From the NCBI GenBank assembly GCA_964017155.1, contig OZ024861.1:52900309-52964308 (forward strand): DNA of 64,000 nt, in the 5' to 3' direction. The position numbers were made by a program, and so were the translations under genes. The notes beneath the pieces were generated by a model. It did no database searches, was not told the origin of the DNA, and saw only the letters and a list, made by a program, of their open reading frames with translations. The DNA is from Oasisia sp. SBJ-2009 (Eukaryota; Annelida; Polychaeta; Sabellida; Siboglinidae). Below, in pieces: positions 1-64,000 of the stretch (position 1 is its first letter; the number at the start of each line of letters is the position of its first letter).

Positions 1-174
1 TAAAATGAGGGGAGGCATCTCAGTATGCCAATAAATACCTGACTAAAAGTATTTGTAGTTGTTGTGTTCGTTTCAATCTTCCAATGCACGACTCGCATCT
101 TCATGTCAATAATACGTTCAAGAGGACCGGGTCGCCAGCGATCCAACGCACACATCCATAGACACGCGCTACCA

Positions 175-243
<69 letters not shown>

Positions 244-319
244 CTGCGTCTACTGAATAAATCAAAACAAACACAGAATTCGGTTCGAAAACAATTTTTT
301 TTTAAATATTGCGGACGCA
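1..319. other. Unique left flank, no gene seen
   Basis: This stretch holds the (AC)n microsatellite at 177-239 and AT-rich sequence around 290-312. A 94-codon plus-strand frame at 64-348 reads through the microsatellite as His-Thr repeats and has no other coding character. AATAAA occurs at 30-35 and 258-263 on the plus strand but follows no plus-strand gene. I saw no minus-strand polyadenylation signal for the two leftward frames further right. Confidence 0.6.
177..239. repeat. (AC)n dinucleotide microsatellite
   Basis: An uninterrupted run of about 31 AC units, 63 bp long. Such a long pure tract is typical of eukaryotic nuclear DNA and is probably length-polymorphic. It is separate from the satellite array. 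Confidence 0.97.
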
Positions 320-586
320 TTACATCGACCAGTTATAGGGAAAAGTAAATTGACCACTCTTAAGATGGAACGCGACCCGCTCTTTCATGTCATCGATCCA
401 GTTGGACGACGTCCAGTCAGCATACAGCCAAGGTAATACCGCGTGGCGCTCTCTCTCATCGGGTAAATCTACAGTCACATGTTTTAAAATGTTTTGCCAG
501 TCTGTCACGATGTCGCTTTCCTTAAGACTGCAAACCGCGTCTTCGAATAGTCGGTCGACAAGCGTCTCTTTCTGAAGCAAACACAC
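320..586 (-). CDS. Hypothetical open frame or possible downstream exon
   Basis: I do not recognise this product. The frame is open on the minus strand from about 676 down to a TAA at 320-322. It has no ATG, and 586 is a GTG, so in a eukaryote it is better read as an exon than as a complete gene. The translation looks protein-like: mixed charged and hydrophobic residues and five tryptophans, with a cluster WLYADWTSSNW near residues 53-63. It lies about 100 bp downstream of the RPA-like gene on the same strand but in a different frame. On the minus strand a perfect GTAAGT donor sits at 675-680 and a pyrimidine-rich TTGCTTCAG acceptor ends at 572, which would define a short (about 109 nt) insect-sized intron. 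Joining there does not continue the RPA-like frame, so the link is unproven. It may also be a relic. Confidence 0.3.
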   Translation of the reverse strand: MCLLQKETLVDRLFEDAVCSLKESDIVTDWQNILKHVTVDLPDERERHAVLPWLYADWTSSNWIDDMKERVAFHLKSGQFTFPYNWSM

Positions 587-687
587 GTCATGCTGACACT
601 GACTTGGATGATCAACGATGCATCCATAACACGCGCTTGTCGATAGTCTCGCTATCAGTTTCGCAACCCGCCGTACTTACAATTCCC

Positions 688-1242
688 TCATGACAGCGTC
701 AGCATCTCGCAACTTGCCCTGGGTACAGATACCGCATCGTAGTTAGTATACGAATCACGCTTACTTTTCTTAATAGTGAACTGGACAGACGCGCCAAGCA
801 TTTCTTTTAAAGCTTCTCTCTGTTCGCCCTCATTCATATTGATGAATTCACATGCGTCAATTTGTATGAACTGGGTCATGATTTCATCGAACAAACTCAA
901 CCACAATATTGCTCCAGTGTCAACCTCGAGGAGCTTAACGCGGAGACGGTAGAAATACGTTGGCGTCTCTTGCACGCCGTGGAACGAACACGAAACGGCG
1001 CCATTTGATTCCCGATACACGCATCGTTTACAACACGGGCATCCAATATAGACAGCTTCCTTTAACGAAACTGCATCTATCGTTAGAGGAACCATTGAAT
1101 AGATTCCACACTTACTAACCGACTGTTGTAGGTCTTGTAGTCTCGTCGCTTTCTCCGACGTGTCCTGATCGAAAGATTTCTTATAGCAACTTTCATCATC
1201 CTCGTCCCCACGCTTCCGCTTCGCTCCGATCATTTTCGACAT
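688..1242 (-). CDS. RPA large-subunit C-terminal-like protein (single OB-fold with zinc ribbon)
   Basis: A 184-codon frame with an ATG at 1240-1242 and TGA at 688-690. Residues 8-17 form a basic-then-acidic stretch (KRKRGDEDDE) that could be a nuclear localisation signal. From about residue 46 the pattern resembles the C-terminal DNA-binding domain of the replication protein A 70-kDa subunit. A Cys-rich knuckle (C68, C70, C71, C74) is followed by C85 and H88, a plausible C-x2-C...C-x2-H zinc ribbon. Then come beta-rich segments (YFYRLRVKLLEVDTG, ILWLSLFDE), an acidic helix and a second Leu-Gly helix (residues 139-150). Full RPA1 is about 600 residues, so this is a solo C-domain without the upstream OB folds. 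Solo copies are known from Helitron-type transposons and from lineage-specific expansions of RPA genes. Which applies here is not visible. A single-stranded-DNA-binding role is inferred from family likeness only. A TATA box lies 56-63 bp upstream of the ATG. The domain call rests on recognition by eye. Confidence 0.55.
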   Translation of the reverse strand: MSKMIGAKRKRGDEDDESCYKKSFDQDTSEKATRLQDLQQSVSKCGIYSMVPLTIDAVSLKEAVYIGCPCCKRCVYRESNGAVSCSFHGVQETPTYFYRLRVKLLEVDTGAILWLSLFDEIMTQFIQIDACEFINMNEGEQREALKEMLGASVQFTIKKSKRDSYTNYDAVSVPRASCEMLTLS

Positions 1243-1297
1243 TACAATTCTCCCTTCGTCACTGATTTCCTATTGCCCACTCGCCACTACGAACGCT

Positions 1298-1305
1298 TAT
1301 TTATA
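1298..1305 (-). promoter_or_regulatory. TATA box for the RPA-like gene
   Basis: TATAAATA on the minus strand, 56-63 bp upstream of the ATG at 1242. An initiator-like ATCAGTGA lies at 1259-1266, but it is about 42 bp from the first T of the TATA box, longer than the usual spacing of about 30 bp. The true start site may therefore be nearer 1274. The leader would be only about 20-35 nt. Confidence 0.45.
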
Positions 1306-1334
1306 GCTAGTTCTTATCCCGCCTTCTTTTCCCG

Positions 1335-1354
1335 CGCGACGTCGAGACGTCGCG
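1335..1354. promoter_or_regulatory. Perfect 9-bp inverted repeat around GACGTC (CRE-like)
   Basis: Arms CGCGACGTC and GACGTCGCG are separated by GA, giving a 20-bp perfect dyad. It lies about 30 bp upstream of the TATA box of the RPA-like gene. Each arm holds a GACGTC core like the CRE/ATF bZIP site. This position suggests a promoter element for a dimeric factor. Binding is inference. Confidence 0.4.
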
Positions 1355-1448
1355 AACGATATAATTCACTACCGACGAGAACCTTATTAGATTAGGATAG
1401 GATATTGGCTCGTTCACCAACAACGCACGCGCACGCGCACACAAGTAC

Positions 1449-1703
1449 GCGGTTTTTCCCGCGTGACGTCGGGAAGCGATCTAAATCGGACATCGCCGTT
1501 TAAGGCGCCGAACGAAAATTACGAGTACGCGCTTTTCCCGCGTGACGTGGAGTGACGTCGGGAAACCGCGAGCGTTCTAACTCGAGGCCGATATCGCGCC
1601 GATATCCGTATTAGGTTGGATATCGATCCGTTCACGAGAGGGCGCTCCTTCACTAACGTGCAGCGTATTCGATAGATGGAGCTTATGTCACCGCGCCTTG
1701 GGC
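1449..1703. repeat. 255-bp tandem repeat, copy 1
   Basis: First copy of a direct duplication, period about 255-256 bp, with roughly 95% identity to 1704-1960. It carries an interrupted dyad, TTCCCG...CGGGAA, around GTGACGTC at 1456-1475. A second version of this dyad at 1535-1564 has the GTGACGT core doubled. GATATC sites flank GCGCC near 1588-1608. No credible coding frame lies here. Confidence 0.85.
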
Positions 1704-1960
1704 GCGGTTTTCCCCGCGTGACGTCGGGAAGCGATCTAAATCGGACATCGCCATTTAAGGCGCCGAACGAAAATTGCGAGTACGCACTTTTCCCGCGTGA
1801 CGTGACGTGACGTCGGGAAACCGCGAGCGTTCTAACTCGAGGCCGATATCGCGCCGATATCCGTATTAGGTTAGGATATCGACCCGTTCACGAGAGGGCG
1901 CTCCTTCACTAACGTGCAGCGTATTCGATAGATGGAGCTTATGTCACCGCGCCGTGGGCG
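1704..1960. repeat. 255-bp tandem repeat, copy 2
   Basis: Second copy of the duplication. The distal dyad here (about 1789-1819) has three consecutive GTGACGT-type cores instead of two, so the core is expanding by slippage. A short TTAGGTTAGG lies at 1866-1875, where copy 1 reads TTAGGTTGG. Confidence 0.85.
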
Positions 1961-1970
1961 ACAACTGAGG

Positions 1971-2110
1971 TTTACGCGGAAGTACACTCTACGCACGCGC
2001 GGTGACGTCCTACAACCAATCAGCGCCTTCGTTACATAAATAGCTCCGGAAGTATACCTCCGCGCGTGCGCGAGTCTATATTTATAACCAATCACAACGT
2101 TCTTTTTCGC
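1971..2110. promoter_or_regulatory. Promoter-like region, two degenerate ~70-bp copies with CCAAT and TATA
   Basis: CGGAAGTA...CGCRCGYGCG...AACCAATCA recurs at a spacing of about 70 bp (CGGA at 1977 and 2047). The first copy has, on the plus strand, TGACGTCC at 2003-2010, CCAAT at 2016-2020 and a TATA-like CATAAATAG at 2035-2043. The second has CCAAT at 2088-2092, and TATAAATA on the minus strand at 2079-2086. This could be a bidirectional or duplicated promoter whose rightward gene, if any, has been replaced by the satellite. No plus-strand gene follows. Confidence 0.35.
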
Positions 2111-2175
2111 TGCGGAACTACTCCACTAATATAGGGGCTTCAAAAAAACCTAACAATACTACTCTCGATTTCTAC

Positions 2176-2228
2176 AACTATCACCCTGTTAAGGTCGCCA
2201 AATGCCTCGTCACCTCATCTAGTTAGTG
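2176..2228 (+). pseudogene. 28S rRNA fragment at the array edge (R2-site region)
   Basis: First of about 125 copies. Compared with the conserved eukaryotic 28S stretch running from AACTATGACTCTC to TCTAATTAGTG, this copy keeps AACTAT, TTAAGGT, GCCAAATGCCTCGTCA, TCTA and TTAGTG. It has five substitutions (one just after TTAAGGT, A to C) and a 5-bp insertion, CCTCA, before TCTA. About 43 of 48 aligned bases match. The R2 retrotransposon cleaves 28S at TTAAGG/TAGCC, and the homing endonuclease I-PpoI uses the same spot. The 28S reference is from memory. Confidence 0.85.
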
Positions 2229-4211
2229 GTTCCTTATTACTCCCGCCGTTTACCCACCGGTCGGCACGGAATTCTGTTGAAAAGAATGTAGACAGACATT
2301 TACGCTTCCCCAAATGATCCCCGTAGACGGATGGGACTTTGTCGTTTTTCTCAGTTTTCCCGACGTATCACCCTGTTAAGGTCGCCAAATGCCTCGCTCG
2401 TCGTCTAATGATTTTATATTAGTGGTTCCTTATTACTCCCGCCGTTTACCCACCGGTCGGCACGGCACGGCACGGAACTTTGTTGAAACAGGTTTAAACA
2501 GAAATTCTCGTTTCCCCAACTGATCAACCGTAGACGGATCGGACTTTGTCGTTTTCCTCGATTTTCCGAAAGTTGGCAAAATGAAGCGCACGGCCATTGG
2601 GCTTCCTCGGGAGAGTCGTAGTTACTCCCCGTGCGCGACACACGCCCGAGAAGACCGACCGGCGCGTCGAACTTTGCCGTTTTTCTCGACTCGCAGAACT
2701 GATCCCCGCAAACGGATATGATTTAGTCGTTTTCCTCGAGTTTCCGAAAGTTGGCCATATGACGCGCACGGCCATTGCGTTTCCTCGAGAGGGTCGTAGT
2801 TACTCCTCGTGCGCGACACACGCCCAAGAAGACCGACCGGCGCGTCGAACTTTGCCGTTTTTCTCGATTCGCAGAACTGATCCCCCGTAGACGGATAGGA
2901 CTTAGTCGTTTTTCTCGATTTGTTTCAAAAAGTTGGCCAAATGACGCGCACGGCCATTGCGTTTCCTCGAGAGAGTCGTAGTTACTCCCCGTGCGCGACA
3001 CACGCCAGAGAAGACCGACCGGCGCGTCGAACTTTGCCGTTTTTCTCGATTCGCAGAACTGATCCCCCGTAGACGGATAGGACTTAGTCGTTTTTCTCGA
3101 TTTGTTTCCAAAAGTTGGCAAAACGACGCGCCCGGTCGGTCATTCGTCTACATGCACAAGTGATCTCTACCGTCGTCGAGTCCGTCTTTCCCGTCTCTCT
3201 CCCTCCGCCGGCCCGGGCCGGGCCGCGCCGGGCCGGGCCGCGCCGATCAGTTTCCGGCGCTCGGCCGGACTTCGGAACGCGACCGGAGGCAAGGCTTCGG
3301 CGCACACGACCGGGCCGGGCTTCGGCATGCGACCGGCGGCCGGGCTTCGGAACGCGACCAGGCTTCGGCGCACACGACCGGGCCAGGTTTCGGCACGCCG
3401 CTTGCTCAACTGATCCCCCGTAGACGGATTCGGACTTTGTCGTCGTTTTCATCGATTTCTCCAACTATCACCCTGTTAAGGTCGCCAAATGCCTCGTCTC
3501 CTCATCTAGCTAGTGTTTCCTTATTACTCCCGCCATTTACCCACCGGTCGGCACGGAATTCTGTTGAAAAGAATGTAGACAGACATTTACGCTTCCCCAA
3601 CTGATCCCCCGTAGACGGATCGGACTTTGGCGTCGTTTTCCTCGATTTCTCCATCTATCACCCTGTTAAGGTCGCCAAATGCCTCGTCACCTCATCTAGT
3701 TAGTGTTTCCTTATTACTCCCGCCGTTTACCCGCCGGTCGGTACGGAATTCTGTTGAAAAGAATGTAGACAGACATTTACGCTTCCCCAACTGATCCCCC
3801 GTAGACGGATCGGACTTTGTCGTTTTCCTCGATTTTCCGAAAGTTGGCCAAATGACGCGCACGGCCATTGCGTTTCCTCGAGAGGGTCGTAGTTACTCCT
3901 CGTGCGCGACACACGCCCAAGAAGACCGACCGGCGCGTCGAACTTTGCCGTTTTTCTCGATTCGCAGAACTGATCCCCCGTAGACGGATAGGACTTAGTC
4001 GTTTTTCTCGATTTGTTTCAAAAAGTTGGCCAAATGACGCGCACAGCCATTGCGTTTCCTCGAGAGAGTCGTAGTTACTCCCCGTGCGCGACACACGCCA
4101 GAGAAGACCGACCGGCGCGTCGAACTTTGCCGTTTTTCTCGATTCGCAGAACTGATCTCCCGTAGACGGATAGGACTTAGTCGTTTTTCTCGATTGGTTT
4201 CCAAAAGTTGG

Positions 4212-4573
4212 CAAAACGACGCGCCCGGTCGGTCATTCGTCTACATGCACAAGTGATCTCTACCGTCGTCGAGTCCGTCTTTCCCGTCTCTCTCCCTCCG
4301 CCGGCCAGGGCCGGGCCGCGCCGGGCCGGGCCGCGCCGGGCCGGGCCGCGCCGATCAGTTACCGGCGCTCGGCCGGGCTTCGGAACGCGACCGGAGGCAA
4401 GGCTTCGGCGCACACGACCGGGCCGGGCTTCGGCATGCGACCGGCGGCCGGGCTTCGGAACGCGACCAGGCTTCGGTGCACACGACTGGGCCAGGTTTCG
4501 GCACGCCGCTTGCTCAACTGATCCCCAGTAGACTGATTCGGACTTTGTCGTCGTTTTCATCGATTTCTCCAAC
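4212..4573 (+). repeat. C module with a third 15-bp GC unit
   Basis: At 362 bp this is 15 bp longer than the usual 347. The GGGCCGGGCCGCGCC tract near 4308-4352 has three units instead of two, a slippage expansion. Confidence 0.85.
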
Positions 4574-7500
4574 TATCACCCTGTTAAGGTCGCCAAATGC
4601 CTCGTCACCTCATCTAGCTAGTGTTTCCTTATTACTCCCGCCATTTACCCACCGGTCGGCACGGAATTCTGTTGAAAAGAATGTAGACAGACATTTACGC
4701 TTCCCCAACTGATCCCCCGTAGACGGATCGGACTTTGGCGTCGTTTTCCTCTATTTCTCCAACTATCACCCTGTTAAGGTCGCCAAATGCCTCGTCACCT
4801 CATCTAGTTAGTGGTTCCTTATTACTCCCGCCGTTTACCCGCCGGTCGGTACGGAATTCTGTTGAAAAGAATGTAGACAGACATTTACGCTTCCCCAACT
4901 GATCCCCCGTAGACGGATGGGACTTTGTCGTTTTTCTCAGTTTTTCCGACGTATCACCCTGTTAAGGTCGCCAAATGCCTCGCTCGTCGTCTAATGATTT
5001 TATATTAGTGGTTCCTTATTACTCCCGCCGTTTACCCACCGGTCGGCACGGCACGGCACGGAACTTTGTTGAAACAGGTTTAAACAGAAATTATCGTTTC
5101 CCCAACTGATCCCCGTAGACGGATCGGACTTTGTCGTTTTCCTCGATTTTCCGAAAGTTGGCAAAATGACGCGCACGGCCATTGGGCTTCCTCGGGAGAG
5201 TCGTAGTTACTCCCCGTGCGCGACACACGCCCGAGAAGACCGACCGGCGCGTCGAACTTTGCCGTTTTTCTCGATTCGCAGAACTGATCCCCCGCAGACG
5301 GATATGACAGTCGTTTTCCTCGATTTTCCGAAAGTTGGCCAAATGACGCGCACGGCCATTGCGTTTCCTCGAGAGGGTCGTAGTTACTCCTCGTGCGCGA
5401 CACACGCCCGAGAAGACCGACCGGCGCGTCGAACTTTGCCGTTTTTCTCGATTCGCAGAACTGATCCCCCGTAGAAGGATAGGACTTAGTCGTTTTTCTC
5501 GCTTTGTTTCCAAAAGTTGGCAAAACGACGCGCCCGGTCGGTCATTCGTCTACATGCACAAGTGATCTCTACCGTCGTCGAGTCCGTCTTTCCCGTCTCT
5601 CTCCCTCCGCCGGCCCGGGCCGGGCCGCGCCGGGCCGGGCCGCGCCGATCAGTTACCGGCGCTCTGCCGGACTTCGGAACGCGACCGGAGGCAAGGCTTC
5701 GGCGCACACGACCGGGCCGGGCTTCGGCATGCGACCGGCGGCCGGGCTTCGGAACGCGACCAGGCTTCGGCGCACACGACCGGGCCAGGTTTCGGCACGC
5801 CGCTTGCTCAACTGATCCCCCGTAGACGGATTCGGACTTTGTCGTCGTTTTCATCGATTTCTCCAACTATCACCCTGTTAAGGTCGCCAAATGCCTCGTC
5901 TCCTCATCTAGCTAGTGTTTCCTTATTACTCCCGCCATTTACCCACCGGTCGGCACGGAATTCTGTTGAAAAGAATGTAGACAGACATTTACGCTTCCCC
6001 AACTGATCCCCCGTAGACGGATCGGACTTTGGCGTCGTTTTCCTCGATTTCTCCAACTATCACCCTGTTAAGGTCGCCAAATGCCTCGTCACCTCATCTA
6101 GTTAGTGTTTCCTTATTACTCCCGCCGTTTACCCGCCGGTCGGTACGGAATTCTGTTGAAAAGAATGTAGACAGACATTTACGCTTCCCCAACTGATCCC
6201 CCGTAGACGGATCGGACTTTGTCGTTTTCCTCGATTTTCCGAAAGTTGGCAAAATGACGCGCACGGCCATTGGGCTTCCTTGGGAGAGTCGTAGTTACTC
6301 CCCGTGCGCGACACACGCCCGAGAAGACCGACCGGCGCGTCGAACTTTGCCGTTTTTCTCGATTCGCAGAACTGATCCCCCGTAGACGGATAGGACTTGG
6401 TCGTTTTTCTCGATTTGTTTCCAAAAGTTGGCAAAACGACGTGCCCGGTCGGTCATTCGTCTACATGCACAAGTGATCTCTACCGTCGTCGAGTCCGTCT
6501 TTCCCGTCTCTCTCCCTCCGCCGGCCCGGGCCGGGCCGCGCCGGGCCGGGCCGCGCCGATCAGTTTCCGGCGCTCGGCCGGACTTCGGAACGCGACCGGA
6601 GGCAAGGCTTCGGCGCACACGACCGGGCCGGGCTTCGGCATGCGACCGGCGGCCGGGCTTCGGAACGCGACCAGGCTTCGGCGCACACGACTGGGCCAGG
6701 TTTCGGCACGCCGCTTGCTCAACTGATCCCCCGTAGACGGATTCGGACTTTGTCGTCGTTTTCATCGATTTCTCCAACTATCACCCTGTTAAGGTCGCCA
6801 AATGCCTCGTCTCCTCATCTAGCTAGTGTTTCCTTATTACTCCCGCCGTTTACCCGCCGGTCGGTACGGAATTCTGTTGAAAAGAATGTAGACAGACATT
6901 TACGCTTCCCCAACTGATCCCCCGTAGACGGATCGGACTTTGGCGTCGTTTTCCTCGATTTCTCCAACTATCACCCTGTTAAGGTCGCCAAATGCCTCGT
7001 CACCTCATCTAGTTAGTGTTTCCTTATTACTCCCGCCGTTTACCCGCCGGTCGGGACGGAATTCTGTTGAAAAGAATGTAGACAGACATTTACGCTTCTC
7101 CAACTGATCCCCCGTAGACGGATCGGACTTTGTCGTTTTCCTCGATTTTCCGAAAGTTGGCACAATGACGCGCACGGCCATTGTGCTTCCTTGGGAGAGT
7201 CGTAGTTACTCCCCGTGCGCGACACACGCCCGAGAAGACCGACCGGCGCGTCGAACTTTGCCGTTTTTCTCGATTCGCAGAACTGATCCACCGCAGACGG
7301 ATATGACTTAGTCGTTTTCCTCGATTTTCCGAAAGTTGGCCATAAGACGCGCACGGCCATTGTGTTTCCTCGAGAGGGTCGTAGTTACTCCCCTTGCGCG
7401 ACACACGCCCGAGAAGACCGACCAGCGCGTCGAACTTTGCCGTTTTTCTCGATTCGCAGAACTGATCCCCCGTAGACGGATAGGACTTAGTCGTTTTTCT

Positions 7501-7868
7501 CGATTTGTTTCCAAAAGTTGGCAAAACGACGCGCCCGGTCGGTCATTCGTCTACATGCACAAGTAATCTCTACCGTCGTCGAGTCCGTCTTTCCCGTCTC
7601 TCTCCCTCCGCCGGCCAGGGCCGGGCCGCGCCGGGCCGGGCCGCGCCGATCAGTTACCGGCGCTCGGCCGGGCTTCGGAACGCGACCGGAGGCAAGGCTT
7701 CGGCGCACACGACCGGGCCGGGCTTCGGCATGCGACCGGCGGCCGGGCTTCGGAACGCGACCAGGCTTCGGCGCACACGACTGGGCCAGGTTTCGGCACG
7801 CCGCTTGCTCAACTGATCCCCCGTAGACGGATTCGGACTTTGTCGTCGTTTTCATCGATTTCTCCAAC

Positions 7869-8778
7869 TATCACCCTGTTAAGGTCGCCAAATGCCTCGT
7901 CTCCTCATCTAGCTAGTGTTTCCTTATTACTCCCGCCGTTTACCCGCCGGTCGGTACGGAATTCTGTTGAAAAGAATGTAGACAGACATTTACGCTTCCC
8001 CAACTGATCCCCCGTAGACGGATCGGACTTTGGCGTCGTTTTCCTCGATTTCTCCAACTATCACCCTGTTAAGGTCGCCAAATGCCTCGTCACCTCATCT
8101 AGTTAGTGTTTCCTTATTACTCCCGCCGTTTACCCGCCGGTCGGGACGGAATTCTGTTGAAAAGAATGTAGACAGACATTTACGCTTCTCCAACTGATCC
8201 CCCGTAGACGGATCGGACTTTGTCGTTTTCCTCGATTTTCCGAAAGTTGGCCATATGACGCGCACGGCCATTGTGTTTCCTCGAGAGGGTCGTAGTTACT
8301 CCCCTTGCGCGACACACGCCCGAGAAGACCGACCAGCGCGTCGAACTTTGCCGTTTTTCTCGATTCGCAGAACTGATCCCCCGTAGACGGATAGGACTTA
8401 GTCGTTTTCTCGATTTGTTTCCAAAAGTTGGCAAAACGACGCGCCCGGTCGGTCATTCGTCTACATGCACAAGTAATCTCTACCGTCGTCGAGTCCGTCT
8501 TTCCCGTCTCTCTCCCTCCGCCGGCCAGGGCCGGGCCGCGCCGGGCCGGGCCGCGCCGATCAGTTACCGGCGCTCGGCCGGGCTTCGGAACGCGACCGGA
8601 GGCAAGGCTTCGGCGCACACGACCGGGCCGGGCTTCGGCATGCGACCGGCGGCCGGGCTTCGGAACGCGACCAGGCTTCGGCGCACACGACTGGGCCAGG
8701 TTTCGGCACGCCGCTTGCTCAACTGATCCCCCGTAGACGGATTCGGACTTTGTCGTCGTTTTCATCGATTTCTCCAAC
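7869..8778 (+). repeat. 910-bp unit lacking one B module
   Basis: The order is A, A', B', C. The junction near 8250 goes from the A' linker directly to CATATGACGC, removing exactly one 179-bp B module. A further 1-bp deletion shortens the T-run in the B' linker (near 8404). That same 1-bp deletion is seen in the full-length unit at 27527-28615, marking the two as related. Confidence 0.93.
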
Positions 8779-10958
8779 TATCACCCTGTTAAGGTCGCCA
8801 AATGCCTCGTCTCCTCATCTAGCTAGTGTTTCCTAATTACTCCCGCCGTTTACCCGCCGGTCGGTACGGAATTCTGTTGAAAAGAATGTAGACAGACATT
8901 TACGCTTCCCCAACTGATCCCCCGTAGACGGATCGGACTTTGGCGTCGTTTTCCTCGATTTCTCCAACTATCACCCTGTTAAGGTCGCCAAATGCCTCGT
9001 CACCTCATCTAGTTAGTGTTTCCTTATTACTCCCGCCGTTTACCCGCCGGTCGGGACGGAATTCTGTTGAAAAGAATGTAGACAGACATTTACGCTTCCC
9101 CAACTGATCCCCCGTAGACGGATCGGACTTTGTCGTTTTCCTCGATTTTCCGAAAGTTGGCACAATGACGCGCACGGCCATTGTGCTTCCTTGGGAGAGT
9201 CGTAGTTACTCCCCGTGCGCGACACACGCCCGAGAAGACCGACCGGCGCGTCGAACTTTGCCGTTTTTCTCGATTCGCAGAACTGATCCACCGCAGACGG
9301 ATATGACTTAGTCGTTTTCCTCGATTTTCCGAAAGTTGGCCATATGACGCGCACGGCCATTGTGTTTCCTCGAGAGGGTCGTAGTTACTCCCCTTGCGCG
9401 ACACACGCCCGAGAAGACCGACCAGCGCGTCGAACTTTGCCGTTTTTCTCGATTCGCAGAACTGATCCCCCGTAGACGGATAGGACTTAGTCGTTTTTCT
9501 CGATTTGTTTCCAAAAGTTGGCAAAACGACGCGCCCGGTCGGTCATTCGTCTACATGCACAGGTAATCTCTACCGTCGTCGAGTCCGTCTTTCCCGTCTC
9601 TCTCCCTCCGCCGGCCAGGGCCGGGCCGCGCCGGGCCGGGCCGCGCCGATCAGTTACCGGCGCTCGGCCGGGCTTCGGAACGCGACCGGAGGCAAGGCTT
9701 CGGCGCACACGACCGGGCCGGGCTTCGGCATGCGACCGGCGGCCGGGCTTCGGAACGCGACCAGGCTTCGGCGCACACGACTGGGCCAGGTTTCGGCACG
9801 CCGCTTGCTCAACTGATCCCCCGTAGACTGATTCGGACTTTGTCGTCGTTTTCATCGATTTCTCCAACTATCACCCTGTTAAGGTCGCCAAATGCCTCGT
9901 CACCTCATCTAGCTAGTGTTTCCTTATTACTCCCGCCGTTTACCCGCCGGTCGGTACGGAATTCTGTTGAAAAGAATGTAGACAGACATTTACGCTTCCC
10001 CAACTGATCCCCCGTAGACGGATCGGACTTTGGCGTCGTTTTCCTCGATTTCTCCAACTATCACCCTGTTAAGGTCGCCAAATGCCTCGTCACCTCATCT
10101 AGTTAGTGTTTCCTTATTACTCCCGCCGTTTACCCGCCGGTCGGGACGGAATTCTGTTGAAAAGAATGTAGACAGACATTTACGCTTCCCCAACTGATCC
10201 CCCGTAGACGGATCGGACTTTGTCGTTTTCCTCGATTTTCCGAAAGTTGGCACAATGACGCGCACGGCCATTGTGCTTCCTTGGGAGAGTCGTAGTTACT
10301 CCCCGTGCGCGACACACGCCCGAGAAGACCGACCGGCGCGTCGAACTTTGCCGTTTTTCTCGATTCGCAGAACTGATCCACCGCAGACGGATATGACTTA
10401 GTCGTTTTCCTCGATTTTCCGAAAGTTGGCCATATGACGCGCACGGCCATTGTGTTTCCTCGAGAGGGTCGTAGTTACTCCCCTTGCGCGACACACGCCC
10501 GAGAAGACCGACCAGCGCGTCGAACTTTGCCGTTTTTCTCGATTCGCAGAACTGATCCCCCGTAGACGGATAGGACTTAGTCGTTTTTCTCGATTTGTTT
10601 CCAAAAGTTGGCAAAACGACGCGCCCGGTCGGTCATTCGTCTACATGCACAAGTAATCTCTACCGTCGTCGAGTCCGTCTTTCCCGTCTCTCTCCCTCCG
10701 CCGGCCAGGGCCGGGCCGCGCCGGGCCGGGCCGCGCCGATCAGTTACCGGCGCTCGGCCGGGCTTCGGAACGCGACCGGAGGCAAGGCTTCGGCGCACAC
10801 GACCGGGCCGGGCTTCGGCATGCGACCGGCGGCCGGGCTTCGGAACGCGACCAGGCTTCGGCGCACACGACTGGGCCAGGTTTCGGCACGCCGCTTGCTC
10901 AACTGATCCCCCGTAGACGGATTCGGACTTTGTCGTCGTTTTCATCGATTTCTCCAAC

Positions 10959-11148
10959 TATCACCCTGTTAAGGTCGCCAAATGCCTCGTCTCCTCATCT
11001 AGCTAGTGTTTCCTTATTACTCCCGCCGTTTACCCGCCGGTCGGTACGGAATTCTGTTGAAAAGAATGTAGACAGACATTTACGCTTCCCCAACTGATCC
11101 CCCGTAGACGGATCGGACTTTGGCGTCGTTTTCCTCGATTTCTCCAAC
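10959..11148 (+). repeat. Module A (reference)
   Basis: A 190-bp module. It opens with the 28S-derived head, followed by a middle with ACTCCCGCC, TTTACCCGCCGGTCGG and GGAATTCTGTTGAAAAGAATG, then the linker ending GTCGTTTTCCTCGATTTC. In this first A of the unit the head reads TCTCCTCATCTAGCTAGTG, slightly further from 28S than in A'. Confidence 0.93.
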
Positions 11149-11198
11149 TATCACCCTGTTAAGGTCGCCAAATGCCTCGTCACCTCATCTAGTTAGTG
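11146..11198 (+). pseudogene. 28S rRNA-derived head in the reference A' module
   Basis: Matches the 28S R2-target region from AACTAT to TTAGTG with the same five substitutions and 5-bp insertion as the edge copy. The shared changes show that all copies descend from one altered 28S fragment, not from repeated fresh insertion. The head is far too short to act as rRNA. Confidence 0.85.
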
Positions 11199-11340
11199 TT
11201 TCCTTATTACTCCCGCCGTTTACCCGCCGGTCGGGACGGAATTCTGTTGAAAAGAATGTAGACAGACATTTACGCTTCTCCAACTGATCCCCCGTAGACG
11301 GATCGGACTTTGTCGTTTTCCTCGATTTTCCGAAAGTTGG
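11149..11340 (+). repeat. Module A' (reference)
   Basis: A 192-bp sister of A. It keeps the closer 28S match (TCACCTCATCTAGTTAGTG) and ends in a B-type linker tail (GATTTTCCGAAAGTTGG), so the tail depends on which module follows. The CTTCTCC/CTTCCCC diagnostic site lies near 11279. Confidence 0.93.
11280..11330 (+). repeat. Shared inter-module linker (reference)
   Basis: An approximately 50-bp segment present at the end of every A, A-beta, B and C module: AACTGATCCCCCGTAGACGG, then ATCGGACTTTGTCG, then TTTTCCTCGATTT. It contains a short dyad (CCGT-AG-ACGG, flanked by GATCC and GGATC). At roughly five copies per 1090 bp it is the most frequent element of the array and the likeliest substrate for unequal exchange. 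Confidence 0.9.
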
Positions 11341-11519
11341 CACAATGACGCGCACGGCCATTGTGCTTCCTTGGGAGAGTCGTAGTTACTCCCCGTGCGC
11401 GACACACGCCCGAGAAGACCGACCGGCGCGTCGAACTTTGCCGTTTTTCTCGATTCGCAGAACTGATCCACCGCAGACGGATATGACTTAGTCGTTTTCC
11501 TCGATTTTCCGAAAGTTGG
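11341..11519 (+). repeat. Module B (reference)
   Basis: A 179-bp module beginning CACAATGACGCGCACGGCC, with GTCGTAGTTACTCC, GAGAAGACCGACC and GTCGAACTTTGCCG, then a linker with GCAGACGGATATGACTTAG. It shares GTTGGC at its left boundary and TTACTCC at a similar offset with A modules, so A and B are probably diverged copies of one ancestral monomer. Confidence 0.9.
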
Positions 11520-11701
11520 CCATAAGACGCGCACGGCCATTGTGTTTCCTCGAGAGGGTCGTAGTTACTCCCCTTGCGCGACACACGCCCGAGAAGACCG
11601 ACCAGCGCGTCGAACTTTGCCGTTTTTCTCGATTCGCAGAACTGATCCCCCGTAGACGGATAGGACTTAGTCGTTTTTCTCGATTTGTTTCCAAAAGTTG
11701 G
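11520..11701 (+). repeat. Module B' (reference)
   Basis: A 182-bp sister of B, starting CCATAAGACGCGCACGGCC here (CCATATGACG in other units). Its linker ends TCGATTTGTTTCCAAAAGTTGG, the version that precedes C. In edge-type cassettes the equivalent start reads GGCCAAATGACGCGCACGG. Confidence 0.9.
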
Positions 11702-11797
11702 CAAAACGACGCGCCCGGTCGGTCATTCGTCTACATGCACAAGTAATCTCTACCGTCGTCGAGTCCGTCTTTCCCGTCTCTCTCCCTCCGCCGGCCA

Positions 11798-11820
11798 GGG
11801 CCGGGCCGCGCCGGGCCGGG
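11798..11820 (+). other. G-quadruplex-capable tract in module C
   Basis: Four GGG runs (11798-11800, 11803-11805, 11813-11815, 11818-11820) with loops of 2, 7 and 2 nt satisfy the standard G3N1-7 rule on the plus strand. Most of the 55 C modules keep it. Those at 40686, 41791, 42704, 44954, 46059 and 46972 have lost one or more runs. Folding in cells is not shown. Confidence 0.75.
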
Positions 11821-11850
11821 CCGCGCCGATCAGTTACCGGCGCTCGGCCG

Positions 11851-11976
11851 GGCTTCGGAACGCGACCGGAGGCAAGGCTTCGGCGCACACGACCGGGCCG
11901 GGCTTCGGCATGCGACCGGCGGCCGGGCTTCGGAACGCGACCAGGCTTCGGCGCACACGACTGGGCCAGGTTTCGG
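11851..11976 (+). repeat. 25-bp GGCTTCGG subrepeat, six copies
   Basis: GGCTTCGG (GGTTTCGG in the last copy) starts at 11851, 11876, 11901, 11926, 11944 and 11969. Spacings are 25, 25, 25, 18 and 25 bp, so one unit has lost 7 bp. Most units continue with a CGACC or CACGACC. Confidence 0.9.
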
Positions 11977-14900
11977 CACGCCGCTTGCTCAACTGATCCC
12001 CCGTAGACGGATTCGGACTTTGTCGTCGTTTTCATCGATTTCTCCAACTATCACCCTGTTAAGGTCGCCAAATGCCTCGTCTCCTCATCTAGCTAGTGTT
12101 TCCTTATTACTCCCGCCGTTTACCCGCCGGTCGGTACGGAATTCTGTTGAAAAGAATGTAGACAGACATTTACGCTTCCCCAACTGATCCCCCGTAGACG
12201 GATCGGACTTTGGCGTCGTTTTCCTCGATTTCTCCAACTATCACCCTGTTAAGGTCGCCAAATGCCTCGTCACCTCATCTAGTTAGTGTTTCCTTATTAC
12301 TCCCGCCGTTTACCCGCCGGTCGGGACGGAATTCTGTTGAAAAGAATGTAGACAGACATTTACGCTTCCCCAACTGATCCCCCGTAGACGGATCGGACTT
12401 TGTCGTTTTCCTCGATTTTCCGAAAGTTGGCACAATGACGCGCACGGCCATTGTGCTTCCTTGGGAGAGTCGTAGTTACTCCCCGTGCGCGACACACGCC
12501 CGAGAAGACCGACCGGCGCGTCGAACTTTGCCGTTTTTCTCGATTCGCAGAACTGATCCACCGCAGACGGATATGACTTAGTCGTTTTCCTCGATTTTCC
12601 GAAAGTTGGCCATATGACGCGCACGGCCATTGTGTTTCCTCGAGAGGGTCGTAGTTACTCCCCTTGCGCGACACACGCCCGAGAAGACCGACCAGCGCGT
12701 CGAACTTTGCCGTTTTTCTCGATTCGCAGAACTGATCCCCCGTAGACGGATAGGACTTAGTCGTTTTTCTCGATTTGTTTCCAAAAGTTGGCAAAACGAC
12801 GCGCCCGGTCGGTCATTCGTCTACATGCACAGGTAATCTCTACCGTCGTCGAGTCCGTCTTTCCCGTCTCTCTCCCTCCGCCGGCCAGGGCCGGGCCGCG
12901 CCGGGCCGGGCCGCGCCGATCAGTTACCGGCGCTCGGCCGGGCTTCGGAACGCGACCGGAGGCAAGGCTTCGGCGCACACGACCGGGCCGGGCTTCGGCA
13001 TGCGACCGGCGGCCGGGCTTCGGAACGCGACCAGGCTTCGGCGCACACGACTGGGCCAGGTTTCGGCACGCCGCTTGCTCAACTGATCCCCCGTAGACTG
13101 ATTCGGACTTTGTCGTCGTTTTCATCGATTTCTCCAACTATCACCCTGTTAAGGTCGCCAAATGCCTCGTCACCTCATCTAGCTAGTGTTTCCTTATTAC
13201 TCCCGCCGTTTACCCGCCGGTCGGTACGGAATTCTGTTGAAAAGAATGTAGACAGACATTTACGCTTCCCCAACTGATCCCCCGTAGACGGATCGGACTT
13301 TGGCGTCGTTTTCCTCGATTTCTCCAACTATCACCCTGTTAAGGTCGCCAAATGCCTCGTCACCTCATCTAGTTAGTGTTTCCTTATTACTCCCGCCGTT
13401 TACCCGCCGGTCGGGACGGAATTCTGTTGAAAAGAATGTAGACAGACATTTACGCTTCCCCAACTGATCCCCCGTAGACGGATCGGACTTTGTCGTTTTC
13501 CTCGATTTTCCGAAAGTTGGCACAATGACGCGCACGGCCATTGTGCTTCCTTGGGAGAGTCGTAGTTACTCCCCGTGCGCGACACACGCCCGAGAAGACC
13601 GACCGGCGCGTCGAACTTTGCCGTTTTTCTCGATTCGCAGAACTGATCCACCGCAGACGGATATGACTTAGTCGTTTTCCTCGATTTTCCGAAAGTTGGC
13701 CATATGACGCGCACGGCCATTGTGTTTCCTCGAGAGGGTCGTAGTTACTCCCCTTGCGCGACACACGCCCGAGAAGACCGACCAGCGCGTCGAACTTTGC
13801 CGTTTTTCTCGATTCGCAGAACTGATCCCCCGTAGACGGATAGGACTTAGTCGTTTTTCTCGATTTGTTTCCAAAAGTTGGCAAAACGACGCGCCCGGTC
13901 GGTCATTCGTCTACATGCACAAGTAATCTCTACCGTCGTCGAGTCCGTCTTTCCCGTCTCTCTCCCTCCGCCGGCCAGGGCCGGGCCGCGCCGGGCCGGG
14001 CCGCGCCGATCAGTTACCGGCGCTCGGCCGGGCTTCGGAACGCGACCGGAGGCAAGGCTTCGGCGCACACGACCGGGCCGGGCTTCGGCATGCGACCGGC
14101 GGCCGGGCTTCGGAACGCGACCAGGCTTCGGCGCACACGACTGGGCCAGGTTTCGGCACGCCGCTTGCTCAACTGATCCCCCGTAGACGGATTCGGACTT
14201 TGTCGTCGTTTTCATCGATTTCTCCAACTATCACCCTGTTAAGGTCGCCAAATGCCTCGTCTCCTCATCTAGCTAGTGTTTCCTTATTACTCCCGCCGTT
14301 TACCCGCCGGTCGGTACGGAATTCTGTTGAAAAGAATGTAGACAGACATTTACGCTTCCCCAACTGATCCCCCGTAGACGGATCGGACTTTGGCGTCGTT
14401 TTCCTCGATTTCTCCAACTATCACCCTGTTAAGGTCGCCAAATGCCTCGTCACCTCATCTAGTTAGTGTTTCCTTATTACTCCCGCCGTTTACCCGCCGG
14501 TCGGGACGGAATTCTGTTGAAAAGAATGTAGACAGACATTTACGCTTCTCCAACTGATCCCCCGTAGACGGATCGGACTTTGTCGTTTTCCTCGATTTTC
14601 CGAAAGTTGGCACAATGACGCGCACGGCCATTGTGCTTCCTTGGGAGAGTCGTAGTTACTCCCCGTGCGCGACACACGCCCGAGAAGACCGACCGGCGCG
14701 TCGAACTTTGCCGTTTTTCTCGATTCGCAGAACTGATCCACCGCAGACGGATATGACTTAGTCGTTTTCCTCGATTTTCCGAAAGTTGGCCATAAGACGC
14801 GCACGGCCATTGTGTTTCCTCGAGAGGGTCGTAGTTACTCCCCTTGCGCGACACACGCCCGAGAAGACCGACCAGCGCGTCGAACTTTGCCGTTTTTCTC

Positions 14901-17900
14901 GATTCGCAGAACTGATCCCCCGTAGACGGATAGGACTTAGTCGTTTTTCTCGATTTGTTTCCAAAAGTTGGCAAAACGACGCGCCCGGTCGGTCATTCGT
15001 CTACATGCACAAGTAATCTCTACCGTCGTCGAGTCCGTCTTTCCCGTCTCTCTCCCTCCGCCGGCCAGGGCCGGGCCGCGCCGGGCCGGGCCGCGCCGAT
15101 CAGTTACCGGCGCTCGGCCGGGCTTCGGAACGCGACCGGAGGCAAGGCTTCGGCGCACACGACCGGGCCGGGCTTCGGCATGCGACCGGCGGCCGGGCTT
15201 CGGAACGCGACCAGGCTTCGGCGCACACGACTGGGCCAGGTTTCGGCACGCCGCTTGCTCAACTGATCCCCCGTAGACGGATTCGGACTTTGTCGTCGTT
15301 TTCATCGATTTCTCCAACTATCACCCTGTTAAGGTCGCCAAATGCCTCGTCTCCTCATCTAGCTAGTGTTTCCTTATTACTCCCGCCGTTTACCCGCCGG
15401 TCGGTACGGAATTCTGTTGAAAAGAATGTAGACAGACATTTACGCTTCCCCAACTGATCCCCCGTAGACGGATCGGACTTTGGCGTCGTTTTCCTCGATT
15501 TCTCCAACTATCACCCTGTTAAGGTCGCCAAATGCCTCGTCACCTCATCTAGTTAGTGTTTCCTTATTACTCCCGCCGTTTACCCGCCGGTCGGGACGGA
15601 ATTCTGTTGAAAAGAATGTAGACAGACATTTACGCTTCCCCAACTGATCCCCCGTAGACGGATCGGACTTTGTCGTTTTCCTCGATTTTCCGAAAGTTGG
15701 CACAATGACGCGCACGGCCATTGTGCTTCCTTGGGAGAGTCGTAGTTACTCCCCGTGCGCGACACACGCCCGAGAAGACCGACCGGCGCGTCGAACTTTG
15801 CCGTTTTTCTCGATTCGCAGAACTGATCCACCGCAGACGGATATGACTTAGTCGTTTTCCTCGATTTTCCGAAAGTTGGCCATATGACGCGCACGGCCAT
15901 TGTGTTTCCTCGAGAGGGTCGTAGTTACTCCCCTTGCGCGACACACGCCCGAGAAGACCGACCAGCGCGTCGAACTTTGCCGTTTTTCTCGATTCGCAGA
16001 ACTGATCCCCCGTAGACGGATAGGACTTAGTCGTTTTTCTCGATTTGTTTCCAAAAGTTGGCAAAACGACGCGCCCGGTCGGTCATTCGTCTACATGCAC
16101 AAGTAATCTCTACCGTCGTCGAGTCCGTCTTTCCCGTCTCTCTCCCTCCGCCGGCCAGGGCCGGGCCGCGCCGGGCCGGGCCGCGCCGATCAGTTACCGG
16201 CGCTCGGCCGGGCTTCGGAACGCGACCGGAGGCAAGGCTTCGGCGCACACGACCGGGCCGGGCTTCGGCATGCGACCGGCGGCCGGGCTTCGGAACGCGA
16301 CCAGGCTTCGGCGCACACGACTGGGCCAGGTTTCGGCACGCCGCTTGCTCAACTGATCCCCCGTAGACGGATTCGGACTTTGTCGTCGTTTTCATCGATT
16401 TCTCCAACTATCACCCTGTTAAGGTCGCCAAATGCCTCGTCTCCTCATCTAGCTAGTGTTTCCTTATTACTCCCGCCGTTTACCCGCCGGTCGGTACGGA
16501 ATTCTGTTGAAAAGAATGTAGACAGACATTTACGCTTCCCCAACTGATCCCCCGTAGACGGATCGGACTTTGGCGTCGTTTTCCTCGATTTCTCCAACTA
16601 TCACCCTGTTAAGGTCGCCAAATGCCTCGTCACCTCATCTAGTTAGTGTTTCCTTATTACTCCCGCCGTTTACCCGCCGGTCGGGACGGAATTCTGTTGA
16701 AAAGAATGTAGACAGACATTTACGCTTCTCCAACTGATCCCCCGTAGACGGATCGGACTTTGTCGTTTTCCTCGATTTTCCGAAAGTTGGCACAATGACG
16801 CGCACGGCCATTGTGCTTCCTTGGGAGAGTCGTAGTTACTCCCCGTGCGCGACACACGCCCGAGAAGACCGACCGGCGCGTCGAACTTTGCCGTTTTTCT
16901 CGATTCGCAGAACTGATCCACCGCAGACGGATATGACTTAGTCGTTTTCCTCGATTTTCCGAAAGTTGGCCATAAGACGCGCACGGCCATTGTGTTTCCT
17001 CGAGAGGGTCGTAGTTACTCCCCTTGCGCGACACACGCCCGAGAAGACCGACCAGCGCGTCGAACTTTGCCGTTTTTCTCGATTCGCAGAACTGATCCCC
17101 CGTAGACGGATAGGACTTAGTCGTTTTTCTCGATTTGTTTCCAAAAGTTGGCAAAACGACGCGCCCGGTCGGTCATTCGTCTACATGCACAAGTAATCTC
17201 TACCGTCGTCGAGTCCGTCTTTCCCGTCTCTCTCCCTCCGCCGGCCAGGGCCGGGCCGCGCCGGGCCGGGCCGCGCCGATCAGTTACCGGCGCTCGGCCG
17301 GGCTTCGGAACGCGACCGGAGGCAAGGCTTCGGCGCACACGACCGGGCCGGGCTTCGGCATGCGACCGGCGGCCGGGCTTCGGAACGCGACCAGGCTTCG
17401 GCGCACACGACTGGGCCAGGTTTCGGCACGCCGCTTGCTCAACTGATCCCCCGTAGACGGATTCGGACTTTGTCGTCGTTTTCATCGATTTCTCCAACTA
17501 TCACCCTGTTAAGGTCGCCAAATGCCTCGTCTCCTCATCTAGCTAGTGTTTCCTTATTACTCCCGCCGTTTACCCGCCGGTCGGTACGGAATTCTGTTGA
17601 AAAGAATGTAGACAGACATTTACGCTTCCCCAACTGATCCCCCGTAGACGGATCGGACTTTGGCGTCGTTTTCCTCGATTTCTCCAACTATCACCCTGTT
17701 AAGGTCGCCAAATGCCTCGTCACCTCATCTAGTTAGTGTTTCCTTATTACTCCCGCCGTTTACCCGCCGGTCGGGACGGAATTCTGTTGAAAAGAATGTA
17801 GACAGACATTTACGCTTCTCCAACTGATCCCCCGTAGACGGATCGGACTTTGTCGTTTTCCTCGATTTTCCGAAAGTTGGCACAATGACGCGCACGGCCA

Positions 17901-20900
17901 TTGTGCTTCCTTGGGAGAGTCGTAGTTACTCCCCGTGCGCGACACACGCCCGAGAAGACCGACCGGCGCGTCGAACTTTGCCGTTTTTCTCGATTCGCAG
18001 AACTGATCCACCGCAGACGGATATGACTTAGTCGTTTTCCTCGATTTTCCGAAAGTTGGCCATATGACGCGCACGGCCATTGTGTTTCCTCGAGAGGGTC
18101 GTAGTTACTCCCCTTGCGCGACACACGCCCGAGAAGACCGACCAGCGCGTCGAACTTTGCCGTTTTTCTCGATTCGCAGAACTGATCCCCCGTAGACGGA
18201 TAGGACTTAGTCGTTTTTCTCGATTTGTTTCCAAAAGTTGGCAAAACGACGCGCCCGGTCGGTCATTCGTCTACATGCACAAGTAATCTCTACCGTCGTC
18301 GAGTCCGTCTTTCCCGTCTCTCTCCCTCCGCCGGCCAGGGCCGGGCCGCGCCGGGCCGGGCCGCGCCGATCAGTTACCGGCGCTCGGCCGGGCTTCGGAA
18401 CGCGACCGGAGGCAAGGCTTCGGCGCACACGACCGGGCCGGGCTTCGGCATGCGACCGGCGGCCGGGCTTCGGAACGCGACCAGGCTTCGGCGCACACGA
18501 CTGGGCCAGGTTTCGGCACGCCGCTTGCTCAACTGATCCCCCGTAGACTGATTCGGACTTTGTCGTCGTTTTCATCGATTTCTCCAACTATCACCCTGTT
18601 AAGGTCGCCAAATGCCTCGTCACCTCATCTAGCTAGTGTTTCCTTATTACTCCCGCCGTTTACCCGCCGGTCGGTACGGAATTCTGTTGAAAAGAATGTA
18701 GACAGACATTTACGCTTCCCCAACTGATCCCCCGTAGACGGATCGGACTTTGGCGTCGTTTTCCTCGATTTCTCCAACTATCACCCTGTTAAGGTCGCCA
18801 AATGCCTCGTCACCTCATCTAGTTAGTGTTTCCTTATTACTCCCGCCGTTTACCCGCCGGTCGGGACGGAATTCTGTTGAAAAGAATGTAGACAGACATT
18901 TACGCTTCCCCAACTGATCCCCCGTAGACGGATCGGACTTTGTCGTTTTCCTCGATTTTCCGAAAGTTGGCACAATGACGCGCACGGCCATTGTGCTTCC
19001 TTGGGAGAGTCGTAGTTACTCCCCGTGCGCGACACACGCCCGAGAAGACCGACCGGCGCGTCGAACTTTGCCGTTTTTCTCGATTCGCAGAACTGATCCA
19101 CCGCAGACGGATATGACTTAGTCGTTTTCCTCGATTTTCCGAAAGTTGGCCATATGACGCGCACGGCCATTGTGTTTCCTCGAGAGGGTCGTAGTTACTC
19201 CCCTTGCGCGACACACGCCCGAGAAGACCGACCAGCGCGTCGAACTTTGCCGTTTTTCTCGATTCGCAGAACTGATCCCCCGTAGACGGATAGGACTTAG
19301 TCGTTTTTCTCGATTTGTTTCCAAAAGTTGGCAAAACGACGCGCCCGGTCGGTCATTCGTCTACATGCACAAGTAATCTCTACCGTCGTCGAGTCCGTCT
19401 TTCCCGTCTCTCTCCCTCCGCCGGCCAGGGCCGGGCCGCGCCGGGCCGGGCCGCGCCGATCAGTTACCGGCGCTCGGCCGGGCTTCGGAACGCGACCGGA
19501 GGCAAGGCTTCGGCGCACACGACCGGGCCGGGCTTCGGCATGCGACCGGCGGCCGGGCTTCGGAACGCGACCAGGCTTCGGCGCACACGACTGGGCCAGG
19601 TTTCGGCACGCCGCTTGCTCAACTGATCCCCCGTAGACGGATTCGGACTTTGTCGTCGTTTTCATCGATTTCTCCAACTATCACCCTGTTAAGGTCGCCA
19701 AATGCCTCGTCTCCTCATCTAGCTAGTGTTTCCTTATTACTCCCGCCGTTTACCCGCCGGTCGGTACGGAATTCTGTTGAAAAGAATGTAGACAGACATT
19801 TACGCTTCCCCAACTGATCCCCCGTAGACGGATCGGACTTTGGCGTCGTTTTCCTCGATTTCTCCAACTATCACCCTGTTAAGGTCGCCAAATGCCTCGT
19901 CACCTCATCTAGTTAGTGTTTCCTTATTACTCCCGCCGTTTACCCGCCGGTCGGGACGGAATTCTGTTGAAAAGAATGTAGACAGACATTTACGCTTCTC
20001 CAACTGATCCCCCGTAGACGGATCGGACTTTGTCGTTTTCCTCGATTTTCCGAAAGTTGGCACAATGACGCGCACGGCCATTGTGCTTCCTTGGGAGAGT
20101 CGTAGTTACTCCCCGTGCGCGACACACGCCCGAGAAGACCGACCGGCGCGTCGAACTTTGCCGTTTTTCTCGATTCGCAGAACTGATCCACCGCAGACGG
20201 ATATGACTTAGTCGTTTTCCTCGATTTTCCGAAAGTTGGCCATAAGACGCGCACGGCCATTGTGTTTCCTCGAGAGGGTCGTAGTTACTCCCCTTGCGCG
20301 ACACACGCCCGAGAAGACCGACCAGCGCGTCGAACTTTGCCGTTTTTCTCGATTCGCAGAACTGATCCCCCGTAGACGGATAGGACTTAGTCGTTTTTCT
20401 CGATTTGTTTCCAAAAGTTGGCAAAACGACGCGCCCGGTCGGTCATTCGTCTACATGCACAAGTAATCTCTACCGTCGTCGAGTCCGTCTTTCCCGTCTC
20501 TCTCCCTCCGCCGGCCAGGGCCGGGCCGCGCCGGGCCGGGCCGCGCCGATCAGTTACCGGCGCTCGGCCGGGCTTCGGAACGCGACCGGAGGCAAGGCTT
20601 CGGCGCACACGACCGGGCCGGGCTTCGGCATGCGACCGGCGGCCGGGCTTCGGAACGCGACCAGGCTTCGGCGCACACGACTGGGCCAGGTTTCGGCACG
20701 CCGCTTGCTCAACTGATCCCCCGTAGACGGATTCGGACTTTGTCGTCGTTTTCATCGATTTCTCCAACTATCACCCTGTTAAGGTCGCCAAATGCCTCGT
20801 CTCCTCATCTAGCTAGTGTTTCCTTATTACTCCCGCCGTTTACCCGCCGGTCGGTACGGAATTCTGTTGAAAAGAATGTAGACAGACATTTACGCTTCCC

Positions 20901-23900
20901 CAACTGATCCCCCGTAGACGGATCGGACTTTGGCGTCGTTTTCCTCGATTTCTCCAACTATCACCCTGTTAAGGTCGCCAAATGCCTCGTCACCTCATCT
21001 AGTTAGTGTTTCCTTATTACTCCCGCCGTTTACCCGCCGGTCGGGACGGAATTCTGTTGAAAAGAATGTAGACAGACATTTACGCTTCTCCAACTGATCC
21101 CCCGTAGACGGATCGGACTTTGTCGTTTTCCTCGATTTTCCGAAAGTTGGCACAATGACGCGCACGGCCATTGTGCTTCCTTGGGAGAGTCGTAGTTACT
21201 CCCCGTGCGCGACACACGCCCGAGAAGACCGACCGGCGCGTCGAACTTTGCCGTTTTTCTCGATTCGCAGAACTGATCCACCGCAGACGGATATGACTTA
21301 GTCGTTTTCCTCGATTTTCCGAAAGTTGGCCATAAGACGCGCACGGCCATTGTGTTTCCTCGAGAGGGTCGTAGTTACTCCCCTTGCGCGACACACGCCC
21401 GAGAAGACCGACCAGCGCGTCGAACTTTGCCGTTTTTCTCGATTCGCAGAACTGATCCCCCGTAGACGGATAGGACTTAGTCGTTTTTCTCGATTTGTTT
21501 CCAAAAGTTGGCAAAACGACGCGCCCGGTCGGTCATTCGTCTACATGCACAAGTAATCTCTACCGTCGTCGAGTCCGTCTTTCCCGTCTCTCTCCCTCCG
21601 CCGGCCAGGGCCGGGCCGCGCCGGGCCGGGCCGCGCCGATCAGTTACCGGCGCTCGGCCGGGCTTCGGAACGCGACCGGAGGCAAGGCTTCGGCGCACAC
21701 GACCGGGCCGGGCTTCGGCATGCGACCGGCGGCCGGGCTTCGGAACGCGACCAGGCTTCGGCGCACACGACTGGGCCAGGTTTCGGCACGCCGCTTGCTC
21801 AACTGATCCCCCGTAGACGGATTCGGACTTTGTCGTCGTTTTCATCGATTTCTCCAACTATCACCCTGTTAAGGTCGCCAAATGCCTCGTCTCCTCATCT
21901 AGCTAGTGTTTCCTTATTACTCCCGCCGTTTACCCGCCGGTCGGTACGGAATTCTGTTGAAAAGAATGTAGACAGACATTTACGCTTCCCCAACTGATCC
22001 CCCGTAGACGGATCGGACTTTGGCGTCGTTTTCCTCGATTTCTCCAACTATCACCCTGTTAAGGTCGCCAAATGCCTCGTCACCTCATCTAGTTAGTGTT
22101 TCCTTATTACTCCCGCCGTTTACCCGCCGGTCGGGACGGAATTCTGTTGAAAAGAATGTAGACAGACATTTACGCTTCTCCAACTGATCCCCCGTAGACG
22201 GATCGGACTTTGTCGTTTTCCTCGATTTTCCGAAAGTTGGCACAATGACGCGCACGGCCATTGTGCTTCCTTGGGAGAGTCGTAGTTACTCCCCGTGCGC
22301 GACACACGCCCGAGAAGACCGACCGGCGCGTCGAACTTTGCCGTTTTTCTCGATTCGCAGAACTGATCCACCGCAGACGGATATGACTTAGTCGTTTTCC
22401 TCGATTTTCCGAAAGTTGGCCATAAGACGCGCACGGCCATTGTGTTTCCTCGAGAGGGTCGTAGTTACTCCCCTTGCGCGACACACGCCCGAGAAGACCG
22501 ACCAGCGCGTCGAACTTTGCCGTTTTTCTCGATTCGCAGAACTGATCCCCCGTAGACGGATAGGACTTAGTCGTTTTTCTCGATTTGTTTCCAAAAGTTG
22601 GCAAAACGACGCGCCCGGTCGGTCATTCGTCTACATGCACAAGTAATCTCTACCGTCGTCGAGTCCGTCTTTCCCGTCTCTCTCCCTCCGCCGGCCAGGG
22701 CCGGGCCGCGCCGGGCCGGGCCGCGCCGATCAGTTACCGGCGCTCGGCCGGGCTTCGGAACGCGACCGGAGGCAAGGCTTCGGCGCACACGACCGGGCCG
22801 GGCTTCGGCATGCGACCGGCGGCCGGGCTTCGGAACGCGACCAGGCTTCGGCGCACACGACTGGGCCAGGTTTCGGCACGCCGCTTGCTCAACTGATCCC
22901 CCGTAGACGGATTCGGACTTTGTCGTCGTTTTCATCGATTTCTCCAACTATCACCCTGTTAAGGTCGCCAAATGCCTCGTCTCCTCATCTAGCTAGTGTT
23001 TCCTTATTACTCCCGCCGTTTACCCGCCGGTCGGTACGGAATTCTGTTGAAAAGAATGTAGACAGACATTTACGCTTCCCCAACTGATCCCCCGTAGACG
23101 GATCGGACTTTGGCGTCGTTTTCCTCGATTTCTCCAACTATCACCCTGTTAAGGTCGCCAAATGCCTCGTCACCTCATCTAGTTAGTGTTTCCTTATTAC
23201 TCCCGCCGTTTACCCGCCGGTCGGGACGGAATTCTGTTGAAAAGAATGTAGACAGACATTTACGCTTCTCCAACTGATCCCCCGTAGACGGATCGGACTT
23301 TGTCGTTTTCCTCGATTTTCCGAAAGTTGGCACAATGACGCGCACGGCCATTGTGCTTCCTTGGGAGAGTCGTAGTTACTCCCCGTGCGCGACACACGCC
23401 CGAGAAGACCGACCGGCGCGTCGAACTTTGCCGTTTTTCTCGATTCGCAGAACTGATCCACCGCAGACGGATATGACTTAGTCGTTTTCCTCGATTTTCC
23501 GAAAGTTGGCCATATGACGCGCACGGCCATTGTGTTTCCTCGAGAGGGTCGTAGTTACTCCCCTTGCGCGACACACGCCCGAGAAGACCGACCAGCGCGT
23601 CGAACTTTGCCGTTTTTCTCGATTCGCAGAACTGATCCCCCGTAGACGGATAGGACTTAGTCGTTTTTCTCGATTTGTTTCCAAAAGTTGGCAAAACGAC
23701 GCGCCCGGTCGGTCATTCGTCTACATGCACAAGTAATCTCTACCGTCGTCGAGTCCGTCTTTCCCGTCTCTCTCCCTCCGCCGGCCAGGGCCGGGCCGCG
23801 CCGGGCCGGGCCGCGCCGATCAGTTACCGGCGCTCGGCCGGGCTTCGGAACGCGACCGGAGGCAAGGCTTCGGCGCACACGACCGGGCCGGGCTTCGGCA

Positions 23901-25128
23901 TGCGACCGGCGGCCGGGCTTCGGAACGCGACCAGGCTTCGGCGCACACGACTGGGCCAGGTTTCGGCACGCCGCTTGCTCAACTGATCCCCCGTAGACGG
24001 ATTCGGACTTTGTCGTCGTTTTCATCGATTTCTCCAACTATCACCCTGTTAAGGTCGCCAAATGCCTCGTCTCCTCATCTAGCTAGTGTTTCCTTATTAC
24101 TCCCGCCGTTTACCCGCCGGTCGGTACGGAATTCTGTTGAAAAGAATGTAGACAGACATTTACGCTTCCCCAACTGATCCCCCGTAGACGGATCGGACTT
24201 TGGCGTCGTTTTCCTCGATTTCTCCAACTATCACCCTGTTAAGGTCGCCAAATGCCTCGTCACCTCATCTAGTTAGTGTTTCCTTATTACTCCCGCCGTT
24301 TACCCGCCGGTCGGGACGGAATTCTGTTGAAAAGAATGTAGACAGACATTTACGCTTCCCCAACTGATCCCCCGTAGACGGATCGGACTTTGTCGTTTTC
24401 CTCGATTTTCCGAAAGTTGGCACAATGACGCGCACGGCCATTGTGCTTCCTTGGGAGAGTCGTAGTTACTCCCCGTGCGCGACACACGCCCGAGAAGACC
24501 GACCGGCGCGTCGAACTTTGCCGTTTTTCTCGATTCGCAGAACTGATCCACCGCAGACGGATATGACTTAGTCGTTTTCCTCGATTTTCCGAAAGTTGGC
24601 CATATGACGCGCACGGCCATTGTGTTTCCTCGAGAGGGTCGTAGTTACTCCCCTTGCGCGACACACGCCCGAGAAGACCGACCAGCGCGTCGAACTTTGC
24701 CGTTTTTCTCGATTCGCAGAACTGATCCCCCGTAGACGGATAGGACTTAGTCGTTTTTCTCGATTTGTTTCCAAAAGTTGGCAAAACGACGCGCCCGGTC
24801 GGTCATTCGTCTACATGCACAAGTAATCTCTACCGTCGTCGAGTCCGTCTTTCCCGTCTCTCTCCCTCCGCCGGCCAGGGCCGGGCCGCGCCGGGCCGGG
24901 CCGCGCCGATCAGTTACCGGCGCTCGGCCGGGCTTCGGAACGCGACCGGAGGCAAGGCTTCGGCGCACACGACCGGGCCGGGCTTCGGCATGCGACCGGC
25001 GGCCGGGCTTCGGAACGCGACCAGGCTTCGGCGCACACGACTGGGCCAGGTTTCGGCACGCCGCTTGCTCAACTGATCCCCCGTAGACTGATTCGGACTT
25101 TGTCGTCGTTTTCATCGATTTCTCCAAC

Positions 25129-27526
25129 TATCACCCTGTTAAGGTCGCCAAATGCCTCGTCACCTCATCTAGCTAGTGTTTCCTTATTACTCCCGCCATT
25201 TACCCACCGGTCGGCACGGAATTCTGTTGAAAAGAATGTAGACAGACATTTACGCTTCCCCAACTGATCCCCCGTAGACGGATCGGACTTTGGCGTCGTT
25301 TTCCTCTATTTCTCCAACTATCACCCTGTTAAGGTCGCCAAATGCCTCGTCACCTCATCTAGTTAGTGGTTCCTTATTACTCCCGCCGTTTACCCGCCGG
25401 TCGGTACGGAATTCTGTTGAAAAGAATGTAGACAGACATTTACGCTTCCCCAACTGATCCCCCGTAGACGGATGGGACTTTGTCGTTTTTCTCAGTTTTT
25501 CCGACGTATCACCCTGTTAAGGTCGCCAAATGCCTCGCTCGTCGTCTAATGATTTTATTAGTGGTTCCTTATTACTCCCGCCGTTTACCCACCGGTCGGC
25601 ACGGCACGGCACGGAACTTTGTTGAAACAGGTTTAAACAGAAATTATCGTTTCCCCAACTGATCCCCGTAGACGGATCGGACTTTGTCGTTTTCCTCGAT
25701 TTTCCGAAAGTTGGCAAAATGACGCGCACGGCCATTGGGCTTCCTCGGGAGAGTCGTAGTTACTCCCCGTGCGCGACACACGCCCGAGAAGACCGACCGG
25801 CGCGTCGAACTTTGCCGTTTTTCTCGATTCGCAGAACTGATCCCCCGCAGACGGATATGACAGTCGTTTTCCTCGATTTTCCGAAAGTTGGCCAAATGAC
25901 GCGCACGGCCATTGCGTTTCCTCGAGAGGGTCGTAGTTACTCCTCGTGCGCGACACACGCCCAAGAAGACCGACCGGCGCGTCGAACTTTGCCGTTTTTC
26001 TCGATTCGCATAACTGATCCCCCGTAGACGGATAGGACTTAGTCGTTTTTCTCGATTTGTTTCCAAAAGTTGGCAAAACGACGCGCCCGGTCGGTCATTC
26101 GTCCACATGCACGAGTGATCTCTACCGTCGTCGAGTCCGTCTTTCCCGTCTCTCTCCCTCCGCCGGCCCGGGCCGGGCCGCGCCGGGCCGGGCCGCACCG
26201 ATCAGTTACCGGCGCTCGGCCGGGCTTCGGAACGCGACCGGCGGCAAGGCTTCGGCGCACACGCCCGGGCCGGGCTTCGGCATGCGACCGGCGGCCGGGC
26301 TTCGGAACGCGACCAGGCTTCGGCGCACACGACCGGGCCAGGTTTCGGCACGCCGCTTGCTCAACTGATCCCCCGTAGACGGATCGGACTTTGTCGTCGT
26401 TTTCCTCGATTTCTCCAACTATCACCCTGTTAAGGTCGCCAAATGCCTCGTCACCTCATCTAGTTAGTGGTTCCTTATTACTCCCTCCGTTTACCCGCCG
26501 GTCGGTACGGAATTCTGTTGAAAAGAATGTAGACAGACATTTACGCTTCCCCAACTGATCCCCCGTAGACGGATGGGACTTTGTCGTTTTTCTCAGTTTT
26601 TCCGACGTATCAGCCTGTTTAGGTCGCCAAATGCCTCGCTCGTCGTCTAATGATTTTATATTAGTGGTTCCTTATTACTCCCGCCGTTTACCCACCGGTC
26701 GGCACGGCACGGCACGGAACTTTGTTGAAACAGGTTTAAACAGAAATTCTCGTTTCCCCAACTGATCCCCCGTAGACGGATCGGACTTTGTCGTTTTCCT
26801 CGATTTTCCGAAAGTTGGCAAAATGACGCGCACGGCCATTGGGCTTCCTCGGGAGAGTCGTAGTTACTCCCCGTGCGCGACACAAGCCCGAGAAGACCGA
26901 CCGGCGCGTCGAACTTTGCCGTTTTTCTCGATTCGTAGAACTGATCCCCCGCAGACGGATATGACTTAGTCGTTTTCCTCGATTTTCCGAAAGTTGGCCA
27001 AATGACGCGCACGGCCATTGCGTTTCCTCGAGAGGGTCGTAGTTACTCCTCGTGCGCGACACACGCCCGAGAAGACCGACCGGCGCGTCGAACTTTGCCG
27101 TTTTTCTCGATTCGCAGAACTGATCCCCCGTAGACGGATAGGACTTAGTCGTTTTTCTCGATTTGTTTTCAAAAGTTGGCAAAACGACGCGCCCGATCGG
27201 TCATTCGTCTACATGCACAAGTAATCTCTACCGTCGTCGAGTCCGTCTTTCCCGTCTCTCTCCCTCCGCCGGCCAGGGCCGGGCCGCGCCGGGCCGGGCC
27301 GCGCCGATCAGTTACCGGCGCTCGGCCGGGCTTCGGAACGCGACCGGAGGCAAGGCTTCGGCGCACACGACCGGGCCGGGCTTCGGCATGCGACCGGCGG
27401 CCGGGCTTCGGAACGCGACCAGGCTTCGGCGCACACGACTGGGCCAGGTTTCGGCACGCCGCTTGCTCAACTGATCCCCCGTAGACGGATTCGGACTTTG
27501 TCGTCGTTTTCATCGATTTCTCCAAC
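25129..27526 (+). repeat. 2398-bp composite block, copy 1
   Basis: Two edge-type cassettes interrupt the 1090-bp block: A 25129, A 25319, A-beta 25507, B 25715, B 25892, C 26074, then A 26420, A-beta 26608, B 26819, B 26998, C 27180. It is nearly identical to 37336-39733 at an offset of 12207 bp. The match breaks close to the CACAAGTRATC site in the last C module. Confidence 0.94.
25507..25714 (+). repeat. Module A-beta (example)
   Basis: An A-type module whose head reads AAATGCCTCGCTCGTCGTC, then TCTAATGATTTTATTAGTGG. It keeps the 28S TCTAAT, lost in ordinary A modules, but has a short AT-rich insertion before TAGTG. It also carries a GGCAC pentanucleotide run and GAAACAGGTTTAAACAG in place of GAAAAGAATG. 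Most other A-beta modules have two more bases (TATATTAG). Confidence 0.9.
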
Positions 27527-30500
27527 TATCACCCTGTTAAGGTCGCCAAATGCCTCGTCTCCTCATCTAGCTAGTGTTTCCTTATTACTCCCGCCGTTTA
27601 CCCGCCGGTCGGTACGGAATTCTGTTGAAAAGAATGTAGACAGACATTTACGCTTCCCCAACTGATCCCCCGTAGACGGATCGGACTTTGGCGTCGTTTT
27701 CCTCGATTTCTCCAACTATCACCCTGTTAAGGTCGCCAAATGCCTCGTCACCTCATCTAGTTAGTGTTTCCTTATTACTCCCGCCGTTTACCCGCCGGTC
27801 GGGACGGAATTCTGTTGAAAAGAATGTAGACAGACATTTACGCTTCCCCAACTGATCCCCCGTAGACGGATCGGACTTTGTCGTTTTCCTCGATTTTCCG
27901 AAAGTTGGCACAATGACGCGCACGGCCATTGTGCTTCCTTGGGAGAGTCGTAGTTACTCCCCGTGCGCGACACACGCCCGAGAAGACCGACCGGCGCGTC
28001 GAACTTTGCCGTTTTTCTCGATTCGCAGAACTGATCCACCGCAGACGGATATGACTTAGTCGTTTTCCTCGATTTTCCGAAAGTTGGCCATATGACGCGC
28101 ACGGCCATTGTGTTTCCTCGAGAGGGTCGTAGTTACTCCCCTTGCGCGACACACGCCCGAGAAGACCGACCAGCGCGTCGAACTTTGCCGTTTTTCTCGA
28201 TTCGCAGAACTGATCCCCCGTAGACGGATAGGACTTAGTCGTTTTCTCGATTTGTTTCCAAAAGTTGGCAAAACGACGCGCCCGGTCGGTCATTCGTCTA
28301 CATGCACAAGTAATCTCTACCGTCGTCGAGTCCGTCTTTCCCGTCTCTCTCCCTCCGCCGGCCAGGGCCGGGCCGCGCCGGGCCGGGCCGCGCCGATCAG
28401 TTACCGGCGCTCGGCCGGGCTTCGGAACGCGACCGGAGGCAAGGCTTCGGCGCACACGACCGGGCCGGGCTTCGGCATGCGACCGGCGGCCGGGCTTCGG
28501 AACGCGACCAGGCTTCGGCGCACACGACTGGGCCAGGTTTCGGCACGCCGCTTGCTCAACTGATCCCCCGTAGACGGATTCGGACTTTGTCGTCGTTTTC
28601 ATCGATTTCTCCAACTATCACCCTGTTAAGGTCGCCAAATGCCTCGTCTCCTCATCTAGCTAGTGTTTCCTTATTACTCCCGCCGTTTACCCGCCGGTCG
28701 GTACGGAATTCTGTTGAAAAGAATGTAGACAGACATTTACGCTTCCCCAACTGATCCCCCGTAGACGGATCGGACTTTGGCGTCGTTTTCCTCGATTTCT
28801 CCAACTATCACCCTGTTAAGGTCGCCAAATGCCTCGTCACCTCATCTAGTTAGTGTTTCCTTATTACTCCCGCCGTTTACCCGCCGGTCGGGACGGAATT
28901 CTGTTGAAAAGAATGTAGACAGACATTTACGCTTCCCCAACTGATCCCCCGTAGACGGATCGGACTTTGTCGTTTTCCTCGATTTTCCGAAAGTTGGCAC
29001 AATGACGCGCACGGCCATTGTGCTTCCTTGGGAGAGTCGTAGTTACTCCCCGTGCGCGACACACGCCCGAGAAGACCGACCGGCGCGTCGAACTTTGCCG
29101 TTTTTCTCGATTCGCAGAACTGATCCACCGCAGACGGATATGACTTAGTCGTTTTCCTCGATTTTCCGAAAGTTGGCCATATGACGCGCACGGCCATTGT
29201 GTTTCCTCGAGAGGGTCGTAGTTACTCCCCTTGCGCGACACACGCCCGAGAAGACCGACCAGCGCGTCGAACTTTGCCGTTTTTCTCGATTCGCAGAACT
29301 GATCCCCCGTAGACGGATAGGACTTAGTCGTTTTTCTCGATTTGTTTCCAAAAGTTGGCAAAACGACGCGCCCGGTCGGTCATTCGTCTACATGCACAGG
29401 TAATCTCTACCGTCGTCGAGTCCGTCTTTCCCGTCTCTCTCCCTCCGCCGGCCAGGGCCGGGCCGCGCCGGGCCGGGCCGCGCCGATCAGTTACCGGCGC
29501 TCGGCCGGGCTTCGGAACGCGACCGGAGGCAAGGCTTCGGCGCACACGACCGGGCCGGGCTTCGGCATGCGACCGGCGGCCGGGCTTCGGAACGCGACCA
29601 GGCTTCGGCGCACACGACTGGGCCAGGTTTCGGCACGCCGCTTGCTCAACTGATCCCCCGTAGACTGATTCGGACTTTGTCGTCGTTTTCATCGATTTCT
29701 CCAACTATCACCCTGTTAAGGTCGCCAAATGCCTCGTCACCTCATCTAGCTAGTGTTTCCTTATTACTCCCGCCGTTTACCCGCCGGTCGGTACGGAATT
29801 CTGTTGAAAAGAATGTAGACAGACATTTACGCTTCCCCAACTGATCCCCCGTAGACGGATCGGACTTTGGCGTCGTTTTCCTCGATTTCTCCAACTATCA
29901 CCCTGTTAAGGTCGCCAAATGCCTCGTCACCTCATCTAGTTAGTGTTTCCTTATTACTCCCGCCGTTTACCCGCCGGTCGGGACGGAATTCTGTTGAAAA
30001 GAATGTAGACAGACATTTACGCTTCCCCAACTGATCCCCCGTAGACGGATCGGACTTTGTCGTTTTCCTCGATTTTCCGAAAGTTGGCACAATGACGCGC
30101 ACGGCCATTGTGCTTCCTTGGGAGAGTCGTAGTTACTCCCCGTGCGCGACACACGCCCGAGAAGACCGACCGGCGCGTCGAACTTTGCCGTTTTTCTCGA
30201 TTCGCAGAACTGATCCACCGCAGACGGATATGACTTAGTCGTTTTCCTCGATTTTCCGAAAGTTGGCCATATGACGCGCACGGCCATTGTGTTTCCTCGA
30301 GAGGGTCGTAGTTACTCCCCTTGCGCGACACACGCCCGAGAAGACCGACCAGCGCGTCGAACTTTGCCGTTTTTCTCGATTCGCAGAACTGATCCCCCGT
30401 AGACGGATAGGACTTAGTCGTTTTTCTCGATTTGTTTCCAAAAGTTGGCAAAACGACGCGCCCGGTCGGTCATTCGTCTACATGCACAAGTAATCTCTAC

Positions 30501-33500
30501 CGTCGTCGAGTCCGTCTTTCCCGTCTCTCTCCCTCCGCCGGCCAGGGCCGGGCCGCGCCGGGCCGGGCCGCGCCGATCAGTTACCGGCGCTCGGCCGGGC
30601 TTCGGAACGCGACCGGAGGCAAGGCTTCGGCGCACACGACCGGGCCGGGCTTCTGCATGCGACCGGCGGCCGGGCTTCGGAACGCGACCAGGCTTCGGCG
30701 CACACGACTGGGCCAGGTTTCGGCACGCCGCTTGCTCAACTGATCCCCCGTAGACGGATTCGGACTTTGTCGTCGTTTTCATCGATTTCTCCAACTATCA
30801 CCCTGTTAAGGTCGCCAAATGCCTCGTCTCCTCATCTAGCTAGTGTTTCCTTATTACTCCCGCCGTTTACCCGCCGGTCGGTACGGAATTCTGTTGAAAA
30901 GAATGTAGACAGACATTTACGCTTCCCCAACTGATCCCCCGTAGACGGATCGGACTTTGGCGTCGTTTTCCTCGATTTCTCCAACTATCACCCTGTTAAG
31001 GTCGCCAAATGCCTCGTCACCTCATCTAGTTAGTGTTTCCTTATTACTCCCGCCGTTTACCCGCCGGTCGGGACGGAATTCTGTTGAAAAGAATGTAGAC
31101 AGACATTTACGCTTCTCCAACTGATCCCCCGTAGACGGATCGGACTTTGTCGTTTTCCTCGATTTTCCGAAAGTTGGCACAATGACGCGCACGGCCATTG
31201 TGCTTCCTTGGGAGAGTCGTAGTTACTCCCCGTGCGCGACACACGCCCGAGAAGACCGACCGGCGCGTCGAACTTTGCCGTTTTTCTCGATTCGCAGAAC
31301 TGATCCACCGCAGACGGATATGACTTAGTCGTTTTCCTCGATTTTCCGAAAGTTGGCCATAAGACGCGCACGGCCATTGTGTTTCCTCGAGAGGGTCGTA
31401 GTTACTCCCCTTGCGCGACACACGCCCGAGAAGACCGACCAGCGCGTCGAACTTTGCCGTTTTTCTCGATTCGCAGAACTGATCCCCCGTAGACGGATAG
31501 GACTTAGTCGTTTTTCTCGATTTGTTTCCAAAAGTTGGCAAAACGACGCGCCCGGTCGGTCATTCGTCTACATGCACAAGTAATCTCTACCGTCGTCGAG
31601 TCCGTCTTTCCCGTCTCTCTCCCTCCGCCGGCCAGGGCCGGGCCGCGCCGGGCCGGGCCGCGCCGATCAGTTACCGGCGCTCGGCCGGGCTTCGGAACGC
31701 GACCGGAGGCAAGGCTTCGGCGCACACGACCGGGCCGGGCTTCGGCATGCGACCGGCGGCCGGGCTTCGGAACGCGACCAGGCTTCGGCGCACACGACTG
31801 GGCCAGGTTTCGGCACGCCGCTTGCTCAACTGATCCCCCGTAGACGGATTCGGACTTTGTCGTCGTTTTCATCGATTTCTCCAACTATCACCCTGTTAAG
31901 GTCGCCAAATGCCTCGTCTCCTCATCTAGCTAGTGTTTCCTTATTACTCCCGCCGTTTACCCGCCGGTCGGTACGGAATTCTGTTGAAAAGAATGTAGAC
32001 AGACATTTACGCTTCCCCAACTGATCCCCCGTAGACGGATCGGACTTTGGCGTCGTTTTCCTCGATTTCTCCAACTATCACCCTGTTAAGGTCGCCAAAT
32101 GCCTCGTCACCTCATCTAGTTAGTGTTTCCTTATTACTCCCGCCGTTTACCCGCCGGTCGGGACGGAATTCTGTTGAAAAGAATGTAGACAGACATTTAC
32201 GCTTCTCCAACTGATCCCCCGTAGACGGATCGGACTTTGTCGTTTTCCTCGATTTTCCGAAAGTTGGCACAATGACGCGCACGGCCATTGTGCTTCCTTG
32301 GGAGAGTCGTAGTTACTCCCCGTGCGCGACACACGCCCGAGAAGACCGACCGGCGCGTCGAACTTTGCCGTTTTTCTCGATTCGCAGAACTGATCCACCG
32401 CAGACGGATATGACTTAGTCGTTTTCCTCGATTTTCCGAAAGTTGGCCATATGACGCGCACGGCCATTGTGTTTCCTCGAGAGGGTCGTAGTTACTCCCC
32501 TTGCGCGACACACGCCCGAGAAGACCGACCAGCGCGTCGAACTTTGCCGTTTTTCTCGATTCGCAGAACTGATCCCCCGTAGACGGATAGGACTTAGTCG
32601 TTTTTCTCGATTTGTTTCCAAAAGTTGGCAAAACGACGCGCCCGGTCGGTCATTCGTCTACATGCACAAGTAATCTCTACCGTCGTCGAGTCCGTCTTTC
32701 CCGTCTCTCTCCCTCCGCCGGCCAGGGCCGGGCCGCGCCGGGCCGGGCCGCGCCGATCAGTTACCGGCGCTCGGCCGGGCTTCGGAACGCGACCGGAGGC
32801 AAGGCTTCGGCGCACACGACCGGGCCGGGCTTCGGCATGCGACCGGCGGCCGGGCTTCGGAACGCGACCAGGCTTCGGCGCACACGACTGGGCCAGGTTT
32901 CGGCACGCCGCTTGCTCAACTGATCCCCCGTAGACTGATTCGGACTTTGTCGTCGTTTTCATCGATTTCTCCAACTATCACCCTGTTAAGGTCGCCAAAT
33001 GCCTCGTCACCTCATCTAGCTAGTGTTTCCTTATTACTCCCGCCGTTTACCCGCCGGTCGGTACGGAATTCTGTTGAAAAGAATGTAGACAGACATTTAC
33101 GCTTCCCCAACTGATCCCCCGTAGACGGATCGGACTTTGGCGTCGTTTTCCTCGATTTCTCCAACTATCACCCTGTTAAGGTCGCCAAATGCCTCGTCAC
33201 CTCATCTAGTTAGTGTTTCCTTATTACTCCCGCCGTTTACCCGCCGGTCGGGACGGAATTATGTTGAAAAGAATGTAGACAGACATTTACGCTTCCCCAA
33301 CTGATCCCCCGTAGACGGATCGGACTTTGTCGTTTTCCTCGATTTTCCGAAAGTTGGCACAATGACGCGCACGGCCATTGTGCTTCCTTGGGAGAGTCGT
33401 AGTTACTCCCCGTGCGCGACACACGCCCGAGAAGACCGACCGGCGCGTCGAACTTTGCCGTTTTTCTCGATTCGCAGAACTGATCCACCGCAGACGGATA

Positions 33501-36500
33501 TGACTTAGTCGTTTTCCTCGATTTTCCGAAAGTTGGCCATATGACGCGCACGGCCATTGTGTTTCCTCGAGAGGGTCGTAGTTACTCCCCTTGCGCGACA
33601 CACGCCCGAGAAGACCGACCAGCGCGTCGAACTTTGCCGTTTTTCTCGATTCGCAGAACTGATCCCCCGTAGACGGATAGGACTTAGTCGTTTTTCTCGA
33701 TTTGTTTCCAAAAGTTGGCAAAACGACGCGCCCGGTCGGTCATTCGTCTACATGCACAAGTAATCTCTACCGTCGTCGAGTCCGTCTTTCCCGTCTCTCT
33801 CCCTCCGCCGGCCAGGGCCGGGCCGCGCCGGGCCGGGCCGCGCCGATCAGTTACCGGCGCTCGGCCGGGCTTCGGAACGCGACCGGAGGCAAGGCTTCGG
33901 CGCACACGACCGGGCCGGGCTTCGGCATGCGACCGGCGGCCGGGCTTCGGAACGCGACCAGGCTTCGGCGCACACGACTGGGCCAGGTTTCGGCACGCCG
34001 CTTGCTCAACTGATCCCCCGTAGACGGATTCGGACTTTGTCGTCGTTTTCATCGATTTCTCCAACTATCACCCTGTTAAGGTCGCCAAATGCCTCGTCTC
34101 CTCATCTAGCTAGTGTTTCCTTATTACTCCCGCCGTTTACCCGCCGGTCGGTACGGAATTCTGTTGAAAAGAATGTAGACAGACATTTACGCTTCCCCAA
34201 CTGATCCCCCGTAGACGGATCGGACTTTGGCGTCGTTTTCCTCGATTTCTCCAACTATCACCCTGTTAAGGTCGCCAAATGCCTCGTCACCTCATCTAGT
34301 TAGTGTTTCCTTATTACTCCCGCCGTTTACCCGCCGGTCGGGACGGAATTCTGTTGAAAAGAATGTAGACAGACATTTACGCTTCTCCAACTGATCCCCC
34401 GTAGACGGATCGGACTTTGTCGTTTTCCTCGATTTTCCGAAAGTTGGCACAATGACGCGCACGGCCATTGTGCTTCCTTGGGAGAGTCGTAGTTACTCCC
34501 CGTGCGCGACACACGCCCGAGAAGACCGACCGGCGCGTCGAACTTTGCCGTTTTTCTCGATTCGCAGAACTGATCCACCGCAGACGGATATGACTTAGTC
34601 GTTTTCCTCGATTTTCCGAAAGTTGGCCATAAGACGCGCACGGCCATTGTGTTTCCTCGAGAGGGTCGTAGTTACTCCCCTTGCGCGACACACGCCCGAG
34701 AAGACCGACCAGCGCGTCGAACTTTGCCGTTTTTCTCGATTCGCAGAACTGATCCCCCGTAGACGGATAGGACTTAGTCGTTTTTCTCGATTTGTTTCCA
34801 AAAGTTGGCAAAACGACGCGCCCGGTCGGTCATTCGTCTACATGCACAAGTAATCTCTACCGTCGTCGAGTCCGTCTTTCCCGTCTCTCTCCCTCCGCCG
34901 GCCAGGGCCGGGCCGCGCCGGGCCGGGCCGCGCCGATCAGTTACCGGCGCTCGGCCGGGCTTCGGAACGCGACCGGAGGCAAGGCTTCGGCGCACACGAC
35001 CGGGCCGGGCTTCGGCATGCGACCGGCGGCCGGGCTTCGGAACGCGACCAGGCTTCGGCGCACACGACTGGGCCAGGTTTCGGCACGCCGCTTGCTCAAC
35101 TGATCCCCCGTAGACGGATTCGGACTTTGTCGTCGTTTTCATCGATTTCTCCAACTATCACCCTGTTAAGGTCGCCAAATGCCTCGTCTCCTCATCTAGC
35201 TAGTGTTTCCTTATTACTCCCGCCGTTTACCCGCCGGTCGGTACGGAATTCTGTTGAAAAGAATGTAGACAGACATTTACGCTTCCCCAACTGATCCCCC
35301 GTAGACGGATCGGACTTTGGCGTCGTTTTCCTCGATTTCTCCAACTATCACCCTGTTAAGGTCGCCAAATGCCTCGTCACCTCATCTAGTTAGTGTTTCC
35401 TTATTACTCCCGCCGTTTACCCGCCGGTCGGGACGGAATTCTGTTGAAAAGAATGTAGACAGACATTTACGCTTCTCCAACTGATCCCCCGTAGACGGAT
35501 CGGACTTTGTCGTTTTCCTCGATTTTCCGAAAGTTGGCACAATGACGCGCACGGCCATTGTGCTTCCTTGGGAGAGTCGTAGTTACTCCCCGTGCGCGAC
35601 ACACGCCCGAGAAGACCGACCGGCGCGTCGAACTTTGCCGTTTTTCTCGATTCGCAGAACTGATCCACCGCAGACGGATATGACTTAGTCGTTTTCCTCG
35701 ATTTTCCGAAAGTTGGCCATATGACGCGCACGGCCATTGTGTTTCCTCGAGAGGGTCGTAGTTACTCCCCTTGCGCGACACACGCCCGAGAAGACCGACC
35801 AGCGCGTCGAACTTTGCCGTTTTTCTCGATTCGCAGAACTGATCCCCCGTAGACGGATAGGACTTAGTCGTTTTTCTCGATTTGTTTCCAAAAGTTGGCA
35901 AAACGACGCGCCCGGTCGGTCATTCGTCTACATGCACAAGTAATCTCTACCGTCGTCGAGTCCGTCTTTCCCGTCTCTCTCCCTCCGCCGGCCAGGGCCG
36001 GGCCGCGCCGGGCCGGGCCGCGCCGATCAGTTACCGGCGCTCGGCCGGGCTTCGGAACGCGACCGGAGGCAAGGCTTCGGCGCACACGACCGGGCCGGGC
36101 TTCGGCATGCGACCGGCGGCCGGGCTTCGGAACGCGACCAGGCTTCGGCGCACACGACTGGGCCAGGTTTCGGCACGCCGCTTGCTCAACTGATCCCCCG
36201 TAGACGGATTCGGACTTTGTCGTCGTTTTCATCGATTTCTCCAACTATCACCCTGTTAAGGTCGCCAAATGCCTCGTCTCCTCATCTAGCTAGTGTTTCC
36301 TTATTACTCCCGCCGTTTACCCGCCGGTCGGTACGGAATTCTGTTGAAAAGAATGTAGACAGACATTTACGCTTCCCCAACTGATCCCCCGTAGACGGAT
36401 CGGACTTTGGCGTCGTTTTCCTCGATTTCTCCAACTATCACCCTGTTAAGGTCGCCAAATGCCTCGTCACCTCATCTAGTTAGTGTTTCCTTATTACTCC

Positions 36501-37335
36501 CGCCGTTTACCCGCCGGTCGGGACGGAATTCTGTTGAAAAGAATGTAGACAGACATTTACGCTTCCCCAACTGATCCCCCGTAGACGGATCGGACTTTGT
36601 CGTTTTCCTCGATTTTCCGAAAGTTGGCACAATGACGCGCACGGCCATTGTGCTTCCTTGGGAGAGTCGTAGTTACTCCCCGTGCGCGACACACGCCCGA
36701 GAAGACCGACCGGCGCGTCGAACTTTGCCGTTTTTCTCGATTCGCAGAACTGATCCACCGCAGACGGATATGACTTAGTCGTTTTCCTCGATTTTCCGAA
36801 AGTTGGCCATATGACGCGCACGGCCATTGTGTTTCCTCGAGAGGGTCGTAGTTACTCCCCTTGCGCGACACACGCCCGAGAAGACCGACCAGCGCGTCGA
36901 ACTTTGCCGTTTTTCTCGATTCGCAGAACTGATCCCCCGTAGACGGATAGGACTTAGTCGTTTTTCTCGATTTGTTTCCAAAAGTTGGCAAAACGACGCG
37001 CCCGGTCGGTCATTCGTCTACATGCACAAGTAATCTCTACCGTCGTCGAGTCCGTCTTTCCCGTCTCTCTCCCTCCGCCGGCCAGGGCCGGGCCGCGCCG
37101 GGCCGGGCCGCGCCGATCAGTTACCGGCGCTCGGCCGGGCTTCGGAACGCGACCGGAGGCAAGGCTTCGGCGCACACGACCGGGCCGGGCTTCGGCATGC
37201 GACCGGCGGCCGGGCTTCGGAACGCGACCAGGCTTCGGCGCACACGACTGGGCCAGGTTTCGGCACGCCGCTTGCTCAACTGATCCCCCGTAGACTGATT
37301 CGGACTTTGTCGTCGTTTTCATCGATTTCTCCAAC
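27527..37335 (+). repeat. 1090-bp higher-order repeat block 2 (9 units)
   Basis: Units start at 27527 (1089 bp), 28616, 29706, 30796, 31886, 32976, 34066, 35156 and 36246. The order of unit variants repeats that of block 1 with seven units missing. Private changes include TTCTGCATG near 30654 and ATTATGTTG near 33261. Confidence 0.96.
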
Positions 37336-39733
37336 TATCACCCTGTTAAGGTCGCCAAATGCCTCGTCACCTCATCTAGCTAGTGTTTCCTTATTACTCC
37401 CGCCATTTACCCACCGGTCGGCACGGAATTCTGTTGAAAAGAATGTAGACAGACATTTACGCTTCCCCAACTGATCCCCCGTAGACGGATCGGACTTTGG
37501 CGTCGTTTTCCTCTATTTCTCCAACTATCACCCTGTTAAGGTCGCCAAATGCCTCGTCACCTCATCTAGTTAGTGGTTCCTTATTACTCCCGCCGTTTAC
37601 CCGCCGGTCGGTACGGAATTCTGTTGAAAAGAATGTAGACAGACATTTACGCTTCCCCAACTGATCCCCCGTAGACGGATGGGACTTTGTCGTTTTTCTC
37701 AGTTTTTCCGACGTATCACCCTGTTAAGGTCGCCAAATGCCTCGCTCGTCGTCTAATGATTTTATTAGTGGTTCCTTATTACTCCCGCCGTTTACCCACC
37801 GGTCGGCACGGCACGGCACGGAACTTTGTTGAAACAGGTTTAAACAGAAATTATCGTTTCCCCAACTGATCCCCGTAGACGGATCGGACTTTGTCGTTTT
37901 CCTCGATTTTCCGAAAGTTGGCAAAATGACGCGCACGGCCATTGGGCTTCCTCGGGAGAGTCGTAGTTACTCCCCGTGCGCGACACACGCCCGAGAAGAC
38001 CGACCGGCGCGTCGAACTTTGCCGTTTTTCTCGATTCGCAGAACTGATCCCCCGCAGACGGATATGACAGTCGTTTTCCTCGATTTTCCGAAAGTTGGCC
38101 AAATGACGCGCACGGCCATTGCGTTTCCTCGAGAGGGTCGTAGTTACTCCTCGTGCGCGACACACGCCCAAGAAGACCGACCGGCGCGTCGAACTTTGCC
38201 GTTTTTCTCGATTCGCATAACTGATCCCCCGTAGACGGATAGGACTTAGTCGTTTTTCTCGATTTGTTTCCAAAAGTTGGCAAAACGACGCGCCCGGTCG
38301 GTCATTCGTCCACATGCACGAGTGATCTCTACCGTCGTCGAGTCCGTCTTTCCCGTCTCTCTCCCTCCGCCGGCCCGGGCCGGGCCGCGCCGGGCCGGGC
38401 CGCACCGATCAGTTACCGGCGCTCGGCCGGGCTTCGGAACGCGACCGGCGGCAAGGCTTCGGCGCACACGCCCGGGCCGGGCTTCGGCATGCGACCGGCG
38501 GCCGGGCTTCGGAACGCGACCAGGCTTCGGCGCACACGACCGGGCCAGGTTTCGGCACGCCGCTTGCTCAACTGATCCCCCGTAGACGGATCGGACTTTG
38601 TCGTCGTTTTCCTCGATTTCTCCAACTATCACCCTGTTAAGGTCGCCAAATGCCTCGTCACCTCATCTAGTTAGTGGTTCCTTATTACTCCCTCCGTTTA
38701 CCCGCCGGTCGGTACGGAATTCTGTTGAAAAGAATGTAGACAGACATTTACGCTTCCCCAACTGATCCCCCGTAGACGGATGGGACTTTGTCGTTTTTCT
38801 CAGTTTTTCCGACGTATCAGCCTGTTTAGGTCGCCAAATGCCTCGCTCGTCGTCTAATGATTTTATATTAGTGGTTCCTTATTACTCCCGCCGTTTACCC
38901 ACCGGTCGGCACGGCACGGCACGGAACTTTGTTGAAACAGGTTTAAACAGAAATTCTCGTTTCCCCAACTGATCCCCCGTAGACGGATCGGACTTTGTCG
39001 TTTTCCTCGATTTTCCGAAAGTTGGCAAAATGACGCGCACGGCCATTGGGCTTCCTCGGGAGAGTCGTAGTTACTCCCCGTGCGCGACACAAGCCCGAGA
39101 AGACCGACCGGCGCGTCGAACTTTGCCGTTTTTCTCGATTCGTAGAACTGATCCCCCGCAGACGGATATGACTTAGTCGTTTTCCTCGATTTTCCGAAAG
39201 TTGGCCAAATGACGCGCACGGCCATTGCGTTTCCTCGAGAGGGTCGTAGTTACTCCTCGTGCGCGACACACGCCCGAGAAGACCGACCGGCGCGTCGAAC
39301 TTTGCCGTTTTTCTCGATTCGCAGAACTGATCCCCCGTAGACGGATAGGACTTAGTCGTTTTTCTCGATTTGTTTTCAAAAGTTGGCAAAACGACGCGCC
39401 CGATCGGTCATTCGTCTACATGCACAAGTGATCTCTACCGTCGTCGATTCCGTCTTTCCCGTCTCTCTCCCTCCGCCGGCCAGGGCCGGGCCGCGCCGGG
39501 CCGGGCCGCGCCGATCAGTTACCGGCGCTCGGCCGGGCTTCGGAACGCGACCGGAGGCAAGGCTTCGGCGCACACGACCGGGCCGGGCTTCGGCATGCGA
39601 CCGGCGGCCGGGCTTCGGAACGCGACCAGGCTTCGGCGCACTCGACTGGGCCAGGTTTCGGCACGCCGCTTGCTCAACTGATCCCCCGTAGACGGATTCG
39701 GACTTTGTCGTCGTTTTCATCGATTTCTCCAAC
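37336..39733 (+). repeat. 2398-bp composite block, copy 2
   Basis: Same eleven modules in the same order as 25129-27526, offset 12207 bp. It keeps the private changes of copy 1, such as GCATAACTGATCC in the second B and TATCAGCCTGTTTAGG at the second A-beta. Copy 2 runs on into edge-type sequence (CACAAGTGATC), whereas copy 1 re-enters 1090-bp units. Confidence 0.94.
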
Positions 39734-41790
39734 TATCACCCTGTTAAGGTCGCCAAATGCCTCGTCAAGTCATCTAGCTAGTGTTTCCTTATTACTCCCG
39801 CCGTTTACCCACCGGTCGGCACGGAATTCTGTTGAAAAGAATGTAGACATACATTTACGCTTCCCCAACTGATCCCCCGTAGACGGATCGGACTTTGGCG
39901 TCGTTTTCCTCGATTTCTCCAACTATCACCCTGTTAAGGTCGCCAAATGCCTCGTCACCTCATCTAGTTAGTGTTTCCTTATTACTCCCGCCCTTTACCC
40001 GCCGGTCGGTACGGAATTCTGTTGAAAAGAATGTAGACAGACATTTACGCTTCCCCAACTGATCCCCCGTAGACGGATGGGACTTTGTCGTTTTTCTCAG
40101 TTTTTCCGATGTATCACCCTGTTAAGGTCGCCAAATGCCTCGCTCGTCGTCTAATGATTTTATATTAGTGGTTCCTTATTACTCCCGCCGTTTACCCACC
40201 GGTCGGCACGGCACGGCACGGCACGGAACTTTGTTGAAACAGGTTTAAACAGAAATTCTCGTTTCCCCAACTGATCCCCCGTAGACGGATCGGACTTTGT
40301 CGTTTTCCTCGATTTTCCGAAAGTTGGCAAAATGACGCGCACGGCCATTGGGCTTCCTCGGGAGAGTCGTAGTTACTCCCCGTGCGCGACACACGCCCGA
40401 GAAGACCGACCGGCGCGTCGAACTTGCCGTTTTTCTCGATTCGCAGAACTGATCCCCCGCAGACGGATATGACAGTCGTTTTCCTCGATTTTCCGAAAGT
40501 TGGCCAAATGACGCGCACGGCCATTGCTTTTCCTCGAGAGGGTCGTAGTTACTCCTCGTGCGCGACACACGCCCAAGAAGACAGACCGGCGCGTCGAACT
40601 TTGCCGTTTTTCTCGATTCGCAGAACTGATCCCCCGTAGACGGATAGGACTTAGTCGTTTTTCTCGATTTGTTTCCAAAAGTTGGCAAAACGACGCGCCC
40701 GGTCGGTCATTCGTCTACATGCACAAATGATCTCTACCGTCGTCGAGTCCGTCTTTCCCGTCTCTCTCCCTCCGCCGGCCCGGGCCGGGCCGCGCCGGGC
40801 CCGGCCGCGCCGATCAGTTACCGGCGCTCGGCCGGGCTTCGGAACGCGACCGGCGGCAAGGCTTCGGCGCACACGCCCGGGCCGGGCTTCGGCATGCGAC
40901 CGGCGGCCGGGCTTCGGAACGCGATCAGGCTTCGGCGCACACGACCGGGCCAGGTTTCGGCACGCCGCTTGCTCAACTGATCCCCCGTAGACGGATCGGA
41001 CTTTGTCGTCGTTTTCATCGATTTCTCCAACTATCACCCTGTTAAGGTCGCCAAATGCCTCGTCACCTCATCTAGCTAGTGGTTCCTTATTACTCCCGCC
41101 GTTTACCCACCGGTCGGCACGGAATTCTGTTGAAAAGAATGTAGACAGATATTTACGCTTCCCCAACTGATCCCCGTAGACGGATGGGACTTTGTCGTTT
41201 TTCTCAGTTTTTCCGACGTATCACCCTGTTAAGGTCGCCAAATGCCTCGCTCGTCGTCTAATGATTTTATATTAGTGGTTCCTTATTACTCCCGCCGTTT
41301 ACCCACCGGTCGGCACGGCACGGCACGGAACTTTGTTGAAACAGGTTTAAACAGAAATTCTCCTTTCCCCAACTGATCCCCCGTAGACGGATCGGACTTT
41401 GTCGTTTTCCTCGATTTTCCGAAAGTTGGCAAAATGACGCGCACGGCCATTGCGTTTCCTCGAGAGGGTCGTAGTTACTCCTCGTGCGCGACACACGCCC
41501 GAGAAGACCGACCGGCGCGTCGAACTTTGCCGTTTTTCTCGATTCGCAGAACTTATCCCCCGCAGACGGATATGACTTAGTCGTTTTCCTCGATTTTCCG
41601 AAAGTTGGCCAAATGACGCGCACGGCCATTGCGTTTCCTCGGGAGAGTCGTAGTTACTCCTCGTGCGCGACACACGCCCAAGAAGACCGACCGGCGCGTC
41701 GAACTTTGCCGTTTTTCTCGATTCGCAGAACTGATCCCCCGTAGACGGATAGGACTTAGTCGTTTTTCTCGATTTGTTTCCAAAAGTTGG

Positions 41791-42122
41791 CAAAACGACG
41801 CGCCCGGTCGGTCATTCGTCTATATGCACAGGTGATCTCTACCGCCGTCGAGTCCGTCTTTCCCGTCTCTCTCCCTCCGCCGGCCAGGGCCGGGCAGCGC
41901 CGATCAGTTACCGGCGCTCGGCCGGGCTTCGGAATGCGACCGGAGGCAAGGCTTCGGCGCACACGACCGGGCCGGGCTTCGGCATGCGACCGGCGGCCGG
42001 GCTTCGGAACGCGACCAGGCTTCGGCGCACACGACTGGGCCAGGTTTCGGCACGCCGCTTGCTCAACTGATCCCCCGTAGACTGATTCGGACTTTGTCGT
42101 CGTTTTCATCGATTTCTCAAAC
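41791..42122 (+). repeat. Shortened C module (332 bp)
   Basis: Only one GC unit remains (CCAGGGCCGGGCAGCGCC), 15 bp shorter than the usual C, and the four-run G-quadruplex motif is lost. The duplicate is at 46059-46390. Confidence 0.85.
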
Positions 42123-44344
42123 TATCACCCTGTTAAGGTCGCCAAATGCCTCGTCACCTCATCTAGTTAGTGGTTCCTTATTACTCCCGCCGTTTACCCG
42201 CCGGTCGGTACGGAATTCTGTTGAAAAGAATGTAGACAGACATTTACGCTTCCCCAACTGATCCCCCGTAGACGGATGGGACTTTGTCGTTTTTCTCAGT
42301 TTTTCCGACGTATCACCCTGTTAAGGTCGCCAAATGCCTCGCTCGTCGTCTAATGATTTTATATTAGTGGTTCCTTATTACTCCCGCCGTTTACCCACCG
42401 GTCGGCACGGCACGGCACGGAACTTTGTTGAAACAGGTTTAAACAGGTATTCTCGTTTCCCCAACTGATCCCCCGTAGACGGATCGGACTTTGTCGTTTT
42501 CCTCGATTTTCCGAAAGTTGGCAAAATGACGCGCACGGCCATTGGGCTTCCTTGGGAGAGGCGTAGTTACTCCCCGTGCGCGACACACGCCCGAGAAGAC
42601 CGACCGGCGCGTCGAACTTTGCCGTTTTTCTCGATTCGCAGAACTGATCCCCCGTAGACGGATAGGACTTAGTCGTTTTTCTCGATTTGTTTCCAAAAGT
42701 TGGCAAAACGACGCGCCCGGTCGGTCATTCGTCTACATGCACAAGTGATCTCTACCGTCGTCGAGTCCGTCTTTCCCGTCTCTCTCCCTCCGCGAAGGGC
42801 CGCGCCGGGCCGGGCCGCGCCGATCAGTTACCGGCGCTCGGCCGGGCTTCGGAACGCGACCGGAGGCAAGGCTTCGGCGCACACGACCGGGCCGGGCTTC
42901 GGCATGCGACAGGCGGCCGGGCTTCGGAACGCGACCAGGCTTCGGCGCACACGACTGGGCCAGGTTTCGGCACGCCGCTTGCTCAACTGATCCCCCGTAG
43001 ACTGATTCGGACTTTGTCGTCGTTTTCATCGATTTCTCCAACTATCACCCTGTTAAGGTCGCCAAATGCCTCGACACCTCATCTAGCTAGTGGTTCCTTA
43101 TTACTCCCGCCGTTTACCCACCGGTCGGCACGGAATTCTGTTGAAAAGAATGTAGACAGACATTTACGCTTCCCCAACTGATCCCCGTAGACGGATGGGA
43201 CTTTGTCGTTTTTCTCAGTTTTTCCGACGTATCACCCTGTTAAGGTCGCCAAATGCCTCGTCACCTCATCTAGTTAGTGGTTCCTTATTACTCCCGCCGT
43301 TTACCCGCCGGTCGGTACGGAATTCTGTTGAAAAGAATGTAGACAGACATTTACGCTTCCCCAACTGATCCCCCGTAGACGGATGGGACTTTGTCGTTTT
43401 TCTCAGTTTTTCCGACGTATCACCCTGTTAAGGTCGCCAAATGCCTCGCTCGTCGTCTAATGATTTTATATTAGTGGTTCCTTATTACTCCCGCCGTTTA
43501 CCCACCGGTCGGCACGGCACGGCACGGAACTTTGTTGAAACAGGTTTAAACAGAAATTCTCGTTTCCCCAACTGATCCCCAGTAGACGGATCGGACTTTG
43601 TCGTTTTCCTCGATTTTCCGAAAGTTGGCAAAATGACGCGCACGGCCATTGGGCTTCCTTGGGAGAGTCGTAGTTACTCCCCGTGCGCGACACACGCCCG
43701 AGAAGACCGACCGGCGCGTCGAACTTTGCCGTTTTTCTCGATTCGCAGAACTGATCCCCCGTAGACGGATAGGACTTAGACGTTTTTCTCGATTTGTTTC
43801 GAAAAGTTGGCAAAACGACGCGCCCGGTCGGTCATTCGTCTACATGCACAAGTGATCTCTACCGTCGTCGAGTCCGTCTTTCCCGTCTCTCTCCCTCCGC
43901 CGGCCCGGGCCGGGCCGCGCCGGGCCGGGCCGCGCCGATCAGTTACCGGCGCTCGGCCGGGCTTCGGAACGCGACCGGCGGCAAGGCTTCGGCGCACACG
44001 CCCGGGCCGGGCTTCGGCATGCGACCGGCGGCCGGGCTTCGGAACGCGACCAGGCTTCGGCGCACACGACCGGGCCAGGTTTCGGCACGCCGCTTGCTCA
44101 ACTGATCCCCCGTAGACGGATCGGACTTTGTTGTCGTTTTCCTCGATTTCTCCAACTATCACCCTGTTAAGGTCGCCAAATGCCTCGTCACCTCATCTAG
44201 TTAGTGGTTCCTTATTACTCCCGCCGTTTACCCGCCGGTCGGTACGGAATTCTGTTGAAAAGAATGTAGACAGACATTTACGCTTCCCCAACTGATCCCC
44301 CGTAGACGGATGGGACTTTGTCGTTTTTCTCAGTTTTTCCGACG

Positions 44345-44592
44345 TATCACCCTGTTAAGGTCGCAAAATGCCTCGCTCGTCGTCTAATGATTTTATATTA
44401 GTGGTTCCTTATTACTCCCGCCGTTTACCCACCGGTCGACACGGCCCGGCACGGAACTTTGTTGAAACAGGTTTAAACAGGTATTCTCGTTTCCCCAACT
44501 GAAACAGGTTTAAACAGAAATTCTCGTTTCCCCAACTGATCCCCCGTAGACGGATCGGACTTTGTCGTTTTCCTCGATTTTCCGAAAGTTGG
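44345..44592 (+). repeat. A-beta module with 37-bp internal duplication
   Basis: A 37-bp piece from GAAACAGG to CCCCAACT is present twice (44464-44500, 44501-44537). The first copy reads CAGGTATTCTCG and the second CAGAAATTCTCG, the two known A-beta alleles (compare 42447 and 41356). The module is therefore an exchange product between alleles. It also appears at 48613-48860 and 50508-50755. Confidence 0.88.
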
Positions 44593-44795
44593 CAAAATGA
44601 CGCGCACGGCCATTGGGCTTCCTTGGGAGAGTCGTAGTTACTCCCCGTGCGCGACACACGCCCGAGAAGACCGACCGGCGCGTCGAACTTTGCCGTTTTT
44701 CTCGATTCGCAGAACTGATCCCCCGTAGACGGATCGGACTTTGTCGTTTTCCTCGATTTTCCGAAAGTTGGCAAAATGACGCGCACGGCCATTGC

Positions 44796-47700
44796 GTTTC
44801 CTCGAGAGGGTCGTAGTTACTCCTCGTGCGCGACACACGCCCAAGAAGACAGACCGGCGCGTCGAACTTTGCCGTTTTTCTCGATTCGCAGAACTGATCC
44901 CCCGTAGACGGATAGGACTTAGTCGTTTTTCTCGATTTGTTTCCAAAAGTTGGCAAAACGACGCGCCCGGTCGGTCATTCGTCTACATGCACAAATGATC
45001 TCTACCGTCGTCGAGTCCGTCTTTCCCGTCTCTCTCCCTCCGCCGGCCCGGGCCGGGCCGCGCCGGGCCCGGCCGCGCCGATCAGTTACCGGCGCTCGGC
45101 CGGGCTTCGGAACGCGACCGGCGGCAAGGCTTCGGCGCACACGCCCGGGCCGGGCTTCGGCATGCGACCGGCGGCCGGGCTTCGGAACGCGATCAGGCTT
45201 CGGCGCACACGACCGGGCCAGGTTTCGGCACGCCGCTTGCTCAACTGATCCCCCGTAGACGGATCGGACTTTGTCGTCGTTTTCATCGATTTCTCCAACT
45301 ATCACCCTGTTAAGGTCGCCAAATGCCTCGTCACCTCATCTAGCTAGTGGTTCCTTATTACTCCCGCCGTTTACCCACCGGTCGGCACGGAATTATGTTG
45401 AAAAGAATGTAGACAGATATTTACGCTTCCCCAACTGATCCCCGTAGACGGATGGGACTTTGTCGTTTTTCTCAGTTTTTCCGACGTATCACCTTGTTAA
45501 GGTCGCCAAATGCCTCGCTCGTCGTCTAATGATTTTATATTAGTGGTTCCTTATTACTCCCGCCGTTTACCCACCGGTCGGCACGGCACGGCACGGAACT
45601 TTGTTGAAACAGGTTTAAACAGAAATTCTCCTTTCCCCAACTGATCCCCCGTAGACGGATCGGACTTTGTCGTTTTCCTCGATTTTCCGAAAGTTGGCAA
45701 AATGACGCGCACGGCCATTGCGTTTCCTCGAGAGGGTCGTAGTTACTCCTCGTGCGCGACACACGCCCGAGAAGACCGACCGGCGCGTCGAACTTTGCCG
45801 TTTTTCTCGATTCGCAGAACTTATCCCCCGCAGACGGATATGACTTAGTCGTTTTCCTCGATTTTCCGAAAGTTGGCAAAATGACGCGCACGACCATTGC
45901 GTTTCCTCGGGAGAGTCGTAGTTACTCCTCGTGCGCGACACACGCCCAAGAAGACCGACCGGCGCGTCGAACTTTGCCGTTTTTCTCGATTCGCAGAACT
46001 GATCCCCCGTAGACGGATAGGACTTAGTCGTTTTTCTCGATTTGTTTCCAAAAGTTGGCAAAACGACGCGCCCGGTCGGTCATTCGTCTATATGCACAGG
46101 TGATCTCTACCGCCGTCGAGTCCGTCTTTCCCGTCTCTCTCCCTCCGCCGGCCAGGGCCGGGCAGCGCCGATCAGTTACCGGCGCTCGGCCGGGCTTCGG
46201 AATGCGACCGGAGGCAAGGCTTCGGCGCACACGACCGGGCCGGGCTTCGGCATGCGACCGGCGGCCGGGCTTCGGAACGCGACCAGGCTTCGGCGCACAC
46301 GACTGGGCCAGGTTTCGGCACGCCGCTTGCTCAACTGATCCCCCGTAGACTGATTCGGACTTTGTCGTCGTTTTCATCGATTTCTCAAACTATCACCCTG
46401 TTAAGGTCGCCAAATGCCTCGTCACCTCATCTAGTTAGTGGTTCCTTATTACTCCCGCCGTTTACCCGCCGGTCGGTACGGAATTCTGTTGAAAAGAATG
46501 TAGACAGACATTTACGCTTCCCCAACTGATCCCCCGTAGACGGATGGGACTTTGTCGTTTTTCTCAGTTTTTCCGACGTATCACCCTGTTAAGGTCGCCA
46601 AATGCCTCGCTCGTCGTCTAATGATTTTATATTAGTGGTTCCTTATTACTCCCGCCGTTTACCCACCGGTCGGCACGGCACGGCACGGAACTTTGTTGAA
46701 ACAGGTTTAAACAGGTATTCTCGTTTCCCCAACTGATCCCCCGTAGACGGATCGGACTTTGTCGTTTTCCTCGATTTTCCGAAAGTTGGCAAAATGACGC
46801 GCACGGCCATTAGGCTTCCTTGGGAGAGGCGTAGTTACTCCCCGTGCGCGACACACGCCCGAGAAGACCGACCGGCGCGTCGAACTTTGCCGTTTTTCTC
46901 GATTCGCAGAACTGATCCCCCGTAGACGGATAGGACTTAGTCGTTTTTCTCGATTTGTTTCCAAAAGTTGGCAAAACGACGCGCCCGGTCGGTCATTCGT
47001 CTACATGCACAAGTGATCTCTACCGTCGTCGAGTCCGTCTTTCCCGTCTCTCTCCCTCCGCGAAGGGCCGCGCCGGGCCGGGCCGCGCCGATCAGTTACC
47101 GGCGCTCGGCCGGGCTTCGGAACGCGACCGGAGGCAAGGCTTCGGCGCACACGACCGGGCCGGGCTTCGGCATGCGACAGGCGGCCGGGCTTCGGAACGC
47201 GACCAGGCTTCGGCGCACACGACTGGGCCAGGTTTCGGCACGCCGCTTGCTCAACTGATCCCCCGTAGACTGATTCGGACTTTGTCGTCGTTTTCATCGA
47301 TTTCTCCAACTATCACCCTGTTAAGGTCGCCAAATGCCTCGACACCTCATCTAGCTAGTGGTTCCTTATTACTCCCGCCGTTTACCCACCGGTCGGCACG
47401 GAATTCTGTTGAAAAGAATGTAGACAGACATTTACGCTTCCCCAACTGATCCCCGTAGACGGATGGGACTTTGTCGTTTTTCTCAGTTTTTCCGACGTAT
47501 CACCCTGTTAAGGTCGCCAAATGCCTCGTCACCTCATCTAGTAAGTGGTTCCTTATTACTCCCGCCGTTTACCCGCCGGTCGGTACGGAATTCTGTTGAA
47601 AAGAATGTAGACAGACATTTACGCTTCCCCAACTGATCCCCCGTAGACGGATGGGACTTTGTCGTTTTTCTCAGTTTTTCCGACGTATCACCCTGTTAAG

Positions 47701-49002
47701 GTCGCCAAATGCCTCGCTCGTCGTCTAATGATTTTATATTAGTGGTTCCTTATTACTCCCGCCGTTTACCCACCGGTCGGCACGGCACGGCACGGAACTT
47801 TGTTGAAACAGGTTTAAACAGAAATTCTCGTTTCCCCAACTGATCCCCAGTAGACGGATCGGACTTTGTCGTTTTCCTCGATTTTCCGAAAGTTGGCAAA
47901 ATGACGCGCACGGCCATTGGGCTTCCTTGGGAGAGTCGTAGTTACTCCCCGTGCGCGACACACGCCCGAGAAGACCGACCGGCGCGTCGAACTTTGCCGT
48001 TTTTCTCGATTCGCAGAACTGATCCCCCGTAGACGGATAGGACTTAGACGTTTTTCTCGATTTGTTTCGAAAAGTTGGCAAAACGACGCGCCCGGTCGGT
48101 CATTCGTCTACATGCACAAGTGATCTCTACCGTCGTCGAGTCCGTCTTTCCCGTCTCTCTCCCTCCGCCGGCCCGGGCCGGGCCGCGCCGGGCCGGGCCG
48201 CGCCGATCAGTTACCGGCGCTCGGCCGGGCTTCGGAACACGACCGGCGGCAAGGCTTCGGCGCACACGCCCGGGCCGGGCTTCGGCATGCGACCGGCGGC
48301 CGGGCTTCGGAACGCGACCAGGCTTCGGCGCACACGACCGGGCCAGGTTTCGGCACGCCGCTTGCTCAACTGATCCCCCGTAGACGGATCGGACTTTGTT
48401 GTCGTTTTCCTCGATTTCTCCAACTATCACCATGTTAAGGTCGCCAAATGCCTCGTCACCTCATCTAGTTAGTGGTTCCTTATTACTCCCGCCGTTTACC
48501 CGCCGGTCGGTACGGAATTCTGTTGAAAAGAATGTAGACAGACATTTACGCTTCCCCAACTGATCCCCCGTAGACGGATGGGACTTTGTCGTTTTTCTCA
48601 GTTTTTCCGACGTATCACCCTGTTAAGGTCGCCAAATGCCTCGCTCGTCGTCTAATGATTTTATATTAGTGGTTCCTTATTACTCCCGCCGTTTACCCAC
48701 CGGTCGGCATGGCACGGCACGGAACTTTGTTGAAACAGGTTTAAACAGGTATTCTCGTTTCCCCAACTGAAACAGGTTTAAACAGAAATTCTCGTTTCCT
48801 CAACTGATCCCCCGTAGACGGATCGGACTTTGTCGTTTTCCTCGATTTTCCGAAAGTTGGCAAAATGACGCGCACGGCCATTGGGCTTCCTTGGGAGAGT
48901 CGTAGTTACTCCCCGTGCGCGACACACGCCCGAGAAGACCGACCGGCGCGTCGAACTTTGCCGTTTTTCTCGATTCGCAGAACTGATCCCCCGTAGACGG
49001 AT
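44796..49002 (+). repeat. 4.2-kb segment, tandem duplication copy 2
   Basis: Second copy of 40528-44734. Private changes include ATTATGTTG near 45393, CACCTTGTTAAGG near 45491, GCACGACC near 45892, TAGTAAGTGG near 47541 and CACCATGTTAAGG near 48431. After 49002 it enters a C module, where copy 1 enters a second B. A further related stretch (43.4-44.7 kb) recurs at 49.58-50.75 kb, offset 6163 bp. Confidence 0.88.
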
Positions 49003-52000
49003 AGGACTTAGTCGTTTTTCTCGATTTGTTTCCAAAAGTTGGCAAAAGGACGCGCCCGGTCGGTCATTCGTCTACATGCACAAGTGATCTCTACCGTCGT
49101 CGAGTCCGTCTTTCCCGTCTCTCTCCCTCCGCCGGCCCGGGCCGGGCCGCGCCGGGCCGGGCCGGGCCGCGCCGATCAGTTACCGGCGCTCGGCCGGGCT
49201 TCGGAACGCGACCGGCGGCAAGGCTTCGGCGCACACGCCCGGGCCGGGCTTCGGCATGCGACCGGCGGCCGGGCTTCGGAACGCGACCAGGCTTCGGCCC
49301 ACACGACCGGGCCAGGTTTCGGCACGCCGCTTGCTCAACTGATCCCCCGTAGACGGATCGGACTTTGTTGTCGTTTTCCTCGATTTCTCCAACTATCACC
49401 CTGTTAAGGTCGCCAAATGCCTCGTCACCTCACCTAGCTAGTGGTTCCTTATTACTCCCGCCGTTTACCCACCGGTCGGCACGGAATTCTGTTGAAAAGA
49501 ATGTAGACAGACATTTACGCTTCCCCAACTGATCCCCGTAGACGGATGGGACTTTGTCGTTTTTCTCAGTTTTTCCGACGTATCACCCTGTTAAGGTCGC
49601 CAAATGCCTCGCTCGTCGTCTAATGATTTTATATTAGTGGTTCCTTATTACTCCCGCCGTTTACCCACCGGTCGGCACGGCACGGCACGGAACTTTGTTG
49701 AAACAGGTTTAAACAGAAATTCTCGTTTCCCCAACTGATCCCCAGTAGACGGATCGGACTTTGTCGTTTTCCTCGATTTTCCGAAAGTTGGCAAAATGAC
49801 GCGCACGGCCATTGGGCTTCCTTGGGAGAGTCGTAGTTACTCCCCGTGCGCGACACACGCCCGAGAAGACCGACCGGCGCGTCGAACTTTGCCGTTTTTC
49901 TCGATTCGCAGAACTGATCCCCCGTAGACGGATAGGACTTAGACGTTTTTCTCGATTTGTTTCGAAAAGTTGGCAAAACGACGCGCCCGGTCGGTCATTC
50001 GTCTACATGCACAAGTGATCTCTACCGTCGTCGAGTCCGTCTTTCCCGTCTCTCTCCCTCCGCCGGCCCGGGCCGGGCCGCGCCGGGCCGGGCCGCGCCG
50101 ATCAGTTACCGGCGCTCGGCCGGGCTTCGGAACGCGACCGGCGGCAAGGCTTCGGCGCACACGCCCGGGCCGGGCTTCGGCATGCGACCGGCGGCCGGGC
50201 TTCGGAACGCGACCAGGCTTCGGCGCACACGACCGGGCCAGGTTTCGGCACGCCGCTTGCTCAACTGATCCCCCGTAGACGGATCGGACTTTGTTGTCGT
50301 TTTCCTCGATTTCTCCAACTATCACCCTGTTAAGGTCGCCAAATGCCTCGTCACCTCATCTAGTTAGTGGTTCCTTATTACTCCCGCCGTTTACCCGCCG
50401 GTCGGTACGGAATTCTGTTGAAAAGAATGTAGACAGACATTTACGCTTCCCCAACTGATCCCCCGTAGACGGATGGGACTTTGTCGTTTTTCTCAGTTTT
50501 TCCGACGTATCACCCTGTTAAGGTCGCAAAATGCCTCGCTCGTCGTCTAATGATTTTATATTAGTGGTTCCTTATTACTCCCGCCGTTTACCCACCGGTC
50601 GACACGGCCCGGCACGGAACTTTGTTGAAACAGGTTTAAACAGGTATTCTCGTTTCCCCAACTGAAACAGGTTTAAACAGAAATTCTCGTTTCCCCAACT
50701 GATCCCCCGTAGACGGATCGGACTTTGTCGTTTTCCTCGATTTTCCGAAAGTTGGCAAAATGACGCGCACGGCCATTGCGTTTCCTCGAGAGGGTCGTAG
50801 TTACTCCTCGTGAGCGACACACGCCCGAGAAGACCGACCGGCGCGTCGAACTTTGCCGTTTTTCTCGATTCGCAGAACTGATCCCCCGTAGACGGATAGG
50901 ACTTAGACGTTTTTCTCGATTTGTTTCCAAAAGTTGGCAAAACGACGCGCCCGGTCGGTCATTCGTCTATATGCACAAGTGATCTCTACCGCCGTCGAGT
51001 CCGTCTTTCCCGTCTCTCTCCCTCCGCCGGCCAGGGCCGGGCCGCGCCGGGCCGGGCCGCGCCGATCAGTTACCGGCGCTCGGCCGGGCTTCGGAACGCG
51101 ACCGGAGGCAAGGCTTCGGCGCACACGACCGGGCCGGGCTTCGGCATGCGACCGGCGGCCGGGCTTCGGAACGCGACCAGGCTTCGGCGCACACGACTGG
51201 GCCAGGTTTCGGCACGCCGCTTGCTCAACTGATCCCCCGTAGACTGATTCGGACTTTGTCGTCGTTTTCATCGATTTCTCCAACTATCACCCTGTTAAGG
51301 TCGCCAAATGCCTCGTCACCTCATCTAGCTAGTGTTTCCTTATTACTCCCGCCATTTACCCACCGGTCGGCACGGAATTCTGTTGAAAAGAATGTAGACA
51401 GACATTTACGCTTCCCCAACTGATCCCCCGTAGACGGATCGGACTTTGGCGTCGTTTTCCTCTATTTCTCCAACTATCACCCTGTTAAGGTCGCCAAATG
51501 CCTCGTCACCTCATCTAGTTAGTGGTTCCTTATTACTCCCGCCGTTTACCCGCCGGTCGGTACGGAATTCTGTTGAAAAGAATGTAGACAGACATTTACG
51601 CTTCCCCAACTGATCCCCCGTAGACGGATGGGACTTTGTCGTTTTTCTCAGTTTTTCCGACGTATCACCCTGTTAAGGTCGCCAAATGCCTCGCTCGTCG
51701 TCTAATGATTTTATATTAGTGGTTCCTTATTACTCCCGCCGTTTACCCACCGGTCGGCACGGCACGGCACGGAACTTTGTTGAAACAGGTTTAAACAGAA
51801 ATTATCGTTTCCCCAACTGATCCCCGTAGACGGATCGGACTTTGTCGTTTTCCTCGATTTTCCGAAAGTTGGCAAAATGACGCGCACGGCCATTGGGCTT
51901 CCTCGGGAGAGTCGTAGTTACTCCCCGTGCGCGACACACGCCCGAGAAGACCGACCGGCGCGTCGAACTTTGCCGTTTTTCTCGACTCGCAGAACTGATC

Positions 52001-55000
52001 CCCGCAAACGGATATGATTTAGTCGTTTTCCTCGAGTTTCCGAAAGTTGGCCATATGACGCGCACGGCCATTGCGTTTCCTCGAGAGGGTCGTAGTTACT
52101 CCCCGTGCGCGACACACGCCCGAGAAGACCGACCGGCGCGTCGAACTTTGCCGTTTTTCTCGATTCGCAGAACTGATCCCCCGTAGACGGATAGGACTTA
52201 ATCGTTTTTCTCGATTTGTTTCCAAAAGTTGGCAAAACGACGCGCCCGGTCGGTCATTCGTCTACACGCACAAGTGATCTCTACCGTCGTCGAGTCCGTC
52301 TTTCCCGTCTCTCTCCCTCCGCCGGCCCGGGCCGGGCCGCGCCGGGCCGGGCCGCGCCGATCAGTTTCCGGCGCTCGGCCGGGCTTCGGAACGCGACCGG
52401 CGGCAAGGCTTCGGCGCACACGACCGGGCCGGGCTTCGGCATGCGACCGGCGGCCGGGCTTCGGAACGCGACCAGGCTTCGGCGCACACGACCGGGCCAG
52501 GTTTCGGCACGCCGCTTGCTCAACTGATCCCCCGTAGACGGATCGGACTTTGTCGTCGTTTTCATCGATTTCTCCAACTATCACCCTGTTAAGGTCGCCA
52601 AATGCCTCGTCACCTAATCTAGCTAGTGTTTCCTTACTACTCCCGCCATTTACCCACCGGTCGGCACGGAATTCTGTTGAAAAGAATGTAGACAGACATT
52701 TACGCTTCCCCAACTGATCCCCCGTAGACGGATCGGACTTTGGCGTCGTTTTCCTCGATTTCTCCAACTATCACCCTGTTAAGGTCGCCAAATGCCTCGT
52801 CACCTCATCTAGTTAGTGGTTCCTTATTACTCCCGCCGTTTACCCGCCGGTCGGTACGGAATTCTGTTGAAAAGAATGTAGACAGACATTTACGCTTCCC
52901 CAACTGATCCCCCGTAGACGGATGGGACTTTGTCGTTTTTCTCAGTTTTTACGACGTATCACCCTGTTAAGGTCGCCAAATGCCTCGCTCGTCGTCTAAT
53001 GATTTTATATTAGTGGTTCCTTATTACTCCCGCCGTTTACCCACCGGTCGGCACGGCACGGCACGGAACTTTGTTGAAACAGGTTTAAACCGAAATTCTC
53101 GTTTCCCCAACTGATCCCCCGTAGATGGATCGGACTTTGTCGTTTTCCTCGATTTTCCGAAAGTTGGCAAAATGACGCGCACGGCCATTGGGCTTCCTCG
53201 GGAGAGTCGTAGTTACTCCCCGTACGCGACACACGCCCGAGAAGACCGACCGGCGCGTCGAACTTTGCCGTTTTTCTCGATTCGCAGAACTGATCCCCCG
53301 TAGACGGATAGGACTTAGTCGTTTTTCTCGATTTGTTTCCAAAAGTTGGCAAAACGACGCGCCCGGTCGGTCATTCGTCTACATGCACAAGTGATCTCTA
53401 CCGTCGTCGAGTCCGTCTTTCCCGTCTCTCTCCCTCCGCCGGCCAGGGCCGGGCCGCGCCGGGCCGGGCCGCGCCGATCAGTTACCGGCGCTCGGCCGGG
53501 CTTCGGAACGCGACCGGAGGCAAGGCTTCGGCGCACACGACCGGGCCGGGCTTCGGCATGCGACCGGCGGCCGGGCTTCGGAACGCGACCAGGCTTCGGT
53601 GCACACGACTGGGCCAGGTTTCGGCACGCCGCTTGCTCAACTGATCCCCAGTAGACGGATTCGGACTTTGGCGTCGTTTTCCTCGATTTCTCCAACTATC
53701 ACCCTGTTAAGGTCGCCAAATGCCTCGTCACCTCATCTAGCTAGTGTTTCCTTATTACTCCCGCCATTTACTCACCGGTCGGCACGGAATTCTGTTGAAA
53801 AGAATGTAGACAGATATTTACGCTTCCCCAACTGATCCCCCGTAGACGGATCGGACTTTGGCGTCGTTTTCCTCGATTTCTCCAACTATCACCGTGTTAA
53901 GGTCGCCAAATGCCTCGTCACCTCATCTAGTTAGTGGTTCCTTATTACTCCCTCCGTTTACCCACCGGTCGGCACGGAATTCTGTTGAAAAGAATGTAGA
54001 CAGACATTTACGCTTCCCCAACTGATCCCCGTAGACGGATGGGACTTTGTCGTTTTTCTCAGTTTTTCCGACGTATCACCCTGTTAAGGTCGCCAAATGC
54101 CTCGCTCGTCGTCCAATGATTTTATATTAGTGGTTCCTTATTACTCCCGCCGTTTACCCACCGGTCGGCACGGCACGGCACGGAACTTTGTTGAAACAGG
54201 TTTAAACAGAAATTCTCGTTTCCCCAACTGATCCCCCGTAGACGGATCGGACTTTGTCGTTTTCCTCGATTTTCCGAAAGTTGGCAAAATGACGCGCACG
54301 GCCGTTGCGTTTACTCGAGAGGGTCGTAGTTACTCCTCGTGCGCGACACACGCCCGAGAAGACCGACCGGCGCGTCGAACTTTGCCGTTTTTCTCGATTC
54401 GCAGAACTGATCCCCCGCAGACGGATATGACTTAGTCGTTTTCCTCGATTTTCCGAAAGTTGGCCAAATGACGCGCACGGCCATTGCGTTTCCTCGAGAG
54501 GGTCGTAGTTACTCCTCGTGCGCGACACACGCCCAAGAAGACCGACCGGCGCGTCGAACTTTGCCGTTTTTCTCGATTCGCAGAACTGATCCCCCGTAGA
54601 CGGATAGGACTTAGTCGTTTTTCTCGATTTGTTTCAAAAAGTTGGCCAAGTGACGCGCACGGCCATTGCGTTTCCTCGAGAGAGTCGTAGTTACTCCCCG
54701 TGCGCGACACACGCCAGAGAAGACCGACCGGCGCGTCGAACTTTGCCGTTTTTCTCGATTCGCAGAACTGATCCCCCGTAGACGGATAGGACTTAGTCGT
54801 TTTTCTCGATTTGTTTCCAAAAGTTGGCAAAACGACGCGCCCGGTCGGTCATTCGTCTACATGCACAAGTGATCTCTACCGTCGTCGAGTCCGTCTTTCC
54901 CGTCTCTCTCCCTCCGCCGGCCAGGGCCGGGCCGCGCCGGGCCGGGCCGCGCCGATCAGTTACCGGCGCTCGGCCGGGCTTCGGAATGCGACCGGAGGCA

Positions 55001-57224
55001 AGGCTTCGGCGCACACGACCGGGCCGGGCTTCGGCATGCGACCGGCGGCCGGGCTTCGGAACGCGACCAGGCTTCGGCGCACACGACTGGGCCAGGTTTC
55101 GGCACGCCGCTTGCTCAACTGATCCCCCGTAGACTGATTCGGACTTTGTCGTCGTTTTCATCGATTTCTCCAACTATCACCCTGTTAAGGTCGCCAAATG
55201 CCTCGTCACCTCATCTAGCTAGTGTTTCCTTATTACTCCCGCCATTTACCCACCGGTCGGCACGGAATTCTGTTGAAAAGAATGTAGACAGACATTTACG
55301 CTTCCCCAACTGATCCCCCGTAGACGGATCGGACTTTGGCGTCGTTTTCCTCTATTTCTCCAACTATCACCCTGTTAAGGTCGCCAAATGCCTCGTCACC
55401 TCATCTAGTTAGTGGTTCCTTATTACTCCCGCCGTTTACCCGCCGGTCGGTACGGAATTCTGTTGAAAAGAATGTAGACAGACATTTACGCTTCCCCAAC
55501 TGATCCCCCGTAGACGGATGGGACTTTGTCGTTTTTCTCAGTTTTTCCGACGTATCACCCTGTTAAGGTCGCCAAATGCCTCGCTCGTCGTCTAATGATT
55601 TTATATTAGTGGTTCCTTATTACTCCCGCCGTTTACCCACCGGTCGGCACGGCACGGCACGGAACTTTGTTGAAACAGGTTTAAACAGAAATTATCGTTT
55701 CCCCAACTGATCCCCGTAGACGGATCGGACTTTGTCGTTTTCCTCGATTTTCCGAAAGTTGGCAAAATGACGCGCACGGCCATTGGGCTTCCTCGGGAGA
55801 GTCGTAGTTACTCCCCGTGCGCGACACACGCCCGAGAAGACCGACCGGCGCGTCGAACTTTGCCGTTTTTCTCGATTCGCAGAACTGATCCCCCGCAGAC
55901 GGATATGACAGTCGTTTTCCTCGATTTTCCGAAAGTTGGCCAAATGACGCGCACGGCCATTGCGTTTCCTCGAGAGGGTCGTAGTTACTCCTCGTGCGCG
56001 ACACACGCCCGAGAAGACCGACCGGCGCGTCGAACTTTGCCGTTTTTCTCGATTCGCAGAACTGATCCCCCGTAGAAGGATAGGACTTAGTCGTTTTTCT
56101 CGATTTGTTTCCAAAAGTTGGCAAAACGACGCGCCCGGTCGGTCATTCGTCTACATGCACAAGTGATCTCTACCGTCGTCGAGTCCGTCTTTCCCGTCTC
56201 TCTCCCTCCGCCGGCCCGGGCCGGGCCGCGCCGCGCCGGGCCGGGCCGCGCCGATCAGTTACCGGCGCTCTGCCGGACTTCGGAACGCGACCGGAGGCAA
56301 GGCTTCGGCGTACACGACCGGGCCGGGCTTCGGCATGCGACCGGCGGCCGGGCTTCGGAACGCGACCAGGCTTCGGCGCACACGACCGGGCCAGGTTTCG
56401 GCACGCCGCTTGCTCAACTGATCCCCCGTAGACGGATTCGGACTTTGTCGTCGTTTTCATCGATTTCTCCAACTATCACCCTGTTAAGGTCGCCAAATGC
56501 CTCGTCTCCTCATCTAGCTAGTGTTTCCTTATTACTCCCGCCATTTACCCACCGGTCGGCACGGAATTCTGTTGAAAAGAATGTAGACAGACATTTGCGC
56601 TTCCCCAACTGATCCCCCGTAGACGGATCGGACTTTGGCGTCGTTTTCCTCGATTTCTCCAACTATCACCCTGTTAAGGTCGCCAAATGCCTCGTCACCT
56701 CATCTAGTTAGTGTTTCCTTATTACTCCCGCCGTTTACCCGCCGGTCGGTACGGAATTCTGTTGAAAAGAATGTAGACAGACATTTACGCTTCCCCAACT
56801 GATCCCCCGTAGACGGATCGGACTTTGGCGTCGTTTTCCTCGATTTCTCCAACTATCACCCTGTTAAGGTCGCCAAATGCCTCGTCACCTCATCTAGTTA
56901 GTGTTTCCTTATTACTCCCGCCGTTTACCCGCCGGTCGGGACGGAATTCTGTTGAAAAGAATGTAGACAGACATTTACGCTTCCCCAACTGATCCCCCGT
57001 AGACGGATCGGACTTTGTCGTTTTCCTCGATTTTCCGAAAGTTGGCACAATGACGCGCACGGCCATTGTGCTTCCTTGGGAGAGTCGTAGTTACTCCCCG
57101 TGCGCGACACACGCCCGAGAAGACCGACCGGCGCGTCGAACTTTGCCGTTTTTCTCGATTCGCAGAACTGATCCACCGCAGACGGATATGACTTAGTCGT
57201 TTTCCTCGATTTTCCGAAAGTTGG

Positions 57225-57397
57225 CCATATGACGCGCACGGCCATTGTTTCCTCGAGAGGGTCGTAGTTACTCCCCTTGCGCGACACACGCCCGAGAAGA
57301 CCGACCAGCGCGTCGAACTTTGCCGTTTTTCTCGATTCGCAGAACTGATCCCCCGTAGACGGATAGGACTTTGTCGTTTTTCTCAGTTTTTCCGACG
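57225..57397 (+). repeat. Chimeric B module joined directly to A-beta
   Basis: The B start (CCATATGACGCG) runs into its linker and at GTAGACGGATAGGACTTTG switches to the A-type tail TTTTTCTCAGTTTTTCCGACG, followed by A-beta at 57398. The expected C and A modules are missing. A 2-bp deletion (CCATTGTTTCC) lies near 57247. This is the only break in the A-B-C order. Confidence 0.9.
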
Positions 57398-58136
57398 TAT
57401 CACCCTGTTAAGGTCGCCAAATGCCTCGCTCGTCGTCTAATGATTTTATATTAGTGGTTCCTTATTACTCCCGCCGTTTACCCACCGGTCGGCACGGCAC
57501 GGCACGGAACTTTGTTGAAACAGGTTTAAACAGAAATTATCGTTTCCCCAACTGATCCCCGTAGACGGATCGGACTTTGTCGTTTTCCTCGATTTTCCGA
57601 AAGTTGGCAAAATGACGCGCACGGCCATTGGGCTTCCTCGGGAGAGTCGTAGTTACTCCCCGTGCGCGACACACGCCCGAGAAGACCGACCGGCGCGTCG
57701 AACTTTGCCGTTTTTCTCGATTCGCAGAACTGATCCCCCGTAGAAGGATAGGACTTAGTCGTTTTTCTCGATTTGTTTCCAAAAGTTGGCAAAACGACGC
57801 GCCCGGTCGGTCATTCGTCTACATGCACAAGTGATCTCTACCGTCGTCGAGTCCGTCTTTCCCGTCTCTCTCCCTCCGCCGGCCCGGGCCGGGCCGCGCC
57901 GGGCCGGGCCGCGCCGATCAGTTACCGGCGCTCTGCCGGACTTCGGAACGCGACCGGAGGCAAGGCTTCGGCGCACACGACCGGGCCGGGCTTCGGCATG
58001 CGACCGGCGGCCGGGCTTCGGAACGCGACCAGGCTTCGGCGCACACGACCGGGCCAGGTTTCGGCACGCCGCTTGCTCAACTGATCCCCCGTAGACGGAT
58101 TCGGACTTTGTCGTCGTTTTCATCGATTTCTCCAAC

Positions 58137-59226
58137 TATCACCCTGTTAAGGTCGCCAAATGCCTCGTCTCCTCATCTAGCTAGTGTTTCCTTATTACTC
58201 CCGCCATTTACCCACCGGTCGGCACGGAATTCTGTTGAATAGAATGTAGACAGACATTTACGCTTCCCCAACTGATCCCCCGTAGACGGATCGGACTTTG
58301 GCGTCGTTTTCCTCGATTTCTCCAACTATCACCCTGTTAAGGTCGCCAAATGCCTCGTCACCTCATCTAGTTAGTGTTTCCTTATTACTCCCGCCGTTTA
58401 CCCGCCGGTCGGTACGGAATTCTGTTGAAAAGAATGTAGACAGACATTTACGCTTCCCCAACTGATCCCCCGTAGACGGATCGGACTTTGTCGTTTTCCT
58501 CGATTTTCCGAAAGTTGGCACAATGACGCGCACGGCCATTGTGCTTCCTTGGGAGAGTCGTAGTTACTCCCCGTGCGCGACACACGCCCGAGAAGACCGA
58601 CCGGCGCGTCGAACTTTGCCGTTTTTCTCGATTCGCAGAACTGATCCACCGCAGACGGATATGACTTAGTCGTTTTCCTCGATTTTCCGAAAGTTGGCCA
58701 TATGACGCGCACGGCCATTGTGTTTCCTCGAGAGGGTCGTAGTTACTCCCCTTGCGCGACACACGCCCGAGAAGACCGACCAGCGCGTCGAACTTTGCCG
58801 TTTTTCTCGATTCGCAGAACTGATCCCCCGTAGACGGATAGGACTTAGTCGTTTTTCTCGATTTGTTTCCAAAAGTTGGCAAAACGACGCGCCCGGTCGG
58901 TCATTCGTCTACATGCACAAGTAATCTCTACCGTCGTCGAGTCCGTCTTTCCCGTCTCTCTCCCTCCGCCGGCCAGGGCCGGGCCGCGCCGGGCCGGGCC
59001 GCGCCGATCAGTTACCGGCGCTCGGCCGGGCTTCGGAACGCGACCGGAGGCAAGGCTTCGGCGCACACGACCGGGCCGGGCTTCGGCATGCGACCGGCGT
59101 CCGGGCTTCGGAACGCGACCAGGCTTCGGCGCACACGACTGGGCCAGGTTTCGGCACGCCGCTTGCTCAACTGATCCCCAGTAGACGGATTCGGACTTTG
59201 GCGTCGTTTTCCTCGATTTCTCCAAC
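58137..59226 (+). repeat. Isolated canonical 1090-bp unit in the outer block
   Basis: Exactly 1090 bp in the order A, A', B, B', C, with the block-1 hallmarks CACAATGACGCGC, TTGTGCTTCCTTGG and CCCTTGCGCG. It lies about 18 kb beyond the last unit of block 2, among edge-type cassettes. Pieces of another such unit are at about 56664-57350. It suggests either the ancestral position of the 1090-bp form or long-range exchange. Confidence 0.9.
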
Positions 59227-62200
59227 TATCACCCTGTTAAGGTCGCCAAATGCCTCGTCACCTCATCTAGCTAGTGTTTCCTTATTACTCCCGCCATTTA
59301 CCCACCGGTCGGCACGGAATTCTGTTGAAAAGAATGTAGACAGATATTTACGCTTCCCCAACTGATCCCCCGTAGACGGATCGGACTTTGGCGTCGTTTT
59401 CCTCGATTTCTCCAACTATCACCTTGTTAAGGTCGCCAAATGCCTCGTCGCCTCATCTAGTTAGTGGTTCCTTATTACTCCCGCCGTTTACCCACCGGTC
59501 GGCACGGAATTCTGTTGAAAAGAATGTAGACAGACATTTACGCTTCCCCAACTGATCCCCGTAGACGGATGGGACTTTGTCGTTTTTCTCAGTTTTTCCG
59601 ACGTATCACCTTGTTAAGGTCGCCAAATGCCTCGCTCGTCGTCCAATGATTTTATATTAGTGGTTCCTTGTTACTCCCGCCGTTTACCCACCGGTCGGCA
59701 CGGCACGGCACGGAACTTTGTTGAAACAGGTTTAAACATAAATTCTCGTTTCCCCAACTGATCCCCCGTAGACGGATCGGACTTTGTCTTTTTTCTCGAT
59801 TTTCCGAAAGTTGGCAAAATGACGCGCACGGCCGTTGCGTTTCCTCGAGAGGGTCGTAGTTACTCCTCGTGCGCGACACACGCCCGAGAAGACCGACCGG
59901 CGCGTCGAACTTTGCCGTTTTTCTCGATTCGCAGAACTGATCCCCCGCAGACGGATATGACTTAGTCGTTTTGCCCGATTTTCCGAAAGTTGGCCAAATG
60001 ACGCGCACGGCCATTGCGTTTCCTCGAGAGGGTCGTAGTTACTCCTCGTGCGCGACACACGCCCAAGAAGACCGACCGGCGCGTCGAACTTTGCCGTTTT
60101 TCTCGATTCGCAGAACTGATCCCCCGTAGACGGATAGGACTTAGTCGTTTTTCTCGATTTGTTTCAAAAAGTTGGCCAAATGACTCGCACGGCCATTGCG
60201 TTTCCTCGAGAGAGTCGTAGTTACTCCCCGTGCGCGACACACGCCAAAGAAGACCGACCGGCGCGTCGAACTTTGCCGTTTTTCTCGATTCGCAGAACTG
60301 ATCCCCCGTAGACGGATAGGACTTAGTCGTTTTTCTCGATTTGTTTCCAAAAGTTGGCAAAACGACGCGCCCGGTCGGTCATTCGTCTACATGCACAAGT
60401 GATCTCTACCGTCGTCGAGTCCGTCTTTCCCGTCTCTCTCCCTCCGCCGGCCAGGGCCGGGCCGCGCCGGGCCGGGCCGCGCCGATCAGTTACCGGCGCT
60501 CGGCCGGGCTTCGGAACGCGACCGGAGGCAAGACTTCGGCGCACACGACCGGGCCGGGCTTCGGCATGCGACCGGCGGCCGGGCTTCGGAACGCGACAAG
60601 GCTTCGGCGCACACGACTGGGCCAGGTTTCGGCACGCCGCTTGCTCAACTGATCCCCCGTAGACTGATTCGGACTTTGGCGTCGTTTTCCTCGATTTCTC
60701 CAACTATCACCCTGTTAAGGTCGCCAAATGCCTCGTCACCTCATCTAGTTAGCGGTTCCTTATTACTCCCGCCGTTTACCCGCCGGTCGGTACGGAATTC
60801 TGTTGAAAAGAATGTAGACAGACATTTACGCTTCCCCAACTGATCCCCCGTAGACGGATGGGACTTTGTCGTTTTTCTCAGTTTTTCCGACGTATCACCC
60901 TGTTAAGGTCGCCAAATGCCTCGCTCGTCGTCTAATGATTTTTTATTAGTGGTTCCTTATTACTCCCGCCGTTTACCCACCGGTCGGCACGGCACGGCAC
61001 GGCACGGAACTTTGTTGAAACAGGTTTAAACAGAAATTCTCGTTTCCCCAACTGATCCCCCGTAGACGGATCGGACTTTGTCGTTTTCCTCGATTTTCCG
61101 AAAGTTGGCAAAATGACGCGCACGGCCATTGGGCTTCCTTGGGAGAGTCGTAGTTACTCCCCGTGCGCGACACACGCCCGAGAAGACCGACCGGCGCGTC
61201 GAACTTTGCCGTTTTTCTCGATTCGCAGAACTGATCCCCCGTAGACGGATAGGACTTAGTCGTTTTTCTCGATTTGTTTCCAAAAGTTGGCAAAACGACG
61301 CGCCCGGTCGGTCATTCGTCTACATGCACAAGTGATCTCTATCGTCGTCGAGTCCGTCTTTCCCGTCTCTCTCCCTCCGCCGGCCCGGGCCGGGCCGCGC
61401 CGGGCCGGGCCGGGCCGCGCCGATCAGTTACCGGCGCTCGGCCGGGCTTCGGAACGCGACCGGAGGCAAGGCTTCGGCGCACACGACCGGGCCGGGCTTC
61501 GGCATGCGACCGGCGGCCGGGCTTCGGAACGCGACCAGGCTTCGGCGCACTCGACCGGGCCAGATTTCGGCACGCCGCTTGCTCAACTGATCCCCCGTAG
61601 ACGGATTCGGACTTTGTCGTCGTTTTCATCGATTTCTCCAACTATCACACTGTTAAGGTCGCCAAATGCCTCGACTCCTCATCTAGCTAGTGTTTCCTTA
61701 TTACTCCCGCCATTTACCCACCGGTCGGCACGGAATTCTGTTGAAAAGAATGTAGACAGACATTTACGCTTCCCCAACTGATCCCCCGTAGACGGATCGG
61801 ACTTTGGCGTCGTTTTCCTCGATTTCTCCAACTATCACCCTGTTAAGGTCGCCAAATGCCTCGTCACCTCATCTAGTTAGTGGTTCCTTATTACTCCCGC
61901 CGTTTACCCGCCGGTCGGTACGGAATTCTGTTGAAAAGAATGTAGACAGACATTTACGCTTCCCCAACTGATCCCCCGTAGACGGATGGGACTTTGTCGT
62001 TTTTCTCAGTTTTTCCGACGTATCACCCTGTTAAGGTCGCCAAATGCCTCGCTCGTCGTCTAATGATTTTATATTAGTGGTTCCTTATTAATCCCGCCGT
62101 TTACCCACCGGTCGGCACGGCACGGCACAGAACTTTGTTGAAACACGTTTAAACAGAAATTCTCGTTTCCCCAACTGATCCCCCGTAGACGGATCGGACT

Positions 62201-62413
62201 TTGTCGTTTTCCTCGATTTTCCGAAAGTTGGCAAAATGACGCGCACGGCCATTGGGCTTCCTTGGGAGAGTCGTAGTTACTCCCCGTGCGCGACACACGC
62301 CCGAGAAGACCGACCGGCGCGTCGAACTTTGCCGTTTTTCTCGATTCGCAGAACTGATCCCCCGTAGACGGATAGGACTTAGTCGTTTTTCTCGATTTGT
62401 TTCCAAAAGTTGG

Positions 62414-64000
62414 CAAAACGACGCGCCCGGTCGGTCATTCGTCTACATGCACAAGTGATCTCTACCGTCGTCGAGTCCGTCTTTCCCGTCTCTCTCCCTC
62501 CGCCGGCCCGGGCCGGGCCGCGCCGGGCCGGGCCGCGCCGATCAGTTACCGGCGCTCGGACGGGCTTCGGAACGCGACCGGCGGCAAGGCTTCGGCGCAC
62601 ACGCCCGGGCCGGGCTTCGGCATGCGACCGGCGGCCGGGCTTCGGAACGCGACCAGGCTTCGGCGCACACGACCGGGCCAGGTTTCGGCACGCCGCTTGC
62701 TCAACTGATCCCCCGTAGACGGATCGGACTTTGTCGTCGTTTTCCTCGATTTCTCCAACTATCACCCTGTTAAGGTCGCCAAATGCCTCGTCACCTCATC
62801 TAGTTAGTGGTTCCTTATTACTCCCTCCGTTTACCCGCCGGTCGGTACGGAATTCTGTTGAAAAGAATGTAGACAGACATTTACGCTTCCCCAACTGATC
62901 CCCCGTAGACGGATGGGACTTTGTCGTTTTTCTCAGTTTTTCCGACGTATCAGCCTGTTTAGGTCGCCAAATGCCTCGCTCGTCGTCTAATGATTTTATA
63001 TTAGTGGTTCCTTATTACTCCCGCCGTTTACCCACCGGTCGGCACGGCACGGCACGGCACGGAACTTTGTTGAAACAGGTTTAAACAGAAATTCTCGTTT
63101 CCCCAACTGATCCCCCGTAGACGGATCGGACTTTGTCGTTTTCCTCGATTTTCCGAAAGTTGGCAAAATGACGCGCACGGCCATTGGGCTTCCTCGGGAG
63201 AGTCGTAGTTACTCCCCGTGCGCGACACAAGCCCGAGAAGACCGACCGGCGCGTCGAACTTTGCCGTTTTTCTCGATTCGTAGAACTGATCCCCCGCAGA
63301 CGGATATGACTTAGTCGTTTTCCTCGATTTTCCGAAAGTTGGCCAAATGACGCGCACGGCCATTGCGTTTCCTCGAGAGGGTCGTAGTTACTCCTCGTGC
63401 GCGACACACGCCCGAGAAGACCGACCGGCGCGTCGAACTTTGCCGTTTTTCTCGATTCGCAGAACTGATCCCCCGTAGACGGATAGGACTTAGTCGTTTT
63501 TCTCGATTTGTTTCCAAAAGTTGGCAAAACGACGCGCCCGGTCGGTCATTCGTCTACATGCACAAGTGATCTCTACCGTCGTCGAGTCCGTCTTTCCCGT
63601 CTCTCTCCCTCCGCCGGCCCGGGCCGGGCCGCGCCGGGCCGGGCCGCGCCGATCAGTTACCGGCGCTCGGACGGGCTTCGGAACGCGACCGGCGGCAAGG
63701 CTTCGGCGCACACGCCCGGGCCGGGCTTCGGCATGCGACCGGCGGCCGGGCTTCGGAACGCGACCAGGCTTCGGCGCACACGACCGGGCCAGGTTTCGGC
63801 ACGCCGCTTGCTCAACTGATCCCCCGTAGACGGATCGGACTTTGTCGTCGTTTTCCTCGATTTCTCCAACTATCACCCTGTTAAGGTCGCCAAATGCCTC
63901 GTCACCTCATCTAGTTAGTGGTTCCTTATTACTCCCTCCGTTTACCCGCCGGTCGGTACGGAATTCTGTTGAAAAGAATGTAGACAGACATTTACGCTTC
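62414..64000 (+). repeat. 1111-bp terminal repeat period
   Basis: 62414-62889 recurs at 63525-64000, offset 1111 bp, sharing the rare GCTCGGACGGGC and CTCCCTCCGTTTACC. The period spans C, A, A-beta, B, B. It is a local expansion still in progress at the window edge. Confidence 0.85.

Follow-up and report, generated by a model that had tools for sequence, protein, structure and literature searches.

The 64,000-nucleotide stretch of DNA analysed here (the window) is largely occupied by a tandem array in which a piece of the 28S rRNA gene recurs. This raises the question of how the target site of the R2 retrotransposon, a stretch which we take to be the I-PpoI target site as well, became part of a satellite and whether it has any role there. 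The original prediction, made from the sequence of the window, proposed that about 125 copies of this fragment head the array modules, and a search for the core TTAAGGT.GCCAAATGCCTCG with at most three substitutions indeed found 125 copies in the window, the first at position 2189. Their placement at the head of each module did not hold, as a spacer that these modules have in common with two other forms, B and C, comes first.

Architecture of the array

The array extends over positions 2164..64000 on the plus strand, with the left edge read by eye, and runs beyond the end of the window. In the 64-kb window, 281 spacer anchors with the opening CTGATCCCCCGTAGACGGAT (up to four errors allowed) delimit 280 spacer-to-spacer intervals of 169 to 369 bp. 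Four forms can be distinguished among the corresponding monomers (98 A, 26 A-beta, 101 B and 55 C), and a further, incomplete A lies at the left edge. A spacer of ~50 bp is common to all four, indicating that A, A-beta, B and C belong to one monomer family. Monomers are generally ~180-210 bp long, and C monomers ~350 bp. The 280 head-to-tail monomers span about 62 kb, a long array of the kind expected of satellite DNA, and the sense and antisense 28S arms reveal that the unit is partly of rDNA origin.

The monomers are arranged in a higher-order unit, A-A-B-B-C, of about 1,090 bp. Fifteen consecutive units are found at 8732..25081 and a second run of nine consecutive units at 27480..37289 (both on the plus strand, with the ends computed as 15 x 1,090 and 9 x 1,090). 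From position 13831 onwards, ten successive comparisons between a C monomer and the next C gave 100% identity, a sign of recent expansion. Such homogenised blocks fit unequal exchange.

The C form, exemplified by the monomer at 3054..3404 (plus strand), consists of the shared spacer and a GC-rich block without significant 28S similarity. In this GC-rich block, for example at 3207-3394, C monomers contain internal repeats of 15 bp and about 25 bp.

Sense and antisense 28S arms

The sense arm of A corresponds to 28S positions -19 to +29 relative to the first-strand nick, with 43 of 48 positions identical, five substitutions and a 5-bp insertion, as had been proposed for the A modules. The alignment was confirmed on the 28S target of 84 bp given in PMC12180492, and this target and eight eukaryotic rDNA contigs served as references. 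The first copy of the arm, including the insertion, is located at 2176..2228 (plus strand), and an A monomer with one further change (ATCTAT for AACTAT) carries it at 3653..3705 (plus strand). The substitutions are found at -13, -10, -7 and +2 and within TCTAATTAG. The suggestion that the changes are common to nearly all copies is correct for the first four, which A and A-beta share, but not for the fifth substitution and the 5-bp insertion, which only A copies carry (98 of the 124 that were classified). A-beta has its own insert of ~10 bp between TCTAAT and TTAGTG, as in the example at 4944..5041 (plus strand), where the sense arm with this insert is followed by the antisense arm. A sixth change, TCTAGCTAGTG, is present in 44 copies. 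The assumed direct homology to 28S is well founded: the consensus scores of A and A-beta were reached by none of 20,000 dinucleotide shuffles each (fitted P 4e-13 and 1e-9), and BLAST against the eight eukaryotic rDNA contigs placed A at the same position in 28S, with a best E of 5e-9.

This sense arm is the single 28S piece that had originally been recognised, but the antisense partner of every copy had been missed. Every A and A-beta copy (125 of 125) combines neighbouring parts of a single 28S region in both orientations, each sense core being followed by an antisense arm that covers 28S -38 to -18 with up to 21 of 21 positions identical. This arm reads TTACTCCCGCCGTTTACCC or a variant with at most three changes and is the reverse complement of the 28S sequence that immediately precedes the R2 site. 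The distance from the core to the antisense arm is fixed at 48 bp in 99 copies, 57 bp in 24 and 55 bp in two. When up to three substitutions are allowed, the window contains 125 antisense arms in total, none of them without its sense core; there are 105 occurrences of the exact antisense 19-mer and 72 of the 21-mer with a terminal GC. In the first copy, the arm is located at 2237..2255 (minus strand) and agrees in 19 of 19 positions with the 28S sequence adjoining the R2 site on its upstream side, while the arm TTACTCCCGCCGTTTACCCGC of an A monomer at 3714..3734 (minus strand) matches the reverse-complement 28S in 21 of 21 positions. The fitted P for the antisense arm, from 20,000 shuffles each, is 3e-7 in A and 2e-6 in A-beta. 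The proposed amplification of one altered R2-site 28S fragment is supported, but as an inverted pair and not as a single head.

B monomers contain an antisense stretch from about -25 to the nick (fitted P 2e-5, 20,000 shuffles). Its commonest form, CCTTGGGAGAGTCGTAGTTACTCCC, is present in 35 of 101 copies and matches 28S in 22 of 25 positions; the copy CCTcgAGAGAGTCgTAGTTACTCCC at 2965..2989 (minus strand), likewise with 22 of 25 matches, ends at the R2 nick. A gapped alignment of lower identity continues past the nick for ~19 bases, suggesting that the B antisense arm, which reaches the nick, probably passes beyond it. Against the real rDNA contigs, the match of the B consensus was limited to 19 bp on the upstream side (E 0.015). 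A clear sense arm is absent from B monomers: the sense P of the B consensus is 0.03, and under cheap gaps the sense score of the commonest form was reached by 280 of 4,000 shuffles and that of B1, a minor B form (14 of 101 copies), by 3 of 4,000. In C, neither arm was seen (fitted P 0.85 and 0.28), and this form provides an internal negative control. Among the eight rDNA contigs, matches of A, A-beta and B below E 0.5 are restricted to the R2 region, which is hit in both orientations. The best match of these three forms outside the R2 region is that of B to contig L008 (E 0.62), and the best E values of C and of the left flank are 0.79 and 0.09; we take these matches to be due to chance.

Origin of the paired arms

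The constant co-occurrence of the two orientations points to a fold-back of the R2-site region. The array is probably an rDNA-derived satellite that was seeded by a fold-back 28S fragment, spread via unequal exchange and is now a passive repeat. In the founder unit, a sense arm starting at -19 and extending to +29 or beyond would have been followed by a turn and an antisense arm leading back to -38. A and A-beta would have retained the sense arm together with the outer antisense arm, with 12 bp of the inner antisense arm missing. B would have retained the antisense arm as far as the nick, and probably beyond, while most of its sense arm was lost. Each of these changes would break the palindrome, and ordinary unequal exchange could then have multiplied the monomers into A-A-B-B-C units. 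An ancestor with both full arms was not observed in any relative.

Alignment scores are consistent with this origin. Modelled as a fold-back, A scores 103.75 versus 66.75 for the best single orientation and A-beta 87.5 versus 57.25, with shuffle maxima of 46.2 and 50.8, respectively. The gain is small in the commonest B form (57.75 versus 52.5) and larger in B1 (59 versus 41), where the fold-back alignment borrows spacer letters; the score of C is not significant (reached by 178 of 3,000 shuffles). As for the turn, the strand may have snapped back at a short palindrome, CGTCA-TCTAATTAG-TGACG, that is present in 28S itself at +14 to +32, and could then have primed its own copy; a cut at the R2 site may have contributed to this step. 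The best-scoring turns lie near the 28S palindrome. Many turns score alike, however, and among 3,245 turns the modelled one, for which the scored sequence was short of one base at the turn, ranks 54 in A, 448 in A-beta, 109 in B and 62 in B1. The alignments thus leave the turn unfixed, and a snap-back at the palindrome can be suggested rather than asserted.

The arms could instead stem from a sense and an antisense 28S piece that became neighbours through capture or rearrangement, such as an inversion that had a breakpoint near -18, and no palindromic intermediate would then be involved. The arms of A split 28S nearly exactly, the sense arm starting at -19 and the antisense arm ending at -18, and because they overlap by only 2 bp, A alone could consist of two adjacent pieces; the weak sense arm of B is also in line with this explanation. 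We nevertheless regard it as rather unlikely, since the B antisense stretch (about -25 to the nick) overlaps the range that is held as sense in A. The antisense arm must consequently once have been longer than a simple partition predicts, and an inverted duplication is the simpler story. This larger overlap between the orientations arises from the comparison of A with B, and not within A. In our judgement, two independent captures out of one rDNA part of ~70 bp are also improbable.

Compared with this, a mobile ancestor is hardly credible, i.e., a SINE-like or R2-derived element with a 28S head that later became tandem, even though SINEs headed by the 28S 3' end (PMC8010984) and R2 families whose 3' UTR includes 28S-derived sequence (PMC5035012) are known. 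The original prediction had considered a SINE-like element, which was not supported: within the window the copies are exclusively tandem, ARAGORN detected no tRNA genes, and a pol III B box (up to two mismatches) is absent from the four consensuses. Matches to the A-box were single ones, in B (plus strand) and in C (plus and minus strand). No HDV-like fold was matched on either strand of A, A-beta and B by a self-made descriptor that is uncalibrated on R2 ribozymes, and Rfam gave no match at gathering score in a search that is insensitive to short pieces and also left the 28S arms unreported. The other suggested source, a truncated rDNA/R2 junction, likewise found no support. With all 280 spacer intervals at 369 bp or less, there is no room for an R2 element, and neither the constant arm spacing and the interval lengths nor Rfam revealed R2 sequence next to the 28S nick. 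For A, in which AAAC comes after TTAAGG, a junction located precisely at the R2 nick was considered and dropped, as the commonest B form can be aligned in antisense past the nick.

Two weak Rfam matches to narK (E up to 10, positions 3400-5900) are far below the gathering score and were rejected. The same applies to a protein-coding array, as one ORF of the window and the predicted protein P0094 were scanned and matched no Pfam family. By eye, a single ORF reads the B arm in two different frames, and neither coding capacity nor a sign of mobility was apparent in the array.

Present role, relatives and surroundings

The array most likely has no specific effect today and is a passive repeat. It had been proposed to act as a decoy or landing pad, the copies drawing R2 protein off the rDNA or offering it a harmless insertion site. 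The well-kept surroundings of the nick in 125 copies would suit such a function, which is nonetheless very doubtful. As the core search requires an uninterrupted nick, occupancy was judged from the antisense arms, 125 of 125 of which accompany a sense core, and from the 280 intervals, which are all 369 bp or shorter; by these measures, no interrupted R2 site was found within the array in the window. The exact target strings TTAAGGTAGCCAAATG and CTCTCTTAAGGTAGC do not occur in the window either. The target stretch of A from -19 to +15 carries four changes (three in -19..-1 and one at +2), and beside the sense arm 28S upstream of -19 is missing; the avian A-clade R2 proteins described in PMC12180492 cover an extended upstream surface. 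Selection for the arm sequences was also rejected, as the arms are not significantly more conserved than other columns (72 of 76 versus 93 of 109 ungapped columns identical between A and A-beta, Fisher P 0.054). The array is probably a passive fossil and not a working trap.

Within one mismatch, no CENP-B box was found in the monomers. If the plus strand is transcribed at all, most A units would give rise to RNA with 19-21 nt that are perfectly antisense to the 28S rRNA immediately before the R2 site. It is conceivable, though extremely unlikely, that the array feeds small RNAs acting on 28S/R2 co-transcripts, as a guide locus against R2-interrupted rRNA genes whose seed was a fold-back at an R2 cut.

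A query with an array ORF retrieved 91 predicted proteins, of which four are assigned to the window itself, from contigs of 45 distinct sizes up to 685,528 bp, and a query with an A-type protein gave 32 matches, one of them from the window. Of the 119 predicted proteins fetched, which include eight relatives of the flank gene, 83 contain one or both arm peptides when up to four substitutions are allowed; both are present in 19, 16 at one spacing and three at another. Viral contigs gave no match to two exact patterns or to the flank protein, and positions 3405-5900 of the window had no match among phages (distant) or plasmids (near). The genome-contig scans from which the rDNA contigs were obtained used 28S patterns.

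Among the matches listed in the open-licence PMC literature, there is no 28S R2-site or fold-back satellite, and four satellite strings were not found printed in this literature, while two plain 28S strings were, in one and two papers, respectively. Satellites derived from the IGS are discussed in PMC10257491; like these, the array presents rDNA in long tandem repeats, also outside the rRNA genes. In contrast to the spacer-derived or spacer-located satellites considered there, it contains a conserved coding piece of ~70 bp at the R2 site, in both orientations. The R1/R2 fusion array outside the rDNA of Drosophila simulans and the R1 arrays, both described in PMC2718515, are similar in being tandem repeats that result from events at 28S insertion sites, but they contain element sequence, and none was recognised here. 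Repeats carrying 28S sequence are also exemplified by the R2 families with 28S-derived sequence in their 3' UTR in PMC5035012, which are retrotransposons, whereas the present array shows neither coding capacity nor a sign of mobility. SINE28, as presented in PMC8010984, is a short repeat with a 28S part as well; it is mobile and contains the 28S 3' end, whereas here the R2 site is repeated in tandem. The satellite seed would be traceable to one conserved ~70-bp stretch at the cutting site of a retrotransposon, present in both orientations, of which two monomer types appear to have preserved different arms. Should there be relatives in which the arms are complete, one could test whether satellites are founded by breaks at such sites. 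Arrays of this type can give misleading results in searches for R2 sites and with short 28S probes.

The left flank contains an (AC)34 microsatellite at 177-244 and, just left of the array, a tandem duplication of about 255 bp at 1448-1960 (identity 96% over 170 nt and 98% over 87 nt). The 184-aa ORF at 688-1242 (minus strand) encodes a Replication factor-A C-terminal domain (Rep_fac-A_C, Pfam E 4e-9). It has eight database matches, one with 99% and seven with 58-74% identity, suggesting that the gene is multicopy and perhaps transposon-borne. In its relative P0008, the domain (a weak match, under the Pfam cut-off) is joined to a DUF1759/gag-like retrotransposon part. This fusion, the Rep_fac-A_C gene and the 28S sequence of the array indicate a eukaryotic source, for which an animal can be guessed. 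The reference contigs L001-L008 are eukaryotic 28S contigs inside eight bacterial genome records, apparently as contamination. Rfam on six of them (L003 and L005 being left out) identified LSU_rRNA_eukarya in six of six and SSU_rRNA_eukarya in four of six. At L006:5392-5807, Rfam matched a group I intron in the 28S gene that overlaps the R2-site stretch at 5387-5423.
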